From Chryseolinea sp. H1M3-3 (GTDB taxonomy: Bacteria; Bacteroidota; Bacteroidia; Cytophagales; Cyclobacteriaceae), in assembly GCF_029360725.1 (NCBI RefSeq), contig NZ_JARKMY010000002.1, positions 496,001 to 560,000 on the forward strand: a DNA stretch of 64,000 nt, written 5' to 3'. Positions 1 to 64,000 of the stretch are shown in pieces. The first letter of the stretch is position 1. Each line of letters opens with the position of its first letter. The position numbers and the translations under genes were made by a program. A model generated the notes under the pieces. The model searched no databases, was not told where the DNA came from, and was given only the letters and a program-made list of their open reading frames with translations.

Positions 1-968
1 ATATTCATACCAAGCCCATGTTTATTCTTTCTGATCCGCAAAAAGCATTGTATTTGGCAACGTATCCTAATGATGGTGTTGGTCTTTTAAGAATGGAATT
101 TACCATTAGCAATAGTTTGCAGATCCACCCTATGGCGTTGGTAAAATTTGATTCGTTGCCCAATACAACAGAGAAAAAACAAATTGAAGCGTTAACACGC
201 CACTACAAGGACAAAAAACAATTTTTCATAGACAAACTTGCGGAGTCCATAGGCCTGGTGGCGGCGGCATTTTATCCGAAACAAGTGATTGTGCGCATGA
301 GTGATTTCAAAACAAATGAGTATGCTAAATTGTTGGGTGGAAAAATGTTTGAACCCCACGAAGAAAATCCAATGTTAGGGTTTAGGGGCGCAAGCCGTTA
401 TTATAACGAACGGTATCGCGAAGGTTTTGGATTAGAATGCGCTGCCATTCGAAAAGTGAGAGAGGACATGCTGTTGACAAATGTGAAAGTTATGATTCCA
501 TTCTGTCGCACACTAGAGGAGGGGAGAAAGGTTATAGAAGTTATGAAATCCTTTGGCCTGCAACGCGACAAAGATGGACTTGAAATATATGTCATGGCTG
601 AAATCCCAAGCAACATTTTACTTGCAAAGCAATTTGCGGAATTATTTGATGGTTTTTCAATAGGCTCAAACGACCTTACACAGCTAACGTTGGGGCTGGA
701 TCGTGACTCAGAAATTGTAAGCGATATTTTCGATGAAAACAATGATGCAGTGAAATTTCAGATCAGGCACTTAATTGACCGTGCGCATGAACAAGGTGTC
801 AAAGTTGGATTGTGTGGTCAGGCACCGAGTGACTACCCTGAATTTGCTGCCTTTCTTGTTCAGCATGGGATTGACTCCATCTCTTTCAACCCAGACGCAA
901 TTATCAAAGGCATCGAGAACATCGCCGCAGCAGAAATAATGGTTCAACACACAGTTGACATACCATAA
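1..968 (+). CDS. ppsA: Phosphoenolpyruvate synthase, C-terminal part (5' truncated by window edge)
   Basis: This is the C-terminal PEP/pyruvate-binding TIM barrel of PEP synthase, which makes PEP from pyruvate and ATP. The frame is open from base 3 to the TAA at 966-968, so the swivelling phosphohistidine and ATP-grasp domains lie outside the window. Family motifs seen are DGVGLLRMEF, GFRGASRYY, a VMAEIPSN stretch, SIGSNDLTQLTLGLDRDS and the active-site region GLCGQAPSDYPEF followed by GIDSISFNPD. The last pattern separates PpsA from pyruvate phosphate dikinase and PTS enzyme I. It is followed after 58 bp by a TerB-like gene on the same strand. The family call is firm; only about a third of the protein is visible. 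Confidence 0.93.
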   Translation, partial: IHTKPMFILSDPQKALYLATYPNDGVGLLRMEFTISNSLQIHPMALVKFDSLPNTTEKKQIEALTRHYKDKKQFFIDKLAESIGLVAAAFYPKQVIVRMSDFKTNEYAKLLGGKMFEPHEENPMLGFRGASRYYNERYREGFGLECAAIRKVREDMLLTNVKVMIPFCRTLEEGRKVIEVMKSFGLQRDKDGLEIYVMAEIPSNILLAKQFAELFDGFSIGSNDLTQLTLGLDRDSEIVSDIFDENNDAVKFQIRHLIDRAHEQGVKVGLCGQAPSDYPEFAAFLVQHGIDSISFNPDAIIKGIENIAAAEIMVQHTVDIP

Positions 969-1026
969 GTTAACTAACTGCAAATACCTTTAACATCTAA
1001 AACTTCAACACCTCAACACTTCACAT

Positions 1027-1440
1027 ATGAATACCGATAATCGCGAATTCTTCGAGCAACTTGGAAACTTATTTTATTCTCTGGCCTTAGACCGTTCAAT
1101 AGATCCAATTGAATATTCCGAATTAAAAATGCTGATAAGCAAAGACTGGATGTCTCAACCTCAGGACTCCGATATGCCCATCCCCGAAAATGTTCACCTC
1201 ATGTTTGTGGAAATGGATGCTTTACAGACAACAAATGTTTCGTCAGCCGATGCATACAATAGCTTCGCACGATATTATGCTACACATCCGGAAGCATTTA
1301 CACAAGAATTGGTGGAAAGAATTCAAGAAACAGCAACCTCAATCAATTCTTTTTTTCCTGCGCATAATCCTTATAGGAAAAATCACCTGGGTGATTTGCT
1401 TATATTGCTTCGGAACAAGACCAATATCCCCAATTATTAG
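1027..1440 (+). CDS. Hypothetical TerB-like helical protein, paralogue A
   Basis: This 137-residue protein has no signal peptide or membrane segment and is predicted to be all-helical. I do not recognise a named family with certainty. Its N-terminus (FEQLGNLFYSLALDRSIDP, then an ELK...W stretch) aligns by eye with the 133-residue protein encoded at 15834-16235 (YENLGYLFYAIAASDEKVRP, then QKLK...W). The two are therefore paralogues. The pattern of a short helical bundle with an acidic start resembles TerB/DUF533-type domains, but that is inference. It follows ppsA and precedes an AI-2E-type permease, 30 bp downstream, so it may be cotranscribed. The leader just before the ATG is made of degenerate CTTCAACAC-like repeats. 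Confidence 0.7.
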   Translation: MNTDNREFFEQLGNLFYSLALDRSIDPIEYSELKMLISKDWMSQPQDSDMPIPENVHLMFVEMDALQTTNVSSADAYNSFARYYATHPEAFTQELVERIQETATSINSFFPAHNPYRKNHLGDLLILLRNKTNIPNY

Positions 1441-1470
1441 GCGCCATAGCTCCATACTTATAATACACAG

Positions 1471-2529
1471 ATGAGGATTCAAACGATAGTGCCAGGTCCT
1501 GATACTTCTATTTTGCGTATACTTCAATATATCGTTTTCGGATCAATCATTTTGTATTTTGGAAAAGATGTCTTCATCCCTATTAGCTTTGCTTTACTGA
1601 TAAGTTTTGTTTTACATCCGGTTTGTGCGTGGATGGAGAAAAAAGGAATAGGAAGACTGACTGCTATTTTAATAGCGCTAAGTTTGTTGATAATCGCAGG
1701 TCTCCTTCTCGTTGCATTATTGATTTATCAGTTCGCTAGTTTCCTAAACGAACTACCTGCTCTTCAGGAAAAACTTTCAAAGTCTATAGAAGATCTGAGC
1801 GTAATGCTCGTAAATGTTTTTGGAATTTCCCTCGAACGCCAAAGAGAATGGGTCGCAAAATTAACTAATCAATCCGGCTCGGGCATTCTTTCTATAATTC
1901 GAAATGCGATTGCCACTTCCGCATTTTCAGCAGTACTGTTAGTAATCATTCCGGTCTATTCAGCGCTGATCCTATATTATAGACAGCACTGGATGAAGAT
2001 TGTTCAAAGACTGTTCCCGAAGGAAAACAAAGAAAGCCTGCACGAGATTATTTCTCAGACGGTTAATACTTATTATAATTTTATAAAGGGCATGGCCATC
2101 GTATACCTCGTTGTTGGCATTTTAAATAGCATTGGATTATTGTTGTTGGGAATACCTCACGCTTTACTTTTCGGGTTTATAGCTTCCGTACTCACGTTCA
2201 TACCGTACGTTGGAATAATGGTTGGTTCCCTCTTGCCGATAGCCATCGCGTGGATTACCTATGATTCAATTTGGTATCCTGTGGGGATTATTGCGATTTT
2301 TGCATTTATTCAATACCTGGAGGCCAATGTTATTTTTCCCTTCGCCGTGAGCAACAGGCTTAATGTAAATACGCTGGTGATGCTCATCGCGGTTTTTGTC
2401 GGAGGTATTCTTTGGGGACTAGCCGGAATGATTTTGTTTGTTCCTTTTCTGGGTATCGCTAAACTCATTGCAGATCACAACCCGAAATGGAAGACGATTT
2501 CCATGATGCTGGGAATGAACGATAAGTAA
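1471..2529 (+). CDS. AI-2E / PerM family membrane transporter
   Basis: This 352-residue integral membrane protein belongs to the AI-2E family (formerly UPF0118). Hydrophobic segments start at about residues 15, 30, 60 and 150, with a cluster from 205 to 335. Soluble helices rich in E, K and Q lie between about 85 and 145, as is usual for the family. Recognisable stretches are SFVLHPVCAWMEKKG near the N-terminus, the LLGIPHALLFGFIASVLTFIPYVG block and the C-terminal LWGLAGMILFVPFLGIAKLI. Family members export small molecules or act as Na+/H+ antiporters; the substrate here cannot be read from sequence. The gene is 30 bp downstream of the TerB-like gene and convergent with the universal stress gene at 2663. 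Confidence 0.85.
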   Translation: MRIQTIVPGPDTSILRILQYIVFGSIILYFGKDVFIPISFALLISFVLHPVCAWMEKKGIGRLTAILIALSLLIIAGLLLVALLIYQFASFLNELPALQEKLSKSIEDLSVMLVNVFGISLERQREWVAKLTNQSGSGILSIIRNAIATSAFSAVLLVIIPVYSALILYYRQHWMKIVQRLFPKENKESLHEIISQTVNTYYNFIKGMAIVYLVVGILNSIGLLLLGIPHALLFGFIASVLTFIPYVGIMVGSLLPIAIAWITYDSIWYPVGIIAIFAFIQYLEANVIFPFAVSNRLNVNTLVMLIAVFVGGILWGLAGMILFVPFLGIAKLIADHNPKWKTISMMLGMNDK

Positions 2530-2662
2530 CAAGTGTCGTTATACGCTACGCAACGTGACGATCCGATGCAACAGATAATGATGAGTTAAGAATTGGCGAC
2601 CACGCTAGCTGCCACTTATTCTTGAAACAAATTGGTAGGTGTTGAGATAGGTGAATAAATTT

Positions 2663-3505
2663 TTATTGCTTAATACTATATGTCCACACGGGACAATCCA
2701 AATGATTCACAACGGATTCAGCGACACTTCCTAAAAAGAAATGTTTTAAACCTTTACGGCTATGGGTAGCCATTGCGATCATATCGGCTTTGATATCTTC
2801 AGCGAAATCCAAAATGCCATCCCGTTCGCTGAAGTTGTTTTTAAAATTCAAGGTATAGTTCTTGAGGTTATAATGTTTGGCATACTCTTCCAACATACTG
2901 CGTCCTTCTTCATCGGTCTTGAAGTTCTCAGGTGTATTGATAAAGACGATGTGAAGTTTTGCCTTGAAAAATTCCTGGAGACTTACAACGTGCTGAACAA
3001 GATCGGTTTGATTCAGCGCCAGTGTAGAAGGGAACACAATATTTTGTATACCCCCATAACCTTTTGCGGTTCGGACGGACAGCACAGGCACAGGCGAAAA
3101 ACGAACGACTTTTTCCGTGTTTGAACCGATTAAAAACTCTTCCAGTCCGCTCGATCCATGTGTACCCATAACTACCAAGTCAATTGCATTTTCCTGAATG
3201 AATGCGCGAAGGCTTGGCAACACAAAGTCATAAGTTAAGGTGAAATGAATTGCAATTGGTACAGGAGAATAATATGCCTGTTTCATTTTTTGAAAAGCAT
3301 CGTTGGCCTGAGCGTCCATTTTCTTCACGAGTTCGGGATCTGCGGGATAGGGTTGTATTCCAAATGCTGTCTCGTACATCAATGGCAACTCCACCGCGTG
3401 AACCACAAAAATTTCACCTTTGCTAACCATGGCCAACTCAAGAGCAAACTTGTAAGCCTCTTTCGAGGGTTTAGAAAAATCACAGGGAACGAGGATCCTT
3501 TTCAT
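2663..3505 (-). CDS. Universal stress protein, tandem UspA domains
   Basis: This 280-residue cytoplasmic protein consists of two UspA domains (about 1-145 and 150-280). The first begins KRILVPCDFSKPS and carries the nucleotide-binding pattern G-2x-G-9x-G-S in GTHGSSGLEEFLIGS, so it probably binds ATP. The second has ATHSRKGLKHFFLGS, where the first glycines are lost, so nucleotide binding there is doubtful. The ATG lies 12 bp after the stop of osmC on the same strand, so the two genes look like one operon read from the 4016-4173 intergenic region. A second tandem USP is encoded at 14996-15832. USPs of this type are induced by energy or oxygen limitation in many bacteria. Confidence 0.92.
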   Translation of the reverse strand: MKRILVPCDFSKPSKEAYKFALELAMVSKGEIFVVHAVELPLMYETAFGIQPYPADPELVKKMDAQANDAFQKMKQAYYSPVPIAIHFTLTYDFVLPSLRAFIQENAIDLVVMGTHGSSGLEEFLIGSNTEKVVRFSPVPVLSVRTAKGYGGIQNIVFPSTLALNQTDLVQHVVSLQEFFKAKLHIVFINTPENFKTDEEGRSMLEEYAKHYNLKNYTLNFKNNFSERDGILDFAEDIKADMIAMATHSRKGLKHFFLGSVAESVVNHLDCPVWTYSIKQ

Positions 3506-3517
3506 GATAAAGTTGGT

Positions 3518-4015
3518 TCAAATGGTTTGTTGAAAACTTTGCTGTAGATCTTCGTTGATCGTATCGATAACTTTAACGACAGGACTCATGTTGACTTTCG
3601 ATTTTATGGAATTGGAGATGAGACAATTTTGTTCTGTTCTTTGAAGGATGCGCAATGCCCGATCCTGATCTTTTAGATGTTGTATAGTAACGGTGGGCTC
3701 AAGGGATACCTCGCTCATAACAAATTTGCCATCGACCTGTTCCAACATACCCGTCGCCTTACAATCGAACGACTTAAAATCAAGTTTTGAATTTTCAGCA
3801 ATTGCAAGGAAGGTTGTCATAAAACAGCTGCTTACAGAGGCTGTGAATAAATGTTCGGGCGACCATATTCCAGGCATACCCTTAGGAAATTGCGGCGGTG
3901 TAGCGACTTCAATGCATCCTTTGGCTGCTTGTGACACCGTGAGTTCCGGTGAACACATGATGCCCTTCCGATCAGAATCCCAATGAATATCGACGTAATA
4001 TTGATGACGTTCCAT
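3518..4015 (-). CDS. OsmC/Ohr family peroxide-reducing protein
   Basis: This 165-residue protein is of the OsmC fold, a thiol peroxidase that reduces organic hydroperoxides. The WSPEHLFTASVSSCFMTTFLA segment carries the candidate peroxidatic cysteine (C64). The second conserved cysteine sits in RTEQNCLISNS (C131). This is the two-cysteine arrangement of the family, although C131 is not in a classic CPV context. Two further cysteines (C21, C34) lie in the N-terminal strands. It is the first gene of a likely osmC-usp operon. A TAAGTTCG box and an FNR-type palindrome sit upstream at about 20 and 56 bp from the ATG. Whether it is of the Ohr or OsmC subgroup is not clear. Confidence 0.88.
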   Translation of the reverse strand: MERHQYYVDIHWDSDRKGIMCSPELTVSQAAKGCIEVATPPQFPKGMPGIWSPEHLFTASVSSCFMTTFLAIAENSKLDFKSFDCKATGMLEQVDGKFVMSEVSLEPTVTIQHLKDQDRALRILQRTEQNCLISNSIKSKVNMSPVVKVIDTINEDLQQSFQQTI

Positions 4016-4034
4016 GGTTGTTGTATTTACAGTA

Positions 4035-4042
4035 CGAACTTA
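4035..4042 (-). promoter_or_regulatory. Candidate -7 promoter box for osmC-usp
   Basis: The minus strand reads TAAGTTCG, one mismatch from the Bacteroidota -7 consensus TAnnTTTG. Its centre is 33 bp from the centre of the palindrome at 4065-4078, about the spacing between a class II CRP/FNR site and the -10 box. This would put the transcript start about 15 bp before the osmC ATG. It is a prediction by eye. Confidence 0.4.
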
Positions 4043-4064
4043 CTGGCCTTGTTATTTTATTTGT

Positions 4065-4078
4065 ATGACCTTTATCAT
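4065..4078. promoter_or_regulatory. FNR/CRP-type palindrome upstream of osmC-usp
   Basis: ATGAC-CTTT-ATCAT matches TGAY-N4-RTCA exactly. This is the half-site and spacing of FNR (TTGAT-N4-ATCAA) and close to CRP. It lies in the divergent region between osmC and the L,D-transpeptidase gene. A second, weaker copy, ATGAT-TGAC-CTCAT (one core mismatch), lies at 4087-4100 with its centre 22 bp away, so the two would face the same side of the helix. Three further exact copies lie at 16311, 20656 and 21966. Confidence 0.5.
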
Positions 4079-4173
4079 CTTTTAAAATGATTGACCTCAT
4101 AGAAAGGACGGCCGACGATGACTTGTTTTATAATTAATTTGGAACAGTTGAATAGGATAGAACTTTTGAGAGA

Positions 4174-5607
4174 ATGATTTTTAACGGAAGAAGCTTTTTT
4201 TTATGGTTCCTGCTTTTGGCTTCAATAGGATGCCAGCGCAAGATTAGTTCTACGATAGCTACAACGTATGCGGCACCCGTAGTTGAAATTACCATTGATC
4301 CCATTAAGATTCCTGATGATTACTCAAATTCGGCTTATCATGGGCTGCGTTTTGGAGCAGATGTATTCAAATTTTATGGCCAACGTTCATACGAGCCCTT
4401 TTGGTTGAAAAATAATATCAGAGCGATGCAGGCTGATTCCATGATTATGATAATCAGGTCAGCCAGGCGGTATGGCTTATTACCGCAACGCTATCACTTT
4501 AATGAGATACCAGAATTAATGCTGGAGCCCATGGACCGTAGTAAAATGTCAAGGCTTGATCTCTTGCTAACCGACGCATTTCTATCCATGGCCAACGATC
4601 TAAAAAGAGGACGCCTACGCAAAACGGGCGCGACAGCCGATAGTTTACAAATTGCCTTGCTCAAAGATTCTTTGCAGGCGGAAGATATTAGAAAAGCACT
4701 CGAAGCGCAGGAACCGGTTTATCAGGGATACACTGAACTAAAAAATGCCCTTAATAAGATGCTGGACACGCTTTCGCTAACGGACCAAAACCTCTTGTTA
4801 TATGGAGTGACAAATGATTCAATAGATAGCCATCGGAAAGTACAACGCATTGAAATTAACCTGGAGCGATGGCGCGCTGAAAAGGAACAACTGTCTGATA
4901 TTTATACATGGATCAACGTGCCTGCATTTATGTTTTATGCGTACGAGAATGACAACATGCTTATGGCTTCAAAGATCATCGTCGGGGCGCCGGCCACGCC
5001 CACACCCTTATTCAGCAGCAAAATTGATTGCTTTACCATATTTCCGTACTGGTACGTACCTCGAAAAATCGCGGTCGAAGAATATCTTCCGGTCGTCAGT
5101 AAAGACACGACCTTTATCACCCGAAACAATTTTGATGTGCTGGATCGGACCGGTAAGATTGTTCTTTTATCTTCCATCGACTGGAAACAATACAATAAAA
5201 GCAATTTCCCTTTTACATTCCGACAGCGCGAAGGGACTGAGAACTCGCTAGGGGTCATAAAATTTGTTTTTGATAACCCTTATGCAGTGTTTCTTCATGA
5301 CACGAATTCAAAACGCTTATTTAGAAACAACGTACGCGCATATAGCCACGGTTGTATACGGTTAGAAAAAGCGGTAGAATTTGCGCACTACCTGATTGGA
5401 GGGGGCAGGACAAAAATCTCCGCTGAAGCCTTAAATAAATATTTAGGTCAGGAGAAACGGGTTACCATTAGCTTGACACAACCTGTACCTATTCACATAC
5501 GATATTTTACATGCGATGTCAGGAATGGTGAACTACAATTTTATAAGGATATATATAAGAAAGACAATGCACTGATTAAAACCCTATATAGCCAAAGCGT
5601 TTTCTGA
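4174..5607 (+). CDS. L,D-transpeptidase, YcbB-like
   Basis: This 477-residue envelope enzyme is predicted to form 3-3 cross-links in peptidoglycan or attach proteins to it. The N-terminus (FLWFLLLASIGC) looks like a lipoprotein signal with the lipid cysteine at about residue 20. A helical region of the YcbB scaffold type follows (about 50-230). The YkuD catalytic domain runs from about 240 to 420 and carries the active-site motif YSHGCIRL, with the nucleophile at C394 and its histidine at H392. The order and length fit the YcbB (LdtD) type rather than short ErfK enzymes, although I see no clear peptidoglycan-binding repeat. It starts a same-strand run with a DUF4136 lipoprotein, a PNPOx-like protein and a Na/Pi transporter. 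Confidence 0.88.
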   Translation: MIFNGRSFFLWFLLLASIGCQRKISSTIATTYAAPVVEITIDPIKIPDDYSNSAYHGLRFGADVFKFYGQRSYEPFWLKNNIRAMQADSMIMIIRSARRYGLLPQRYHFNEIPELMLEPMDRSKMSRLDLLLTDAFLSMANDLKRGRLRKTGATADSLQIALLKDSLQAEDIRKALEAQEPVYQGYTELKNALNKMLDTLSLTDQNLLLYGVTNDSIDSHRKVQRIEINLERWRAEKEQLSDIYTWINVPAFMFYAYENDNMLMASKIIVGAPATPTPLFSSKIDCFTIFPYWYVPRKIAVEEYLPVVSKDTTFITRNNFDVLDRTGKIVLLSSIDWKQYNKSNFPFTFRQREGTENSLGVIKFVFDNPYAVFLHDTNSKRLFRNNVRAYSHGCIRLEKAVEFAHYLIGGGRTKISAEALNKYLGQEKRVTISLTQPVPIHIRYFTCDVRNGELQFYKDIYKKDNALIKTLYSQSVF

Positions 5608-5639
5608 AACTCAGCACGTCAATACTTACTTATTAGCAT

Positions 5640-6173
5640 ATGAAAAAAAATATATTAAATCTTCTTCTGTTACTGATACTCGCGTCGTGCAGTGAAAAAA
5701 TTCGCGTTTATACAGACACAGATTCAACGCGTGACATCCGTACGTTCTCGGCATATAGGTGGGATGAAGTTAAAAATCTGGAGACTGCGAATAATCCCAT
5801 CTATTACAATGAACTAAATGATAAACGTATCAAAACGGCAGTAAATAACGAGCTTCAAAACAGAGGATATAAACTGGAAGACGGAGAGTCTCAATTGATC
5901 GCCCATTATCACATCGTGATCAACAGCGAAACCGTTAGCAGAGACATGACAACTTTTTATCACGGCGCACGATGGCTGGAAACCGATAGAAATAGCTACA
6001 CGCTTCGCGAGGGAACGCTTATTGTTGATTTGATGGATAGCAAGACGAACGACTTGATTTGGCGCGGCTATGCAATTAGTGTTCTTGATGAATTTCGACC
6101 TGACCTTTCAGAAAAGATGATTCAGGAAGCGATCACTAAAATTTTCCTTAAATTTCCTCAATCCGGTAATTAG
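5640..6173 (+). CDS. DUF4136 family lipoprotein
   Basis: This 177-residue predicted lipoprotein has a clean signal (MKKNILNLLLLLILASC) with the lipid cysteine at residue 17. The mature part starts with the sequence type usual for DUF4136: a TFSAYRWDE strand, a helix with NDKRIKTAVNNELQNRGY, then QLIAHYHIVI, and near the end GTLIVDLMDSKTNDLIWRGYA. Members of this family are outer-membrane or periplasmic and have no known enzymatic role. It lies 32 bp after the L,D-transpeptidase gene on the same strand, so an envelope role in the same operon is a fair inference. Nothing odd is seen in length or composition. Confidence 0.85.
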   Translation: MKKNILNLLLLLILASCSEKIRVYTDTDSTRDIRTFSAYRWDEVKNLETANNPIYYNELNDKRIKTAVNNELQNRGYKLEDGESQLIAHYHIVINSETVSRDMTTFYHGARWLETDRNSYTLREGTLIVDLMDSKTNDLIWRGYAISVLDEFRPDLSEKMIQEAITKIFLKFPQSGN

Positions 6174-6217
6174 TCAGGAATCTGTAATCTAAACACTAAC
6201 ATTAAAAAAATAGAATC

Positions 6218-6673
6218 ATGCTAGGAGTACTTACACCAGATCAATGTAAGCATGTTTTGAAGAGCGAGCTCATTGGACGAATCGGTTGTTATGCCGCTGG
6301 CAGGATCTACGTTGTTCCTATAACCTACGTTTATATGGATAACTATATTTATGCCCATTCCCAGGAAGGACTTAAGGTTCGCATGATGCGTAAGAATCCT
6401 AAAATTTGTTTTGAAGTAGAAAGCCGGGATAGCATGCGAAATTGGAGATCTGTAATTATCTGGGGTAAGTATGAAGAGTTGAAAACGCTGACTGAACAGA
6501 AGAAGGCGATGAAGATTTTAAATGATAGACTCCTTCCTTTTACGTTAAGTGAATCACTCAAGACCAGGGAAAATATGGAGCCTCCTTATCGCGTGGAAAA
6601 GGAACGCAAACCCGTCGTTTACCGGATTTCGGTGGATGAGGTTACAGGAAGATTCGAGAATAGTAGGGTCTGA
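6218..6673 (+). CDS. Pyridoxamine 5'-phosphate oxidase-like flavin protein
   Basis: This 151-residue protein has the split-barrel fold of the PNPOx-like/NimA group, which usually binds FMN or F420-type cofactors. Typical stretches are the N-terminal LKSELIGRIGCYAAGRIYVVPITYVYMDNYIYAHSQ, where the small-residue/strand pattern leads into the flavin-binding barrel, and KNPKICFEVESRD followed by a WRSVIIWGKYEEL strand. I cannot tell its substrate. It sits between a lipoprotein and a Na/Pi transporter in a same-strand run of stress and envelope genes. PNPOx-like proteins often appear in hypoxia or dormancy regulons, which fits the neighbourhood, but that is context and not proof. Confidence 0.85.
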   Translation: MLGVLTPDQCKHVLKSELIGRIGCYAAGRIYVVPITYVYMDNYIYAHSQEGLKVRMMRKNPKICFEVESRDSMRNWRSVIIWGKYEELKTLTEQKKAMKILNDRLLPFTLSESLKTRENMEPPYRVEKERKPVVYRISVDEVTGRFENSRV

Positions 6674-6722
6674 TAGTGGTTAACGATCGGCCTCAAAAAA
6701 ATCATTTTAAAGGTTAGACCTA

Positions 6723-8378
6723 ATGGACACCTGGAAGTTTATCGCGGGTCTGGGGTTGTTTCTTTATGGAATGACCGTCATGGAACGGGTGCTCAAAAAT
6801 CTGTCTGGTAGATCATTCAAATTATTTCTAAGAAAATATACACAAAGCTTGCCGAAGGCAATCGTCGGTGGTGCCTTAATAACAGGATTGGTGCAAAGCA
6901 GTTCAGTTGTATCGCTGCTTGTACTTGCATTTGTAGAAGCCGGCACCATCACTTTTAGAAATGCGTTAGGTGTAATTCTCGGTTCCAACGTTGGCACTAC
7001 ACTCACGAGCTGGATCGTTGCTACAATAGGTTTTAAGCTGGACATTGAAAGTTATTCATTGCCAATCGTTGGGATTTCAGCAATCGCCATGTTTTTTTCA
7101 AGCGATCAAAAAAGCATTTACAATATTTTTCGATTGTGTTTCTCTTTCGGCATCTTGTTCTTAGGGTTGGCGTTTATGAAAGGCTCGGCTGAGAGCTTTG
7201 TAAGTGATATTGACTTGATGACCTATAGTCGCTATGGTACGTGGATTTTTGTGTTGATAGGATTTGCTGTTACTGTTTTGATTCAAGCCAGTTCTGCAAC
7301 GGTAGCAATCACGCTCACAGCATTGTATACTGGAGCTATAAATTTCCCGATGGCGGCGGCTGTGGTAATCGGATCAGAACTGGGCACAACTATCAAAGTG
7401 GTCATGGCCGGGCTGGGAGGTACTGCAGACAAGAAAAGAGTGGCCTGGGGAAACTTTACATTTAATTTTGTTACCTGTGTCGTGGTATTTGTTTTTTTAC
7501 CCTGGCTGATCACTTTCATCCGGGATGTGGTTAACATCAAGGACCCGTTGATCGGGCTCGTCTTTTTGCAAACTACGATGAACCTCTTATCCATCTTGCT
7601 TTTTGTTCCTTTTATCAATGTATTCGCAAATTGGTTGTCTCGACGATTTGCTGATACTGCAGAGGATAAGGCGTCCTTTATAGGCGCTAACCTTCCCGTT
7701 GTGCCGGAACTTGCTGTGGACGCTATGCTTCATGAAGGCAATAACCTGTTGAAAAAGACGCTGGAGTTTTTAGAACGACTGTTGCAGCTCAACGACAGGA
7801 ACGCCGAAAGACGATTTTTGGGAGGGCTCAGCAAACCGTCCGATACGGTAAATACGATCTATTCGAAATTAAAACAAACGGAGGGAAGTATACTTGAGTA
7901 CTATACGAGACTTCAGACTTCAGAACTTAACAAAGAACAATATAACCAGCTTAACCAATACATCACCACCACCCGCTATTGCATCCGGGCGGCCAAAGCG
8001 ATGAAGGATATCCATCATAATTTGAAAGACTTTCAAGCGACAGCAAATGACACTTTGCATATGCAATATCAGGACCTTCAGAAGGATTGGATGGAATTTG
8101 ATTCGATGTTCCAGAGTTTAATGCGTATGGAAGACTCGAAACGTTTATTTGAAGAACTCACCCTGCTCATGAGACGAGCATTCCATAACCATCAACGCAG
8201 CAGTGGAGAGATTCTCGAGGCTCTTCATAAAAAAGCTTTGCATGAGCTGGAGGTGTCAACGTTAATGAACGTCCATCACGAAGTTCTTTCTGTAAAAAAA
8301 TCATTGCTGCGAGCCCTGGCGCATCTCAGATTAAACCCAGCTCAATCAGATGAATTTGAGTTTTTGCCAGAAAGTTAA
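6723..8378 (+). CDS. Na/Pi cotransporter family protein with C-terminal PhoU-like domain
   Basis: This 551-residue membrane protein has two Na/Pi (PF02690-type) repeats: the first contains GLVQSSSVVSLLVLAF and the second VLIQASSATVAITLTAL. The paired Q-S/A-S-S signatures are the family hallmark. Seven to nine hydrophobic segments end near residue 310. The remaining part, to 551, is a helical PhoU-like cytoplasmic domain with heptad-like leucines and charges. Proteins of the NptA/YjbB type move phosphate with sodium; some export it. No phosphate operon genes are next to it, so its role in phosphate balance is inferred from family alone. It ends 52 bp before the convergent L,D-transpeptidase gene. 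Confidence 0.9.
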   Translation: MDTWKFIAGLGLFLYGMTVMERVLKNLSGRSFKLFLRKYTQSLPKAIVGGALITGLVQSSSVVSLLVLAFVEAGTITFRNALGVILGSNVGTTLTSWIVATIGFKLDIESYSLPIVGISAIAMFFSSDQKSIYNIFRLCFSFGILFLGLAFMKGSAESFVSDIDLMTYSRYGTWIFVLIGFAVTVLIQASSATVAITLTALYTGAINFPMAAAVVIGSELGTTIKVVMAGLGGTADKKRVAWGNFTFNFVTCVVVFVFLPWLITFIRDVVNIKDPLIGLVFLQTTMNLLSILLFVPFINVFANWLSRRFADTAEDKASFIGANLPVVPELAVDAMLHEGNNLLKKTLEFLERLLQLNDRNAERRFLGGLSKPSDTVNTIYSKLKQTEGSILEYYTRLQTSELNKEQYNQLNQYITTTRYCIRAAKAMKDIHHNLKDFQATANDTLHMQYQDLQKDWMEFDSMFQSLMRMEDSKRLFEELTLLMRRAFHNHQRSSGEILEALHKKALHELEVSTLMNVHHEVLSVKKSLLRALAHLRLNPAQSDEFEFLPES

Positions 8379-8430
8379 AATCCCTGGACGACCCGCTTTC
8401 AAGAATTAGAAATCAAGGAAATACTAACGA

Positions 8431-9165
8431 TCAAAGACTCATGCTCAAACCGTCCTTGAACTTGGTACGTGAAACATAAGTGGGGTCCGGATAAAAAATA
8501 AACAGGCAAGTACCTTCAGCAATTTCCGTGATTATTTTCTTATGCAACGCCATCGGAATAGCGGGACATCCAAAGCTTCTTCCCAACCTTCCATATTGCT
8601 TTATATACGATTCGCTTACATACGTCGCACCGTGCATAACAATGGCACGTGCTTCAGCCTTATCGTTAATTCCATTCTCAACACCATGTAGCTTTAATGA
8701 AATACCATGCTTTCCGATATACGTTTTTCCTGTAACGTAAAACCCTAGGCTGCTTTGATTCGAATTAGGAGTATTAGAAAAATTTCGGGCAAAAACATCG
8801 CCGGTGTTGCGTCCATGGGCGGTGAGGGTATGAAACAATATTTTTTTATGAACAAGATCAATTACCCACAAACGTTTTTCATTAGCTGATCTTCTGAAAT
8901 CAATTAATGTGAGAACTCCCTTTGTTGAAAGTTTTTTTGCTTTTTCAAGTAGCTGGTACCCTGTTAATGCGCGATTAAATAAATCGTATGGAGGAAGTTC
9001 ATGTTCATTTGGATCGATGGCTTGGTAGAGGGTTGCGGATTCAGTGATCAAATTAAAATCAGGCGCAGTAAACGCACGACTTTGAAAGGATGATAAAGTT
9101 ATAGCAATAGATAGGGTCACAGCGTAAATGATTGTTAGCGCTGTCTTTCTCACAGGTGGCTGCAT
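8431..9165 (-). CDS. Murein L,D-transpeptidase catalytic domain protein (PF13645 type)
   Basis: This 244-residue secreted enzyme is of the YkuD-like murein L,D-transpeptidase catalytic family, distinct from the YcbB-like protein at 4174. The signal peptide starts MQPPVRKTALTIIYAVTLSI. The catalytic domain contains FRRSANEKRLWVIDL, the histidine in IVMHGATYVS and the nucleophile in RSFGCPAIP (about C200). A longer reading from an ATG at 9357 would add 64 residues that bury the signal peptide and look non-coding, so I chose 9165. An isolated gene, divergent from the LolA-like operon at 9400. Activity is inferred from the conserved H and C. Confidence 0.85.
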   Translation of the reverse strand: MQPPVRKTALTIIYAVTLSIAITLSSFQSRAFTAPDFNLITESATLYQAIDPNEHELPPYDLFNRALTGYQLLEKAKKLSTKGVLTLIDFRRSANEKRLWVIDLVHKKILFHTLTAHGRNTGDVFARNFSNTPNSNQSSLGFYVTGKTYIGKHGISLKLHGVENGINDKAEARAIVMHGATYVSESYIKQYGRLGRSFGCPAIPMALHKKIITEIAEGTCLFIFYPDPTYVSRTKFKDGLSMSL

Positions 9166-9399
9166 GGTGGTGATGGATGGTTTCTTGCATGACAACTTCA
9201 CAGCTCTAAAAGTTCCTGGCAGGTGTCCGGATGTACCAAAATCAGGGAATTCAAATAAATCGATGCTAAAATTATTTTCGAACGCTTTAGGCAACAGTTG
9301 ACTTAAGTCATTTAATCTATTGATGATTCTCATACCCAATTCAACTCGGTTTGACAATCTTTAAAAATGAATTTATCACGGTTGTAAACTTATTGTCTG

Positions 9400-10146
9400 A
9401 TGTTCTTCAGGATTGGTTTATCATTATTGTTGCTGGTGGGTATGAGTCCCATATGTGCTCAGGATGCATTGGAAATTGTAAAAAAAGCCGATGAAAAAAT
9501 GCGGGGTAAGACATCACAGGCAGAGATGCTTTTTAGGACAATCCGACCCACATGGTCGCGCGAAATGTCTGTAAAAGCCTGGCTGAAGGGTAATGACTAT
9601 GCCGTAATATTAGTTCTATCTCCTATTAAAGATAAAGGTGTTACATTTTTAAAACGAAAGAAAGAAGTATGGAATTGGATGCCAACGTTAGAACGTTCCA
9701 TAAAACTTCCGCCATCCATGATGACGCAGTCGTGGATGGGTACCGACTTTACCAACGACGATTTGGTAAAGGAATCTTCAATCGTAAACGATTACAATCA
9801 TAGCATAATCGGTGATACGACGGTTCAGGGAAGACCTTGCCATAAAATACAGATGTTGCCCAAACCGGAAGCAGCCGTTGTGTGGGGCAAATTAATTGTA
9901 TGCATTGATAAAAAAGATTTTATAGAAATGCACTCCCGCTTCTATGATGAAGATGGTATTTTAATAAATACGCTTACTGCCTTGGAAATTAAATTAATGG
10001 ATGGAAGACTTATTCCGACGCGACTTGAAATGGTGCCTGCTGATAAAAAAAATCAAAAGACTGAAATAATATATAACAAGATACTATTCGATCGCCCTAT
10101 TGAGGATAGTTTCTTTACGATAGAAAAGATGCGAAATCTCAAGTGA
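9400..10146 (+). CDS. LolA-like outer-membrane lipoprotein-sorting family protein
   Basis: This 248-residue secreted protein has a signal peptide ending near residue 21 (GMSPICAQ). The mature part has the half-barrel pattern of the LolA-like PF17131 group: ALEIVKKADEKMRGK, then SREMSVKAWLKG, KRKKEVWNWMPTLERSIKLPPSMMTQSWMGTDFTNDD and a C-terminal strand set ending FFTIEKMRNL. The WNWMP...SWMGTDFTNDDL block is characteristic. It opens a tight five-gene run with two FtsX-type permeases, a LolD-like ATPase and a beta-barrel protein. It probably carries or senses a lipid or lipidated cargo in the periplasm. It is not the canonical LolA, and the cargo is unknown. Confidence 0.85.
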   Translation: MFFRIGLSLLLLVGMSPICAQDALEIVKKADEKMRGKTSQAEMLFRTIRPTWSREMSVKAWLKGNDYAVILVLSPIKDKGVTFLKRKKEVWNWMPTLERSIKLPPSMMTQSWMGTDFTNDDLVKESSIVNDYNHSIIGDTTVQGRPCHKIQMLPKPEAAVVWGKLIVCIDKKDFIEMHSRFYDEDGILINTLTALEIKLMDGRLIPTRLEMVPADKKNQKTEIIYNKILFDRPIEDSFFTIEKMRNLK

Positions 10147-10147
10147 T

Positions 10148-11371
10148 ATGTGGATGATCAGGTTTTCATGGAAAAATATGTGGCGCAATCGCCATCGAAC
10201 AATGATTAGCATCGGTGCCATCTTCTTTGCTGTAATTCTTTCAGTGCTAACCAGCAGTCTGCAAGATGGTGTCTTTGATAACCTCATAAAAAACGTAGTG
10301 AGTTTTTATAGCGGATATATTCAGATTCACAAAGAAGGGTATTGGGATGAACAAATACTGGATAACAGTTTCGAAGAATCAGCGGCTATAGAACAAAAAA
10401 TTCTTGAACAACAAAATGTTGTCACCATTGCACCCCGACTGGAATCCTTTGCACTGGTTTCGTCCGGCGTGGTGACCAAGGGTTGTATGGTGACAGGAAT
10501 TTCACCTGAAAGAGAAAATAGCATTACGGATATCCAAGACAAACTCATAGAAGGTATTTATTTGGCCGAGGACGATCAGAACGTATTGCTCGCAAAAGGT
10601 TTATTAGATCGTTTGAACCTTAAGCTGCATGATACACTGGTAGTGATTGGACAAGGCTATCATGGTGCTACTGCTGCCGGTAAGTATGTAGTGAAAGGTA
10701 TACTAAAATTCGGATCGCCGGATTTGAATGACCAGGCGCTTTTCATGACCTTGTCCGCCGCCCGCCAATTGTACAGTGCTGAAAATATGCTGACTTCTTA
10801 TGTGCTTTCCCTGAAAACAACTGAGAGTAGTGAATTAGCTGCCACCGGACAAAACATTCGCACCGTATTAGGAGAATCTTACGAGGTAATGACATGGGAA
10901 GAAATGATGCCTGATATAATTCAACATATAGAAACTGACAAAGCAAGCATGTATATTATCCAAGGCATCCTGTACCTGCTCATCTGCTTTGGAATTTTCG
11001 GAACACTTTTAATGATGATGGTAGAAAGGCGATTTGAAATGGGAATGCTTGTCGCCATTGGTATGAAAAAAATAAAATTGATTCAGTTGTTGTTGATTGA
11101 GTCTGTTTTAACAGTCCTGACCGGATGCCTCCTTGGGATTTTGGCGAGCGTTCCTGTAGTATACTATTTGCACCGGTATCCGATCCGCTTTACAGGGGAC
11201 GTGGCCCGTGTTTATGAAGAATTTGGATTCGAAGCTGTATTTCCAACCTCTCTGGATGGCCATATTTTTGTTAGCCAGGGAATTATTGTTTTAGTTATTG
11301 GTCTTGTTCTTTCTTTTTATCCAATGGTGAAAGTGATTCAGTTGAATCCGGTTACTGCAATGAAAAAATAG
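10148..11371 (+). CDS. ABC transporter permease, LolE/MacB (FtsX) type, subunit 1
   Basis: This 407-residue inner-membrane permease has the LolCE/MacB topology: one helix near residues 15-37 preceded by FSWKNMWRNRHRT, a large periplasmic domain (about 45-265), and three helices of the FtsX domain at about 275-300, 320-345 and 370-395. The C-terminus reads VKVIQLNPVTAMKK, the normal ending that contacts the ATPase. It begins 1 bp after the stop of the LolA-like gene and is followed 2 bp later by a second permease. The two permeases plus the ATPase at 12619 would form a complete mechanotransmission-type ABC complex working between inner membrane and periplasm. Confidence 0.9.
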   Translation: MWMIRFSWKNMWRNRHRTMISIGAIFFAVILSVLTSSLQDGVFDNLIKNVVSFYSGYIQIHKEGYWDEQILDNSFEESAAIEQKILEQQNVVTIAPRLESFALVSSGVVTKGCMVTGISPERENSITDIQDKLIEGIYLAEDDQNVLLAKGLLDRLNLKLHDTLVVIGQGYHGATAAGKYVVKGILKFGSPDLNDQALFMTLSAARQLYSAENMLTSYVLSLKTTESSELAATGQNIRTVLGESYEVMTWEEMMPDIIQHIETDKASMYIIQGILYLLICFGIFGTLLMMMVERRFEMGMLVAIGMKKIKLIQLLLIESVLTVLTGCLLGILASVPVVYYLHRYPIRFTGDVARVYEEFGFEAVFPTSLDGHIFVSQGIIVLVIGLVLSFYPMVKVIQLNPVTAMKK

Positions 11372-11373
11372 GC

Positions 11374-12594
11374 ATGGGAATAATACTTGCAATGTCGTGG
11401 AGAAATATTTGGCGAAACAAAGTCCGGAGTGTAATTATTATCGCATCTGTCACCTTTGGCTTGTTTGCGGGCCTGTTTGTTTTGGGGTTATACGAAGGAA
11501 TGATGGACTCGCGTGTTCGCACTGTCATTGATACGGAGGTAGCGCATCTTCAAATGCATCATCCTCATTTTGAAGATGACTATGAACCGGGTTTTGTATT
11601 GCCTGCAAAAAATAAATTGACTGAGTCGATCTTAAAAAATGCGCATGTTAAAACAATGACTACCCGGTCCGTTGTGCAAGGTATGCTAGCCAATGCCACA
11701 GGAACAGCCGGTGTGCAGATTAATGGAATAGAAATGACTAAGGAATCATTGGTGTCCCATCTGGGGGATAATATTATCGATGGGAAAGGGTTGAGTGAAA
11801 ATAGAAAGAACTCCATTCTCGTAGGGAAGAAGTTGGTGGATAAACTGAAGTTAAGAGTAGGGTCTAAGGTAATTTTGACTTTCACTGACAAGGAAAGCAA
11901 TATCGTATCGGCTGCGTTTCGGATTGAAGGAATTTTTCAAACCGATAACACACCGAGAGATGAACGAAATGTATTCGTTCACCAGACAACACTGAATTCT
12001 AATTTAAGCATTGGTGATGATGTTCATGAAATAGCAGTTTTACTTTATAAGGATGATGATGTTGAAGCCGTCACAAAACAATTGCAGGAAGAGTTTCCGG
12101 AAGTTAAAGTGGAAAGCTGGACCGACAACTCTCCGGAAACCGAATTGATGGTGAGTACTGTCAATCAATATTCATACATCATCATGGTAATCATCATGTT
12201 TGCACTTGCTTTCGGAATCATCAATACGATGTTAATGGCAGTGTTAGAGAGAACCAGGGAAATCGGAATGTTGGGGGCGCTGGGAATGAATCACAAAAAG
12301 CTATTTGTGCTTGTTCTTATGGAAACGATTCTTTTGACGATTGCTGGTGCTCCAATTGGATTGTTGATATCGTGGCTTGTTATCCAATATTTTGGTAAGG
12401 TAGGAATAGATATTTCGAGTTTTGCCGGTGAGGCCATGAGTAGTTTTGGATACAGCAGTATCGTCTACCCAGAGTTCCCAGCATCACGCATGTTGGGTAT
12501 AATCATAATAGTTGTGGGCACAGCGTTGGTTTCGTCTTTGTTTCCATCGATAAAAGCTCTCAAACTTCAGCCTGCAGACGCCCTGAGACAATGA
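11374..12594 (+). CDS. ABC transporter permease, LolE/MacB (FtsX) type, subunit 2
   Basis: This 406-residue permease has the same layout as its upstream neighbour: AMSWRNIWRNKVRSVI before helix 1, a periplasmic domain from about 50 to 260, three C-terminal helices and the ending SIKALKLQPADALRQ. The conserved RTREIGMLGALGMNHKKLF loop after helix 2 is the FtsX coupling region. Sequence similarity to subunit 1 is clear in the N-terminus and coupling loop and weak in the periplasmic domain, which suggests a heterodimer. The ATG is 2 bp after the previous stop, so translation is probably coupled. Confidence 0.9.
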   Translation: MGIILAMSWRNIWRNKVRSVIIIASVTFGLFAGLFVLGLYEGMMDSRVRTVIDTEVAHLQMHHPHFEDDYEPGFVLPAKNKLTESILKNAHVKTMTTRSVVQGMLANATGTAGVQINGIEMTKESLVSHLGDNIIDGKGLSENRKNSILVGKKLVDKLKLRVGSKVILTFTDKESNIVSAAFRIEGIFQTDNTPRDERNVFVHQTTLNSNLSIGDDVHEIAVLLYKDDDVEAVTKQLQEEFPEVKVESWTDNSPETELMVSTVNQYSYIIMVIIMFALAFGIINTMLMAVLERTREIGMLGALGMNHKKLFVLVLMETILLTIAGAPIGLLISWLVIQYFGKVGIDISSFAGEAMSSFGYSSIVYPEFPASRMLGIIIIVVGTALVSSLFPSIKALKLQPADALRQ

Positions 12595-12618
12595 AAATAA
12601 CGAGTACTAAATATACTT

Positions 12619-13347
12619 ATGAAAACGGTAATCGATGCGCACAACGTATGCAAGACTTTTAATCCTGATACGATTCCTGTATATGCTGTGAAGAACGTCC
12701 ATTTGCATTTGGAGCGGGGTGAGTTTACGGCGTTGGTTGGGCCATCGGGATCTGGAAAGACCACACTGCTAAATCTAATTGGAGGATTGGATAAACCGGA
12801 TAAAGGCGAAATCCTTATTGATGGTGTCAACATCACAGCGTTGTCACCGAATGAACTTATCGACTTCAGGCTTCACAATATTGGCTTTGTTTTTCAATCA
12901 TTCAACCTGGTCCCTGTGCTAACGGCAAGAGAAAATGTTGAATTAATCATGCAATTACAAAACAAAAAAAGAGTTGACATCGAAAAACGTGTGTTCGGAC
13001 TTTTTCAGCAAATCGAATTGAAGGATAAGATGGACGTACGCCCGTCACAATTGTCGGGTGGCCAACAACAGCGAATAGCTGTAGCCAGAGCGTTAGCATC
13101 AAAACCGCAGTTCGTGTTAGCAGATGAACCTACAGCAAATTTAGATTCGAAATCTGCCGCGAATCTGTTGGACATCATGGCGAAATTGAATCAGGAGGAA
13201 AATATCACTTTCATATTTTCCACGCACGATGCCCGCGTAATTGAGAGAGCCAGGCGAGTGGTAACCCTTGTGGATGGCCAAATTTTTTCCGATACCGCGC
13301 GGGTTGAAACAGAGACAGAACATTCTGGTTTGGCCTCCAGGAATTGA
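12619..13347 (+). CDS. ABC transporter ATP-binding protein, LolD/MacB type
   Basis: This 242-residue cytoplasmic ATPase subunit carries Walker A GPSGSGKTT (41-49), the Q-loop GFVFQSFNLVPVLTARENVEL (Q93), signature LSGGQQQR (145-152), Walker B FVLADEPT and the H-loop in FSTHD. The FNLVPVLTARENVEL stretch is typical of the LolD/MacB/FtsE branch. It pairs with the two permeases just upstream. The TGA stop overlaps the ATG of the beta-barrel gene by one base (TGATG), which implies translational coupling and ties the barrel protein to the transporter. Confidence 0.93.
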   Translation: MKTVIDAHNVCKTFNPDTIPVYAVKNVHLHLERGEFTALVGPSGSGKTTLLNLIGGLDKPDKGEILIDGVNITALSPNELIDFRLHNIGFVFQSFNLVPVLTARENVELIMQLQNKKRVDIEKRVFGLFQQIELKDKMDVRPSQLSGGQQQRIAVARALASKPQFVLADEPTANLDSKSAANLLDIMAKLNQEENITFIFSTHDARVIERARRVVTLVDGQIFSDTARVETETEHSGLASRN

Positions 13348-14519
13348 TGATGTGTATCCATAGCCTTATACTCAGAGTTACTTTGCTGTCGGTATTGCTC
13401 ATCAGTTCTAAGCTGGTTTACGGTCAGGATAGTGTTCAAACGCAAAAGGCATTGGAGATTCGCGGATACGTAAAAAATATGCAGGCGATTACATTTACAA
13501 AGAATTTTGAAGATAATGTAAGCAGTAATCTGCTGCATAACCGTATCAATGTTCGCTGGAATCCCGTTGGAAAGTTAAGCGGTGCAGCTGAATTTCGGAA
13601 TAGGCTTATTTGGGGTGAGGAAGTGAGAACCATTCCCGGTTACGCAGATTTATTGGAGAATCAGAATGAAGCCTTCGATATGGCGTATCGCTGGATCAGC
13701 AAATCAAACCTGATCTTGCATACCAATGTAGAAAGATTGTGGCTGGAGTATCGCACCGAGAAATGGAACACGCGCATAGGTCGACAACGAATCAATTGGG
13801 GGATGACTACTATTTGGAATCCGAACGATATTTTTAATACCTATAATTTTCTTGATTTTGACTACGAAGAACGTCCAGGGTCAGACGCGATAAAATTTAG
13901 CTACTTGCTCGGTGATATGTCAAATGTAGAAGTTGCGGCTGCTGCCGCTTCCGAAAGCAAAAATACCGTCGCCGCGATAAAATATTTTACAAACAAATGG
14001 AATTACGATTTTCAATTCTCAGGCGGGGTATATCAGGAAATTGTGACACTTGGGACAGGGTGGTCGGGGAGTATTAACAACACCGGGTTCAAGGGCGAAC
14101 TGCAATATTTTTTCGCAAATGATTCGGCAGGTCAGTTCAATATGACGCTTGAGGCGGACTATATATTTGAGAAAAGCTGGTACCTAAACGTTGGAATGCT
14201 TTTTAATAGTTATGGAATAACAAGGCCAGTCGAAACTCTTGATTTAACAACTTTCCAATTGTCTCCACAAAATTTGATGCCGACTAAATGGAATGCCGCC
14301 GTTACAGTGACAAAGGAATTTACGCCGTTACTTTCAGGTAACCTAAGCGTTATCTACGCACCGGGCACAAACTTGATGATCTTATTGCCCGGATTGAAGT
14401 ACAACCTCGCTACCAATATTGATTTCGATTTAATTTGGCAGTCATTTTTTGCCGAACAGCAAAACACCTTTGAGAGTGTAATGCACCGCGGATTTCTTCG
14501 TGTGAAATGGAATTTTTGA
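13347..14519 (+). CDS. Outer-membrane beta-barrel protein, DUF1302-like
   Basis: This 390-residue protein has a signal peptide (to about residue 28, LVYGQ) and many alternating strands ending in phenylalanine (FLRVKWNF), the usual end of an outer-membrane barrel. The segment LWLEYRTEKWNTRIGRQRINWGMTTIWNPNDIFNTYNFLDFDYEERPGSDA resembles DUF1302-type porins of lipid or steroid uptake loci; the family name is inference. An upstream TTG gives only two extra residues; the ATG overlapping the ATPase stop (TGATG) is the better start. As the last gene of the envelope operon it could be the outer-membrane partner of the LolA-like protein and the ABC complex. Confidence 0.8.
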   Translation: MMCIHSLILRVTLLSVLLISSKLVYGQDSVQTQKALEIRGYVKNMQAITFTKNFEDNVSSNLLHNRINVRWNPVGKLSGAAEFRNRLIWGEEVRTIPGYADLLENQNEAFDMAYRWISKSNLILHTNVERLWLEYRTEKWNTRIGRQRINWGMTTIWNPNDIFNTYNFLDFDYEERPGSDAIKFSYLLGDMSNVEVAAAAASESKNTVAAIKYFTNKWNYDFQFSGGVYQEIVTLGTGWSGSINNTGFKGELQYFFANDSAGQFNMTLEADYIFEKSWYLNVGMLFNSYGITRPVETLDLTTFQLSPQNLMPTKWNAAVTVTKEFTPLLSGNLSVIYAPGTNLMILLPGLKYNLATNIDFDLIWQSFFAEQQNTFESVMHRGFLRVKWNF

Positions 14520-14554
14520 AATCAGGATTTTTCCGGTAAGGTTTAAATATAAGT

Positions 14555-14971
14555 TTAGGACTGAATTGGATCAGACACAGGATTTGTAATATTGGCCAGT
14601 ACCCTTTGCATCGCATTCTTTACTACTTGTGAGAACGTCAACAACGCATCATTGGCTGCCGGCTTCATCAGTTCTTCAGGATCACCAATTGAAATTTCTA
14701 CTTGACCGTCTTCATGTTGTTGTACTACAATATTGCAAGGTAGAAATACACCCATTTTGTCATCCATGGTTAGTGCTTTGTAGGCAAATTGCGGATTGCA
14801 GGCTCCCAGGATTGTGTAGGCACGGAAGTCCTGATTAATTTTTTTCTTCAATGTATCTTTTACATCAATTTGTGTTAAGATCCCGAAGCCTTCCTTCTTT
14901 AATTCCTCAGTCACTTTTTGAATGGTTTCTTCAAAGGAAAGCTTTACTTTTTTATTTAAGCTGTATGTCAT
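14555..14971 (-). CDS. DUF302 domain protein
   Basis: This 138-residue small soluble protein belongs to the DUF302 family. The typical pattern is YSLNKKVKLSFEETIQKVTEELKKEGFGILTQIDVKDTLKKK, then YTILGACNPQFAYKAL and GVFLPCNIVVQQHEDGQVEISI, with cysteines in the ACNP and PCN motifs. DUF302 proteins have no proven enzyme activity; a role with metals or redox is often guessed from the cysteines. The ATG at 14971 is preferred to a TTG three codons upstream. It lies 24 bp after the universal stress gene on the same strand and is probably the third gene of a TerB-like/USP/DUF302 operon. Confidence 0.9.
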   Translation of the reverse strand: MTYSLNKKVKLSFEETIQKVTEELKKEGFGILTQIDVKDTLKKKINQDFRAYTILGACNPQFAYKALTMDDKMGVFLPCNIVVQQHEDGQVEISIGDPEELMKPAANDALLTFSQVVKNAMQRVLANITNPVSDPIQS

Positions 14972-14995
14972 AATAAACAATGTTTTGACGGACGT

Positions 14996-15832
14996 TTATA
15001 GAACACCAGAGGTTTCCATTTTGTGAACATGAAAAACCAATAATGGAATGTCGCTGTGATAAACCAGGTCTTTCGTAATACTTTTGCCAAATATTTTCTG
15101 AAATATGTTTTGCTTACGGGCAGAAAGTACCAACAGATCGGCGCCTGTGAAGTCACAAAAATTTTTAAGTCCCTGAGATGTATCTTTATTGTAATAGACC
15201 CGATAGGAGATTCGGGGGTAATCAACTGTTTTAAATATTTCATTCGAAATAAACTCAATCATACTTTCTTCTGACTGTGCTTCCTCATTTTCATCGAATA
15301 CATGCACGACAATAATTTCTGAATTAAAAGGTGTTGCGATAGGCACAAGTCGAAGTAGAGCATCCAAATCGCTGTCGTAGTAGTCTGTCGCAAAAACAAT
15401 TTTCTCTGGTTTCTTAAAGATGGTTGTCTCCGGAATAACGATTACCGGGCAGGTCGATTTGTTGATGAGTGACCGTGAATTGCTCCCGAAAAAGAACCGG
15501 CTGGTTTTACCGAGCCCCTGAATTCCCATAATAACGAGACCAATGTTTAGCGCTTCAATGGTCTTATTTACCTCTGAGATCATATCGCCCACTTGAACCG
15601 AATGCGTTATCCGGCAATTTGTACACCGTGACTTTAGCTCTGCCTTAATTTTGATCAGTGATTTGGTTGCTTCATCTTCAATATCATGAATCACAATAGG
15701 ATCATTCAGGATGGGGGTCAACACGTGAATCAAATGGATACTGGAGCCGGGCTTTTCATTTGCTAACGTCACGGCATACATGGCAGCATGAAAAGCATTG
15801 TCCGAAAAATCGGTGGGGACGAGAAGTTTCAT
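14996..15832 (-). CDS. Universal stress protein, tandem UspA domains
   Basis: This 278-residue protein has two UspA domains. The first starts KLLVPTDFSDNAFHAAMYAV and has an intact nucleotide motif G-2x-G-9x-G-S (GIQGLGKTSRFFFGS). The second starts KIVFATDYYDSD and has lost the glycines (SARKQNIFQKIFGKS). This half-active arrangement is the same as in the USP at 2663, so both may bind one ATP per chain. It begins 1 bp after the TerB-like gene stop and is followed by DUF302. The operon is read away from the FNR-type palindrome at 16311. Confidence 0.92.
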   Translation of the reverse strand: MKLLVPTDFSDNAFHAAMYAVTLANEKPGSSIHLIHVLTPILNDPIVIHDIEDEATKSLIKIKAELKSRCTNCRITHSVQVGDMISEVNKTIEALNIGLVIMGIQGLGKTSRFFFGSNSRSLINKSTCPVIVIPETTIFKKPEKIVFATDYYDSDLDALLRLVPIATPFNSEIIVVHVFDENEEAQSEESMIEFISNEIFKTVDYPRISYRVYYNKDTSQGLKNFCDFTGADLLVLSARKQNIFQKIFGKSITKDLVYHSDIPLLVFHVHKMETSGVL

Positions 15833-15833
15833 A

Positions 15834-16235
15834 TTATCTGATTAAATGCTGCAGCTTAGTAATAAATTTTTGTTCGTTCTTGTTTCGATGTGCGAAAGAA
15901 TCTGCAATCGCCGATGCGGTTTTTGAAATTTTTCGTTTCAGGTCTTTTGAAAATGCAGCGGAGTGCAATTGATAATAGTCGGAGAAAACCGTGAACGCAT
16001 CATCGGGCGACGTCCCCTCATTTAATAAGTAGTCGAAAGCAATGGAAATGTAATGCGCCGCGTCTGTGCCGTATTTATCGATAGAATCTTCCAGTGGCAG
16101 CCATTCTTTTGCGACAACTGTTTTTAATTTTTGAATTTCCTCTGGACGAACTTTCTCGTCAGAGGCAGCAATGGCGTAGAACAGGTATCCGAGGTTCTCA
16201 TAAATTTTCTCGTAGTTAATTTCCGTAGCAATCAT
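15834..16235 (-). CDS. Hypothetical TerB-like helical protein, paralogue B
   Basis: This 133-residue all-helical protein is a paralogue of the gene at 1027-1440: shared positions run through YENLGYLFYAIA, the P-EE-QKLK...EW block and a Y-LH-A-F pattern in the second half. Charge is high and there is no signal peptide. The family is not recognised with certainty; a TerB-like fold is my guess. It is the first gene of an operon with a tandem USP and DUF302, whereas its paralogue sits next to ppsA. The fact that both copies stand beside energy-stress genes suggests a shared function. Confidence 0.75.
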   Translation of the reverse strand: MIATEINYEKIYENLGYLFYAIAASDEKVRPEEIQKLKTVVAKEWLPLEDSIDKYGTDAAHYISIAFDYLLNEGTSPDDAFTVFSDYYQLHSAAFSKDLKRKISKTASAIADSFAHRNKNEQKFITKLQHLIR

Positions 16236-16310
16236 AAAATGTTTGTTAAGGTTTGTATCAAAACTATCGGCTTGATTATTATCTAAAAATGATAGCCGTA
16301 ACTTTTAAAT

Positions 16311-16324
16311 ATGATTTAAGTCAT
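16311..16324. promoter_or_regulatory. FNR/CRP-type palindrome between divergent TerB-like operon and csbD-like gene
   Basis: ATGAT-TTAA-GTCAT matches TGAY-N4-RTCA exactly and is close to a perfect 14-bp palindrome. It is centred about 82 bp before the TerB-like ATG (minus) and about 103 bp before the csbD-like ATG (plus). I see no convincing TAnnTTTG box at the class II distance here, so which gene it controls is open. Confidence 0.5.
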
Positions 16325-16420
16325 GATAGACACTGATGATCTTCATGGTACAAATCTATCGGCTATCCTAGCTTCATGTCACTATCGATATAATAATCAA
16401 TCTATTTAAACACTGTCGCT

Positions 16421-16606
16421 ATGAATAAGTTAGAATTATTTGGAAACTGGAATATAATAAAGGGAAAACTTAAAGAACGTTTTGGGGTTCTTACAGATAA
16501 TGACCTGCTTTATATCAAAGGCAAAGAAGAAGAACTGCTCGGAAGAATTCAACGCAGACTTGGTAAGACGAAACGTGAACTCTTAGAGCTCATTGAACAG
16601 ATTTAA
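16421..16606 (+). CDS. CsbD-like stress protein
   Basis: This 61-residue small hydrophilic protein is of the CsbD/YjbJ type. The pattern NWNIIKGKLKERFGVLTDNDLLYIKGKEEELLGRIQRRLGKTKRELLELI matches the family in length and in the W-x-x-x-K-G-K-x-K-x-x-(F/W)-G-x-L-T-D-(N/D)-D core. Members are among the most abundant stress-induced proteins in many bacteria, but their molecular role is unknown. It lies 97 bp downstream of the palindrome at 16311 and 38 bp before a helical protein gene on the same strand. Confidence 0.9.
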   Translation: MNKLELFGNWNIIKGKLKERFGVLTDNDLLYIKGKEEELLGRIQRRLGKTKRELLELIEQI

Positions 16607-16644
16607 ATCATTGACAATTTTTAAATAAGACCTAAATAAACTTT

Positions 16645-17091
16645 ATGGAATTTCGTTCGCGACCTAAAAGTGACTATCTGCAAAATGCAGAATGGCAGGA
16701 GCTCCACGTCTTGACAGCCCATTGGCAGTCAGATATGATTTTTTTTGAAGATGAACTTCGATTCATAGACATTCTCTTCGAGAAATATTTTACGGCAATG
16801 ATTGATAAAGACAACATTGATAAAACCAGAACTGTTGCGGGTAATCTTGCTGAAGTGAAGTCAACAAGAGATGCCCTAGCCCAACGAATTGTAAAACATC
16901 TTCATCATATTGAAGAATTGATGGTAAATCCTTTTGCGCAAGATGCTTCTGCATTCAGAAATGAACATGCTGCTTTGGAGGACGAACTTGTCTCCTTTGC
17001 TAAATCTTTCAGGGACGTAAAGCGGCAAGTCTTTGAATTAACAGAACGCATTGCACGAACCGAAAAGTCTAAGCACTTGATCGCCAATTAA
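16645..17091 (+). CDS. Hypothetical helical protein
   Basis: This 148-residue protein is predicted to be almost entirely helical, with coiled-coil-like heptads in the second half (AALEDELVSFAKSFRDVKRQVFELTERIARTEK). I do not recognise a family. The first half has WQELHVLTAHWQSDMIFFEDELRFIDILFEKYF, with aromatic and acidic residues alternating in a way that resembles helical-bundle proteins. It lies between the csbD-like gene and the AAA kinase gene and could be part of the same transcript (gaps of 38 and 54 bp). There is no signal peptide or cysteine motif. Codon use and composition resemble the neighbours. Confidence 0.7.
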   Translation: MEFRSRPKSDYLQNAEWQELHVLTAHWQSDMIFFEDELRFIDILFEKYFTAMIDKDNIDKTRTVAGNLAEVKSTRDALAQRIVKHLHHIEELMVNPFAQDASAFRNEHAALEDELVSFAKSFRDVKRQVFELTERIARTEKSKHLIAN

Positions 17092-17145
17092 AATGTATTG
17101 AGATAATTTCTCGAACGTTAAAACTTTGGGAAATAAAAATTGCTT

Positions 17146-17646
17146 ATGATTATTGTAGTTATGGGTCTTCCAGGCTCTGGGAAAAGTTATTTTGCTGAGA
17201 AGCTCTCAAGGCAATTGGAGGCAGTCTATATTAACAGTGATCAACTTCGGAATGCTCTGGGCGCTCGTGGCAAATATACTCCGGAAGACAAAATGGTGGT
17301 ATATAATGCAATGGCGGATAAGGCTCGTCATGCACTGGCGGATGGAAAAAGGGTTGTTGTGGACGCCACTTTTTACCAGCAGCGAATGGTGAATATTTTC
17401 AAAGATCTTGCAATGATGTACTTATCGCCAATATGTTTTATCAAAGTTGAAGCAGATGAAAACCTGATTCGATCACGGTTAACCAAATTGCGGCGTGATA
17501 GCGAAGCGGATTATAATGTTTATTTAAAAATAAAAAATCAATTTGAGAATCTTGGAGTACCCTATTTATCATTGCGGTCTGAGGAGAACAACATTCATGA
17601 AATGCTTGAATTAGCACTTGACTATATCGGACAGCTGCATGAATGA
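17146..17646 (+). CDS. P-loop AAA kinase (COG0645-like)
   Basis: This 166-residue kinase-like protein has Walker A at the very N-terminus (MGLPGSGKS, K13) and a VVVDATFYQQRM segment followed by RSRLTKLRRDSEADYNVYLKI, as in the Zeta-toxin/gluconate-kinase-like group COG0645. A TTG two codons upstream is a poorer start. The 3' end overlaps the next gene by 8 bp. In many proteobacteria and in Mycobacterium tuberculosis Rv2004c this domain is fused behind an aminoglycoside-phosphotransferase-like domain; here the two are separate, overlapping genes in the opposite order. The phosphorylated substrate is unknown. Confidence 0.82.
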   Translation: MIIVVMGLPGSGKSYFAEKLSRQLEAVYINSDQLRNALGARGKYTPEDKMVVYNAMADKARHALADGKRVVVDATFYQQRMVNIFKDLAMMYLSPICFIKVEADENLIRSRLTKLRRDSEADYNVYLKIKNQFENLGVPYLSLRSEENNIHEMLELALDYIGQLHE

Positions 17647-18640
17647 AATGCAGATAAAAAATCTTTCTGAAAGTGGATTTTATCTTGGTCAACCACTTCA
17701 TGCAGAAATAGAAGAAACACATATCTCATGGGTGTTATTTACCAAACAATATGCATTTAAAATAAAGAAGCCAGTTAGACTTTCTTTTCTGGATTTTTCT
17801 ACGTTGTCGAAGCGAAAGAAATATTGTTACCAGGAGCTAAAACTCAATCAGCGTTTTTCACCGATATACTTTGACGTCCTTCCTGTGTATAAGGATAATG
17901 ATGCCTGGCAGATAGGAGACGGACACGGTAAAGTTGTTGATTACGCTGTCTGGATGAAACGCCTGCTGTTTTCAAAACGAATGGATAAACTACTTATGCA
18001 AAATAAGGTAGAGAAGCGTAACGTTGTTTCTCTCGCAAAAGTAATTTCGAAATTTCATTCAAGTGCTGAAGTGATTAGTACGACTTTTAAAATAGGGAGC
18101 GCAAGTAAAAGCTTTAATGACATCCGCACAATTATAGGGTCTACAAAGAATCACCTTGGAACTGAATACGCTGCCATTATTCAACGATCGATTGAATGGA
18201 GTAATTTGTTTTTGAAAATACACGCGCCCCGTATGAAGGCGCGGATAGCGGAAGGGTTCACGCGCGATGTTCATGGCGATCTGCACAGCGGAAATATATT
18301 TTTGTATAAGGAACCAGTTCTATTTGACTGTATTGAATTTAATGATCAGTATAGATGCATCGACGTATTGAATGAAATTGCATTTTTGTGTATGGACCTG
18401 GAAGCTTATGGAAAGGGAAGCCTCGCCCATATTTTTAAACACGCTTATCAGCAGTACTCACACGCTTTTCAGGAGGAGGAGGACGAAAGAATATTTCAAT
18501 ATTATAAATGCTTTCGGGCAAACGTTCGGGCTAAAGTGCATGCGCTAGCCGCATTGCAGGAACACGATGATGAACAATATCAGCATCATGTGTCTGCTTG
18601 GAAAAATTATTTGCAACTAATGCAGCGTTACCTAAAGTAA
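17639..18640 (+). CDS. Aminoglycoside phosphotransferase-like kinase (COG2187)
   Basis: This 333-residue protein has a kinase fold of the COG2187 type. The catalytic loop is VHGDLHSGNIFL and the metal-binding segment FDCIEFN replaces DFG, followed by RCIDVLNEIAFLCMDLEAYG, which is typical of the group. The AFKIKKPVRLSFLDFSTLSKRKKYCYQELKLNQR segment near the N-terminus holds the conserved lysine and the EL-LN-R pattern. The ATG at 17639 overlaps the AAA kinase stop by 8 bp; a TTG at 17618 is less likely. The stop codon abuts the stop of the convergent hpf gene with no spacer. The substrate is unknown; drug resistance should not be assumed. Confidence 0.85.
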   Translation: MNEMQIKNLSESGFYLGQPLHAEIEETHISWVLFTKQYAFKIKKPVRLSFLDFSTLSKRKKYCYQELKLNQRFSPIYFDVLPVYKDNDAWQIGDGHGKVVDYAVWMKRLLFSKRMDKLLMQNKVEKRNVVSLAKVISKFHSSAEVISTTFKIGSASKSFNDIRTIIGSTKNHLGTEYAAIIQRSIEWSNLFLKIHAPRMKARIAEGFTRDVHGDLHSGNIFLYKEPVLFDCIEFNDQYRCIDVLNEIAFLCMDLEAYGKGSLAHIFKHAYQQYSHAFQEEEDERIFQYYKCFRANVRAKVHALAALQEHDDEQYQHHVSAWKNYLQLMQRYLK

Positions 18641-18961
18641 TTATTCCTTTAGTTCGGGAACATCGCCACCTTTATATTCTTTCTTAATATCGGTTATCTG
18701 GCGTTTCAAAGCCGTGACAACTTTGCTAGTAGCATCCTCGAATGAATGGCTTTGCCGGGCAGCGAACAAATCGTTTCCCCGTATTGCCAGTTTAATTTCG
18801 CATATCTTGTTTTCGCGAGTATCCGATTTGTCTATTTTCAGGGTAACATTACCTTCTAAAATATTATCGTTGAGCTGCTCAATTTTTTGCAGCTTATCTG
18901 TGACAAAATCTAAAAGTTTTTGATCGGCTTTGAATCCAGGAGTTTGAATATTGATTTTCAT
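18641..18961 (-). CDS. hpf: Ribosome hibernation promoting factor, short form
   Basis: This 106-residue protein is of the HPF/RaiA (YfiA) family, which binds the 30S decoding centre and silences ribosomes in slow growth. The family pattern is MKINIQTPGFKADQKLLDFVTDKLQKIEQL, then EGNVTLKIDKSD, KICEIKLAIRGNDLFAARQSHSFEDATSKVVTALKRQI. It lacks the C-terminal extension of long HPF, so it belongs to the short class. It is the last gene of a likely operon with the M50 protease and DUF2267 genes, all on the minus strand and all downstream of the palindrome at 20656. This fits a starvation or oxygen-limitation role. Confidence 0.9.
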   Translation of the reverse strand: MKINIQTPGFKADQKLLDFVTDKLQKIEQLNDNILEGNVTLKIDKSDTRENKICEIKLAIRGNDLFAARQSHSFEDATSKVVTALKRQITDIKKEYKGGDVPELKE

Positions 18962-19005
18962 TTCTAGTTGTTTTTAGGTTTTAGTTGCTTTTAATTGTTT
19001 GCTAC

Positions 19006-19455
19006 TTAAGAAGGAATCCAGGTGTTGAAAACTGCTTTTATTTCTTTCGGCAATGTTCCGAATGCTTGTTCCATTTCTGAAGGCGATACAAAGTCGGACA
19101 AAGTAATGATGACCGCCCGTAAATCTTGCAAAACATCGTCCATTGTACTAAAGTCACGCCAGGCGGCTTTGCCGTCTTCTTTAAGAATTTCATTTGCAAA
19201 TTCCTCCAACGTCTTGATCCTTTCATGTGGCTTGTGAAGTTTCCATCCATCCACATAAATAGATTTTAGCGCCATCGGAAGCTGCGCCAATATTTGCATG
19301 GACTCTTCTACCGTCAGGTATTTCCTTAAAACATGGAATGTGCTTCTTAAAATTCGGAAGGCACCATCGAGATCGTGGTTATTTCCCATGTTTTTTGCGA
19401 GCTTTCCAAGGAACTCATTTCCTTTGGACGCATATTTATCAAACTCGGTATTCAT
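19006..19455 (-). CDS. DUF2267 family protein
   Basis: This 149-residue helical protein contains the DUF2267 pattern twice: FLGKLAKNMGNNHDLDGAFRILRSTFHVLRKYLTVEESMQILAQLPMALKSIYVDGW, and a second, shorter copy ending VSPSEMEQAFGTLPKEIKAVFNTW. The family, related to winged-helix-like folds in some annotations, has no known function but often occurs next to USP, Hsp20 and M50/CBS proteins. It lies 12 bp after the M50 gene on the same strand and 44 bp before hpf. Confidence 0.88.
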   Translation of the reverse strand: MNTEFDKYASKGNEFLGKLAKNMGNNHDLDGAFRILRSTFHVLRKYLTVEESMQILAQLPMALKSIYVDGWKLHKPHERIKTLEEFANEILKEDGKAAWRDFSTMDDVLQDLRAVIITLSDFVSPSEMEQAFGTLPKEIKAVFNTWIPS

Positions 19456-19467
19456 AAATTTGGTGTT

Positions 19468-20586
19468 TTAGTTATTGTTTTTATTGGTAAGTGCTTTTTG
19501 AATTTGAAGAAATTCATCGATGTTTTCTTTGTCGAGATAACCTTGAAGGGCTCCATCAGCACCTACCAGGGCAATTTCTTTTTTTTCTTTCATTATTTTC
19601 CCTAGGGCTTCATCCAGGGGCATTTCTGGAGAAACGTAGAGCAGTTCTTTATTTTTGACATTTTCTACTGGCGTGTTTTCATTTTGCTCACGTAAGGCCT
19701 CGTAGATTTCTTCCCTGCTTAAGCTTCCGGTAGGCATCCCGTGATCCGTTACAATAAAGGTTTTGTTTTCGTCGCTTAACAATTTGTTTGCTGCCTCTTT
19801 TATTGTGATGTCATTTTCAACAAACGGAATTGTTTGAATCATCGCATCGTGTACCTTGAAATTTTTTAACAATGATTTGATTTCAGAAAAGTTTGCTTCT
19901 GATTTGGCTCCTGCAAAAATCAGTACCCCTATAAATATCAGAAAAGGATTGTATACAATTCCATAGAGAATAAATCCAATAGCAATGAGCTGACCCGTAC
20001 TTGCTGCTACACGGGTAGCTTTCAAATGACCGATCCGAAAGGACAACAACGCTCGGAATACACGTCCGCCATCCATGGGGAAGGAGGGTATCAGGTTAAA
20101 AAGTGCCAGTAAGAAATTTACCTGTATTAAGGAGGGAAGAAAACTCGCCGAACTGATAATGTCTAAATCTGAAACCGTCGCGCTACTTGTTACGGTCAAA
20201 ACAAGAAACAGTAGCCCGGCTAATATAAAGTTGACCATAGGCCCGGCGATAGCGATTAATAACTCTTCTTTCGGCTTCTCTGGAATTGACTCCAGTTGTG
20301 CAAGACCACCAATAGGTAACAATACAATGCTGTGAGTTTTAATATTGAAATATTTGGCAGTAAGTGCATGGCCAAATTCATGAAGCGTAATGCAGGCAAA
20401 AACGGCTAGCAAAAATATTACAGTCCAAACAATTTGTATCGGGTTAGTTTGCAGACTTAGGTGCGAGAAAATGACCCAGCCGATCAAAATGAAAAATGTC
20501 CAATGGACAAAGAGATTTATACCCATGATGCTTCCCAATCGCAAGGAATATTTCACACGGATTAAATTAGTGTTCGTGGAAGGCAT
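19468..20586 (-). CDS. Site-2-type M50 metalloprotease with CBS domains
   Basis: This 372-residue membrane protein belongs to the S2P/M50 intramembrane protease family. The zinc motif HEFGH is at residues 69-73, and the third ligand D172 lies in PSFPMDGGRVFRALL. Five to six hydrophobic segments occupy residues 20-240. The cytoplasmic C-terminus (about 245-370) has two CBS-like halves, the first with MIQTIPFVENDITIKEAANKLLSDENKTFIVTDHG, which would sense adenine nucleotides. It is similar in layout to the CBS-bearing S2P-like proteases (e.g. Rv2625c of M. tuberculosis). First gene of an operon with DUF2267 and hpf. Confidence 0.9.
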   Translation of the reverse strand: MPSTNTNLIRVKYSLRLGSIMGINLFVHWTFFILIGWVIFSHLSLQTNPIQIVWTVIFLLAVFACITLHEFGHALTAKYFNIKTHSIVLLPIGGLAQLESIPEKPKEELLIAIAGPMVNFILAGLLFLVLTVTSSATVSDLDIISSASFLPSLIQVNFLLALFNLIPSFPMDGGRVFRALLSFRIGHLKATRVAASTGQLIAIGFILYGIVYNPFLIFIGVLIFAGAKSEANFSEIKSLLKNFKVHDAMIQTIPFVENDITIKEAANKLLSDENKTFIVTDHGMPTGSLSREEIYEALREQNENTPVENVKNKELLYVSPEMPLDEALGKIMKEKKEIALVGADGALQGYLDKENIDEFLQIQKALTNKNNN

Positions 20587-20641
20587 GAATAATAGTTTTA
20601 AACAAACCTAATACGGCGGTAAGCGGTAAACTATGAGAACA

Positions 20642-20660
20642 GTCAGATGGCCATCCTGAC
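20642..20660. repeat. Near-perfect 19-bp palindrome upstream of the M50 protease gene
   Basis: GTCAGATGGCCATCCTGAC is palindromic (GTCAG...CTGAC around a central GGCC). It overlaps the FNR-type palindrome at 20656-20669 by sharing the CTGAC arm. It lies about 56-74 bp upstream of the M50 gene ATG, so it could be a second operator or a partner site. Confidence 0.35.
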
Positions 20661-20669
20661 AGAAGTCAT
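20656..20669. promoter_or_regulatory. FNR/CRP-type palindrome upstream of the M50-DUF2267-hpf operon
   Basis: CTGAC-AGAA-GTCAT matches TGAY-N4-RTCA exactly. Its centre is about 76 bp before the M50 gene ATG and 33 bp from a TAGTTTAC sequence on the minus strand (20633-20626) that partly matches TAnnTTTG. The spacing repeats that seen at osmC. Confidence 0.45.
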
Positions 20670-20716
20670 AAAATATTTGAAGAAACACTGGACCTGATAG
20701 ATGCGTTAGAAAAATA

Positions 20717-21220
20717 TTAAGAAGTTGAAGACGCTTCTTTTTGATGTAATTCTTCGAACGCAATTTTTGTCAGAATGGCATTGGTCTCTTTTTCCCATTC
20801 AAGAATTTCGTGAAGCAAGTCGCTAACGGTATCGAGATTCAATTTAATAGCAAAGGCAAGTGCCGCATTATACCCTGCCATCTTATAGTGGTTAATGCTT
20901 TGGAAACACGCCAATAGCACCACTTGACGAAGGGAATCTGATGCAGCATGTTCAAGCATGTAGTGAGTGTCTTTCAGCATCGTATCGATAACCTTGTTTT
21001 TCCTTTTGAAAGGTTCAACCAGTAGATAGCCGAAGGTTCGTTTAAGTTTAGTTCTTTTTTCAGCAGCCTGTTCGCCATACTTGTTAATGATATCTTTCAA
21101 TACATTAAGTGTCACGCCTTCACTGCATGCCGGGATAGCATGTTGGAGTTTTTTTTCCGCATCGTATAAGCCTTCAAGCTGGAATGCTAGTACTTCATTC
21201 AGGTTGCTGAGTCTTTTCAT
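20717..21220 (-). CDS. DUF892 ferritin-like protein (YciE/YciF type)
   Basis: This 167-residue helical protein is of the DUF892 family, with a ferritin-like four-helix bundle. The start LNEVLAFQLEGLYDAEKKLQHAIPACSEG matches the family (LYDAEKQL...), with further helices carrying EQAAEKRTKLKRTFG and YMLEHAASDSLRQVVLLACFQSINHYKMAGYNAAL; the family's usual H..E..Y metal-site residues are recognisable. Members are stress-induced and of unknown function. It lies downstream of the Hsp20 gene on the same strand but behind the hairpin at 21261-21322, so it may have its own promoter. Confidence 0.85.
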   Translation of the reverse strand: MKRLSNLNEVLAFQLEGLYDAEKKLQHAIPACSEGVTLNVLKDIINKYGEQAAEKRTKLKRTFGYLLVEPFKRKNKVIDTMLKDTHYMLEHAASDSLRQVVLLACFQSINHYKMAGYNAALAFAIKLNLDTVSDLLHEILEWEKETNAILTKIAFEELHQKEASSTS

Positions 21221-21260
21221 CTTAAAATTTTTAAGGTGTAGCGCAAGGTTGAAGTGAATG

Positions 21261-21322
21261 CAAAGAAATAGGTGCTTCTCTTTTATTTCTGCCCAATAGA
21301 AAAAGAGGTACCTATTTCTTTG
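21261..21322. terminator. Long inverted repeat / terminator behind hsp20
   Basis: The arms CAAAGAAATAGGT (21261-21273) and its exact complement (21310-21322) enclose further imperfect pairing around CTCTTTT/AAAAGAG. It lies 21 bp past the hsp20 stop on the minus strand and before the DUF892 gene. It is probably a transcription terminator or mRNA-stabilising hairpin; a regular poly-U tail is not clear. Confidence 0.55.
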
Positions 21323-21342
21323 TTAAGGTCTATGCGGTCCAC

Positions 21343-21801
21343 TTATGACACATTAATTTTCTTAACTGTTTTAGCTGTACTTTCTTTGGCTTTTGGCACT
21401 GTTACTTTAAGTATCCCGTTGTCATATTTCGCATCGATGTTATTCTCCTTTACATCATCTGGTAACGTAAAAGAGCGGGTGAACGAATTGAATGAATATT
21501 CCTTTCGTGAATAACCATTATCCTCACTTTTTTCTTCTTTTTGCTCTTCCTTTTCTGCGCTGATACTCAAGGTGTGATTATCAACTTCAATGTTAAAATC
21601 TTTTCTTTCGAGTCCGGGTGCTGCAACTTCCAATATGTATTCTTTTGGAGTTTCGCGTATGTTTACCGAGGGCACATTCACGCCTAGTCTTGAGCGTGTA
21701 AGATCCGATTCAATATCAAAAAAATCGCGATCTAATAGCGTTGAGGGCCAGTCTGACAGAAATCTGGACAAACCAGTCGTAGGTCTTAATGATAAATTCA
21801 T
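21343..21801 (-). CDS. Hsp20 / alpha-crystallin family small heat-shock protein
   Basis: This 152-residue ATP-independent holdase has a short N-terminal arm with FLSDWPSTLLDRDFFD and an alpha-crystallin domain at about 45-140. The signature runs through VPSVNIRETPKEYILEVAAPGLERKDFNIEVDNHTLSISAEKEEQ and the A-x-x-x-n-G-(I/V)-L motif (AKYDNGILKVTVPKA). The C-terminus ends KKINVS, where I-x-V probably serves as the oligomerisation anchor. It lies in a divergent pair with the alcohol dehydrogenase gene across a 256-bp intergenic region that contains the FNR-type site at 21966. Confidence 0.95.
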   Translation of the reverse strand: MNLSLRPTTGLSRFLSDWPSTLLDRDFFDIESDLTRSRLGVNVPSVNIRETPKEYILEVAAPGLERKDFNIEVDNHTLSISAEKEEQKEEKSEDNGYSRKEYSFNSFTRSFTLPDDVKENNIDAKYDNGILKVTVPKAKESTAKTVKKINVS

Positions 21802-21965
21802 AGTCTTAAAATTTAAATGTTTATTTTTTTACTGTGCTGCTAAAATAGAGTGGTTGTGGTAACCGTGTCTATGCAATTTGTTAGAAGAAAAAATGATTTT
21901 TAGCAGTGCCGGTTTTGCAGGTTCAAATGGCTTCCAGGACATAGCTAATGAGTACAAATAACAAG

Positions 21966-21979
21966 ATGATGTTCATCAC
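21966..21979. promoter_or_regulatory. FNR/CRP-type palindrome upstream of alcohol dehydrogenase
   Basis: ATGAT-GTTC-ATCAC has the full FNR core TGAT-N4-ATCA. Its centre is about 85 bp before the ATG of the dehydrogenase gene and 28 bp before a TACATTTC box at 21997-22004. This is the best FNR-like match in the window. A weaker copy with one core mismatch is at 21893-21906 toward hsp20. Confidence 0.55.
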
Positions 21980-21996
21980 AAATTCGAAAAATCAAC

Positions 21997-22004
21997 TACA
22001 TTTC
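21997..22004 (+). promoter_or_regulatory. Candidate -7 promoter box for alcohol dehydrogenase
   Basis: TACATTTC differs from TAnnTTTG only in the last base. It would give a transcript start near 22008 and a 50-bp leader. Its position just downstream of the palindrome at 21966 fits activation rather than repression. Prediction by eye. Confidence 0.4.
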
Positions 22005-22057
22005 AATACATTGTCTGATTCAAGGTCTGACATTGGTTCATACACTATACATTCAAT

Positions 22058-23086
22058 ATGAAAGCACTGGTGTTAAGAAGGGTTTGTGATCTTCTTACGG
22101 AATTTGCTCCGTTGAAAATGGTTGACTTACCGACACCGCAGCCCGGCTCAAATGAAATCCTTATCAAGGTTTCCTGCTGTGGAGTCTGTCATACGGAACT
22201 GGATGAAATAGAAGGTCGAACACCACCTTCACATTATCCTATGGTTTTGGGGCATCAGGTAGTTGGTAATGTTTATTCCAGGGGAACGGATGCCTCCAGA
22301 TTTAGTGATGGAACTCGCGTAGGCATAGCTTGGATATTTTCAGCATGTGGCTCGTGTGAATTTTGTAAAAACAAATTGGAAAATCTTTGCCCTGATTTCA
22401 AAGGAACAGGTAGAGACGCATCGGGGGGATATGCCGAATACATAATTGTTCATGAGAAATTCGCTTACGCAATACCAGAGATTTTTTCAGATGCAGAAGC
22501 TGCACCACTGTTGTGCGCGGGCGCCATTGGTTATCGTTCGCTGAAGTTATCGCAACTTCAAAATCATCAGACGTTAGGACTCAGTGGTTTCGGGGCATCA
22601 GGACACCTTGTGTTGAAAATGACCCGTTATTTATTTCCTGATTCAAAAATTATTGTATTCGCAAGAAGGAAACAAGAACAAGATTTCGCGATGGCTCTCG
22701 GTGCAAATTGGGCGGGAGATATTTCTGATGTGCCACCTTATCGGGCAAACGCAATAATTGACACAACACCCGTTTGGAAAAATATTGTTGAATCCATGAG
22801 GCATTTGAAGCCAGCGGGGCGTTTAATTATTAATGCAATTCGTAAAGAAAAAAATGATAAGAGCGTGTTGCTTAATTTAAGTTATCAGGATCATTTGTGG
22901 ATGGAAAAAGAAATTAAGAGCGTAGCGAATATTTCACGGCAGGATGTGGAAGAATTTTTAGCGCTTGCGGCACAAATTCCGATCAAACCGGAAATTCAAA
23001 CTTACCCGTTCGATCAGGCGAACGAGGCCCTATACGATCTGAAGCATAAGCATGTAAAGGGTGCTAAGGTATTGGTGATGAAATAG
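22058..23086 (+). CDS. Zinc-dependent alcohol dehydrogenase, AdhP/AdhA-like
   Basis: This 342-residue medium-chain dehydrogenase has catalytic zinc residues C41/C44 region (CCGVCHTELDEIEG) and GHQVVG (H66), and a structural zinc site with C97, C100, C103 and C111 (ACGSCEFCKNKLENLC). The cofactor motif GLSGFGASGH follows PLLCAGAIGYRSLKL, which is typical of the AdhP/propanol-preferring branch. The usual GHE of the family reads GHQ here, as in some of these subgroup members. The likely reaction is NAD(P)-linked interconversion of short alcohols and aldehydes, useful for redox balance without oxygen, matching the FNR-like site upstream. Convergent with the small membrane protein gene at 23177. 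Confidence 0.88.
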   Translation: MKALVLRRVCDLLTEFAPLKMVDLPTPQPGSNEILIKVSCCGVCHTELDEIEGRTPPSHYPMVLGHQVVGNVYSRGTDASRFSDGTRVGIAWIFSACGSCEFCKNKLENLCPDFKGTGRDASGGYAEYIIVHEKFAYAIPEIFSDAEAAPLLCAGAIGYRSLKLSQLQNHQTLGLSGFGASGHLVLKMTRYLFPDSKIIVFARRKQEQDFAMALGANWAGDISDVPPYRANAIIDTTPVWKNIVESMRHLKPAGRLIINAIRKEKNDKSVLLNLSYQDHLWMEKEIKSVANISRQDVEEFLALAAQIPIKPEIQTYPFDQANEALYDLKHKHVKGAKVLVMK

Positions 23087-23176
23087 CGTGCGCTAATATC
23101 CATGCAATGTTACGTATCGGAAATTACACGTGTTTAACGGTACGGCTGATGACCAATGGATACCCACCAGAAACGT

Positions 23177-23440
23177 TTAATGTTTAAGGGGTGCCTTCAC
23201 ATCGTTGACAAACGCAGTAACCTCTTTTCCCTTAGGTACATAATTTTTCTCCCAGCGGCGAACAAAGAAAAATACAATCGTAATGATGGCGATGAGAATG
23301 AAGTAAATAAAAATCCTGGTGATCCGTTTTAATTTAACATCTCGTTCATGGCGCGCCATGATATCTCCATAGTTCCGGTGTTGCGCTATTCTTCCGGCAC
23401 TTATCTTTTGTCTTCTCAAACGTATTTCATTCCTTCCCAT
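23177..23440 (-). CDS. Small single-pass membrane protein
   Basis: This 87-residue protein has a strongly basic N-terminal half (RLRRQKISAGRIAQHRNYG... KLKRITR), then one membrane helix (IFIYFILIAIITIVFFFV, about 46-63) and a short outer tail. There are no zinc-type cysteines, so it is not a ZAS anti-sigma factor. Its ATG lies inside the 3' end of the ECF sigma gene (14-bp overlap), so the two are cotranscribed and probably translationally coupled. A role in controlling the sigma factor is possible from position alone. No homologue is recognised. Confidence 0.7.
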   Translation of the reverse strand: MGRNEIRLRRQKISAGRIAQHRNYGDIMARHERDVKLKRITRIFIYFILIAIITIVFFFVRRWEKNYVPKGKEVTAFVNDVKAPLKH

Positions 23441-23993
23441 CGTACTTGATACGTAAATTAAAACTTTTTCGTAACCTGTCTAAGGCTCTGTACGTCCTCA
23501 TTTTTGCCCCGCTTTCTGTTATCTCAAGGATGAATGCGATCTCTTTAAAATCTTTGTCTTCAAAGAACCGAAGTTCCAACACTTGAAGCATTTCAGTCGG
23601 CAGCTCTTTTAGAAAGTTCATTAACCGATGAATTATTTCTTCATCATATTCTTCGTTAGCCTGCTCTATTAATTCGCGGATACGAACTTCTTCAATGCTA
23701 AAAACTTTGGTATGCTTTTGCTTCCGGTAATGTTTGTTTACTTCGTTGCTTGCTATTTTATATAACCATGCAGAAAAAGGAACTCCCCGGAATTGATATC
23801 GATCCACATTTTTCAACGCGATAAGAAATGTTTGCGAACATAAGTCTGCAGTCAATTCTTCATCATCGGTTTGACGATAGATAAAATTAAAAATGCGGTC
23901 GAAATATTTTTCGTACAGTTCTCCAAATGCCTGTGGATTTTTTTTGGATCGGTCTAGGATCGAATACTCTTGGCGTATCTCAGCTTCGGACAT
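23427..23993 (-). CDS. ECF-type RNA polymerase sigma factor
   Basis: This 188-residue sigma-70 family member has regions 2 and 4. Region 2 is FGELYEKYFDRIFNFIYRQTDDEELTADLCSQTFLIALKNVDRYQFRGVPFSAWLYKIASNEVNKHYRKQK; region 4 is LKELPTEMLQVLELRFFEDKDFKEIAFILEITESGAKMRTYRALDRLRK, with the helix-turn-helix near its end. It lacks region 3, as expected for ECF sigmas. A classical FecR-type anti-sigma is not adjacent; instead a small basic membrane protein overlaps its 3' end. The target genes are not predictable from the window. Divergent from the two-component sensor at 24260 across 266 bp. Confidence 0.92.
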   Translation of the reverse strand: MSEAEIRQEYSILDRSKKNPQAFGELYEKYFDRIFNFIYRQTDDEELTADLCSQTFLIALKNVDRYQFRGVPFSAWLYKIASNEVNKHYRKQKHTKVFSIEEVRIRELIEQANEEYDEEIIHRLMNFLKELPTEMLQVLELRFFEDKDFKEIAFILEITESGAKMRTYRALDRLRKSFNLRIKYDGKE

Positions 23994-24259
23994 GCGGACG
24001 AATTACATACAAAGAATGCAAAAGTAGGAGTAAAGTCACAGGCTTCAAGTTTAAGGTTTCGTCAAAACCTTTTGCACCCGCAGTTATTTTCAAACTTTAC
24101 TTTAAAACGCCCAGTGTTGGTCGTAAATTCTAGAAAATTTCTGTTATCTGAGCGGCTTTTAGCGTACAATACGAGGGTAGGGGGCCAGGATTTAATTATC
24201 CCGTATAAAGGGGTATTACGTATCTTGGTAATTACCTGAACTTTGTAAAGGTGTAACGT

Positions 24260-27241
24260 ATGAGCAGGGTATTCTTTTTAGTCTTTGTTTTCAGCCTTTT
24301 TTATCAAAATGTAAAGGCGCAAGACCGCTTTTATTCCACCCGAAACTATACGGTTATCAATGGGCTTCCTCAATCTCAAGTCACAAGTCTGGTGGAGGAT
24401 AAAAGCGGGTATCTGTGGATCGGAACCCATGGGGGCGGATTAGCACGTTTTGATGGCCGGGAATTTAAAGTTTACACCACACTGGACGGTTTATTGACCA
24501 ATCAAATCGTCAGCATTCACCTTGACGCTCATAACAACTTATGGATATTACATGCTCGCGGTGTTACAAAATTTAATGGTCGGGAATTCAAAAAAATTGA
24601 AGCGCCTACGACAGCACCTTCATCCGCAAAATCGATGTGGCGAATGTTTAACATGCATGATACACTATATGTGTTGTCTGCCCGCGACCGCATCAGTAAG
24701 CTTTATGGAGATTCTATTTACTACTGGGAAAAGCCACTACCCAATACCTTGAAGCGAATGCACATTGGCCCCAACGGGGAAGCTTGTTTTTTTATGGATG
24801 ACAACTCGTTCTTTGTAAAACTTCCTAACCAAACCATATCATTTAAACCTGATGTGCCATTAGAAGGAGTCTTTAACTTCTTTAATTATAAAAATGATAT
24901 TCTTTTTCGTTCAAAAAATGGCGTTTTCAAATTGGATATAGCGCAAAAGAAGGTTATCAAAATGCCATGGACCACTAGCAATTTTGTTTTGTTCTACGAT
25001 GAGAAAGATGATGTGCTTTGGACAAGTAATGCAAAGGGTCTTTTAAGAGAAAAATTTAAGCCAGGTCATTTTGATAGCGACACCATTCTTCAAGATATTG
25101 AAGTAAGCCAGATCTTACGCGATTCGGAAGGCAACACCTGGATCGCCACGAATGGCGATGGCTTATACAAATATTTTCTTCAGGATTTTCAACGATTCAA
25201 TGCTGAAAATATTCGGGGTGTAATGACGATGGCAAAAGATGTTGATGGAGCATTGTGGGCTGGTACCATGTACAAAGGCTTATGGAAAATTAAGGACGGG
25301 AAGGCCACCTCGTATGTAGATGAGAAGGAAATGTATCGTAATCAGTTTGGATGTGTAAAGGTGTCCCCTGAAGGTGAAGTTTGGGTAGGTACAGCCTATG
25401 GCTTGGGTCAGTATATCCGAGAGAAGGATTCGTTTCGGTGGTATACCGCTGCAGACGGTTTTTCAAATCGCCCGGTGATGTGTATTGAATTTGATGAAAC
25501 GGGTTTATGGATCGCGTCAGGACCCGAACTAACTTTTTTTAACGGCAAATCTTTTAAAACCTATAATGAGAAAGATGGTCTTGATGCAGGAAGAATTGTT
25601 ACATTATATTATTATAAGCCGTTAAAGACCCTGTACGTTGCTACGTCATCGCGGTTGTTTGCATTTCGCGATGGTGTCTTTACACCTATTCATATACCTG
25701 AGCTTGGTAATGCTTGTGTGTTGGGCTTACAACCTTATAAAAAGGATTTGTTAGTGATGGCTACCACCGGTGGAGGAGTTGTTATTTACAATCCTAATTC
25801 TAAAAAAAGCAAACTCATTACGACTCGCGAAGGACTGCCATCGGACTTTATTTATTTCGCTGGTGTTGACGATAAAGATTACTTGTGGATTGGCAGTGAA
25901 AAAGGAATTAACAAGTTACAGTTGGACAACAAATTTGAAATTGTTGAAAACCTTCACTTCAATGATGACAATGGTCTAACCGGTGTGGAGACAAATCAAA
26001 ATGCTTTTTATTTAAGTCCGAAGGAAAAATATTTTGGGTTAGTGGATGGCTTGTATGAATTCAACCATGCGATGGATAAGGATCATACTTCTTTTGATCT
26101 GCATCTCTCAGACGTTCAGATTCTATATGGAGAATATGCTACCCACGAATACGCCGACAGTACTTTCGGATTTTTTAGAATACCCTATAAACCATTATTA
26201 CCACCGGATAGAAATCACCTGACGTTTCATTTTAATCGTGTTGATAAACGTTATTCCAAATCTGTTAAGTATAAATACTTGTTGGAGAATTTTGACACAA
26301 AGTGGTCGCAGCCATCTTCTGTTAATTCGGTTACTTACAGCAATCTTCCACCTGGAAACTATGTGTTTAGGGTGATGGTAACGAACAACAAAGGGAGCTG
26401 GGATGATTCAAAAATTGCGTACCCATTTACGATAAAAGCTCCCTTTTATCAGACGACATCTTTCATCGTTGCCACAATAATTTTATTAGCCGGAATATTT
26501 ACTCTTATATTTTACTTGCGTGTAAAGCAACGCATTGAACGCGCAATGGTGCTGGAGCGGATTCGCCAACGTGAACAGGAGGCTGTTCGGAAAGAAATTG
26601 CGCGCGACTTTCATGATGAAATGGGAAACCAGTTAACCCGCATTATCAACTACATCAGTTTATTAAAACTTAATGGTCAGGGTCATGTAAATGGACATGT
26701 AAATGGAAATGGCAATGGAAAAAGCAATGCTGAGCTTTATACAAAAGTAGAGGACTCCGCAAAATACTTGTATTCGGGGACGCGCGATTTCATTTGGTCT
26801 ATCGATCCTGTGAATGATGAATTGTCAAAACTATTTCTTCATATCCGCGATTTTGGTGAAAAATTATTCGAAGAAAAAAACATAAGCTTCCGTGCATTTA
26901 ATGAAATCAAGGACCCAGTTAAATTACCCTACGGATTTTGCAGGCAGGCTAATCTCATTTTCAAGGAAGTGATGACTAACGCTTTCAAATATTCGCAAGC
27001 GTTGAATGTTACGTTAAGCTTGAAGCGTGATGATGCTGATGGATTTGAGATGAGTTTCGAAGACGATGGTATAGGTTTTTATACCGGTGAAATACAAAAA
27101 TCGAATGGTCTTCAAAATATTCGCGAAAGAGCCGATAGAATCAACGCTTATTTACGTATACAGAGTGAAAAGAATTGCGGCACTAAAATATTCTTGAGCT
27201 TTAAACCAACAAAAACTTTAAAATATGGCGTTACCATTTAA
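24260..27241 (+). CDS. Two-component sensor histidine kinase with beta-propeller and Y_Y_Y domain
   Basis: This 993-residue sensor has a signal peptide to about residue 20 (FYQNVKA), then a long periplasmic two-propeller region of reg_prop repeats (for example LVEDKSGYLWIGTHGGGLARFDG), a Y_Y_Y domain (about 650-740, YKYLLENFDTKWSQPSSVNSVTYSNLPPGNYVFRV), one membrane helix (about 745-765), and a HisKA_3-type kinase. The phosphoacceptor is H785 in ARDFHDEMGNQLTR. A HATPase domain closes the protein (EVMTNAFKYSQA... DDGIGFYTGE). An Asn-Gly-rich insertion encoded at 26684-26719 interrupts the dimerisation domain. The response regulator gene overlaps by 17 bp. A palindrome GGTAATTACC lies at 24227-24236, before a GAACTTTG promoter-like box. 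Confidence 0.92.
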   Translation: MSRVFFLVFVFSLFYQNVKAQDRFYSTRNYTVINGLPQSQVTSLVEDKSGYLWIGTHGGGLARFDGREFKVYTTLDGLLTNQIVSIHLDAHNNLWILHARGVTKFNGREFKKIEAPTTAPSSAKSMWRMFNMHDTLYVLSARDRISKLYGDSIYYWEKPLPNTLKRMHIGPNGEACFFMDDNSFFVKLPNQTISFKPDVPLEGVFNFFNYKNDILFRSKNGVFKLDIAQKKVIKMPWTTSNFVLFYDEKDDVLWTSNAKGLLREKFKPGHFDSDTILQDIEVSQILRDSEGNTWIATNGDGLYKYFLQDFQRFNAENIRGVMTMAKDVDGALWAGTMYKGLWKIKDGKATSYVDEKEMYRNQFGCVKVSPEGEVWVGTAYGLGQYIREKDSFRWYTAADGFSNRPVMCIEFDETGLWIASGPELTFFNGKSFKTYNEKDGLDAGRIVTLYYYKPLKTLYVATSSRLFAFRDGVFTPIHIPELGNACVLGLQPYKKDLLVMATTGGGVVIYNPNSKKSKLITTREGLPSDFIYFAGVDDKDYLWIGSEKGINKLQLDNKFEIVENLHFNDDNGLTGVETNQNAFYLSPKEKYFGLVDGLYEFNHAMDKDHTSFDLHLSDVQILYGEYATHEYADSTFGFFRIPYKPLLPPDRNHLTFHFNRVDKRYSKSVKYKYLLENFDTKWSQPSSVNSVTYSNLPPGNYVFRVMVTNNKGSWDDSKIAYPFTIKAPFYQTTSFIVATIILLAGIFTLIFYLRVKQRIERAMVLERIRQREQEAVRKEIARDFHDEMGNQLTRIINYISLLKLNGQGHVNGHVNGNGNGKSNAELYTKVEDSAKYLYSGTRDFIWSIDPVNDELSKLFLHIRDFGEKLFEEKNISFRAFNEIKDPVKLPYGFCRQANLIFKEVMTNAFKYSQALNVTLSLKRDDADGFEMSFEDDGIGFYTGEIQKSNGLQNIRERADRINAYLRIQSEKNCGTKIFLSFKPTKTLKYGVTI
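26684..26719 (+). repeat. Tandem 12-bp repeat encoding an HVNG/NG insertion
   Basis: Two exact copies of CATGTAAATGGA (26684-26695 and 26696-26707) followed by a degenerate AATGGCAATGG tail. In frame they encode HVNGHVNG-NGNG inside the kinase dimerisation domain, about 15 residues after the phosphoacceptor histidine helix. Slippage-prone and length-variable in principle. Confidence 0.8.
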
Positions 27242-27857
27242 AAAACGGGTGATGATCGTGGAGGATGATCAGGAGATTCGTAACAGCTTCAGCCTAATCG
27301 TCAATAGCTCACAAAAATTTACTGTAGTAAGCGCCTACGGCAATTGTGAAGATGCAATTGCTGCCTTGCACCGTGACAAACCGGAAATCGTATTGATGGA
27401 CGTCGAGCTTCCCGGTATGAACGGAATTCAAGGCACAAAAATCATTAAGGATAAAAATCCGCATATCGATATTATCATGGTTACCGTATATGAGGATAGC
27501 GAACTTGTCTTTGAGGCCCTGAAGGCCGGCGCCTCTGGTTACATTACCAAAAGCGCCAATTATATGGAATTGTTATCAGCGCTTGAAGAAATTGTGAAAG
27601 GTGGAGCGCCCATGAGTAGCCGCATAGCTCGGATGGTTATTGACAATTTTCACGTAAACCCTAACTCGCCATTAACCAAACGTGAAACGGAAATTTTGCA
27701 ACTCATTTCTGAAGGAAAGACGTACACACAAATATCCGAAGAGCTATTTATTTCGAAAGAGACCGCAAAAACGCATATAAAAAACATCTATTCCAAACTC
27801 CAGGTCAATAGTAAATCTGAGGCAATCGCAAAAGCTAACCTCGAAAAACTGATTTAG
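27225..27857 (+). CDS. LuxR/NarL-type response regulator
   Basis: This 210-residue regulator has a receiver domain (1-125) with acidic residues in IVEDDQE (E13-D14-D15) and phosphoacceptor D59 in IVLMDVELPGMNG. The output domain (about 148-205) is a LuxR-type helix-turn-helix: LTKRETEILQLISEGKTYTQISEELFISKETAKTHIKNIYSKL. It overlaps the sensor gene by 17 bp, so it is its cognate partner. It lies upstream of the SusC/SusD locus, 502 bp away, but behind a terminator-like hairpin at 28072, so direct control of that locus is a guess. Confidence 0.94.
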   Translation: MALPFKKRVMIVEDDQEIRNSFSLIVNSSQKFTVVSAYGNCEDAIAALHRDKPEIVLMDVELPGMNGIQGTKIIKDKNPHIDIIMVTVYEDSELVFEALKAGASGYITKSANYMELLSALEEIVKGGAPMSSRIARMVIDNFHVNPNSPLTKRETEILQLISEGKTYTQISEELFISKETAKTHIKNIYSKLQVNSKSEAIAKANLEKLI

Positions 27858-27987
27858 TCGGCAAGTCGAGTTTTTTCGTGTAGGGATACCGTATTAAAAA
27901 AGATACAAAAACTAACGGATGTCAGTAAGTCAGAAAAATTTATTTAAATCATCCCGAATGGGTGACAGAAAATCCATATAAACAACA

Positions 27988-27995
27988 TAACTTTA
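27988..27995 (+). promoter_or_regulatory. Candidate -7 box for the putative RNA at 28002
   Basis: TAACTTTA matches TAnnTTTG except for the last base. It would start transcription at about 28000-28003, right at the first base of the inverted-repeat stem that follows. Prediction by eye. Confidence 0.35.
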
Positions 27996-28001
27996 TCGCA
28001 G

Positions 28002-28096
28002 AGTCCTTCAATAACACGAGTAGATTTTCTTCATAAGTTTAGGTTAATGAAAAATTTTCTCTGAAGGACTTGCCCCCTAGGTGAGGGGGCTTTTTT
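28002..28096 (+). ncRNA. Putative small structured RNA ending in an intrinsic terminator
   Basis: The 500-bp space between the response regulator and susC has no gene. It holds a 9-bp perfect stem, AGTCCTTCA (28002-28010) with TGAAGGACT (28062-28070), enclosing about 50 nt in which a further imperfect stem is possible. This is followed at once by a terminator (GCCCCCT-AGGTG-AGGGGGC then TTTTTT). A TAnnTTTG-like box sits about 7 bp before the stem. Together this looks like an independent RNA of about 95 nt. It could also be the 3' end of the two-component operon transcript or a leader of susC. I recognise no known RNA family. Confidence 0.4.
28072..28096 (+). terminator. Intrinsic terminator between response regulator and susC
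   Basis: GCCCCCT (28072-28078) pairs with AGGGGGC (28084-28090) around a 5-nt loop, followed by a run of six T. This is a strong rho-independent terminator on the plus strand. Confidence 0.85.
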
Positions 28097-28358
28097 ATTT
28101 CTTCCCTTGTTCGTGTTATTTTTATTCTCTGAGTTGTTCGCGAACACAACTATATTTTCATTTCCCCCTTCAAACGCTAAACCTGTACCTCGTGGGTACG
28201 AAAACCCAAGCTTCGCAAATAACCCATTATGCGTTATTTCCATTTCAATAATATACCATCTATTAAGTCATTCTTTTAGTAAGTGCTTTTGGGACTTTTG
28301 AATAACATCCTGCCAAGTGTTAGGATGGATACGAATAACTCGAACAAACCTAAAGCAC

Positions 28359-31300
28359 ATGAAGAAGATTCTACTAGCAAGCTTCTTATGTCTGGTTCAC
28401 GTTAGCGTGATCTGGGCACAAGAAAGAACGGTTACTGGAAAAGTAACAGCAACAGAGGATGGAGCTCCGCTACCGGGGGTCAACGTTGTAGTCAAAGGCA
28501 CTTCACTGGGTACCGTTACCAACACCGAAGGTGTCTATACTTTAAATGTTCCTGGTACGGCTACCACACTAATTTTTTCTTTCATCGGGCTTACCACCCA
28601 GGAAGTTGAAATTGGTGCACGGTCTACAATCGATTTGCAGATGGGCCAGGACATTCAACAACTTGGTGAAGTGGTGGTCACCGCCGTCGGTATCGAACGC
28701 GAACGAAAAGCCCTTGGCTATTCCGTTGAGACTGTGAACGGCGACAAAGTGCAACAAGTTTCCGAACCAGATCCTCTACGCGCGCTAACCGGAAAAGTAC
28801 CTGGTTTGAATATTGTTTCCTCCAGTGGTGCGCCCGGCAGTTCTACCAGAATTACCATACGCGGTAACTCATCGATGTTGAATAATAATCAGCCGTTGTT
28901 TGTAGTCGACGGAATTCCTTATAACAATGACTTTGTAACTACAGAAGGTGTCAACACAAATACAGGAGGGCTCACGCAAGGTGGTGCTTTTTCAAGTCGT
29001 ATTTCCGACCTTGATCCGAATGACATCAAGTCTATTTCTGTTCTGAAGGGTGCTACAGCTGCGGCACTGTACGGTGCGCGCGCTGCCAATGGTGTGATCG
29101 TTATCACGACGAAGTCTGGTTCAGCATCCGCCTCGCGAAAAGGTATGGAAGTAACCTACAGTACCACGTATGGTATCGAAACCATTGCCAACCTTCCAAC
29201 CTTTCAGAATACATATGGCACAGGTGTGAATTTTGCCTATCAGCAGGCCAATGGTTCGTGGGGTGCTCCATTCATTGGCACCAGACCTTATGCAAACCTG
29301 GACTCTATTCCACATTGGTATTCAGGAAGACCAGGCATGGGTGAGTTCGACGGAAAAAGAGTGCCTTATCGGGCATACCCCAATAACGTAAGAGACTTCT
29401 TCGATGTAGGACGCATTTTTGAAAACTCCATATCCATCACAGGAGGAAATGAGAAATCTGTCATCTCTGTAACATTGTCACAGCTCAATCAGCAAGGCTT
29501 CGTTCCCGAAACAGAATTTCTTCGGCATAACATAAGCGTCGGTGGTAAGACGACACTGGCTAACGGACTGGTTATTGGCGGAAATCTTGCTTACACCAGG
29601 TCCTCCCAGGATGGTGTATTAAGTGGTGCGCCAACAGCAACTTCCGGTGATCCGTCAGCATTCGCCCGGACCATGTACTTCGGACGGAATTGGGATGTAC
29701 AAGGCCAGCCTTATCAAAATCCCGTTGACAATGGAAGTGAGTTTTTTATTGGCAGAAATACTGCGAACAATCCCTATTGGTCTGTAAAGAATTCTGGAAT
29801 CCGTTCTCGAGTCGATCGGTACGTCGCCGCATTCAACGTGGCCTACGATTTTAATGATTGGATTAATTTATCCTACAAAATAGGTATAAATGGATTTGGC
29901 CAGAGCCAATATGAATTCCAACGTCCAAATGGCGCTGGAAATCCATTGGGTACCATGACAACAGTTGACGTATTCACAGATGAAATAAATTCCGATCTGA
30001 TTGTCACTGCTTCGCACGATCTCAATGAAAATTTCTCCATTCGCGGTTTGGTAGGTTGGAATGTGAATCAGCGGACGAGCAAGGTGCGATCTCTGAACGG
30101 AGTAGGATATGTGGTTTTTGATATAGATGAACTCACTAATCTGAATGCCGTCACACCCAATCCAAACAGTGCATATTCACGCAGGAGATTATACGGTGTT
30201 TATGCAGATGTAAATTTAGGTTACAAAGACTGGGCATTTCTGACCCTGACAGCACGGAACGATTGGTCGTCTACGCTGCCGGTTCAAAACAGAAGCTTCT
30301 TCTATCCTGCTGCCAATGCTTCAGTAATCTTAACGGATGCGCTGAACATGTCGTCAGGGTTTTTTAACACTATAAAACTCAGGGCAGGATGGGCTACGGT
30401 TGGAAATGATACGGGACCTTATCTGTTGAGTAATGTCTTTGTTGTTAATGATTTTGATAATGTAACAGTAAGTACCGCCGCCCGTCCATTTACTCCTACC
30501 AATGGGCCTGCTGCCGGTTCGACCATTCCAACGGCCGGGCTGAATGCAGTCGCCACTGATCCGGACCTTAAACCCGAAAGAACCACAGAAATAGAAGCTG
30601 GAGTCGATTTACGATTCTGGAACGATAGGGCAGGGATAAATTTCACAGCATATAACAAGGAGTCTTCAGACCAGATCGCGCAAATTTCTGTGCCTGAAGA
30701 AACAGGATTCCAGAATCAACTTACAAATTTTGGTACGGTGACCAACAAAGGAATTGAAATCGGTGTTGATTTCATGCCTGTTAAAACGCAGGGTGGTCTG
30801 ACATGGACCATCATCGGGTCTTTTACAAAAAACAAGAATCTTATCAAAGAACTGCGACCAGGTGTAAGTGAAATTCAATTTGGTTCAGGTTTCGGAGGAT
30901 CAGTATCTACCGTACACCGGCCGGGTCAACCCTATGGTGTATTAATAGGGACAGTAGACGTACGGGATGATGAAGGAAATATGCTGATCGATCCAAGCAC
31001 CGGAACATTTATTCAGGCATTGGAACCCGGTATCATCGGTGATCCTAACCCTGATTTTATACTTGGTATCACCAACAGCATTTCATTTAAGGGACTTACC
31101 GTATCGGCTGTGTGGGACCTGCGTCAGGGCGGTGATATATTTTCTACCACCGTGAATTCAGTCTTGGGACGCGGTGTACTTGCCTACCAGGCAGACCGTG
31201 AACAAAATGCTGTTTTGAGAGGCGTCTATGGGGATCCAACAACATTCCAACCGTACCTGGATGATGCAGGTAACAAGATTCCCAATCAGACAATGATCGA

Positions 31301-31622
31301 AGTTAACTCATTGTACTTCGGTGAGACCTTTGCCGTGAATGCAGCAGATGAATGGTCAGTATTTGATGCGACCACGTATCGTCTACGCGAAGCTTCAATT
31401 GTTTACCAGCTCCCGAAGACATTGCTGCAGCGTACGCCTTTCGGTGCGATTAGTGTCGGTGTCACGGGAAGAAATCTCTGGTATTATGCACCGAACTTTC
31501 CGAAGGATGTAAACTACGATCCGGAAACCAACCAGTTTGGCGCTCGCAACGGTCAGGGTATTGAATACAGTACCACACCATCTGCAAGGAGATTTGCAGT
31601 CACGTTGCGTGCAACTTTTTAA
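28359..31622 (+). CDS. SusC/RagA family TonB-linked outer-membrane receptor
   Basis: This 1087-residue outer-membrane importer has a signal peptide (MKKILLASFLCLVHVSVIWAQ), a carboxypeptidase-regulatory-like domain (about 22-95, RTVTGKVTATEDGAPLPGVNV), a plug with LGEVVVTAVGIERERKALGYS and the SusC hallmark VDGIPYNN...GATAAALYGARAANGVIVITTKSG, then a 22-strand barrel ending in FAVTLRATF. An upstream GTG would add 14 residues ahead of the signal peptide, so the ATG at 28359 is chosen. A small hairpin (CATCCT/AGGATG, 28306-28327) lies in the leader. It forms a pair with susD; no glycoside hydrolase, sulfatase or peptidase gene is nearby, so the imported substrate cannot be told. Confidence 0.94.
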   Translation: MKKILLASFLCLVHVSVIWAQERTVTGKVTATEDGAPLPGVNVVVKGTSLGTVTNTEGVYTLNVPGTATTLIFSFIGLTTQEVEIGARSTIDLQMGQDIQQLGEVVVTAVGIERERKALGYSVETVNGDKVQQVSEPDPLRALTGKVPGLNIVSSSGAPGSSTRITIRGNSSMLNNNQPLFVVDGIPYNNDFVTTEGVNTNTGGLTQGGAFSSRISDLDPNDIKSISVLKGATAAALYGARAANGVIVITTKSGSASASRKGMEVTYSTTYGIETIANLPTFQNTYGTGVNFAYQQANGSWGAPFIGTRPYANLDSIPHWYSGRPGMGEFDGKRVPYRAYPNNVRDFFDVGRIFENSISITGGNEKSVISVTLSQLNQQGFVPETEFLRHNISVGGKTTLANGLVIGGNLAYTRSSQDGVLSGAPTATSGDPSAFARTMYFGRNWDVQGQPYQNPVDNGSEFFIGRNTANNPYWSVKNSGIRSRVDRYVAAFNVAYDFNDWINLSYKIGINGFGQSQYEFQRPNGAGNPLGTMTTVDVFTDEINSDLIVTASHDLNENFSIRGLVGWNVNQRTSKVRSLNGVGYVVFDIDELTNLNAVTPNPNSAYSRRRLYGVYADVNLGYKDWAFLTLTARNDWSSTLPVQNRSFFYPAANASVILTDALNMSSGFFNTIKLRAGWATVGNDTGPYLLSNVFVVNDFDNVTVSTAARPFTPTNGPAAGSTIPTAGLNAVATDPDLKPERTTEIEAGVDLRFWNDRAGINFTAYNKESSDQIAQISVPEETGFQNQLTNFGTVTNKGIEIGVDFMPVKTQGGLTWTIIGSFTKNKNLIKELRPGVSEIQFGSGFGGSVSTVHRPGQPYGVLIGTVDVRDDEGNMLIDPSTGTFIQALEPGIIGDPNPDFILGITNSISFKGLTVSAVWDLRQGGDIFSTTVNSVLGRGVLAYQADREQNAVLRGVYGDPTTFQPYLDDAGNKIPNQTMIEVNSLYFGETFAVNAADEWSVFDATTYRLREASIVYQLPKTLLQRTPFGAISVGVTGRNLWYYAPNFPKDVNYDPETNQFGARNGQGIEYSTTPSARRFAVTLRATF

Positions 31623-31640
31623 CTCATTAATGTAAAAGTT

Positions 31641-33326
31641 ATGAAATCGAAATTATATAAGATACTTGCTGTATTTGCTTGCATCGGATTGCTAAGCTGC
31701 GAAAAAGATTTTCTTGATATCAATGATGATCCCAATAATCCACTCGACGTTTCGCTGGAATTATTGTTGCCATCTACACAATTGGATATGGCAGGTGCTC
31801 TGGGAACAAGCGGTGGAGGTTTGTCGAGAGTTACCAGCATCTACATGCACCACTGGGTAGAACGACGTCCTACGCTTAATGATTATGCCTTGTCGGGCAG
31901 CGATTTTGGTGTGACAGCGCCTTGGCTTGTTCTCTACACACGTACGCTAGCAGATATTGAAATCATCATTCAAAAAGCTAATGAAGTGGAAGCTTTTCCC
32001 TACCTGGGCATCGCGCAAATCATGAAGGCATATGCCTATAGCCTGATGGTAGATACCTGGGGCGATGTGCCATTTTCAGAAGCGCATAAAGCCGGTAACC
32101 TGACACCAGCGTATGACCGGGGTGAAGACATCTATCCCCAGCTCTTCACGTTGCTTAACGAAGGTATTGCAAACATGGAGAAGGAATCCGACTTCCAGGT
32201 AGGCAATGAGGATCTTATCTATGGTGGCGACACCGATCTCTGGATCAAGTTTGCAAATTCCGTTAAACTGAAGATGTACAACCAAATCAGGGAGGTTCAG
32301 GATGTATCTGCAGAAGTATCTGCGTTGCTGGCCGAAGGAAATCTGATCAGTGATGGATCAGAAGATTTTCAGTTGTACTACGGTGTGGGTACTGGCCCTG
32401 ATAACAGAAATCCCGGATACGTACAGGAATGGAATGCAGGGAATGCGAATTATAACATAAGTCCCTACTTCTATGAAACAATGGCTAACCTCAATACTTT
32501 CAATCATCGCAATTACGGCGGTGATGTGGGTGTGGTAGATCCTCGGATTCCTTATTACTTCTATAATCAAATCAGTGAAGTAAGTCCGGACGATTCGCCA
32601 GAAAATCCTTGTAGCTATTGTTACGGTTACGTGGACCCTGGTTCAGGCGATTTTATTACGGTAGTGCCTGAACTAGAAGGAACTGGTGTCGTTTCAATTT
32701 ATAATTTTTCCTTGAACATCGATCCCAATGAAGGATTCGATCAGGGAGCTTCCCAGACTGTTTCAGGGTTATACCCGCTTGGCGGCGATTTTGATTCCGG
32801 CGATGGTGGCGCATCTTCTTTTGCCGGCGGTAATCCGCAGGTACCCCAGCGCATGCTCACGCACTATGCATTGAAATTTGTTGAAGCCGAATTGTACTTG
32901 ACAAATGTTGTTCCGGGCGACCATCGCGCTGCCTTTGAAGACGCCATGTGGGCCTCGTTTGATAAAGTAAATGAAATAGCAGAAAGTGTAGGCGCACCGG
33001 TAATGGAAGAAACCGATATCCAGGAATATATAGATGGCGTTCTGGCAGACTATGATTCCGATGATAACACCGGGAAACTAGAACACATCATGACACAAAA
33101 ATGGATTGCCAGCTTCGGATTTGGTGTTGACCTGTTCACAGACTACAGACGAACAGGTTTTCCGGTACTGCATGATGGCAATACGGATAACCTTAGCTAT
33201 ACAATTCGCAACAGGGAATTTCCCCACTCATTTCCATGGCCGACAGCCAATTTACAGGTTAATGGAAACGCGCCTAACCAAAAGGTTGTGACAAGCGATG
33301 ACGCGAAACCATTTTGGATGAACTGA
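31641..33326 (+). CDS. SusD/RagB family surface lipoprotein
   Basis: This 561-residue lipoprotein has a signal ending LLSC, with the lipid cysteine at residue 20. It acts as the substrate-binding lid on the SusC barrel. The TPR-like helical pattern shows in FPYLGIAQIMKAYAYSLMVDTWGDVPFSEAHKAGN, a classic SusD stretch, with DRGEDIYPQLFTLLNEGIANME following. It is of the SusD/RagB-like subclass (SusD_2 type by its order of motifs). The ATG lies 18 bp after susC. A lipoprotein gene follows after 23 bp; the three form one operon that ends at the terminator at 34309. Confidence 0.93.
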   Translation: MKSKLYKILAVFACIGLLSCEKDFLDINDDPNNPLDVSLELLLPSTQLDMAGALGTSGGGLSRVTSIYMHHWVERRPTLNDYALSGSDFGVTAPWLVLYTRTLADIEIIIQKANEVEAFPYLGIAQIMKAYAYSLMVDTWGDVPFSEAHKAGNLTPAYDRGEDIYPQLFTLLNEGIANMEKESDFQVGNEDLIYGGDTDLWIKFANSVKLKMYNQIREVQDVSAEVSALLAEGNLISDGSEDFQLYYGVGTGPDNRNPGYVQEWNAGNANYNISPYFYETMANLNTFNHRNYGGDVGVVDPRIPYYFYNQISEVSPDDSPENPCSYCYGYVDPGSGDFITVVPELEGTGVVSIYNFSLNIDPNEGFDQGASQTVSGLYPLGGDFDSGDGGASSFAGGNPQVPQRMLTHYALKFVEAELYLTNVVPGDHRAAFEDAMWASFDKVNEIAESVGAPVMEETDIQEYIDGVLADYDSDDNTGKLEHIMTQKWIASFGFGVDLFTDYRRTGFPVLHDGNTDNLSYTIRNREFPHSFPWPTANLQVNGNAPNQKVVTSDDAKPFWMN

Positions 33327-33349
33327 TTTATTTCTAAAGCGAACATTTT

Positions 33350-34264
33350 ATGAAACAGATATTAATTTCTTTTGCAACAATTGCTTTCGCCATGATTGTA
33401 TTTTCATGTGAAGAGCAAGGAAAGTTTGGTCTTGATGAATCAGATAAGGCGTTTAACCTCCGGATGTCTCCCGACAAAAATACGTTCGACATCTCACAGG
33501 GAGATCCACAAATTAATTTTACCATTTACTCTGATACAAAAACCATCGACAATGTGAAAATCATTGTTGAGTTTGTTGAGTTCGGTGGAGACGGGCCTTC
33601 AGCCAAAAGGTTGCTGAAAGAATTGCCTGGCGATGCGTTTGCTGCTTCGCCTTCCACAACAGTCTCTATTAAGCTATCTGAATTTGCAGCGGCTGTGGGT
33701 CTTTCACTGGACGATATTAAAGGTGGCGATGTTTTTAACATCCATAACCAGGTTAATATGATTGATGGAAGAGTTTATCCTGATACATTGGAGCTTGGAG
33801 GAGATGAATTTGTCAATGTTGAGAATAGTTTTTTTACATCAGCAGGTTCTACGAGTTATACCAGTACGTTATCATTTGCGGTATTGTGTCCCTTTATTGC
33901 TGCTGAAGCGGCCGGTACATACATCATCACCCGTGATGACGCCGAAGTTTCTTTTGATCCTACATATCAGCCGGTTGTTATTGCGGGACCAGGGCCTAAT
34001 CAGGTAACAGTGAAAAACTTGTTTTCGCATCCGGAGAACTATGATATCATCGTTGATGTGGATCCGGCCTCGGCGGTCGCCACCGTCGAAAAACAAGCGG
34101 CATGGAACTCCGACAATTTCGGTTTTGGTCTGGGCCCGGCGTCTATAGAGGGAAATGGCTTGTTTTTTTCCTGTACAGGTTTTATTACGCTTAACCTTGT
34201 ACACAGTGTCGAATCAGGTCCATTTGCAGGTACTTATGTATTAGAAATGACCCGTAAACCCTAG
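33350..34264 (+). CDS. Lipoprotein of the SusCD locus, family not recognised
   Basis: This 304-residue lipoprotein has a signal ending VFSC (lipid cysteine at residue 20). The mature part is predicted to be all-beta, with immunoglobulin-like strands (INFTIYSDTKTIDNVKIIVEFVEFG) and a C-terminal calycin-like section with AAGTYIITRDDAEVSFD and SGPFAGTYVLEMTRK. The position behind susD is where SusE/SusF-type surface glycan-binding proteins normally stand, so a cell-surface binding role is likely by context. No enzyme motif is seen. Confidence 0.72.
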   Translation: MKQILISFATIAFAMIVFSCEEQGKFGLDESDKAFNLRMSPDKNTFDISQGDPQINFTIYSDTKTIDNVKIIVEFVEFGGDGPSAKRLLKELPGDAFAASPSTTVSIKLSEFAAAVGLSLDDIKGGDVFNIHNQVNMIDGRVYPDTLELGGDEFVNVENSFFTSAGSTSYTSTLSFAVLCPFIAAEAAGTYIITRDDAEVSFDPTYQPVVIAGPGPNQVTVKNLFSHPENYDIIVDVDPASAVATVEKQAAWNSDNFGFGLGPASIEGNGLFFSCTGFITLNLVHSVESGPFAGTYVLEMTRKP

Positions 34265-34308
34265 ATTCATGTAGTCTTTTTCCTTTAATGCTAAAAATCG
34301 GTAAACTC

Positions 34309-34347
34309 AAGCGGGTTGCGGTTAAAACGCAGCCCGCTTCTATTTTC
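34309..34347 (+). terminator. Intrinsic terminator of the SusCD operon
   Basis: AAGCGGG (34309-34315) pairs with CCCGCTT (34333-34339), with an inner GCG/CGC stem, followed by CTATTTT. It lies 45 bp past the lipoprotein stop. The rest of the 261-bp gap shows only a TAGGTTTTG-like box at about 34442 that may be the promoter of the next gene. Confidence 0.8.
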
Positions 34348-34525
34348 AGCCGTTTCCGGAAATTGGGTTTTTACATTCTGACTGCATAAATCGACTGAAC
34401 CTGATATTATTTTAATCAATCTTCAGCGCTCTCAAAAGATGTAGGTTTTGCTCAGCTTTTAAAAAGAAATTCGTCGTCACCTTTCCGAAGTTGCAAGGTA
34501 TTGCTGAGTTCTCTGTAGCGAACAT

Positions 34526-36478
34526 ATGGTTTTTCGAACGCTCATTTGCGCTTTTCTTTTTTTCTCCCCTTTGTTTTGTTATTCGCAACAAAACCAGATC
34601 GATAGTTTAGAGAATTTAGTGCAAGCGAGACCTGACGATACTACAAAAGTCTGGCTTTTGAATCACCTGGTATCCACCCTGCGCGAAGGCGATAATAATA
34701 AAGCACTGAAATATGCTGGGCAAGCGCGAGATCTTGCACAGCAGTTAAAATACAACCGTGGGTTGGCGTGGGCACTGGAAAACCTGGGATGGCTCTCGTA
34801 TCGAAAAGGGGATTATGCTACTGCCTTTCAACTGGCTACAGATGCTCTAAATATTATTGAGAATTATCATGATTTCTCTACCATTGCAAGATGCCTGAAT
34901 AGTATTGCCGCGATCTATTATGAGCAAAAACAATATGATGCCGCCCTCCATAATTTCAAGCGTGCCTTACAAGCAGCGAACCGAAGTAACGACTACACGA
35001 CAATAGCCCGAAGTTTGAATAACATTGCATACACCATGTTGCGTTTGGAGCAGCAAGACTCCGCAGCCATTTATGCGGAACGTGGACTTCGTGCAAGTCA
35101 ACAAGCGCACAGCAAGTACCTGGAAGGTTATGCATATCGAACGCTGGGAGATATCGATTTAAGGAATAAAAAATTTGATGCTGCACTAAAAAAGTTTTGG
35201 AATGCAGTAGCACTGGCTGATAAGGTTAAAAACAAATTTCTGAAAGCCTCAACGTTGCATCGCGTGGCAAAAGCATACATCAACTTGAATCAGCCTGACT
35301 CAGCGTTGAAACACCTGGAGGAAAACATAGCGGTTGCTAAACAATTTGGTTACAGTGATGAACTTGAGGTCGCTCTAAAATTGACTGCAGAAGTCTATAC
35401 TGTCAAAAAAGCTGTAGAAAAAGCCTATGAATATCAGTCCAGATACATCCATCTTCACGATTCTTTATACGACCAACGCAATAGTCAGCACTTGGCACTG
35501 ATGCAAGCACGATTTGAATCACAATTAAAAGAGGCGGAAATTGAACTGTTGAAAAAAGATACCAAGATCAAACAGCAGGAGATCAACAATCAACAGGTAT
35601 GGATGTATTTTACTATTGGCTTATTAACATTAACAGCTGTTTTAGTTTTTGTATTGCTGTACAGCAACTGGTTAAAGAGAAAAGCAAATGTCGTATTGGG
35701 CACAAAAAATCAGGAAATACAGGAGCAGGCACAGCAACTTAGCAATCTCAATGTTACAAAAGACAAACTGCTTTCCATTATCAGCCACGATGTACGTGGG
35801 CCCCTGGCAAGTTTAAGGGGATTGGTGAACATTGTTTGCAGCGGGGGTCTGGATCAAGATGAATTTCTTACGCACTCTCTGAAGATTCGACAGAACCTGG
35901 ACTCCGTGCAGGAAGACTTAGATAATCTCCTGTATTGGGCTCAATCGCAATTGAACGGAATTCAAATCAATATCGAACAAATCAACGTTCGTGCCATTGT
36001 CAACGATAAAATAAAACTGTTCAAAGATGCAGGCGATCGGAAAGCGATCACAATGATAAATGACATTAGCGAGGACCTTACGGTGTTAGCCGATAAGAAT
36101 CATCTCGGGCTCGTCGTACGCAACCTCATGGCTAATGCAATCAAGTTTAATAAACACGGAGGAACTATTCATATTCAGGAAAAATCTGTCAGTGATGTCG
36201 TGGAGATATCGGTCCGGGATTCTGGTGTCGGAATAAAATCATCCGATCTGAAGAAGTTATTCAATGCCCAAACACATTTCTCTAATCTTGGAACGGATCA
36301 GGAAAAAGGAGTAGGCATCGGGCTGCTGCTTACGAAAGAGTTTATTGAAAAGAATGGCGGTTCAATATGGGTTAGCAGCGAAGTCGGCAAAGGATCTACC
36401 TTCACCTTTACAAGCAAGAGGGTGGTCATTTCCTCCTCCAAAGGAAAAACGGCATTGAGCTCCACACTCAATAGATAG
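34526..36478 (+). CDS. TPR-containing sensor histidine kinase
   Basis: This 650-residue kinase has a signal peptide (to about residue 20, FCYSQQ), then at least five tetratricopeptide repeats in the periplasm (about 35-290, such as ALENLGWLSYRKGDYATAFQLATDAL), a coiled-coil stretch, one membrane helix (about 358-380, YFTIGLLTLTAVLVFVLLYSNW), a HisKA domain with H421 in LLSIISHDVRGPLASLRG, and a HATPase domain with N-box NLMANAIKFNKHGG and G-box VRDSGVGI/GVGIGLLL. This is a common Bacteroidota orphan sensor type. No response regulator is adjacent; the next gene is convergent, 5 bp away. Confidence 0.92.
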   Translation: MVFRTLICAFLFFSPLFCYSQQNQIDSLENLVQARPDDTTKVWLLNHLVSTLREGDNNKALKYAGQARDLAQQLKYNRGLAWALENLGWLSYRKGDYATAFQLATDALNIIENYHDFSTIARCLNSIAAIYYEQKQYDAALHNFKRALQAANRSNDYTTIARSLNNIAYTMLRLEQQDSAAIYAERGLRASQQAHSKYLEGYAYRTLGDIDLRNKKFDAALKKFWNAVALADKVKNKFLKASTLHRVAKAYINLNQPDSALKHLEENIAVAKQFGYSDELEVALKLTAEVYTVKKAVEKAYEYQSRYIHLHDSLYDQRNSQHLALMQARFESQLKEAEIELLKKDTKIKQQEINNQQVWMYFTIGLLTLTAVLVFVLLYSNWLKRKANVVLGTKNQEIQEQAQQLSNLNVTKDKLLSIISHDVRGPLASLRGLVNIVCSGGLDQDEFLTHSLKIRQNLDSVQEDLDNLLYWAQSQLNGIQINIEQINVRAIVNDKIKLFKDAGDRKAITMINDISEDLTVLADKNHLGLVVRNLMANAIKFNKHGGTIHIQEKSVSDVVEISVRDSGVGIKSSDLKKLFNAQTHFSNLGTDQEKGVGIGLLLTKEFIEKNGGSIWVSSEVGKGSTFTFTSKRVVISSSKGKTALSSTLNR

Positions 36479-36483
36479 CAACG

Positions 36484-37380
36484 CTACGTTAAAAAAGTTG
36501 GGGGTACTAAAATAGGAAGTGAAGCCGCGTTCAGTTGTATAGTATAAGAATTGCTCAGCCCACAGGGCTCACCGTCAACATGATAAGGTACAGGAGTGCT
36601 CGTCTTTATTCTCACAGCTGTTGCATTCAGCATATCACACATATCCGATTTTTTAAGCGATCCTCTCAAGAAGCCATAAATAAATTTCAGGTTATACAGC
36701 GGTACTTTTTTTAAGACAGTGATATTCAGCAAGCCGTCGCATACCGATGCTAAAGGCGCAATCTTAATGTTATTGCCGTATTGTGATGAGTTAGCTATTC
36801 CAATAATAAAAGCTTTCTGGGTTGAGGTCATTTCATTGAAGGAAATTTCAGCCTCAAACTCCTGAAAATTAAATAGCTCTTTTAAGACAAGTCTAACATA
36901 TCCGAACAATCCCCGAATTTTTCGGTCAGCAAATAGATTGGCAATATGCCCGTCGAAACCAATACCCGATACGTTAAGGGATAGTTTTCCATTTACAGTC
37001 AACGTATCAATGCGGACAATCTTGTTGGAAAATAAACTCCTGATAGCTTCTGATAACTTAACAGGAACTCCTAAATGCCTGGCTAAGCCATTTCCTGAGC
37101 CGCGCGGAAGTATTCCCATCGGGGTTGATGAGTGCAATAGCCCTTGTGCAACTTCGTTGATTGTTCCGTCTCCGCCAACGGCCACTACGTAGTCAAATCC
37201 ATTTTTTGATGCATTGTTTGCCAAAGAGATTGCATGGCCTCGCCGTTGTGTGTATTCAATGGTACAGTCTGCCCGATTTTCCTTGCAGGCATTCAATATC
37301 AATCCTTCCACCGTCGCCTGATAACCAACGCCGGAATGCTTGTTAATAATAAAAAGGATTTTCTTGTCTCGACAATCCAC
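36484..37380 (-). CDS. Diacylglycerol kinase family lipid kinase (YegS/DgkB-like)
   Basis: This 298-residue lipid kinase has the conserved nucleotide motif VAVGGDGTINEVAQGLLHSSTPMGILPRGSGNGLARHLGV, which is diagnostic. The N-terminal FIINKHSGVG and the substrate-side segment SGIGFDGHIANLF also fit. The likely reaction is phosphorylation of diacylglycerol or a related lipid. The start must be GTG (37380-37378): an in-frame TGA lies two codons upstream and there is no earlier ATG. Near-zero spacing (5 bp) to the convergent sensor kinase gene. An acyl carrier protein gene lies upstream, 137 bp away, on the same strand. Confidence 0.9.
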   Translation of the reverse strand: MDCRDKKILFIINKHSGVGYQATVEGLILNACKENRADCTIEYTQRRGHAISLANNASKNGFDYVVAVGGDGTINEVAQGLLHSSTPMGILPRGSGNGLARHLGVPVKLSEAIRSLFSNKIVRIDTLTVNGKLSLNVSGIGFDGHIANLFADRKIRGLFGYVRLVLKELFNFQEFEAEISFNEMTSTQKAFIIGIANSSQYGNNIKIAPLASVCDGLLNITVLKKVPLYNLKFIYGFLRGSLKKSDMCDMLNATAVRIKTSTPVPYHVDGEPCGLSNSYTIQLNAASLPILVPPTFLT

Positions 37381-37517
37381 ACCTCAACAATACAAATTTT
37401 TAAAGAAGTAAATGTTAATTCTGTGAGATCAATTCAATAGAAAGCTTGCTACAAAAGGATTAAGGATGTCAAAAAATTGGACGAAAGATTAAAATGAATG
37501 CGGCAATCAGGTGCTGC

Positions 37518-37754
37518 TCACTTTAACTTGTCTTGAATATACTTTACAGCTTGTCCAAAGGTCTGCATTTTTTCCGCATCATCATCCGGAATACGAATAT
37601 CAAAAGTTTGTTCAAACTCCATTACAATTTCAGCATAGTCGAGGGAATCTATTCCGAGGTCCTTAACAAAATTTGCGTCTGGGGTAATTTCTGATTCTGC
37701 AATGCCTAATTTTTCAGTCAATATTTTAGTGACTTTCTTTTGGATATCTTGCAT
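37518..37754 (-). CDS. acpP: Acyl carrier protein
   Basis: This 78-residue acidic four-helix protein has the 4'-phosphopantetheine attachment site at S37 in DLGIDSLDYAEIVMEFEQTF. This is the standard GxDSL motif of AcpP. The C-terminus is KYIQDKLK. It stands alone, not in a fab gene cluster, and its neighbours are a lipid kinase and an NtrB-like sensor. It could therefore be the housekeeping ACP or a second one with a special acylation role. I cannot tell which from this window. Confidence 0.9.
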   Translation of the reverse strand: MQDIQKKVTKILTEKLGIAESEITPDANFVKDLGIDSLDYAEIVMEFEQTFDIRIPDDDAEKMQTFGQAVKYIQDKLK

Positions 37755-37845
37755 AGCGCTATTAACTGTTTGGTAAATGTATTAAATCCGTTTTTGCCCC
37801 ACAAGTGCTCAACTAGCGATTGAAAACGGACCGATACTTTATCTC

Positions 37846-39195
37846 TTAAAAGCGCATGAAAAATTCTGTCCCTTTTCCTACCGTCGACTTTACTGTTAAT
37901 GTTCCTTGGTGCTGTCGCATAATCTGACGGGAGAGACTAAGTCCGATTCCTGAACCGGTTTTTTTGGTGGTGAAAAATGGAATGAAGATTTTTTCCATCG
38001 CTTCAGGATCGATTCCTGTACCGTTATCTTTAATGGAGATCACTGGCCTTGACTTTTCATTGACGTATGCTTTGATCTCTATCTTCTTTTCCTGTTGGTC
38101 CTCAAAAGACTGTATGGCATTTCGAATCAAGTTGATCAACACTTGCTCGATCATGTTTTTGTCTGCCGAAATGGTTAGATCTTCCGGGTAGACGGTGGTA
38201 ATCAACTGGATTTCACGATCTGCCAAATCCCGTTTATGTAAAATGGTAAGTTCATCGAAAAGACATTGTACATCGATTTGAACCGGTCGGGGCTTGGGTA
38301 TCGCTGTGAGACTCCGAAACTCCTTTACAAAATGGATAAGACCCTCGCTGCGTTTGCTGATGGTTTGGAGAGAAAGATGAATGTCGGCCATTTGATCCTT
38401 GGTCAACGGGTGGGCGGTGACATCGTTTACATGTGGTTTCAATTCCTCCTCGACAATTCCGGCCAGGGATGAAATGGGTGTAACAGAGTTCATGATTTCA
38501 TGTGTCAAGACGCGCACAAGGTTTTGCCATGCTTCCATTTCTTTTTCTTCAAGCTCACTTTGGATATTCTGAAGTGAAATCAATTTTACATTTTCCCCCC
38601 GAAGGTTAAGCTCGATAGCATAGACCGAAAGTTGTACAAGCTCTTCACCGATCTTTAACCGAACCAACTCACGGCCGCCGGTTTTAAGCTTTATAAAAAC
38701 CTGTACCAGGGTCTCACTTACTTCTTTAAGGTCACTGAGTTTGTCAGCACGATTTACCTTTAAAAGTTTGCGTGCTGCACTGTTAAAAATTTCAATATTC
38801 CCATCTTCTTTAAAAACCATCAGACCAATTCCGACATGCATTACAATATTTTTGAAGAAGAGAAATTCAGAGTCCTTTTCACGACGGGAATTCCGAAGCT
38901 TGAGCATTGCCTCGTTTAATTCCTGGTGGAGTCTTCTTACTGCGGGATCATCGCTTTCTGTCTTAAAGGAATAAGACAAATCATCAAACTGTATGGAGTC
39001 GAGGAAAGAGGCGATATTTTCATTGGATCGATCGAGATATTCAATCAGGAGTTTAACCTGATAGATGCTGATCCCTAAAAAAATCAGCGCATACACCCAG
39101 TCACCTTTTGAAAAGGTAAAAAAACCAAATAAAAAAATTGAAGCAGCCAGGAAAGCCACCCGTGGTACTACGGGAGATCGCCAATTAAAGTCCAT
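37846..39195 (-). CDS. NtrB-like sensor histidine kinase
   Basis: This 449-residue kinase has two membrane helices at the N-terminus (about 10-50), a PAS-like region (about 110-205), a HisKA domain with H232 in VRVLTHEIMNSVTPISSLAGIV and a HATPase domain with NLIRNAIQSFEDQ, KDNGTGIDPEAMEKIF and GSGIGLSLSRQIM. The ATG at 39195 is preferred to a GTG ten codons upstream; both overlap the 3' end of the sigma-54 activator gene (11 bp for the ATG). It is the cognate sensor of that regulator. The signal it detects is not evident, as the periplasmic loop is only a few residues. Confidence 0.9.
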   Translation of the reverse strand: MDFNWRSPVVPRVAFLAASIFLFGFFTFSKGDWVYALIFLGISIYQVKLLIEYLDRSNENIASFLDSIQFDDLSYSFKTESDDPAVRRLHQELNEAMLKLRNSRREKDSEFLFFKNIVMHVGIGLMVFKEDGNIEIFNSAARKLLKVNRADKLSDLKEVSETLVQVFIKLKTGGRELVRLKIGEELVQLSVYAIELNLRGENVKLISLQNIQSELEEKEMEAWQNLVRVLTHEIMNSVTPISSLAGIVEEELKPHVNDVTAHPLTKDQMADIHLSLQTISKRSEGLIHFVKEFRSLTAIPKPRPVQIDVQCLFDELTILHKRDLADREIQLITTVYPEDLTISADKNMIEQVLINLIRNAIQSFEDQQEKKIEIKAYVNEKSRPVISIKDNGTGIDPEAMEKIFIPFFTTKKTGSGIGLSLSRQIMRQHQGTLTVKSTVGKGTEFFMRF

Positions 39196-40555
39196 ACTTT
39201 TCCATTCTTCGGTAAAGCGAAGCACGGGTGAGACCTAATTCATCAGCAGCTTTCGAAATATTTCCGTTATGCATTTGCAGCGCTTTAGCAATTGCACTTC
39301 GTTCAACTTCATCGAGGTTCAGGGTATGGTTTACAGTCCCTGACGACACCGACCGGCTCAGTAAAAAGTCACTTTCCTGCAAGGTGTCCGAGTCCGTCAT
39401 GATCACGGCACGCTCGATGGCATGTTGCAATTCACGAATGTTGCCTGGCCATGGATATCGTTTTAGTCTGTCCATTGCCTCGGGCGTAATTTGCTTTACG
39501 GATTTATGATATTTTTTTGCGTAATAACTCAGGTAGTGTTGCGCGAGCAAAGGGATATCTTCAATACGTTCGTACAAGGAGGGAACCTGAATCTCAACCG
39601 TGTTAATCCGGTATAGAAGGTCCTGCCGAAAGGTACCTTCCTGAACCATTTTATGCAGGGGCATATTGGTAGCACAGATCAACCGTATATCTACCGGCAT
39701 GGATTGATTTGAGCCCACCCGCGTTACCTGCCGCGATTGCAACGCGCTAAGTAATTTTCCCTGCAAACTCAAACTTAAGTTGCCAATTTCGTCGAGGAAA
39801 AGTGTTCCCTTATTCGCCAATTCAAACCTTCCGGGCCGGTCTTCTCGCGCATCGGTGAATGCACCTTTTTTATGGCCAAATAATTCGCTTTCAAAAAGCG
39901 TTTCTGTGATGGCGCCCATGTCTACAGAGACAAAACTGTTATTTTTCCGCAAGGAGCGCTGATGAATGGCCCGCGCAATTAATTCTTTACCGGTTCCATT
40001 TTCCCCTAAGATCAAAACATTTGCGTCGGTCTTTGCCACCTTATCCGTGAGGGTAAAAACTTCCTGTATCGCCTGGCTTTTACCAATGATTTCTGCAAAA
40101 GGCTTGCTGATCTGTTCCTCAAGCATTTCTTTCGCCTTTTTCAGCTTGTCAACTTCGTTATAAGACTGCTTCAATTTGATTGCAGTAGCGATGGTGGCGA
40201 TTAGTTTTTCATTTTGCCAGGGCTTCAGAATAAAATCCGTAGCACCTTGTTTCAAGGCCCGCACGGCCATCTCTACATCTCCAAACGCAGTGATCAGAAT
40301 CACAACCGCTGTCGGATCATGCTTCATGATTTCGTCCAGCCAAAAGAAACCTTCTTTGCCACTGGTGATATCTTTGCTGAAATTCATATCCAACAGGATA
40401 ACATCGTAAGTATCGTTGTTGAGAAGGAATGGAATTTTCTTTGGGTTTTTCTCAATGATTACATGATGGTTTTGTTTTTTGAGTAACATTTTCGCAGCGA
40501 GAAGGACATCTTCGTCATCATCGATCATTAGGATTTTACCGCCTTCAGGATTCAC
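39185..40555 (-). CDS. Sigma-54-dependent response regulator (NtrC family)
   Basis: This 456-residue regulator has a receiver (1-125, D56 in DVILLDMNF), an AAA+ domain with Walker A GENGTGK (184-190), Walker B-type FLDEIGNLSL and R-finger region, and a C-terminal Fis helix-turn-helix (HNGNISKAADELGLTRASLYRRMEKY). The loop that contacts sigma-54 reads GAFTDA (231-236) instead of GAFTGA; this is seen in some Bacteroidota activators, but is a variation of a key motif. The start is GTG at 40555, since no ATG precedes the receiver after the upstream TAA. It is probably the first gene of an operon with its sensor, with a sigma-54-like promoter at 40586. Confidence 0.93.
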   Translation of the reverse strand: MNPEGGKILMIDDDEDVLLAAKMLLKKQNHHVIIEKNPKKIPFLLNNDTYDVILLDMNFSKDITSGKEGFFWLDEIMKHDPTAVVILITAFGDVEMAVRALKQGATDFILKPWQNEKLIATIATAIKLKQSYNEVDKLKKAKEMLEEQISKPFAEIIGKSQAIQEVFTLTDKVAKTDANVLILGENGTGKELIARAIHQRSLRKNNSFVSVDMGAITETLFESELFGHKKGAFTDAREDRPGRFELANKGTLFLDEIGNLSLSLQGKLLSALQSRQVTRVGSNQSMPVDIRLICATNMPLHKMVQEGTFRQDLLYRINTVEIQVPSLYERIEDIPLLAQHYLSYYAKKYHKSVKQITPEAMDRLKRYPWPGNIRELQHAIERAVIMTDSDTLQESDFLLSRSVSSGTVNHTLNLDEVERSAIAKALQMHNGNISKAADELGLTRASLYRRMEKYGL

Positions 40556-40585
40556 TTGTTTAGATTTAAGTTAGGGAATTCAACT

Positions 40586-40602
40586 AGGGAATTTTGTGCC
40601 AA
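40586..40602 (-). promoter_or_regulatory. Candidate sigma-54 promoter of the NtrC/NtrB operon
   Basis: The minus strand reads TTGGCAC-AAAAT-TCCC. The -24 box TTGGCAC is ideal and the -12 box TTCC differs from TTGC in one position. This would start the transcript about 20 bp before the GTG start. It is an inference by eye, supported by the palindrome at 40673. Confidence 0.42.
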
Positions 40603-40643
40603 GCGCTAAATCCGGCTTTAAAGCTTTGATTGGCTTATGCATC

Positions 40644-40688
40644 TGTTCAATGTGTTCTTTGTTGTACAAAGATGTTCAAAACTGAACA
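40644..40688. promoter_or_regulatory. TGTTCA repeats and palindrome, possible upstream activator site
   Basis: TGTTCA-AAAC-TGAACA at 40673-40688 is a perfect inverted repeat with a 4-bp spacer. Single TGTTCA and TGTTCT copies lie at 40644 and 40653. They sit about 70-100 bp upstream of the sigma-54-like box, the usual place for enhancer sites of NtrC-family activators, which suggests self-regulation. Confidence 0.4.
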
Positions 40689-40691
40689 GTT

Positions 40692-41477
40692 TTATGGCTT
40701 GAATTCGAAAAAATCTACGGAGTTTGTTTGAATGAGGAAAAGTCGCTCATCGGTTAACAAGGCCATCGTAAATTCGCCGGGAAGTTTCATTGTTCGCTCC
40801 TCACCAGTAAACAGATTTAAAAAACGAAGCTGGCCATCCACGGGATAGTATAATTCCTCCCCGACAAAATTGAAATAGGAGAGGCGTTGAACGGCGATGC
40901 TCTTGATCACCTTTCCCATCCCATTAAATATATGGATACCCTTTTCGCGATCAAGGAAAAAAATGAAACCCTGGTACTCGCGAATGAAGATAATGTTTGA
41001 AAAATCAGGTGAGATGGTTTCGGGAAATTTAACATCAGTTTCAAGGATGGACTTCCGTGGATTATATTTTTTAATCGTTTGATCGGCCGCATCCAGAATC
41101 CAAAGGTTGTGATCACCCGATGAACATGCCAGCCAAGGGTCAATAATGAAAGCAGAATCTAGCAAAAAGGAATTGGTAGCTTCAAAGGAAGGATTCCAAT
41201 ATTCGAATTTCCTTGACGTTCTAAAGAAAGCAAACAAACGGCTACCGTCGCGTGGCTCAAATAAGGTTGGCACCGGTTCATTCTTATAAACCGATAGCAG
41301 CTTTCCGTTAACATCGAATTTTTGAATCTGACCTTTCTTGGTAATCAAATACAACTCTCCAACCCTGTCGACACTCGCAAATTCAATTTCGTCGCTGATA
41401 TTTCGTGTCGTGATTTTCTTTTGCGCGACTACTGTATACGTCGAAAATAAAAAAACGAAAATGATTAGGTACCTCAT
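40692..41477 (-). CDS. Hypothetical secreted beta-propeller protein
   Basis: This 261-residue protein has a signal peptide (MRYLIIFVFLFSTYTVVAQ). The mature part is a string of short strands that resembles a six-bladed propeller: VGELYLITKKGQIQKFDVNGKLL, DHNLWILDAADQTIKKYNP, YQGFIFFLDREKGIHIFNGMGKVI and LRFLNLFTGEERTM. No enzyme motif is seen. Its ATG overlaps the lpxH stop (ATGA), so it is coupled to lpxH. Homologues of this kind often accompany LpxH in Bacteroidota genomes, to my recollection, but the function is unknown. Confidence 0.78.
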   Translation of the reverse strand: MRYLIIFVFLFSTYTVVAQKKITTRNISDEIEFASVDRVGELYLITKKGQIQKFDVNGKLLSVYKNEPVPTLFEPRDGSRLFAFFRTSRKFEYWNPSFEATNSFLLDSAFIIDPWLACSSGDHNLWILDAADQTIKKYNPRKSILETDVKFPETISPDFSNIIFIREYQGFIFFLDREKGIHIFNGMGKVIKSIAVQRLSYFNFVGEELYYPVDGQLRFLNLFTGEERTMKLPGEFTMALLTDERLFLIQTNSVDFFEFKP

Positions 41478-42244
41478 TGAGTAAATGTTTTTAATACGAC
41501 TTCCGTACCATCATATACGCCGTACGTATTAAAATGTACCCATTCGCCTAGGTTCACATACCGGCTGTTTTCGCCAATCTTAAGATCCAATGGCAAATGC
41601 CGGTGGCCAAAGATGTAAAAATCATAATGCTGTTCGCGCTCTACTTCATTGCAATAATTCCAAAGGAATTCGCCTTGCTCACCTTCGAATTTTTCTTCTC
41701 GTTTCAAATTGCTGATCCGGCTTTTTCTAGACCAATATGATGCAATGCCTATACCAAGATTGGGATGAATGCGCGCGAATAACCATTGGCAAATTTTGCT
41801 GTCGAAAAATTTCTTTAAAAACTTATAGGTGTGATCTCCCGGTCCTAAGCCATCACCATGACCGATCATCAGCGTCTGTTTACCTACCCGCAGCGTTTGC
41901 GGCTTTCTAAAAATCGGAATCCCTAACTCTGTTGGAAAATAGTCGAACATCCACATGTCATGATTGCCCGTAAACATTTTGATAGGAATTCCCGCATCCG
42001 ACAATTCAGCCAACTTACCCTGAAGCCTGATAAATCCTTTGGGTATCGCGTGTTTGTATTCAAACCAGAAATCAAAAATATCGCCCAATAAATAAATGGT
42101 GTGCGCTTCATGTTTGATCGAATCCAGCCATTTCACAATACGTTTCTCACGATCAAGACTGGACTTATAATCCGGAACACCGAGGTGAAAATCCGAAGCA
42201 AAAAAAATCTTCTTCCCGTGAAGGTCTGGTATAGGTTCGATCAT
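41474..42244 (-). CDS. lpxH: UDP-2,3-diacylglucosamine hydrolase (LpxH-like phosphoesterase)
   Basis: This 256-residue calcineurin-like metallophosphoesterase cleaves UDP-2,3-diacylglucosamine to lipid X in lipid A synthesis. The five metal-binding motifs are complete: FASDFHLG, GDIFDFWFEY, TGNHDMW, MIGHGDGLGPGDHTYK and FGHRHLPLD. The ATG at 42244 is chosen over a GTG nine codons upstream, because that GTG lies within the stem of the ftsH terminator. The ATG directly follows the T-run of that terminator, so the gene has essentially no leader of its own. It is followed by a beta-propeller gene with a 4-bp overlap. Confidence 0.9.
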   Translation of the reverse strand: MIEPIPDLHGKKIFFASDFHLGVPDYKSSLDREKRIVKWLDSIKHEAHTIYLLGDIFDFWFEYKHAIPKGFIRLQGKLAELSDAGIPIKMFTGNHDMWMFDYFPTELGIPIFRKPQTLRVGKQTLMIGHGDGLGPGDHTYKFLKKFFDSKICQWLFARIHPNLGIGIASYWSRKSRISNLKREEKFEGEQGEFLWNYCNEVEREQHYDFYIFGHRHLPLDLKIGENSRYVNLGEWVHFNTYGVYDGTEVVLKTFTQ

Positions 42245-42278
42245 AAAAAAAAACTCAGGTGTTGTAAGCACCTGAGTT
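42245..42278 (-). terminator. Intrinsic terminator of ftsH, abutting lpxH
   Basis: AACTCAGGTG (42252-42261) pairs perfectly with CACCTGAGTT (42269-42278) around a 7-nt loop. On the minus strand this is followed by T9, the last T directly before the lpxH ATG. It is a textbook terminator 26 bp past the ftsH stop. Confidence 0.9.
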
Positions 42279-42304
42279 CAAAAGTAAGATTTATAACTAA
42301 ATAA

Positions 42305-44365
42305 TTAATTGCCAGATTCGGCCGGCTTTTCTCCCTCTAAGGTAGGGGTCGGATCGACGCCTGGCTGCTCATTTTCAAGTTGTTTCTTTTCATACTTACC
42401 AAGGCCATTGGTGAATTGCTGATAGGTCGTCAATTTTTCGAAAGGACGTTTGCCAATCAACCGTTCCAAATCTGCCTGGAATAAGATTTCTTTCTCAAGT
42501 AATTCTTTTGCAATCGTATCAAGGTGCTGGCGATGCTGTGTCAGCAAACTCTTTGTACGATGATAAGCATCGTCAATAATTTTCTTCACCTCTCTGTCAA
42601 TGCGTTCGGCCATCGCTTCTGAATAAGGCTTTTGGAAAGAGTATTCAGATTGTTTAGAATCATAGAAAGATATATTTCCAATCTCTTTGTTCATACCATA
42701 AATGGTAACGATGCTGTATGCCATTTTGGTGATGCGCTCTAAGTCGCTTAGGGCACCAGTTGAAATTTTTCCGAAGACAAGTTCTTCAGCGGCACGGCCT
42801 CCAAAAGCCATACACATTTCATCAAGCATTTGCTCTGTCTGGTAAAGGAACTGTTCCCTCGGTAAATACTGGGCATATCCTAATGCAGCAACACCACGAG
42901 GTACGATACTCACTTTTACCAATGGATCAGCATGTTCCAGGAACCAACCTGCCACTGCGTGACCAGCTTCGTGAAAAGCAACGATCTTTTTTTCTTCCGG
43001 TAAGATGATCTTATTCTTCTTCTCAAGTCCTCCAATAACGCGGTCGATCGCGTCTTGAAAATCTTGCATGTCAACAGCTTTTTTATCCCGTCTTGCAGCG
43101 ATAAGCGCTGCTTCGTTACAGACGTTAGCTATTTCAGCGCCGGCAAACCCTGGCGTTTGAGCTGAAAGTTTTTTGACATCTACGGTCGGGTCTAACTTAA
43201 TGGGTTTCAGGTGAACTTTAAAAATTGCCTCCCGACCAACAATATCTGGTTTATCAATGCTTATCTGGCGGTCGAAACGACCTGGCCTTAATAAAGCAGA
43301 GTCAAGTACATCGGGCCTGTTTGTAGCAGCGAGGATGATAACACCGGAGTCTGTCGCGAATCCGTCCATTTCTACCAGCAGTGAGTTCAATGTGTTTTCT
43401 CGTTCATCATTGGCGCCGGGAACTTGCCCGCGACCACGTGAACGACCAATCGCATCAATTTCATCTATAAATACAATACAAGGGGCTTTTTCTTTGGCTT
43501 GTTTAAAAAGGTCGCGTACGCGCGCCGCGCCAACTCCCACGAACATTTCTACGAAATCCGATCCTGATAAGGAAAAGAAAGGTACCTCTGCTTCGCCAGC
43601 TACAGCCTTAGCTAATAAAGTTTTACCTGTTCCCGGAGGGCCCACTAAAAGCGCTCCCTTTGGAATTTTGCCACCAAGTTTGGTAAACTTCAATGGCGTC
43701 TTTAAAAAGTCTACAATTTCTTTTACTTCTTCTTTTGCTTCGTCAAGGCCAGCAACGTCAGCAAAAGTGATTTTGACCTTGCTCTCTGCATCAAAAAGGG
43801 CTGCCTTTGACTTTCCGATGTTGAATATCTGTCCGCCAGGACCTGCACCGCCTGTCATCCGGCGCATGAGCATCCAAAATCCAAACAGCAACAGAAAGAG
43901 GAAACCCCATTGAACAAAAACACTGAAGTAATCTTCACGATCCTCAGGTTTATACTCCGGCATTTTATCTGCAGGCAGCTTATCCCGAATGGTTCTGAAC
44001 TCCTGATCAAAATTACCGACATCCACGACTTTCATGGAAAAATGGGGGCCTGAGGCGCTGCCACCCAACGGCCCTTCACTGATGTTCAGCTCTTGCTTAT
44101 ACTTAGCATTTTGAAGCGCTTCAGGTCTGAGCGTAATCTCAACGAATTTCCTGTTTTGAACCAGTACTACCTTCTTTACATCACCATTGTTAACCATTTG
44201 TTTGAAGGTGTCGTAATCCACGTCCTTCAGATTATTGGTGTTGCTAAAGTACATCACGCCTATAATGACGGCGACCGTTGCCAGAATAACCCAAATCTGA
44301 TAGTTACCTCTGGGCGGTTTGGTAGGCAATAATGGTTTATTATTATCTTTTTTGTTGTCTGCCAT
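42305..44365 (-). CDS. ftsH: ATP-dependent zinc metalloprotease FtsH
   Basis: This 686-residue membrane-anchored AAA protease has two membrane helices (about 23-40 and 151-167), with a periplasmic domain between them. The AAA domain has Walker A GPPGTGKT (242-249), Walker [12 protein letters not shown], the pore-loop [10 protein letters not shown] and the second region of homology [21 protein letters not shown]. The zinc site is HEAGH (465-469) in the peptidase domain. The tail is long and rich in E, P and N. It degrades misfolded and regulatory membrane proteins. It follows rsfS after 55 bp, and is separated from lpxH by a strong terminator. Confidence 0.97.
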
Positions 44366-44420
44366 TTCTATGTTCCAAATGATTTAAAATATCAAAAATA
44401 AATAACGCGGGGCTGTATTT

Positions 44421-44801
44421 TTAGTTTTTATCAGTATCAATTTCCGTAATATCGGCATCTCCCCACAGTCTTTCCAATGCATAATAGCTCCTTCGATCCT
44501 TTTTAAAGACATGCGCTACCACATTGATATAGTCGAGTAACATCCATTCTTTATTGTTCTTTCCTTCGGTATGCCAGGGATTTTCCTGAAACTTTTTATA
44601 AACCTCAGCATCTATGGAATCTGAAATAGCGTCTAATTGCTTGTCTGAGTTTCCTGAACAGATAACAAAGAAGTCAGCCACTGCATTCTTGATTTTTCTA
44701 AGATCCATTACTACAATGTCCGATGCTTTCTTCTCCTGCATGCCTTTTACGATGACATCACTGAGGGTTTCTGAATCTGCACCCTTCCTTTTTTTCGCCA
44801 T
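44421..44801 (-). CDS. rsfS: Ribosome silencing factor RsfS
   Basis: This 126-residue protein is of the RsfS/Iojap family, which binds L14 and prevents subunit joining when nutrients are scarce. The family core is KKASDIVVMDLRKIKNAVADFFVICSGNSDKQLDAISDSIDAEVYK, then WHTEGKNNKEWMLLDYINVVAHVFKKDRRSYYALERLWGDA, which is clearly recognisable. It stands divergently from birA across 48 bp and before ftsH on the same strand. This rsfS-ftsH neighbourhood is common in Bacteroidota. Confidence 0.95.
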   Translation of the reverse strand: MAKKRKGADSETLSDVIVKGMQEKKASDIVVMDLRKIKNAVADFFVICSGNSDKQLDAISDSIDAEVYKKFQENPWHTEGKNNKEWMLLDYINVVAHVFKKDRRSYYALERLWGDADITEIDTDKN

Positions 44802-44849
44802 TAATCTATCTTCGTTTTTTTTTAACCTACAAAACTAATCAAATTTACT

Positions 44850-45608
44850 TTGTATAAAATCCCTGCCAGTACCCTTTTCCTTGGTAAAAATCTGGTTTTT
44901 ATGCCGGAATGTCATTCTACCAACACAAAGGCTCTGGAACTCTGCCAACAACCCAATACCCCGGAGGGTACCTTAGTGATCACAAATCAGCAAACTTCAG
45001 GAAGAGGTCAGCGGGGAAATACCTGGGAATCACGGCCCGGAATGAACTTAACATTCTCCGTAATATTAAAACCCGTTTTTCTTTTGGTGAAAGATCAGTT
45101 CTTATTAAACGTAATTACTTCGCTGGCCGTTCATGATTACTTATCCGAAACGTGCAAGGCTCCAATACACATTAAATGGCCTAACGATATTTTGGTAAAT
45201 GAGTTCAAAATTTGTGGAATACTTATCGAAAATCAACTCATGGGCGACCGGTTTACCAATGTTGTCGTGGGGATTGGTTTTAATGTCAATCAACGTGAAT
45301 TTTCTTGGGGGTCGGCAACTTCTTTAGCCTCGGTAACAAACAGGACTTATGATCTTCAGGAAGTGCTGGAAGGTTTGTTATCCAACCTCGAAGCGCGTTA
45401 TGTTCAGCTTCGACAAGGTCATGCGCACATTTTAAAAGCTGACTATTTGAGGCATTTATATCGAATTAACGAGATACACACCTTTAGCGCCGATCACAAT
45501 CAATTTGAAGGTAAAATTATTGGCGTGGATGAATACGGCAGGCTACGCATAAGCACTGCCGGACAAGAAAAAATCTTTGGGATTAAGGAGATTTCATTTG
45601 TGAATTAA
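44850..45608 (+). CDS. birA: Biotin--[acetyl-CoA-carboxylase] ligase
   Basis: This 252-residue enzyme is a class I (no DNA-binding domain) biotin protein ligase. The biotinyl-5'-AMP binding loop is TSGRGQRGNTWES, preceded by MPECHSTNTKALEL and followed by HIKWPNDILVNEFKICGILIENQL and VVVGIGFNVNQREF, all characteristic. The start is probably TTG at 44850: a TAA lies nine codons upstream and there is no ATG between. The next ATG (44901) would remove the conserved GK-containing strand, so TTG is better. It biotinylates the carboxyl carrier protein of acetyl-CoA carboxylase. Confidence 0.92.
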   Translation: MYKIPASTLFLGKNLVFMPECHSTNTKALELCQQPNTPEGTLVITNQQTSGRGQRGNTWESRPGMNLTFSVILKPVFLLVKDQFLLNVITSLAVHDYLSETCKAPIHIKWPNDILVNEFKICGILIENQLMGDRFTNVVVGIGFNVNQREFSWGSATSLASVTNRTYDLQEVLEGLLSNLEARYVQLRQGHAHILKADYLRHLYRINEIHTFSADHNQFEGKIIGVDEYGRLRISTAGQEKIFGIKEISFVN

Positions 45609-45627
45609 AGCTGACTAACATTGCGGG

Positions 45628-46818
45628 ATGAATCAAGATATATACACTTCCAGAAGCAGAATCATTATTACTTGTAGTAAACGTCTGTCGCCTTTTTTGG
45701 AACAAGAGGTGAAAGAACTAGGTTTTGAACTTGAAAGTGTTTTTGCCACGGGTGTCGAATTATTTGGAACGGTCAATGATTGCATCCGGCTGAACCTGAA
45801 CCTGCGGTGTGCAAGCCAGGTACACTATTCTTTGTTGGAATTTCCTGCGAAAAACCCTGATGAGCTGTACCGGACATTATCCGATTACGCATGGGAAAAT
45901 ATTCTTGCGAAAGATGGCTATTTCTCCGTCACCTGCAATGTTGATCACCCGACGATCAATAATACCATGTTTCTAAACGTGAAGGTGAAAGATGCCATTG
46001 TTGACCGCATCCGTAACAAGACGTCACAACGGCCAAATTCCGGTTCGGATTTGAGCGGTGCGGTGGTATATCTGTTTTGGAAGGATGATAGGGCAGAGGT
46101 CTTCGTCGATACATCCGGGGAGACCTTATCAAAACATGGATACCGGAAAATTCCAGGCAAGGCTCCCATGTTGGAAGCGTTGGCTACCGGTACATTGTTA
46201 GCTACAAAATGGGATCGAAAGTCTCCTTTTGTAAATCCGATGTGCGGTTCGGGAACGCTTGCCATTGAAGCTGCCTTAATGGCAACGAATCGCAGACCTG
46301 GATTACTTCGCAATAATTATTCATACATGCATTTCTTAGGTTATGATGAATCCGTTCACAACATGGAACTGGCGCGATTGAAAGATCAAGTCAAGGAAGT
46401 TCCCGGTCTCGTTATTGTGGCTTCGGATAACCGCGAAGATGCAATTTCGATTTCGAAGGTGAATGCAGGTATCGCAGGGGTTGAACACCTTATTCGTTTT
46501 CAGGTTTGCGATTTTGAGCAAACTGAAATGCCCGACGAACCGGGGGTTATTTACTTCAACCCGGAATATGGAGAAAGAATGGGTGAGATTTCGGCACTCG
46601 AAACAACCTACGCCAGAGTGGGAGATTTTTTGAAAAAGAAATGCCAGGGCTACATGGGATATGTTTTCACCGCAAACTTGGAGCTCGCAAAGAAGATCGG
46701 ATTAAAAGCCAGCAGGCGGGTTGAATTTTATACCGCCAAACTAGATTGCCGGTTGCTTGAATATGAAATGTATTCGGGAACACGCCGGGAGCCGAAATCA
46801 GAAAAGCAAAATCCTTGA
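45628..46818 (+). CDS. THUMP-domain class I rRNA methyltransferase (RlmL/RlmK-like)
   Basis: This 396-residue enzyme has an N-terminal ferredoxin-like and THUMP domain (about 1-165) and a Rossmann methyltransferase domain. The glycine loop NPMCGSGTLAIEAALMAT holds the AdoMet site, and the catalytic motif reads YFNPEYGERMGE. The related E. coli RlmL enzyme methylates N2 of G2445 in 23S rRNA, so the same kind of target is likely here. The NPPY motif of the family is NPEY in this protein, a noteworthy substitution. It follows birA by 19 bp on the same strand. Confidence 0.88.
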   Translation: MNQDIYTSRSRIIITCSKRLSPFLEQEVKELGFELESVFATGVELFGTVNDCIRLNLNLRCASQVHYSLLEFPAKNPDELYRTLSDYAWENILAKDGYFSVTCNVDHPTINNTMFLNVKVKDAIVDRIRNKTSQRPNSGSDLSGAVVYLFWKDDRAEVFVDTSGETLSKHGYRKIPGKAPMLEALATGTLLATKWDRKSPFVNPMCGSGTLAIEAALMATNRRPGLLRNNYSYMHFLGYDESVHNMELARLKDQVKEVPGLVIVASDNREDAISISKVNAGIAGVEHLIRFQVCDFEQTEMPDEPGVIYFNPEYGERMGEISALETTYARVGDFLKKKCQGYMGYVFTANLELAKKIGLKASRRVEFYTAKLDCRLLEYEMYSGTRREPKSEKQNP

Positions 46819-46985
46819 TTACATTTTCTAATGGTTTCGTCACTATCAACAGCCTCGAGTCATAGCGCGGCATCCCGGGGTAACGGATGGCATAGCCGTT
46901 AAATGCATCGCTGCCGTGCCTTCAGTTATCCGGTACGAAAAACTGCCCAAGCGCGCCGTTCATGGCATGCTGTCTCAAATCATTT
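46802..46985 (-). pseudogene. Decayed HEPN-like protein remnant
   Basis: The minus strand, read through one in-frame TGA, encodes NDLRQHAMNGALGQFFVPDN, stop, then DAFNGYAIRYPGMPRY and LENVIKDF. The N-x-YA-IRYPG segment resembles the C-terminal helix region of HEPN-domain proteins, which are often toxin or nucleotidyltransferase partners. No start codon, partner gene or intact frame is left. The local base composition is more GC-rich than the flanks. The rest of the 46819-47138 gap shows a 15-bp palindrome CTCAAATCATTTGAG (46974-46988) and nothing else of note. The family call is tentative. Confidence 0.28.
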
Positions 46986-47138
46986 GAGGATGTTGCTATA
47001 GATGATTTTTTATTCAGACGATCCCTCGATGGCCAATCTTTGTGCGAATCATCAACGCAAAAAGTAAAGAAGTGAGACAAGTCATAATTTGATTTTGCCA
47101 AGCGGAATCTGTTTCCTTAAATTAGTTGGCAACAAGGA

Positions 47139-47975
47139 ATGAGTTTTTTTGGGGTATGGCGCTTACCCGATCCCAAACTGAAATTTGATAAAAACAATTT
47201 AATGAAAGTCATCACACCAGTACCCGACGTGCAGGTTTCCGACTACGTGGAGAGGATTTTGGTTATTGAAAATTTTAGCATTACAACTCCGTTTGTGCTC
47301 CCGCTCTTCGCCAACGGAACCCCCACGCTGTTATTCTTATCTACGAAGGCGACACTGAATAATAACGCTACCAACTATCTGACTTTATTTGGACAGACGG
47401 TATTTCCCGAGTCGTTACTAATCAACAACGATTTTACACTCATCGCTTATTTCCTTAAACCCTTTTCCCTGCACTCCTTGTTTGGAATTTCCGCTAAAGA
47501 AATCACTGATTATCCTATCGATTTAAATTTGCTCCATCCAGCAAAGGCGAACGAATTAAAGGAACAGTTGCTAAATGCAGCAGGCACGAAGGAAATGCTC
47601 GCGCTGCTGGATAACTATATCTTCAGCCTGATGTTAAGAGTGAAGTGCGAAACGCGATTACTGCAATTTGCTACGTCGCTCATTGTAAACAATCCTTCAA
47701 AGGATAGCCTGGTAAAAGCGCAAAATGAGTTGTGTGTTACGGAGCGAACGTTTCAGCGATTGTTCGAAAATAAAATCGGAATTTCGCCAAACCTTTATCG
47801 GCGCATCACGCAATTCAATTCGGCATTTCAGCAAATCAATACAAGGCGGTTCACAACATTATCGGACGTGGCATTCAAAAATGGCTATGCTGATCAAAGC
47901 CATTTCAACAGGGCCTTCAAAGAGTTTACAAATATCACTCCGAAAGAATACCTGAATTTCGGAACACCTGACTAG
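47139..47975 (+). CDS. AraC family transcriptional regulator
   Basis: This 278-residue regulator has an N-terminal sensing domain of the cupin-like DUF6597 type (about 25-160) and a C-terminal AraC double helix-turn-helix (about 175-275). The latter reads CVTERTFQRLFENKIGISPNLYRRITQFNSAFQQI, then LSDVAFKNGYADQSHFNRAFKEFTNITPKEYL, a standard AraC signature. The start at 47139 has an AAGGA just before it, but an ATG at 47202 (MKVITPVPD) is also plausible because the first 21 residues are poorly protein-like. The VOC gene 80 bp downstream may be its target, though no operator is proven. Confidence 0.88.
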   Translation: MSFFGVWRLPDPKLKFDKNNLMKVITPVPDVQVSDYVERILVIENFSITTPFVLPLFANGTPTLLFLSTKATLNNNATNYLTLFGQTVFPESLLINNDFTLIAYFLKPFSLHSLFGISAKEITDYPIDLNLLHPAKANELKEQLLNAAGTKEMLALLDNYIFSLMLRVKCETRLLQFATSLIVNNPSKDSLVKAQNELCVTERTFQRLFENKIGISPNLYRRITQFNSAFQQINTRRFTTLSDVAFKNGYADQSHFNRAFKEFTNITPKEYLNFGTPD

Positions 47976-48055
47976 CCTATTAAATTGTCGGTTTCATTCT
48001 ATCATCGCGATCGTGTCAGCCTTTGATTTGCAATAGATTTTAAACCGATAATATT

Positions 48056-48481
48056 ATGACAAATCAGATTTATCCATGCCTGTGGTTTGATGGTCAAGCG
48101 CAAGCAGCAGCTAAGTTTTATTGCAGCATCTTTAAAAACTCGAAAATTACAGCCGACAATCAGATGGTGGTAACATTTGAACTGAACGGTAAAAAATTTA
48201 TGGGATTAAATGGGGGACCTCACTTCAAATTTAACGAAGCCGTGTCCTTTGTAGTGGACTGCGACACGCAGGAAGAAATTGACAACTATTGGAGCAAGCT
48301 CACTGCAGATGGAGGCAGTGAAGGAACTTGCGGCTGGCTTAAGGATAAATTCGGGGTGTCGTGGCAAATCGTACCAACTGTATTGCCCAAACTCTTAAGC
48401 AATCCTGACAAGGCACAAAACGTGATGCAGGCGTATATGAAGATGAAAAAATTTGATATCAGGGAATTGGAAAATGCCTGA
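48056..48481 (+). CDS. VOC family protein (PhnB-like)
   Basis: This 141-residue protein is of the vicinal oxygen chelate family in its PhnB/3-dmu-9_3-mt form: YPCLWFDGQAQAAAKFYCSIFKNSKI, then VVTFELNGKKFMGLNGGPHFKFNEAVSFVVDCDTQEEIDNYWSKLT and GWLKDKFGVSWQIVPTVL. Two beta-alpha-beta-beta-beta units fit the length. Members are of unknown substrate and often occur beside regulators. It lies 80 bp after an AraC gene and is closed by a terminator. Confidence 0.88.
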   Translation: MTNQIYPCLWFDGQAQAAAKFYCSIFKNSKITADNQMVVTFELNGKKFMGLNGGPHFKFNEAVSFVVDCDTQEEIDNYWSKLTADGGSEGTCGWLKDKFGVSWQIVPTVLPKLLSNPDKAQNVMQAYMKMKKFDIRELENA

Positions 48482-48499
48482 TGTGGCAAATTCCAAAAT

Positions 48500-48535
48500 A
48501 AAAGGTTCGACGATTCAGACCCCTTCGAACCTTTT
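48500..48535 (+). terminator. Intrinsic terminator of the VOC gene
   Basis: AAAAGGTTCG (48500-48509) pairs perfectly with CGAACCTTTT (48526-48535) around a 16-nt loop, 18 bp past the stop codon. The T-run is within the stem's own 3' arm. Confidence 0.75.
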
Positions 48536-48573
48536 ATGTTTCGTTTGGCTATCTTGAGTGGTAAATTGTGACC

Positions 48574-49680
48574 ATGCGCATCACCTTTATTGTTCTGTCT
48601 GCCACAGCAATGCTTTTTACCGCTTTTGTTATCAGTAACAAAGGGCGCGTCGGTCTCATAGATGCAAAAAAAATTGAAGTCCGGGGGATTTATGGAAGCC
48701 CCGAGCCTTTTTGGAAAAAAAACCTCCGACTTAACGAGCTTGGTGTAAACGCGATCTTTATGCATGATGCGTCTATTAATGAAAGTATCATGAAACGGGC
48801 GAGGGCGGAAGGTCTCAAAGTGTTTGCTGAGTTTGCAACCTTAAATGGAAAGCAATATGTGGTGGATCATCCGGAGGCGTGGGCTATCGATAAAAACGGA
48901 AACAAAGTCGAAGCCGCCACCTGGTTTATGGGTGTTTGTCCGACGGAGCCTGGATTTAAAAAGCACAGAAGGGATCAGCTGAAAACGCTCTTAAGAAAAT
49001 ATGATCTCGATGGCGTGTGGATGGACTACCTGCATTGGCACGCACAGTTTGAAGATCCCGAGCCTATTCTGCCTGAGACTTGTTTTTGCTCTCATTGCAT
49101 TAACGATTTTCAATCGACGACACAGATCAAAGTACCGGATGGAAGCACCCGGGAAAAAGCGGCGTGGATACTCAATAATCATGAGAACAAGTGGCGAGAT
49201 TGGCGATGTTCGGTAATTGCAGGATGGGTGCGTGATTTCAAAAAGATAGTGAATGAAGAGCGGCCCGGGGCACTGTTGGGGGTTTACCATTGCCCTTGGG
49301 ATGATGATGAATTCAATGGAGCACGACGTAAAAACCTGGGACTCGATTACGATTCATTGAAAGCAATTGTCGATGTGTTTTCTCCTATGGTGTATCATGG
49401 ACGAATGAGGAGAAGTCCTGAGTGGGTGAAAAAAAATATAGAATGGTTTAGTAACAGGCTGAAGATTAAGGAAGGCACGTTCCCAAAAGTGTGGCCTATC
49501 GTTCAGTCATATAATGATCCTGAAATTATCGCTGCAGCTGAATTTGAAAAAGTGTTACGATATGGGGCCAGTGCCCAGGCAACCGGTGTGATGATGTTCA
49601 CCAGTAACTCCGTTGCAGAAGACGATCAAAAGATTGAGACGATGAAGCGGGTTTACACCGGATGGATGAAAGCAAAATAG
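48574..49680 (+). CDS. Secreted TIM-barrel glycoside hydrolase-like protein
   Basis: This 368-residue protein has a signal peptide or membrane anchor (MRITFIVLSATAMLFTAFVISN) and a barrel domain of the hypothetical-glycosyl-hydrolase type. Supporting stretches are RAEGLKVFAEFATLNG, a strand WFMGVCPTEPGFKKHRRDQLKTLLRKYDLDGVWMDYLHWHAQFEDPEPILPETCFCSHCINDF and YDSLKAIVDVFSPMVYHGRM. The DG-W-D-Y pair and the CxCSHC pattern are typical of a group that I believe is related to GHL6-type enzymes; the exact family is uncertain. The ATG at 48574 is preferred to a GTG two codons upstream. No sugar substrate can be assigned. Confidence 0.72.
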   Translation: MRITFIVLSATAMLFTAFVISNKGRVGLIDAKKIEVRGIYGSPEPFWKKNLRLNELGVNAIFMHDASINESIMKRARAEGLKVFAEFATLNGKQYVVDHPEAWAIDKNGNKVEAATWFMGVCPTEPGFKKHRRDQLKTLLRKYDLDGVWMDYLHWHAQFEDPEPILPETCFCSHCINDFQSTTQIKVPDGSTREKAAWILNNHENKWRDWRCSVIAGWVRDFKKIVNEERPGALLGVYHCPWDDDEFNGARRKNLGLDYDSLKAIVDVFSPMVYHGRMRRSPEWVKKNIEWFSNRLKIKEGTFPKVWPIVQSYNDPEIIAAAEFEKVLRYGASAQATGVMMFTSNSVAEDDQKIETMKRVYTGWMKAK

Positions 49681-49727
49681 AATTTACGCATGGTAGGAAA
49701 TCATTCTTTATAGGCTCAACACATGCA

Positions 49728-50192
49728 TTATCGTGTAAGGCGCATTTCAGTCAGTATCTTTTTGAACCCGACTTTTTCGTATGCTTTGATAGCAGGAAGA
49801 TTATCACTGTAAACTTGCAGCCTGATCTCTTTGAGTCCTTTTTTATCCGACCACTCAACCAGTTTATCTATAACAAGTTTATTAATGCCTTTTCCGCGGT
49901 ACGCAGGATCGACGAACATAAATCCGAGAAAAGCATAGTGTGCAAATGTATTGTAGGGATTACCTTCTTTTATAATCGCACTGCCTCCTCCAATAACTTT
50001 ACCATTGATTTCCGCTACGACCACCTCCGCGTCAGGGTCTTGTATACGCGAGGCCAAATCATAATAGTGGAATTTTTCTGACACCAATGTTTCATCAAAT
50101 GGTCTTTCCGCAAAAATAATCCCTTGTTCAAAGTCCAGTAGCGTTGAAAGATCTTTCATCGTCGCGCTTCGAATCTGAATGTCGTTTATCAT
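49728..50192 (-). CDS. GNAT family N-acetyltransferase
   Basis: This 154-residue acetyltransferase has the acetyl-CoA binding motif A as FVDPAYRGKGINKLVIDKLVEW and motif B as IRLQVYSDNLPAIKAYEKVGFKKI, both canonical. The start LDFEQGIIFAERPFDE is less conserved. The acceptor substrate is not predictable; such proteins can acetylate amines, peptides or antibiotics. It is convergent with the glycoside hydrolase-like gene and faces away from a 478-bp gene-poor stretch. Confidence 0.9.
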   Translation of the reverse strand: MINDIQIRSATMKDLSTLLDFEQGIIFAERPFDETLVSEKFHYYDLASRIQDPDAEVVVAEINGKVIGGGSAIIKEGNPYNTFAHYAFLGFMFVDPAYRGKGINKLVIDKLVEWSDKKGLKEIRLQVYSDNLPAIKAYEKVGFKKILTEMRLTR

Positions 50193-50670
50193 ACAGCGTT
50201 AAAAATAAATGACACCAAGATATCAATAAGATTTTATTCGATGTGGTAACGTAAATATTTTGTATTGCTCACGGCTACACGGCTGTTATTAATTCGTATC
50301 TTTCCTACTGCTCTCTGCAAGCATTTTTACAGATCTTCCTTCCCTGCAAATTTTATGGTCCACTGTACAATGAATGTATCATGAATGTAGGATCACTGTA
50401 CGATAGATGAATCTAAGGTGAAGCTTACGGCCAGCTAAGCCTTAGGTTGTTAAAGACGACCGGTAACGGTTAACATGTCTATATCCTTGAAAATTGCGAG
50501 CAGCAAAAAACTGAATCCGTCGAAGTTTACCAGTCTTCGCATTTGCGCTCGGGAGGTATTCCAATAATCCAATCAATAGTATGGTAGCTTTTCTTGATTG
50601 TTTAATTAATTTCGAACCTTTTAAATCGAAAAGCATTTGTTTTAGTAAAGCATAGAATTAATCGATTACC
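50193..50670. other. Gene-poor intergenic stretch
   Basis: No convincing gene is seen in these 478 bases. An imperfect direct repeat, CACTGTACAATGAATG (50361-50376) and CACTGTACGATAGATG (50394-50409), has a period of 33 bp. A 64-codon minus-strand frame (50442-50636) and overlapping plus-strand fragments show some protein-like runs (VYILENCEQQ) and may be a decayed gene, but frames are broken. The promoter of the M3 peptidase gene presumably lies near the right end. Confidence 0.4.
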
Positions 50671-52398
50671 ATGACGACAGCACAACTTGAAATACCCAAA
50701 CGCCCGGCTCGTAAATTCGTAGGAGAAGATTTTAAAGTAGCTTCCTGGGAAGGCCTGAAGCCTTTTTTTGATAACCTGTTGGATCGGAAAATTGAATCCG
50801 TTTCAGATTTGAAGAAATGGTTTCACGATCGGAGTGAACTCGAATCCGTCATCGGTGAGGACTTGGCATGGCGTTATATTAATATGACCTGTTACACGGA
50901 AAACGAATCCTACAGAAATAGCTATCAGGATTTTATCGAAAATATTCAACCCCAGATTGCTCCTGTTTCCGACAAACTGAATAAGAAGGCAGCCGCCTCA
51001 TCGTTTTTAAACGAGCTGGCGAACGTTGAAGGATACAATTTGATGATTCGAAACCTTAAAAAGGATATCGAAATTTTCCGCGAAGAAAATGTTCCTTTAT
51101 TTACGCAGATCAGTACGGAAGCCCAGAAGTATCAACAAATTTCTGGTGCAATGACAGTGGAGGTAAATGGTAAAGAGTTGACGCTACAACAAGCCTCCGT
51201 GTTTTTGATGTCGACCGATCGTAAGCTTCGTGAGGATGTCTATCACAAAGTAACAAAACGCAGGTTGCAGGATCATGAAACACTGGACAAGCTTTTTTCT
51301 GGGTTGGTTGACCTGCGTCATCGTGTTTCCGTAAATGCAGGATTTAAAAATTTCCGTGACTACATGTTCAAGTCGTTGGGAAGGTTTGATTATACCCCTC
51401 AGGATTGCTTTAATTTCCATGAAGCAATTCAACATGAAGTGGTACCTATTCTTGATGTGTTTTCAAAAGAAAGAAAAAAAACGCTTAAGGTCGATTCGCT
51501 TAGACCTTGGGATAAGGCTGTTGATCCTGAAGGCAGAGAAGCACTCAAACCTTTTACCAATGGAAAGGAGTTAACAGAAAAAACGATCGAAGTATTTAGA
51601 AAGCTGGATCCGTTCCTGGGGCAATGTCTCGCTATCATGAAAGAAATGGGTCACTTGGATTTAGAGTCCAGAAAAGGAAAAGCACCGGGTGGTTACAATT
51701 ATCCGTTGTCAGAGATTGGTGTACCCTTTATTTTTATGAACGCCACTTCAACGCTTAGGGATATGGTTACCATCATGCATGAAGGTGGTCATGCGATTCA
51801 TAATTTTTTAACGCGCGACCTCGAACTGAACGATTTTAAATCAACACCTTCCGAAGTTGCTGAGCTGGCATCCATGTCGATGGAATTGATTTCCATGGAT
51901 CATTGGGATGTTTTCTTTACCGATGAAGCTGAGTTAAAACGTGCAAAGCGTGAGCACCTGGAAGATCTGATTGAAACGCTGCCATGGGTTGCTACCATTG
52001 ATCGTTATCAGCATTGGTTGTATGAGAATCCAACGCATTCGCTGGAGCAACGCAAAGAAAACTGGAATAGAATCTTTGATCAATTTGCAGATACGATCAC
52101 CGATTGGTCGGGCTTGCAGGAAGCCAAAGATTATCTATGGCAGAAGCAACTGCATTTATACGAAGTTCCCTTTTATTATATCGAATATGGAATGGCGCAG
52201 CTCGGTGCTATTGCCGTGTGGAGAAATTTCAGACAAGATCCTGCAAAAGGTCTTCAAGGTTATCAGAATGCATTGAAGCTCGGCTATATGAAAACTATTC
52301 CTGAAATCTACAAAGCCGCAAATATTAAATTTGATTTCAGCAGGGGATACATTAAGGAACTGATGGATTTTGTGAGAAAGGAACTTGACAAGATATAA
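50671..52398 (+). CDS. M3 family oligoendopeptidase (PepF-like)
   Basis: This 575-residue cytoplasmic zinc peptidase of the thimet/oligoendopeptidase F group has the zinc site HEGGH (370-374) in TIMHEGGHAIHNFL, with the third ligand in TPSEVAELASMSMELIS. The upstream FIFMNATSTLRDMVT and downstream WLYENPTHSLEQRKENWNRIFDQF and FYYIEYGMAQLGAIAVWRNF blocks are typical. It has no signal peptide and would cleave short peptides. The gene stands alone: the intergenic stretch upstream holds no related gene, and MarR is convergent. Confidence 0.93.
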   Translation: MTTAQLEIPKRPARKFVGEDFKVASWEGLKPFFDNLLDRKIESVSDLKKWFHDRSELESVIGEDLAWRYINMTCYTENESYRNSYQDFIENIQPQIAPVSDKLNKKAAASSFLNELANVEGYNLMIRNLKKDIEIFREENVPLFTQISTEAQKYQQISGAMTVEVNGKELTLQQASVFLMSTDRKLREDVYHKVTKRRLQDHETLDKLFSGLVDLRHRVSVNAGFKNFRDYMFKSLGRFDYTPQDCFNFHEAIQHEVVPILDVFSKERKKTLKVDSLRPWDKAVDPEGREALKPFTNGKELTEKTIEVFRKLDPFLGQCLAIMKEMGHLDLESRKGKAPGGYNYPLSEIGVPFIFMNATSTLRDMVTIMHEGGHAIHNFLTRDLELNDFKSTPSEVAELASMSMELISMDHWDVFFTDEAELKRAKREHLEDLIETLPWVATIDRYQHWLYENPTHSLEQRKENWNRIFDQFADTITDWSGLQEAKDYLWQKQLHLYEVPFYYIEYGMAQLGAIAVWRNFRQDPAKGLQGYQNALKLGYMKTIPEIYKAANIKFDFSRGYIKELMDFVRKELDKI

Positions 52399-52509
52399 AA
52401 GGCTTCCTTAAGCGGTAATTTGGAGAATACAGGTGAAACTGTGTCTGGGAGGGTAGTCGTAATTACTAACTTAAATTTTCGGAATGATAATTTGCAACAA
52501 GTGGAATTT

Positions 52510-52956
52510 TTATCCGCGGCATTTGTCGAGCAATGCACTAAGTTGATGTGCTTCATCTTCGCTTAAGGAAAGGACGCCATCAATTTCGCTTTGATGTTTT
52601 TCAAGTAAGCTTAACAATTGAAGTCCTGTGTCCGTGATATTCACGTCGGTAGCGCGTTTATCATTAGGACAAGTTTTCTTTGAAATCAGGTCTTTTGCTA
52701 CAAGCCTATCCAGTAACCGCGATACATCTGAATTTTTATCCAGCATTCGTGACTTGATTTCAGTTGCCGAAATACTTTTCGGATGTTGACCCTTCAAAAT
52801 ACGAAGGATATTAAACTGTTGCGCAGTTATCTTATGAGGCTTGAAAAAATCTTGCTGTTTACCCTGCAACCAGCTGGCTGTATACAAAAGATTGATCAGC
52901 GCCTTTTGATGGCCACTGTGAAATTTTTGCTGTTTTATTTCTTCTTCGATTTTCAT
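52510..52956 (-). CDS. MarR family transcriptional regulator
   Basis: This 148-residue regulator has a winged helix-turn-helix of the MarR type: ITAQQFNILRILKGQHPKSISATEIKSRMLDKNSDVSRLLDRLVAKDLISKKTCPNDKRATDVNITDTGLQLL. The wing contains the conserved PNDKRATDVNIT pattern. A longer frame from 53040 would add 28 residues derived from CTTCAACA-like leader repeats, so the ATG at 52956 is chosen. It is downstream of yceI on the same strand but behind a strong terminator, so it has its own promoter. YceI-type genes are often controlled by neighbouring MarR regulators; that link is a guess here. Confidence 0.9.
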   Translation of the reverse strand: MKIEEEIKQQKFHSGHQKALINLLYTASWLQGKQQDFFKPHKITAQQFNILRILKGQHPKSISATEIKSRMLDKNSDVSRLLDRLVAKDLISKKTCPNDKRATDVNITDTGLQLLSLLEKHQSEIDGVLSLSEDEAHQLSALLDKCRG

Positions 52957-53051
52957 GTCTTGAATGTTGAAGTGTTGATGTTCGAAGTGTTGGAGTTCTT
53001 TTCTGGAACTAATCCGTCCGCTTGAGCTTTCCACTTTCAACTACATAAAGT

Positions 53052-53081
53052 AAAAACCCCGGATGGTGCTCCGGGGTTTTT
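53052..53081 (-). terminator. Intrinsic terminator of yceI
   Basis: AAAAACCCCGG (53052-53062) pairs with CCGGGGTTTTT (53071-53081) around an 8-nt loop, with a T-run in both directions. It lies just past the yceI stop on the minus strand and is probably bidirectional. Confidence 0.88.
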
Positions 53082-53085
53082 ACAT

Positions 53086-53661
53086 TTAAGCTTTTTTATC
53101 CAATTCAACTTTTACGACCAGTTCAACTTCATCGCTCACTACCATTTCACCTGTAGGCACCTTGTTGGCCCAGGTCAAACCATAGTCCTGGCGATTAATT
53201 TTACCAGTTAATTTAAATCCAGCCTTTGTACCCCGTGGATGGTTTATGGTTCCACCATAAGTCACATCGAACTCCACTTTCTTGGTAACACCGTGCATGG
53301 TGAAATCTCCTTTAAGTTTGTACTTGCCGCCGTCTTTTACAAGGGTTCCCTTAAACTTGGTTTCAGGATATTTTTCTGCCTCAAAAAAATCTGGAGATTT
53401 TAAATGTGTATCCCTTCTTTCATTATCCGTATCGATTGAAGCAGTTTTTGCCGTGAATTCAACTTCAGCTCCGTTGAAATCCTCTGACTTGGAAACTATT
53501 GTTCCCTCGAAGTCATTGAATTTTCCTTCCACTTCCGATACGGCCATGTGTGTTACGTTAAACCCCACTTTGCTGTGGGCTTTGTCAACCGTCCAGGTGG
53601 TTTGTGCGAATGCCGCGCCCGAAAAAAGCAATAGGCCTAATAATGCGTTAATTTTTTTCAT
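53086..53661 (-). CDS. YceI family periplasmic lipid-binding protein
   Basis: This 191-residue secreted protein has a signal peptide (to about residue 19, AAFAQ). The lipocalin-like YceI barrel is shown by TTWTVDKAHSKVGFNVTHMAVSEVEGKFNDFEGTIVS, then NGAEVEFTAKTASIDTDNERRDTHLKSPDFFEAEKYPETKFKGTLV and DFTMHGVTKKVEFDVTYGG. These are the standard conserved stretches. Family members bind polyisoprenoids or similar lipids. Stress induction is common. A TTGGCAT sequence upstream (about 53690) is reminiscent of a sigma-54 -24 box but lacks a -12 box. Confidence 0.94.
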   Translation of the reverse strand: MKKINALLGLLLFSGAAFAQTTWTVDKAHSKVGFNVTHMAVSEVEGKFNDFEGTIVSKSEDFNGAEVEFTAKTASIDTDNERRDTHLKSPDFFEAEKYPETKFKGTLVKDGGKYKLKGDFTMHGVTKKVEFDVTYGGTINHPRGTKAGFKLTGKINRQDYGLTWANKVPTGEMVVSDEVELVVKVELDKKA

Positions 53662-54067
53662 TTGTTGTGTTGATTAATTTATGAATGGTTATGCCAATTT
53701 AACACCAGATTCAATTTGTTTGTTTAAACATATAAATTAAATTTGTTAACCTCCTGATAACCAAGCGAAAAAATTTTGACAGGTTTACTGTTAAGGACAG
53801 CCTAGGGATATTGGGCGAACTGAAAGCAAAATGGTGGTAGCTTTTTCTTCTTCTTTGGTGCGACCTACTTTTTTTCAGATCGTTTTATAGCAAGTCCAGA
53901 GAGAGAGCATCAAACGTAATCTTGCCGTGAAGCTCAAATTTGATTCGTAGTTTCGGGGATTTACTTTTTACCTTTTACTCATTCCTGAGTTTGTCCACAT
54001 TTTATAAACGCCCTAGTTTATTTTTGTCTAGGGCTTGTATATTCACGTAATGTTCTTATTTTTAAAG
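53662..54067. other. Gene-poor AT-rich stretch with a hairpin
   Basis: No gene is supported in this interval. A stem GCCCTAG (54010-54016) and CTAGGGC (54028-54034) encloses 11 nt. A 40-codon frame starting at 54050 runs through the next inverted repeat and is not credible. The left part should contain the yceI promoter. Confidence 0.4.
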
Positions 54068-54103
54068 CACGAAAGGTCAACTTTTGCGGGCCGACCTTTC
54101 GTG
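54068..54103. repeat. Perfect 11-bp inverted repeat
   Basis: CACGAAAGGTC (54068-54078) is repeated as its exact complement GACCTTTCGTG (54093-54103) around 14 nt. No T-run follows on the plus strand, and only a short one on the minus strand (CTTTAAAAAT). It may be a terminator remnant or a protein-binding site 100 bp upstream of the HARE-HTH-like gene. Confidence 0.6.
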
Positions 54104-54203
54104 ATTGGATTAGCAAAATCAGGCGTCATCCTAGTGACCGTCCCTTCCTTTTGCTGTCTAAAATTATGCTAAATTAATTTGAAAACCAAAGAATTGACTC
54201 ATT

Positions 54204-54677
54204 ATGGACGAATTGAAACTCATTTTACCAAAAGGTCAGCGTAGTGAACTAATGGATTTCTATTTGAATAAGCAGCGTGATTTAGAAATAAAATTGCGGG
54301 AGGTTAAGGGGATAATCGCTCAGCTACAGGAGGCTGTAGTTACCCCTGCCGACAATCAACTAAGCATCACGCACAGCACAAAGGTTAGTAATCCTGTCTA
54401 TAGGGAAAATTGGTCGTGGTCTCAAAAAATTAAATACGTAATTGAAGATGCGGGCAGATGTCTTACAACAAGACAAATTATAGATCGATTAAGAAATTTT
54501 GAGCCGTTAATAGGAAATCCAATCAACAGTGTGAGCGGAACAATATCTGGTAAAATTTCAAATAGCATTATGTTTAATCGATACCATGATTTAGACAGCT
54601 CTGAGTTTTTTATTGGGCTTGAAGAATGGTTTACGGTAGACGGAAACGTTAAGGAAAAATACCTTGGGGTGGCATAA
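54204..54677 (+). CDS. Orphan protein with coiled coil and HARE-HTH-like domain
   Basis: This 157-residue protein has a helical N-terminus (DFYLNKQRDLEIKLREVKGIIAQLQEAV, about 16-50) that could form a coiled coil, a short linker, then a compact domain: WSWSQKIKYVIEDAGRCLTTRQIIDRLRNFEP, then VSGTISGKISNSIMFNRY and a final FFIGLEEWF. That pattern of helix, LTTRQI helix and C-terminal GL-EW strand resembles HARE-HTH (HB1/ASXL/restriction-endonuclease HTH) domains, which bind DNA, often near restriction or repair systems. No partner gene is seen. It is closed by a terminator and flanked by gene-poor sequence. The family call is moderate; the function is unknown. Confidence 0.68.
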   Translation: MDELKLILPKGQRSELMDFYLNKQRDLEIKLREVKGIIAQLQEAVVTPADNQLSITHSTKVSNPVYRENWSWSQKIKYVIEDAGRCLTTRQIIDRLRNFEPLIGNPINSVSGTISGKISNSIMFNRYHDLDSSEFFIGLEEWFTVDGNVKEKYLGVA

Positions 54678-54682
54678 AAAAT

Positions 54683-54720
54683 AAAAACCCCAAAATCGTG
54701 GCGCGATTAGGGGGTTTTAA
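54683..54720 (+). terminator. Terminator of the HARE-HTH-like gene
   Basis: AAAACCCC (54684-54691) pairs with GGGGTTTT (54711-54718), with an inner stem AATCG/CGATT. It lies a few bases past the stop codon and is probably bidirectional. Confidence 0.8.
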
Positions 54721-54776
54721 ATGGAGCACTGAAAGTCCAGTAACAGATTCAGACAAACTTTAAACCTTCGACAGTC

Positions 54777-54863
54777 ATGAGAATTGTTAGAACAGTTCGA
54801 GTTACCGTTCGTCGCGTCGTAACGGTTAAACCGATACGGGTGACAGTAAGACGGATCAATTAA
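54777..54863 (+). CDS. Putative 28-residue strongly basic peptide
   Basis: An ATG frame encodes 28 residues rich in alternating V/I, R and T: it starts MRIVRTVRVTVRR and ends IRVTVRRIN, with an internal repeat of (I/V)RVTVRR. It has eight arginines, one lysine and no acidic residue. The alternation of hydrophobic and basic residues would give an amphipathic beta-hairpin. It lies alone between the terminator at 54683-54720 and the one at 54870-54899, which fits an independent transcript. It could be a peptide with membrane or nucleic-acid affinity, or a structured RNA with chance coding. No homologue is recognised. Confidence 0.4.
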   Translation: MRIVRTVRVTVRRVVTVKPIRVTVRRIN

Positions 54864-54869
54864 CTCCAT

Positions 54870-54899
54870 GAAGTCCCTACTCGGTAGGGGCTTCTTTTT
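54870..54899 (+). terminator. Intrinsic terminator behind the 28-residue ORF
   Basis: GAAGTCCCTAC (54870-54880) pairs with GTAGGGGCTTC (54884-54894), one mismatch, around a 3-nt loop, followed by TTTTT. It is 6 bp past the small ORF stop. Confidence 0.85.
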
Positions 54900-54937
54900 G
54901 CAAAGTTAAGTCCTTGCGCTTGCGAGTAAGGCCAAAC

Positions 54938-55037
54938 AGGGGTGGTCACATCATTATAGTGGCAGCCCCTTTTGCATTTCAAATATACAATAAAATAAAA
55001 AAATAATTATATATACCATTTGGGACATATGGTATAT
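54938..55037. repeat. Two inverted repeats before trmN6
   Basis: AGGGG (54938-54942) and CCCCT (54966-54970) enclose about 23 nt and are followed by TTT, so this may be a weak terminator. ATATACCAT (55011-55019) and ATGGTATAT (55029-55037) form a perfect 9-bp inverted repeat around 9 nt, 14 bp from the trmN6 stop. The latter may stop trmN6 transcripts. An AT-only run lies between them. Confidence 0.5.
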
Positions 55038-55051
55038 CCCTACCGACACCT

Positions 55052-55765
55052 TCACAACTTCAAATAAAATTCCCGGGTCAATTTTACATATTCATCAGAC
55101 CATTCATCGCCCTTTTTATATAGTAGTATTTCGCCCTCCTCGACTGGTAGATCTTTTCTCGAAAACTCCAACAACCAGCGCTCCGCCGGCTTTCCAGCCC
55201 GCGTTTTAAAACTAAACTGACGGGTGCAAACCAGGTTTGATTTTTCAGCTAGCGCCTTGAATTGCAGGCCTTCCGTGAAAGGTAACACAACATTGAACCT
55301 TCCATTTTCCTTCAAGAGCCTTAGGACGGCCGTAATCAATTCATCATACGACAGTGTGATGGTATGCCTGGCTTTATACCGTTTTTCATCTGGTGGGCTT
55401 TGGCTATTGTTAAAATACGGGGGATTACTAACAACCAAATCGTATTTGTGGTCGGGATGGAACTTTTGAATGGCCGTGTGATAAAGATGGATCTTCGAAG
55501 ACCACGGCGACTTTTTGAAGTTTTCGTCCGCTTGCAAAACATCTGTTTCCTCGATTTCAACGGCATGGATTACGGCAGCTGGGTTGGACCGCTGTGCCAG
55601 CATAAGCGCAATCGTACCATTACCCGTCCCGATATCGAGAATGGATTTGGCCTCATGGATTTTCACCCAGGCTCCCAGCAATACGGCATCGGTTCCTACC
55701 TTCATAGTACTCCGGGCATGCGAAACACTGAATTTTTTAAAATGAAAAAGTTCCTTACTTCTCAC
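55052..55765 (-). CDS. trmN6: tRNA1(Val) (adenine(37)-N6)-methyltransferase
   Basis: This 237-residue methyltransferase is of the YfiC/TrmN6 type, which makes m6A37 in tRNA-Val. The FHFKKFSVSHARSTMKVGTDAVLLGAWV N-terminus, the AdoMet loop ILDIGTGNGTIALMLAQR and the catalytic VVSNPPYFNNSQSPPDEKRYKARH stretch are hallmarks. The start is GTG at 55765: a stop lies five codons upstream and the next ATG would cut off the conserved FxFKxF region. It is divergent from the Gfo/Idh/MocA gene and preceded by AAGTTAAAAGTT simple repeats. Confidence 0.93.
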   Translation of the reverse strand: MRSKELFHFKKFSVSHARSTMKVGTDAVLLGAWVKIHEAKSILDIGTGNGTIALMLAQRSNPAAVIHAVEIEETDVLQADENFKKSPWSSKIHLYHTAIQKFHPDHKYDLVVSNPPYFNNSQSPPDEKRYKARHTITLSYDELITAVLRLLKENGRFNVVLPFTEGLQFKALAEKSNLVCTRQFSFKTRAGKPAERWLLEFSRKDLPVEEGEILLYKKGDEWSDEYVKLTREFYLKL

Positions 55766-55836
55766 GCCAATTGGAAGTTAAAAGTTAAAAGTTAATAGAT
55801 TGCGCTTGTTAACAAGTAATTAATAATTTTTTTCAA

Positions 55837-56835
55837 ATGGTTCAAAAAATCCGTTGGGGCATTCTAGGTTGTGGGAATATAGCCAATAAGTTTGCCGCCG
55901 ATCTAAAATGGGTAGACGATGCCGAACTTGTAGCTGTTGCTTCGCGAAGCCAGCAAAAAGCCATGGACCTTGCAACCAAATATGGTGTTCGACACGCTTT
56001 CGATTCCTATGAGGCTCTGGTTACTTGCCCTGATGTTGATGTTGTATACGTAGCAACGCCCCATGGCCTTCACCATGAGCATGTCTTGCTCTGTGTAAAT
56101 CATAAGAAGGCAGTATTGTGCGAAAAGGCATTTGCGTTGAATGCGCACCTGGCGAAAGAAATGATTCAGGCGGCAAAAAAGAATCAAGTTTTCATCATGG
56201 AGGCTTTCTGGACGAAGTTTCTTCCGCAGTATCAAAAAATCGTCTCCCTCATTCGTAGTGGAGAAATCGGTGATGTTAAAATGATTCAGGCGGATTTTGG
56301 TTTTAAGGCAGTAGCGCCTTTAAACAAAAGGTTATACGAACCGGCGCTAGGTGGCGGAGCCTTGCTCGACATAGGAATCTATCCGGTCTTTTTAGCGATT
56401 TCCTTGCTAGGCAAACCTTCAGAGATTGTTGCAAGCATGAAACCTTTTCCTTCAGGTGTTGATCAGCAAATTGCAATTATTTTGAAATTTGAATCAGGCG
56501 TGTTAGCAAACCTGAGCGCTACCTTTGAAGCGGTAACGCCTGTAGAGGCAACCATCGCTGGTACAGAAGGATACATCCGGATGACCAACCGGTTTCACAA
56601 TGCCGTCGGCAATGTCGCATTAATAAAAAACGCAGAGCACATCGACATCGGTGCCATACATCGCGAAGTAGGATATGGTTATCAATTTGAAGCACGGCAT
56701 GTCGGTGAATGTTTACGCAAAGATTTACTTGAAAGTCCTATCATGAGCCATGCCGATACAATGTTGCTGATGGAAACACTAGATAGCATTCGTGTTGCCT
56801 GTGGTATTCGATATCCCGTCGACGAGATGAAATAA
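55837..56835 (+). CDS. Gfo/Idh/MocA family oxidoreductase
   Basis: This 332-residue NAD(P)-dependent dehydrogenase has a Rossmann start RWGILGCGNIANKFAADL and the family motif CEKAFALN (the conserved lysine of the EKP motif is kept). The second half has GGGALLDIGIYPVFLAI and FHNAVGNVALI as in the trans-dihydrodiol dehydrogenase-like subgroup. The substrate is probably a sugar or a related polyol; it is not predictable. A cupin gene follows after 30 bp on the same strand, which may act on the same sugar phosphate metabolism. Confidence 0.9.
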   Translation: MVQKIRWGILGCGNIANKFAADLKWVDDAELVAVASRSQQKAMDLATKYGVRHAFDSYEALVTCPDVDVVYVATPHGLHHEHVLLCVNHKKAVLCEKAFALNAHLAKEMIQAAKKNQVFIMEAFWTKFLPQYQKIVSLIRSGEIGDVKMIQADFGFKAVAPLNKRLYEPALGGGALLDIGIYPVFLAISLLGKPSEIVASMKPFPSGVDQQIAIILKFESGVLANLSATFEAVTPVEATIAGTEGYIRMTNRFHNAVGNVALIKNAEHIDIGAIHREVGYGYQFEARHVGECLRKDLLESPIMSHADTMLLMETLDSIRVACGIRYPVDEMK

Positions 56836-56865
56836 ATTTGTAATTTTCGGCCTTGATATAAAACT

Positions 56866-57381
56866 ATGCAACCAGTATTATCCTTAAAGGGCGAGAAGTC
56901 TGAAGTGTTTGCTTCTGTTGAAAAGTACTTGACGGACAACGACTTTAAAATTGCAGCCAAAGATTTTAATCGCCCGTGGGGTGGATTTTTCGTTCTCGAC
57001 GAATCGCAAGCTCAAAAATTCGGTCAGCTTTATTTTCCAAATGTAGAATTGTCTACACTGAAAATCAGTGGAAAACTCAGTCCCAAAATATTAATAGTAC
57101 AACCCAATACACGTCTTTCCTGGCAATACCATTTTCGCCGGGCGGAGATCTGGAAATTGGTGGCGGGTACCGCTGGTGTGGTTACAAGTGACACGGATGA
57201 AGAAGGACCGCGGCGTAAGTTAGAAGTAGGGGAGATCATAAGATTGAAACAAGGACAGCGGCATCGACTTGTAGGTTTAGATGGATGGGGTATGATCGCC
57301 GAAATCTGGCAACATACCGATGCGACCACACCTTCTGATGAAGACGATATCGTACGCGTTCAGGACGATTTCGGAAGATAA
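56866..57381 (+). CDS. Cupin protein, phosphomannose isomerase type II-like
   Basis: This 171-residue protein has one cupin domain of the mannose-6-phosphate isomerase type II/GDP-mannose pyrophosphorylase C-terminal kind: FNRPWGGFFVLDESQ, then LIVQPNTRLSWQYHFRRAEIWKLVAGTAGVVTSD, LEVGEIIRLKQGQRHRLVGLDGWGMIAEIWQH. The metal-site histidines are recognisable (YHFRRAEIW, GQRHRL). Such a single-cupin protein could isomerise or bind a sugar phosphate. It ends 4 bp from the convergent serine hydrolase gene. Confidence 0.82.
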   Translation: MQPVLSLKGEKSEVFASVEKYLTDNDFKIAAKDFNRPWGGFFVLDESQAQKFGQLYFPNVELSTLKISGKLSPKILIVQPNTRLSWQYHFRRAEIWKLVAGTAGVVTSDTDEEGPRRKLEVGEIIRLKQGQRHRLVGLDGWGMIAEIWQHTDATTPSDEDDIVRVQDDFGR

Positions 57382-57385
57382 CAAT

Positions 57386-58765
57386 TCAATTGGGCAAAGC
57401 CGCTATAATTCCTCTCGCGAGCTTGCTAAAATCAAATCCGTGATGTGAAACCCCTAGCCTGACAATGACCAATTGTTTGGAAGGAATAATCATTACTGTT
57501 TGTTCCTCAAACCCATCGGCCCAATAGGCATCGGTGGGTAAGTCAGGAAACTTTCGCACCGGAGTGTTAGCACGATCACCTGCGTTAAGCCACCAGTGCG
57601 CTCCATATTGTCCTATTTCAGCACCTGGAGCAGGTGTCACGGAATATTTTACCCAGCCCTCAGGTAATATCCTTTCTCCATTCCATACACCGTCATTTAG
57701 AAATAGTAAACCAAACCGCGCCCAGTCTCTTGCTGTCGCAAAGCTGTAGGATGAAGCGACAAAAGATCCCGAAGCATCAGGTTCCATGATGGCATGGTTC
57801 ATTCCGATCTTGTAAAAAAGTTTTTGATAAGGAAACTGGTAGTAGGCACTATCACCAACGGTCTGCCTGATGATTTTTGAAAGGATGTTGGTAGTGCCGC
57901 TGGAGTATTGAAAATGTGTACCAGGTTCATGTTTAAGTTTCTTCGATAATGCATAGCCACCTTTGTCATCGCTTTTGATAAACATTTGATGAAAATCGGC
58001 AGTGGGAGAAAAATAAGATTCAGACCATGCCAGTCCGCTGCTTGCCTGAAGTAAATGACTCAAGGTGATTTTACTCCGATTATCATCTTTCCATTCTGAT
58101 ACCGGTGCGGGTTGTTGAATATCAAGCTTTCCTTCTTGTACCAAAATCCCAAGCAACGCATTGGTTATGCTTTTTGTCATGGACCATCCCATGAGTCGTG
58201 AGTTTTCGTCAAATCCCTTAGCGTAACGTTCTCCTATGATGCTGTTGTTATAAACCACGACAACGGCATGTGTGTTGAGCGGACGTTCGGGATCCGTCTC
58301 GAAAAATGCTTCATCAATGGCCGCGCGAACCATGTCGTTATTTATCTCCGGGAGGATTGAGTCCGTTGTTACATTTCCAGCAGGCCAAGCGATCGAATCC
58401 TGGTTTGTTGGCACAGTCCCGGCAATCACGATTTGCTGAGCCCTGACATCTTCTTCGCTTCGCTGTGCGAGTAACGTACATCCCAATCCTTTTCGAAAAA
58501 TCGCTTTGCTGGTCTTCCAGAAAACGGTGGCAGTTACAGTGGAGTCTTCATGTACCAGAATAGTGGAACTTGATAATCCGGGAAAAACCTGAAGTTCTTT
58601 ATCTCTCACACTTTGTGGATCACGTCCTGTAACAAAGACGCATGAACACATCGTCTTCGCAGCCATGCCTGCCATAACAGGTGGAAATGTAATCAGTATG
58701 TATGCGAAAGCTGCGAGGATGAAACCGAGTAAAGTGAGCAGGAATATTTTAAAGAATCGTTTCAT
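57386..58765 (-). CDS. Serine hydrolase of the beta-lactamase/class C family
   Basis: This 459-residue protein has an N-terminal membrane helix (about 8-36), so it is anchored facing the periplasm. The active-site SxxK is S195-M-T-K198 in RLMGWSMTKSITNALLG. Further family stretches are LLQASSGLAWSESY, the YSSGTTNILSKII motif, the Y-x-S/N equivalent, and HWWLNAGD near the HxG/KTG position. The likely action is on D-alanyl peptides or esters; true beta-lactamase activity should not be assumed. A CSC/VFVTGRDPQSVRDKEL stretch between helix and domain is of unknown meaning. Confidence 0.88.
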   Translation of the reverse strand: MKRFFKIFLLTLLGFILAAFAYILITFPPVMAGMAAKTMCSCVFVTGRDPQSVRDKELQVFPGLSSSTILVHEDSTVTATVFWKTSKAIFRKGLGCTLLAQRSEEDVRAQQIVIAGTVPTNQDSIAWPAGNVTTDSILPEINNDMVRAAIDEAFFETDPERPLNTHAVVVVYNNSIIGERYAKGFDENSRLMGWSMTKSITNALLGILVQEGKLDIQQPAPVSEWKDDNRSKITLSHLLQASSGLAWSESYFSPTADFHQMFIKSDDKGGYALSKKLKHEPGTHFQYSSGTTNILSKIIRQTVGDSAYYQFPYQKLFYKIGMNHAIMEPDASGSFVASSYSFATARDWARFGLLFLNDGVWNGERILPEGWVKYSVTPAPGAEIGQYGAHWWLNAGDRANTPVRKFPDLPTDAYWADGFEEQTVMIIPSKQLVIVRLGVSHHGFDFSKLARGIIAALPN

Positions 58766-58935
58766 GAGGTAAGAAAAGCAAGCGTAAAAGTTAAGTAAAA
58801 ATTAAAAGTGTTTTCAGTCGGGTCTATTTAGTTGCTTGCGCGTATCTTTTGGTTGGCGACTTTTTCCTTCATAAAGATTCAAAATCCAGTATATATTCGC
58901 GCTGGACAACATCGGTTCAATGTTTAACTTTTAAC

Positions 58936-59721
58936 TTGTTTCCCACGAAAGCAGCAGCGCTCAAAGCCTTCCTCGACGAAAAGGTTGATTTATACAACCG
59001 GCCTGCGTTTATCGAGTCGGACCCGATACTGATTCCCCATGCTTTTAGAAAACAACAAGACATTGAAATTGCAGGGCTTTTCGCTGCAGTGCTGGCCTGG
59101 GGTCAGCGAGTCACAATCGTTAGAAAATGCAAAGAACTTTTAGCGATGATGGATAATGATCCACATCAATTTGTCCTTCATCATTCGGAAAAGGATTTGA
59201 AATCTTTGCAACAATTTAAACACCGTACCTTCAACGCTACCGATACGCTTTATTTCATACAATTTCTTAAGTGGTATTACAGTCGCCATCAAAGCCTGGA
59301 ACAAGCATTCAAAGTTTCATCTGATGACCAAACAATTGAGCAAGGTCTTGTGAATTTTTACAATTTGTTTTGCAGCTTGGATGAATTTCCAGGTCGCACT
59401 AAAAAGCACATAGCAACACCGGAACGAAAATCCACATGCAAAAGACTTAATATGTACCTAAGGTGGATGGTGCGGAAAGACAACGCAGGTGTCGACTTTG
59501 GTATATGGAAAAGCATTTCACCGGCACAACTGATTTGCCCATGCGATCTTCATGTTGATCGTGTATCGCGCAAACTTAAATTGATAAAACGAAAACAAAC
59601 TGATTGGCAAACTGCTGTTGAGTTGACGAATAATCTTCGCAAGCTCGATGAGTATGATCCGGTGAAGTATGATTTTGCGCTATTCGGATTAGGAATAGAA
59701 GAAGGGTGGTCTAAGGGTTAA
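58936..59721 (+). CDS. TIGR02757 family protein
   Basis: This protein (about 261 residues) matches the TIGR02757 family: LKAFLDEKVDLYNRPAFIESDPILIPHAFRKQQDIEIAGLFAAVLAWGQRVTIVRKCKELL near the start, then KRLNMYLRWMVRKDNAGVDFGIWKSISPAQLICPCDLHVDRVSRKLKLI and FALFGLGIEEGW at the end. The family is widespread in Bacteroidota and Proteobacteria but has no proven function; the second half has the feel of a helix-hairpin-helix glycosylase fold. No ATG precedes the conserved part; TTG at 58936 gives the best fit, and a longer frame from TTG at 58849 adds 29 unlikely residues. Confidence 0.88.
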   Translation: MFPTKAAALKAFLDEKVDLYNRPAFIESDPILIPHAFRKQQDIEIAGLFAAVLAWGQRVTIVRKCKELLAMMDNDPHQFVLHHSEKDLKSLQQFKHRTFNATDTLYFIQFLKWYYSRHQSLEQAFKVSSDDQTIEQGLVNFYNLFCSLDEFPGRTKKHIATPERKSTCKRLNMYLRWMVRKDNAGVDFGIWKSISPAQLICPCDLHVDRVSRKLKLIKRKQTDWQTAVELTNNLRKLDEYDPVKYDFALFGLGIEEGWSKG

Positions 59722-59977
59722 TACGGAATATTGATCAAACCTTAATTTTGCAAGCTAATAATCAAATTGATAGTATCCTGCATTTAAAAAAATAAGCAAT
59801 TCAATTTGTAACTATTCTAAACTATTTCAAAAAGGCGTGTTCTAAAGTCTCTTTAACTCATTAGATAAGTAAGATTTTCGTCATAATTTCTGGTTCTACA
59901 CTTTAAATAAATTTGAAAAAATGAGTTCGGATAGTAGATTTGTGCCGCTTGTTTTGAAAACGGACACTGAACCACAC
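59722..59977. promoter_or_regulatory. Leader region of the Alternative Complex III operon
   Basis: An AT-rich gap that must hold the promoter of the actA operon. TACACTTTA at about 59896 is the nearest TAnnTTTG-like box. No FNR-type palindrome is seen here. Nothing else stands out. Confidence 0.35.
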
Positions 59978-61222
59978 ATGAATAAAAACTTTATCTCTTC
60001 CGCTTGCAAGTTCTTCTCACTGGTTTTCGTTTTCGCATTTATAAATTTTACTTCGTCCGCTCAGGAAATTTCTACTGAACCTGCCGCGATTAAAGCCGGT
60101 GAAAGTTTATTTAATGCGAATTGTAAAGCTTGTCATGCTGTAAAACGAAAACTGGTTGGGCCCGCCTTAGGAGGCGTTCAGGACCGCGCACCGTCTATTC
60201 AATGGATCAAAGACTTTGTTCACAACTCCTCTGCTGTAATTAAAAGTGGCGATGAGTATGCTGTGAAGTTATACAATGAGTATAACAAAACTCAGATGAC
60301 TTCCTTCACTTCCCTGAAGGATGAAGACATCATGAATATTCTCGCTTATGTTAAAGCTGAGAATGAAAAAGTTGAAGAAGTGGCTGCTGCTCCAACAGGA
60401 GGACAACAACAGGCAACTCAAGACACAGGCCTCTCTGGCAAATATTTGAACATCGTCCTGATTGGATTGGTGATCATCCTGCTTTTACTCCTTATTATAT
60501 TAGGCCTCATCGTTTCGGCGCTAAAACGCTTCCTCGACCAAAAAGAGCTTTCTGAAGAAGATCGTGAGGTAGTTCATTCACCCATCAGCGTTGGGTCTAT
60601 CACAAGAAGTTCCGGATTCATTTTCATCGTCGTATTCCTGGTGGCTGCATTGGGCTTTAAAGCTGTAATTAATAGTTTGTTTTCAATTGGTGTTCAGCAA
60701 GGATACGCACCTAAACAACCTATTGCCTTTTCTCACAAGATACATGCTGGTCAATACGAAATCGACTGTAAATATTGTCACGTGGGAGCAACCAAGGGAA
60801 AAAATGCGACTATACCCTCGGTTAACATTTGTATGAACTGCCATAATCAGATCAAACAAGGAAGCTTAACTGGAGAAGGAGAAATTTCAAAAATTGTTGC
60901 CGCTTACGAGAACAACCGACCTATCGAGTGGGTACGCATTCACAACCTGCCTGACCTCGCTTATTTCAATCACGCTCAACACGTCAATGTTGGAAACGTA
61001 GAATGCCAGACTTGTCATGGCCCGATTGAAACTATGGATGTGGTTCGTCAGCACTCTTTATTAACTATGGGATGGTGTATTGATTGCCATCGTAAAACTG
61101 ATGTCAACACAAGAGGTAATGCCTATTATGATAATCTCGTGGAAATTCATAATAAAACGGGCAAGGCTCCTATGAAAGTGGAAGAGATCGGTGGTCTCGA
61201 GTGCTCAAAGTGTCACTATTAA
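59978..61222 (+). CDS. actA: Alternative Complex III subunit ActA with extra N-terminal cytochrome c domain
   Basis: This 414-residue protein passes electrons from quinol to cytochrome oxidase. A signal peptide (MNKNFISSACKFFSLVFVFAF) is followed by a monohaem cytochrome c domain with CKACH (C49-H53) and likely methionine ligand in KTQMTSFTSLKDEDI. Two membrane helices (about 155-180 and 210-230) then lead to the pentahaem part with CKYCH, CMNCH, CQTCH, CIDCH and CSKCH, which identifies ActA. An upstream ATG at 59921 would add 19 residues before the signal peptide; I prefer 59978. Six haem sites in one chain are present. It opens the operon with actB 59 bp downstream. Confidence 0.93.
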   Translation: MNKNFISSACKFFSLVFVFAFINFTSSAQEISTEPAAIKAGESLFNANCKACHAVKRKLVGPALGGVQDRAPSIQWIKDFVHNSSAVIKSGDEYAVKLYNEYNKTQMTSFTSLKDEDIMNILAYVKAENEKVEEVAAAPTGGQQQATQDTGLSGKYLNIVLIGLVIILLLLLIILGLIVSALKRFLDQKELSEEDREVVHSPISVGSITRSSGFIFIVVFLVAALGFKAVINSLFSIGVQQGYAPKQPIAFSHKIHAGQYEIDCKYCHVGATKGKNATIPSVNICMNCHNQIKQGSLTGEGEISKIVAAYENNRPIEWVRIHNLPDLAYFNHAQHVNVGNVECQTCHGPIETMDVVRQHSLLTMGWCIDCHRKTDVNTRGNAYYDNLVEIHNKTGKAPMKVEEIGGLECSKCHY

Positions 61223-61281
61223 TTCAAGCTATTAATACAATAGCGATAACGGATAACGAATAACGATTCATTACAATAATA

Positions 61282-64000
61282 ATGGAAGAGTCTAAAAAGG
61301 TATACTGGAAAGGTATCGAGCAACTCGCAAACAATTCTGAGTTTGTGAAAAATGCTCAAAACGAATTTGCTCAACCTGGTCCAGAGGAGGATTTGGGACA
61401 TTCCCGTCGCGATTTCTTAAAGATGATGGGCTTTGGCATGTCAGCAGTAACCTTAGCGGCATGTGAAGCTCCAGTCCGGAAAGCGATCCCGTTTGTCAAC
61501 AAACCTATGGATACGGAGGCAAGTATCGCCGACTATTTTGCTTCTACTTATATTAATGGGGGTGAATATTGCAGCATTCTGGTTAAGACCCGCGAAGGCC
61601 GCCCTATCAAAATAGAAGGTAATGCATTGTCGAAGATTACAAATGGCGGAACAAATGCTCAGGTTGAGGCTTCCGTGCTTTCCTTATATGATAATGCAAG
61701 ATTACGTGGCCCCAAAGCCAACAAGAAGCGGATTGACTGGGAAGACCTTGATAAAGAAATCATCGGAAAGTTGACCGAAATTTCAGCCGCCGGCGGACAA
61801 ATCCGGATTGTTAGCAACTCCATTCTAAGCCCCAGCACAAAAACTGTCATCGACAGATTTAAAGCAAAATATCCTACAACCCAGCTGGTTCAATACGATC
61901 AGGTTTCAGCATATGGGATGCTGAAAGCAAATGAAGAATCATTTGGCTCGGCCTTTATACCTTCTTACGATTTCAGTAAAGCAAATATCGTTGTGGGTAT
62001 TGGTGCCGATTTCCTTGGCGGATGGTTGTCATCATCTATCGAATTTAGTCAGCAGTATGCCAAGACCAGAGAAGTATCAGAGGAGAAGAAAGAAATGTCC
62101 CGGCATTATCAGTTTGAGTCGGTTCTTTCGATCACAGGCGCAAATGCAGATTACAGAACGCAGATAAAGCCTTCTCAGGAAGGTGCTGCCGTGATTACAC
62201 TATATAATCTTTTAGCATCCAAAGCGGGCCGTCCGACGGTGTCTGGTGGTAATGATAAAATCAATAATCTGTCAAAAGCCGCAGATGACCTGTGGAGCAA
62301 CCGTGGAAAAGCGTTGGTAGTGGCAGGTTCGAACGATAAGGCTATTCAGCTGTTGGTTAATGCAATCAATGACATCCTCGGAAGTTATGGAACGACGATT
62401 AATACGAGCCTTACCGTAAATTACAAGCAAGGTGACGACCAGGCGATGGCCAACTTCATCAGCGACGCTGAGGGCGGAAAACTAGGCGCAGTTATTTTTT
62501 ATAATTGTAATCCTGTTTACGATTACCCTGCAGGCGACAAACTTGGTGCTGCCATTAAAAAGATCGGCCTCACCATCTCAACAAACTATAAAGAAGATGA
62601 GACTGGTTCTCTCGTAAATTACGTGGCTCCAGACCACCATTTCCTGGAATCATGGAACGACGCAGAGCCTAAGAAAAATCATTTTAGCTTAAGTCAACCT
62701 GCGATCACGCCGATTTTCAAATCACGCGCAGCTCAAAGTAGTTTCCTCACGTGGGCTGGCGAATCAAATGCCGATTATTTTGAATTTGTAAAAGATAGCT
62801 GGAGAACAAAATTCTTCGCCACACAATCTGCATCGCCCGACTTCCAAAGCTTTTGGGACAAATGCCTGTATGATGGTGTTTATGATTTGCCTGAAGCAGC
62901 GGCTGTCGCCGTGACATTTGGCGGCGATGTAAATGGTGCAGCAAGTGCCATTGCAAGTAATTACAAAGCTGGCAAATGGGAAGTTGTTGTTTACGAAAGT
63001 GGAAATATTGGCAATGGCTCACAGGCAAACAATCCATTGTTGCAGGAATTACCAGATCCAATCACTAAGGTAGTGTGGGATCACTATGTTACTGTTGCGC
63101 CTAAGGATGCCAAGGAAATTGGTTTCTCGGAGAGCTTCACTAAAGTTGCAACAATCAAGGCAAACGGAAAAACTGTAGAGCTGCCGGTAATGATACAACC
63201 TGGCCAGGCAGCTGGAACGATAGGCATACCGTTAGGTTATGGGCGCACGAAAGCTGGGAAAGTTGCTGATGGGCGAGGAGAGAATGCTTACCCGCTGGTT
63301 GGTTTGGTGAACGGATCATTAAGCTATGCTGCAAGTGCAGAGTTTACCATTGGAGAGAAATCTTACCAACTCGCACAAACGCAAACGCACAATACATACA
63401 TGGGCCGCAAGGCGGTTATTCAGGAGACAACGCTTGCTTCCTTTAAGAGTAACTCGAAAGCTGATGCCTTCGAGCCTGCAATATCTACATGGTCATCTCC
63501 AGACCATAAAGTTGATCCTGAAACACTTTCTCTTTGGAAAGGTCACGATTATAAGAATCACCATTGGGGTATGGCTATTGATTTGAATACCTGCACCGGT
63601 TGTGGGTCTTGCGTCGTAGCCTGCAACGTTGAAAACAACGTTGCCCTCGTAGGACGTGAAGAAGTTATTGCCAGAAGGGAGATGCATTGGTTACGCATTG
63701 ATAGATATTATAGCAGCGATGCGCAAGCCGACGATTGGAGAGGTGTAGAAGAAGCAGCAGAAAATCCTGAAGTGGTATTTCAACCCATGCTTTGTCAGCA
63801 TTGCAATAACGCACCGTGCGAAACGGTTTGCCCGGTTGCTGCAACCACGCACAGCAGCGAAGGTTTGAATCAGATGGCCTACAACAGATGTATTGGTACA
63901 CGCTATTGTGCCAACAACTGCCCTTATAAAGTGAGACGCTTCAACTGGTTTAAGTACCACGACAATCGTCAGTTTGAAGAGGTCAACCCCGCTATGAACA
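61282..64000 (+). CDS. actB: Alternative Complex III subunit ActB (3' truncated by window edge)
   Basis: This reading frame is open to the window end (about 906 residues seen). It starts MEESKKVYWKG, has a Tat-type motif SRRDFLKMMGFGMS (R42-R43), then a molybdopterin-oxidoreductase-like domain without the usual N-terminal cluster cysteines, and an iron-sulphur part with CTGCGSCVVAC (from C771), CQHCNNAPCETVCP and CIGTRYCANNCPYK. This gene fusion of a Mo-enzyme-like and an FeS-protein-like part is the hallmark of ActB. The following subunits (actC-F) should lie right of the window. The leader (61237-61268) holds ATAACG-type short repeats. Confidence 0.95.
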   Translation, partial: MEESKKVYWKGIEQLANNSEFVKNAQNEFAQPGPEEDLGHSRRDFLKMMGFGMSAVTLAACEAPVRKAIPFVNKPMDTEASIADYFASTYINGGEYCSILVKTREGRPIKIEGNALSKITNGGTNAQVEASVLSLYDNARLRGPKANKKRIDWEDLDKEIIGKLTEISAAGGQIRIVSNSILSPSTKTVIDRFKAKYPTTQLVQYDQVSAYGMLKANEESFGSAFIPSYDFSKANIVVGIGADFLGGWLSSSIEFSQQYAKTREVSEEKKEMSRHYQFESVLSITGANADYRTQIKPSQEGAAVITLYNLLASKAGRPTVSGGNDKINNLSKAADDLWSNRGKALVVAGSNDKAIQLLVNAINDILGSYGTTINTSLTVNYKQGDDQAMANFISDAEGGKLGAVIFYNCNPVYDYPAGDKLGAAIKKIGLTISTNYKEDETGSLVNYVAPDHHFLESWNDAEPKKNHFSLSQPAITPIFKSRAAQSSFLTWAGESNADYFEFVKDSWRTKFFATQSASPDFQSFWDKCLYDGVYDLPEAAAVAVTFGGDVNGAASAIASNYKAGKWEVVVYESGNIGNGSQANNPLLQELPDPITKVVWDHYVTVAPKDAKEIGFSESFTKVATIKANGKTVELPVMIQPGQAAGTIGIPLGYGRTKAGKVADGRGENAYPLVGLVNGSLSYAASAEFTIGEKSYQLAQTQTHNTYMGRKAVIQETTLASFKSNSKADAFEPAISTWSSPDHKVDPETLSLWKGHDYKNHHWGMAIDLNTCTGCGSCVVACNVENNVALVGREEVIARREMHWLRIDRYYSSDAQADDWRGVEEAAENPEVVFQPMLCQHCNNAPCETVCPVAATTHSSEGLNQMAYNRCIGTRYCANNCPYKVRRFNWFKYHDNRQFEEVNPAMN

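Follow-up and report, generated by a model that had tools for sequence, protein, structure and literature searches.

Tandem palindromes link stress operons of Chryseolinea sp. H1M3-3 to a candidate receiver-Crp regulon

Motif sites and stress operons at the locus

The window analyzed here is the whole stretch of 64,000 nucleotides from Chryseolinea sp. H1M3-3 (contig positions 496,001 to 560,000; contig coordinates are prefixed C12). It carries copies of the palindrome TGAY-N4-RTCA next to several small groups of stress genes. Relevant features are given below in window coordinates.

1..968 (+): PEP-utilising enzyme, C-terminal part; whole gene C12:494536-496968, probably PEP synthase
2663..4015 (-): osmC (3518-4015) and usp (2663-3505), targets; ORFs, Pfam OsmC and Usp; operon assigned from gene position only
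4035..4042 (-): -7 box TAAGTTCG of osmC-usp, 5/6, at the conserved spacing
4066..4077 (-): osmC-usp operator, promoter-proximal palindrome, TGATAAAGGTCA read towards osmC
4088..4099 (-): its distal partner at 22 bp, 7/8 consensus positions
9299..9310 (+): fifth site, facing a LolA-like gene at 9400
9321-9332: 22-bp partner of the fifth site, 7/8
9356-9363: weak -7 box AATCTTTA, 4/6, towards the LolA-like gene
14555..16235 (-): TerB-like (15834-16235), usp (14996-15832) and DUF302 (14555-14980), targets; ORFs, Pfam Usp and DUF302
16259..16266 (-): -7 box TAGTTTTG for TerB-like/usp/DUF302, 6/6
16290..16301 (-): 22-bp partner, promoter-proximal for TerB-like/usp/DUF302, 7/8
16312..16323 (no strand): middle one of three tandem palindromes, in the gap between TerB-like/usp/DUF302 (-) and csbD (+)
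16334..16345 (+): 22-bp partner, promoter-proximal for csbD, 7/8
16369-16376 (+): -7-like TAGCTTCA on the csbD side, 4/6
16421..16606 (+): csbD, possible divergent target; Pfam CsbD
18641..20586 (-): M50-CBS protease (19468-20586), DUF2267 (19006-19455) and hpf-type S30AE (18641-18961), targets; Pfam
20603..20610 (-): -7 box TAGGTTTG for the M50 operon, 6/6
20634..20645 (-): M50 operator, proximal partner TGACTGTTCTCA, 23 bp off, 7/8
20657..20668 (-): M50 operator, distal palindrome TGACTTCTGTCA
21967..21978 (no strand): exact palindrome in the hsp20 (-)/alcohol dehydrogenase (+) gap, doubtful status

The initial annotation had reported four motif copies, all in intergenic regions of stress genes. 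The four 12-mers are indeed there, starting at 4066, 16312, 20657 and 21967 (it had added one base on each side), and a fifth site at 9299 had been overlooked. This site lies inside the TTG-extended ORF 8431-9357 but 5' of the ATG at about 9165, and is intergenic if the L,D-transpeptidase begins at that ATG and not at the upstream TTG. The TerB-like protein has no Pfam match and keeps the name that the initial annotation gave it. A composite genome scan picked up the operators of osmC-usp (C12:500035-500077), TerB-like/usp/DUF302 (C12:512259-512301) and the M50 operon (C12:516603-516645), and three sites with a 6/6 -7 box were found upstream of the PEP synthase-like gene, left of the window.

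A site-rich island

The window contains ten matches to the motif, compared with 5.42 +/- 2.20 in shuffled sequences, and 5 of 100 shuffles reach ten; judged from the count alone, the excess is marginal. The sites were judged to be real on the basis of their placement between genes and the density in neighboring sequence. When 9299 is counted as intergenic, the first 22 kb have five sites between genes and the remaining five matches are in coding sequence; the probability of at least five intergenic sites out of ten at 8.8% non-coding DNA is about 0.0009. There are 25 intergenic sites in the 164 kb around the window (here 9299 is treated as coding), where ten control patterns gave 0-2 matches apiece. 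In 20 stretches spread evenly over the genome, the intergenic DNA amounts to 42.3 kb and holds two sites (0-9 matches for nine other patterns). The window is the right end of a site-rich island of ~80 kb (C12 about 437-518 kb), with a density of 1.73 intergenic sites/kb versus 0.047/kb in the 20 background stretches. The left part of the island encodes a cbb3 oxidase, NO reductase, HemN, an Fe-S repair protein, a globin and usp genes, together with a PAS histidine kinase gene adjoining a gene for a receiver-cNMP-HTH_Crp protein (REC-Crp).

Operator architecture and promoter geometry

In order to describe the operator we used 80 named REC-Crp loci, the best 80 of 574 found. These best 80 loci contain 201 intergenic sites, compared with 4-14 for each of nine control patterns. 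A second palindrome lies exactly 22 bp away from 117 of the 201 sites (1-14 at the other offsets tested), and a -7 box TAnnTTTG lies 23 bp past the promoter-proximal palindrome for 118 of them (1-15 at shifted spacings). When the two-palindrome pattern is searched with one mismatch, 81 instances have a 10-bp gap versus 0-11 at 13 other gaps. In the island itself, 17 of 25 sites have a 22-bp partner and 17 of 25 have the -7 box at the exact spacing. The 28-33 bp noted initially is not the conserved spacing, which measures 23 bp from the end of the promoter-proximal palindrome and 45 bp when counted from the distal palindrome. The 22-bp partner and the fixed -7 spacing imply the geometry of a class II activator with a tandem second dimer; a fixed phase of site to core promoter is also seen in class II Crp/Fnr promoters. 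If the TAnnTTTG box sits at -7, the site would be centered at about -41.

The consensus of 402 half-sites is [AC]TGAY-N4-RTCA[GT]. The base before TGAY is A or C in 348 half-sites, T in 41 and G in 13, and the site corresponds neither to the FNR box TTGAT-N4-ATCAA nor to the CRP half-site TGTGA.

A candidate receiver-Crp regulator and the adjoining kinase

As had been noted, the window has no Crp/Fnr gene as judged by HTH_Crp_2: none of the genome's eight matches (E <= 0.001; seven over the Pfam cut-off) falls there, and two lie left of the window at distances of about 45 and 56 kb. The two adjoining genes in the left part of the island are as follows.

C12:437601-438860: cytoplasmic PAS histidine kinase
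C12:438857-439918: REC-Crp response regulator, adjoining the kinase

REC-Crp combines a receiver (PF00072, 2e-28), a cNMP-binding fold (PF00027, 9e-19) and a Crp-type HTH (PF13545, 3e-16), and the latter two place it in the Crp/Fnr superfamily. The receiver's acidic pair (E8, D9), phospho-Asp (D52), Thr/Ser (T82) and Lys (K104) are invariant in 81/81 REC-Crp sequences, as are the E, I and R of the recognition helix. A kinase gene lies directly upstream in 76 of the best 80 of 574 loci, and the kinase is a putative cognate partner. Between usp and the kinase gene, a fitting -7 box faces usp in 12/27 cases and the opposite direction in 2/27, which gives no support to the idea that the kinase-REC-Crp operon regulates itself.

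The likeliest regulator is a response regulator of the two-component kind whose output domain is Crp-type, and not an Fe-S FNR. An ordinary FNR/Anr-type regulon, with an Fe-S FNR orthologue acting on TTGAT-like boxes, would account for the half-site core TGAT, the spacer and the FNR/Anr-like targets, but we regard it as very improbable given the rarity of T before TGAY and the protein itself. No Fe-S Cys cluster was found in REC-Crp, where a single Cys column (residue 51, in the receiver) is present in at least half of the 81 sequences, and Ile occupies the position that we take to be FNR Ser212 in 81/81; the genome's other Crp/Fnr proteins were judged for Fe-S clusters by reading their sequences only. 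As the criterion for CRP we used the RSA-type motif, which we take to carry the phosphate-binding Arg of the cAMP pocket; this Arg was not found in REC-Crp, which has E or D in 80/81 sequences at the position matched by eye.

Each of the genome's three REC-Crp genes lies in a site-rich region (1.73, 1.58 and 1.22 sites/kb), and the surroundings of its four standalone Crp genes have 0, 0, 0.32 and 0.94 sites/kb, the last being mostly CRP-like (GTGA) sites. One standalone Crp/Fnr protein (C12:450021-450689, 222 aa) is encoded inside the island, where position cannot separate its role from that of REC-Crp. Its recognition helix (VETVIR) is near that of REC-Crp, and Fulvivirga has a homologue in the same cluster with the motif upstream. 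That this protein governs the island while REC-Crp controls something else is nevertheless unlikely: homologues occur in only 27/247 class genomes (E <= 1e-25) versus 122 for REC-Crp (E <= 1e-60), the 12 genomes that have one and lack REC-Crp average 1.8 tandems, like REC-Crp-negative genomes overall, and the two further REC-Crp genes of the same genome have site-rich surroundings free of such a gene.

The PAS domain of the kinase is similar to the heme domain of FixL (E 7e-14); its PDB matches begin with an unspecified multi-sensor kinase (10jx, 1e-14), followed by FixL and DosP heme domains. The FixL proximal-His column holds H in 75/79 and the distal-Arg column R in only 35/79; His at this position is common in non-heme PAS domains. 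A REC-Crp regulon responding through its kinase to NO, quinone redox state, starvation or surface growth is a less probable reading that still deserves weight, since the island holds NO reductase and Fe-S repair genes, a second REC-Crp region holds polysaccharide genes (named by eye) and PAS domains bind many ligands. Against it stand the FixL and DosP matches and the identity of the most recurrent named non-regulator neighbors, which are usp, the cbb3 genes and hemN, the last two being the classic set for low oxygen. An oxygen/NO character of the core genes (cbb3, hemN, NO reductase, Fe-S repair, globin) is strongly supported, in line with the initial proposal of an oxygen or redox regulon; oxygen sensing itself is what we infer.

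Conservation and co-occurrence in related genomes

Sites, spacing, enrichment, gene linkage and co-occurrence were all computed from the genomes. Upstream regions of homologous operons, which the initial annotation had named as the place to look, carry the motif: within ~420 bp upstream of M50 homologues it occurs in 15/22 cases (same GTDB family, own included), 12 of the 15 between -63 and -105, while control patterns reach at most 2/22. Most M50 sites of relatives have no 22-bp partner. Within 250 bp upstream, the motif is present for 27/27 usp437, 21/27 hemN and 22/36 ccoNO homologues. Enrichment and conservation strongly support a Crp/Fnr-family regulon linking the stress operons.

Among the window's genes, osmC-usp, TerB-usp and M50-hpf are supported targets. 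The alcohol dehydrogenase, also listed initially, is not: its site fits neither the tandem rule nor the -7 spacing, an exact site is found upstream of only 2/11 close homologues (own included), and this single copy may be a chance match. That all four copies arose by chance, as the marginal window count might allow, we consider extremely unlikely; tandem and -7 spacing contradict it for the three supported targets, and island density, the 80-locus counts, the M50 homologues and the background stretches are all against it.

We surveyed 247 related genomes of the class, calling REC-Crp at E <= 1e-60, and found it in 122, about half. Genomes with REC-Crp (n=122) have a mean of 7.0 22-bp tandems (1.85/Mb), compared with 1.6 (0.51/Mb) in those without (n=125); shifted gaps give a chance level of about 0.8-1.1/Mb. 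In families holding both kinds, tandems are higher with REC-Crp in 19/25 (p 0.0005). Two observations count against the link: as many as 8-9 tandems occur in some genomes of the REC-Crp-negative group, and composites of one site and a -7 box give 247 exact matches in the 125 genomes in which REC-Crp was not detected (0.63/Mb), versus 1.22/Mb with REC-Crp, so that other Crp/Fnr proteins share the promoter geometry. This single-site form is found exactly in 199/247 genomes, compared with 21/247 (hand count) for a reversed control that reads low.

A proposed pathway

We propose, with a probability of roughly three in four, that the PAS kinase, REC-Crp and the tandem class II operators form one pathway for which low oxygen is the likeliest trigger. 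The FixL-like PAS domain would sense low oxygen, or possibly NO or a reduced state of the respiratory chain, and the kinase would phosphorylate the adjoining REC-Crp. Phosphorylated REC-Crp would then bind as dimers to two, sometimes three, palindromes placed 22 bp, or two helical turns, apart, the nearer centered ~41 bp and the farther ~63 bp upstream of the start, and act as a class II activator of housekeeping-sigma promoters with the -7 box TAnnTTTG. Binding, phosphorylation, activation, start positions and signal are all what we infer for REC-Crp. The contiguous island genes are probably switched on jointly. They include hemN, several usp genes and the genes for the cbb3 oxidase and its fixGHI-type assembly, for NO reductase, for the Fe-S repair protein and for PEP synthase; the window contributes osmC-usp, TerB-like/usp/DUF302 and M50-DUF2267-hpf.

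To our knowledge, the sensing of a drop in oxygen by aerobic soil and water Bacteroidota is poorly described, and in the titles and abstract openings of the open-licence papers searched we found no description of a receiver-Crp/Fnr regulator from this phylum. A broader picture seems to us evenly balanced between true and false: that Bacteroidia commonly use a two-component system responsive to oxygen/NO whose REC-Crp protein fuses the FixJ step of the rhizobial cascade with the FixK step, with tandem 22-bp-phased class II promoters and an independently built DosR-like regulon (usp, osmC, hpf, PEP synthase, M50) tied to cbb3 respiration, the fusion having been copied within genomes to yield sister regulons, e.g. 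for polysaccharide genes. With the operator rule, which asks for palindromes in tandem at 22 bp and a -7 box at the fixed distance of 23 bp, such regulons can be predicted from sequence.

Comparison with known systems

The FixL-FixJ-FixK cascade drives fixNOQP/fixGHIS. The rhizobial hFixL-FxkR-FixK cascade does likewise (PMC7888657). Its genes for a sensor kinase, a response regulator and a Crp/Fnr activator cluster with those for cbb3, and its palindromic boxes lie at near-constant distance from the start, both features shared with the island. The proposed pathway, with its FixL-like PAS domain, would resemble these cascades, but in place of a separate response regulator and FixK the receiver and the Crp activator are united in one protein, so there would be no transcriptional relay; moreover, the REC-Crp box is [AC]TGAY, often in tandem at 22 bp, and its targets include a large usp/stress set.

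DosR/DevR of mycobacteria also exerts two-component control over dormancy genes. PMC3029386 describes neighboring high- and low-affinity DevR sites, cooperativity that depends on parts of the protein beyond its DNA-binding domain, and a start-proximal site overlapping the -35 element; we count the paired sites, with one at the core promoter, as a likeness to REC-Crp operators. The DevR output is NarL-type and that of REC-Crp is HTH_Crp_2, and no sequence kinship is claimed. For OsdR/OsdK of Streptomyces coelicolor, PMC5069765 reports targets clustered around the regulator, among them usp genes, an alcohol dehydrogenase, pyruvate phosphate dikinase and nitrate reductase, and we count this clustered target set as a likeness to the island; OsdR, however, is a DevR orthologue with another palindrome and another output domain, from another phylum.

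HcpR, DNR and HcpR2 bind FNR-like palindromes with a 4-base spacer, but their consensus sequences (TTGAC-N4-GTCAA, TTGAT-N4-ATCAA and GTAAC-N4-GTTAC) differ from REC-Crp sites, and the sections of PMC1274295 that describe them mention no receiver domain; HcpR2 occurs in Bacteroides, with a regulon of only hcp in most species named there. NmpRSTU of Myxococcus xanthus (PMC11841059) is a two-component system that controls usp genes, hemN and cbb3-associated genes, with several palindromes per promoter, but its regulator is NtrC-like and acts at sigma-54 promoters. REC-Crp would be another unrelated type of regulator converging on usp and high-affinity-oxidase genes, beside DevR/OsdR, the FixK cascades and NmpR, and this convergence makes the shared logic of the gene set testable.

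A discrete island of TGAY-N4-RTCA sites

The window contains ten copies of the palindrome TGAY-N4-RTCA, where shuffles average 5.42 +/- 2.20. Five of these sites are located within coding sequence and five are intergenic, all within the first 22 kb, at positions 4066, 9299, 16312, 20657 and 21967; the site at 9299 counts as intergenic only when a later ATG is taken as the gene start. Taken by itself, the window (C12:496001-560000 of a 6.88-Mb genome) gives a suggestive signal of motif placement. Extending the sequence by 80 kb on the left and 20 kb on the right gave a contiguous stretch of 164 kb, in which 25 sites are intergenic (1.73/kb) and 18 coding (0.12/kb, with 9299 counted as coding); ten control patterns, made by changing the spacer or permuting the half-sites, gave 0-2 intergenic matches each. 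Genes were called mechanically as the longest ORF of 90 aa or more, and in these counts some promoters are consequently hidden inside coding sequence. As background we took 20 stretches of 20 kb placed at even intervals along this genome; their 42.3 kb of intergenic DNA holds 2 sites (0.047/kb), and nine other patterns gave 0-9 matches there. Because the intergenic sites span C12:437559 to 517967 and none is found at 416-436 kb, in the remainder of the window or up to 580 kb, we conclude that they form one separate island some 80 kb long. The four intergenic sites reported in the initial annotation are confirmed and joined by a fifth, at 9299, and they belong to this island. Control patterns, background stretches and shifted-spacing controls speak against chance as the origin of the sites, although it may account for the single one at ADH/hsp20.

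Genes of the island (left of the window named from Pfam and NCBIfam; the PEP synthase from its C-terminal domain)
Left of window, start: usp; PAS histidine kinase; REC-cNMP-HTH_Crp protein
Left of window: DsbD_2 protein, fixH, ccoG, ccoP-like gene (FixP_N), ccoNO
Left of window: second PAS kinase; RIC Fe-S repair protein; ribonucleotide reductase; standalone Crp/Fnr protein
Left of window: 606-aa protein without a family; NO reductase with NorB cytochrome-like domain; globin; fasciclin; cytochrome c
Left of window: hemN; heavy-metal P-type ATPase (ccoI-like, by eye); further usp genes
Left of window: beta-CASP nuclease; VIT1; flavodoxin-like reductase; PEP synthase
In window: osmC-usp, TerB-like/usp/DUF302, csbD, M50-DUF2267-hpf, DUF892, hsp20, alcohol dehydrogenase (ADH)

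The 606-aa protein (C12:451159-452979, locus L033) has no Pfam or NCBIfam match; it adjoins the NO reductase and carries the motif upstream here and in 4/7 homologues. Two TerB-like proteins of about 135 aa (window 1027-1440 and 15834-16235), alike by eye and both adjoining stress genes, have no Pfam match. To the right of the island an ECF-type sigma factor gene (window 23427-23993) is followed directly downstream by a small ORF (23177-23440); no exact motif lies between the genes around it.

Architecture of the operators

We aligned the sites from 80 named loci around homologues of the REC-Crp protein, the best 80 of 574; the closest named ones are Chryseolinea, Ohtaekwangia and Chryseosolibacter records, among MAGs, which probably places the genome near Chryseolinea in the Cytophagales and makes the class sampled below probably Bacteroidia. 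These loci contain 201 intergenic sites, and nine control patterns gave 4-14 each (both groups summed). The base preceding the half-site (n = 402) is A in 196, C in 152, T in 41 and G in 13. Since A or C precedes most half-sites (348/402), the operator consensus is [AC]TGAY-N4-RTCA[GT], and the FNR-type box proposed initially is incorrect. The FNR-like form TTGAY-N4-RTCAA occurs 62 times in the whole genome vs 14 for its reversed control; it was rejected as the true motif, the island consensus disfavouring T at the first position. TGAY-N6-RTCA, of which no excess was expected, gave 692 matches vs 233 for its reversed control, so the reversed-pattern control reads about three-fold too low for TGA/TCA palindromes. 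We therefore place weight on shifted-spacing controls and on the comparison of genomes with and without REC-Crp.

The palindromes are commonly paired. A partner matching at least 6/8 positions lies at exactly 22 bp from 117/201 sites, while offsets of 20, 21, 23, 24, 25, 30 and 33 bp give 8, 5, 14, 1, 13, 4 and 3; on the own island 17/25 sites have the 22-bp partner. Allowing one mismatch, the palindrome-pair pattern was found 81 times in the 80 loci at a 10-bp gap; an 11-bp gap gave 11, and each of the twelve other gaps between 4 and 17 bp gave 0-5. The corresponding counts on the own island are 12, 2 and 0.

A TAnnTTTG box (at least 5/6 positions), which has been named as the Bacteroidetes promoter box (PMC5682007), starts 35 bp past the start of the promoter-proximal palindrome, or 23 bp past its end. 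This exact spacing is found at 118/201 sites, with shifts of -8 to +8 giving 1-15, and replaces the 28-33 bp suggested earlier. It holds for 33/44 single-direction sites with a downstream partner, 18/25 with an upstream partner (both counts back-calculated from fractions) and 30% of 61 partnerless sites, the background being 1%. With the box around -7, the proximal palindrome would be centred at about -41 and the distal one at about -63. This proximal centre would match the class II location used by CRP and FNR, with another dimer bound two turns farther upstream. The -7 spacing gives no support for the kinase-REC-Crp operon regulating itself.

Sites in the window
osmC: distal palindrome 4088-4099, proximal 4066-4077, box TAAGTTCG
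TerB-like: three palindromes in 22-bp steps, box TAGTTTTG
M50: palindrome pair 23 bp apart, box TAGGTTTG
csbD and LolA-like gene: partners present, weak boxes (4/6)
ADH/hsp20: neither a 22-bp partner nor a -7 box at the expected spacing

The composite pattern with one mismatch occurs at 49 places in the whole genome, including osmC, TerB-like and M50, against 6 for its reversed control. Within the same GTDB family, M50 homologues have a site upstream in 15/22 cases (own included), 12 of the 15 between -63 and -105; most lack the 22-bp partner, and box scores range from 3 to 6 of 6 (14 examined). This is the conservation in relatives that had been proposed as a check. For ADH, named as a target in the initial annotation, the assignment is not supported: its site has no partner or box, and the motif is upstream of 2/11 homologues (own included). 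Seven weak M50 loci (L095-L101) and the loci of ADH paralogues (L113-L131) are excluded from these counts.

Proposed assignment of the regulator

Eight proteins of the genome match HTH_Crp_2, and three of them are REC-Crp proteins, which join a receiver to a cNMP fold and HTH_Crp. Intergenic site density around the REC-Crp genes at C12:439k, C16:50k and C12:805k is 1.73, 1.58 and 1.22 sites/kb; around standalone Crp genes it is 0 (C1:780k), 0 (C12:946k), 0.32 (C2:148k) and 0.94 (C2:186k), the regions of the second and third REC-Crp having been chosen after a genome scan showed matches there and being longer than those of the standalone genes. Stretches of 13-14 kb fixed beforehand contain 3 and 5 intergenic sites (REC-Crp) vs 0, 3, 1 and 1 (standalone Crp). 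The fifth standalone protein, Crp450, is encoded inside the first REC-Crp island; it is found in 27/247 genomes of the class and was rejected as a class-wide regulator, being too rare.

Around C2:186k, G precedes TGA (the CRP-like form) in 3/4 sites. These three GTGAY sites are at C2:183144-185772 (L292, L293), two of them with a 6/6 -7 box at the same spacing. The standalone Crp has Arg (SREVISR) at the position of CRP R180, which in REC-Crp is usually T, S, P or A. We read these sites as a putative separate CRP-type regulon with a different half-site. The second paralogue region (C16:47908-77691, L294-L296) has seven intergenic sites among apparent polysaccharide genes (sugar transferase, nucleotidyltransferase and export protein, named by eye) and is possibly a sister regulon. 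The third (C12:765001-845000, L297-L300) has twelve, and the genes nearby (identified by eye) are for usp, short-chain dehydrogenase and sugar metabolism.

REC-Crp (E <= 1e-60, top 8 candidates scored per genome) was detected in 122/247 class genomes, a sample that includes incomplete ones. With one mismatch, the 122 genomes contain 854 22-bp tandem operators (mean 7.0, 1.85/Mb) vs 203 (mean 1.6, 0.51/Mb) in the 125 others; the reversed-pattern controls are 22 and 26. Shifted gaps give a chance rate, from few matches, of about 0.8/Mb in the 20 background stretches of the own genome and 1.1/Mb across the 80 loci, which puts the total of the REC-Crp-negative genomes at chance level; perhaps about half of the REC-Crp-positive total is also chance. 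At least three tandems occur in 102/122 vs 32/125 genomes. The Mann-Whitney test of the two groups ignores phylogeny, which a within-family comparison partly mends: in the 25 families with both kinds, the median count is higher with REC-Crp in 19, equal in 1 and lower in 5. By hand count, at least 29 of the 76 tandem places listed for 15 REC-Crp-positive genomes have a REC-Crp gene no more than 50 kb away (18/62 without genome G388). A search for TGATTTAAATCA in 118 genomes of the order returned matches too rare for ranking genomes.

Genomes G388 and G286 have 53 and 37 tandems, and 11/14 of those listed for G388 are within 50 kb of one REC-Crp gene, on contig C56. Four genomes (G212, G246, G294, G315) have 8-9 tandems and no detected REC-Crp, reflecting another operator user, missed genes, or chance.

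The single-site composite (site plus -7 box) occurs at 1.22/Mb with REC-Crp vs 0.63/Mb without. Both groups exceed the chance rate from shifted spacings (0.05-0.36/Mb), so other Crp/Fnr proteins probably share this promoter geometry.

Predicted signal input

In 81 aligned REC-Crp sequences (own plus 80 loci), the receiver keeps its phospho-Asp, acidic pair, Thr and Lys without exception, and the recognition helix its E, I and R. At the position of the cAMP-pocket Arg 80/81 carry E or D, and there is no Cys cluster. Input probably arrives via phosphorylation. Among the PDB matches listed (60 of 250), no entry's best stretch spans both receiver and Crp parts, and for REC-Crp none of the NCBIfam models listed (25 of 108) scores above its own cut-off.

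A kinase gene is directly upstream of REC-Crp in 76/80 loci. Of 79 aligned kinases (77 REC-Crp neighbours and two from the island), 76 lack a predicted membrane segment, 75 have H in the FixL proximal-His column and 35 have R in the distal-Arg column. PDB matches of the own PAS domain are, in order, 10jx, an unspecified multi-sensor kinase (1e-14), FixL heme domains (7e-14) and DosP; heme binding by this domain is possible.

Comparison with known systems

The expectation of a Crp/Fnr-family regulon of respiration and stress genes was right in kind, and we propose REC-Crp as its probable regulator from location and co-occurrence. This candidate two-component regulator lies outside the window and was therefore invisible to the initial annotation. 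On the best reading, a FixL-like kinase would act on REC-Crp, and REC-Crp on tandem class II promoters, a pathway that would correspond to FixL-FixJ-FixK with the last two steps fused in one protein. The word 'receiver' is absent from the text consulted of a study on the Crp/Fnr proteins of a wastewater microbiome, whose genomes include Flavobacteriales and Saprospiraceae (PMC8510549). As with OsdR (PMC5069765), the regulator has usp, ADH, respiratory genes and a PEP-utilising enzyme clustered around it, and the cbb3/hemN/usp set recalls NmpR (PMC11841059) and the rhizobial cascade (PMC7888657). The likeness to these three systems is one of working, not of kinship.
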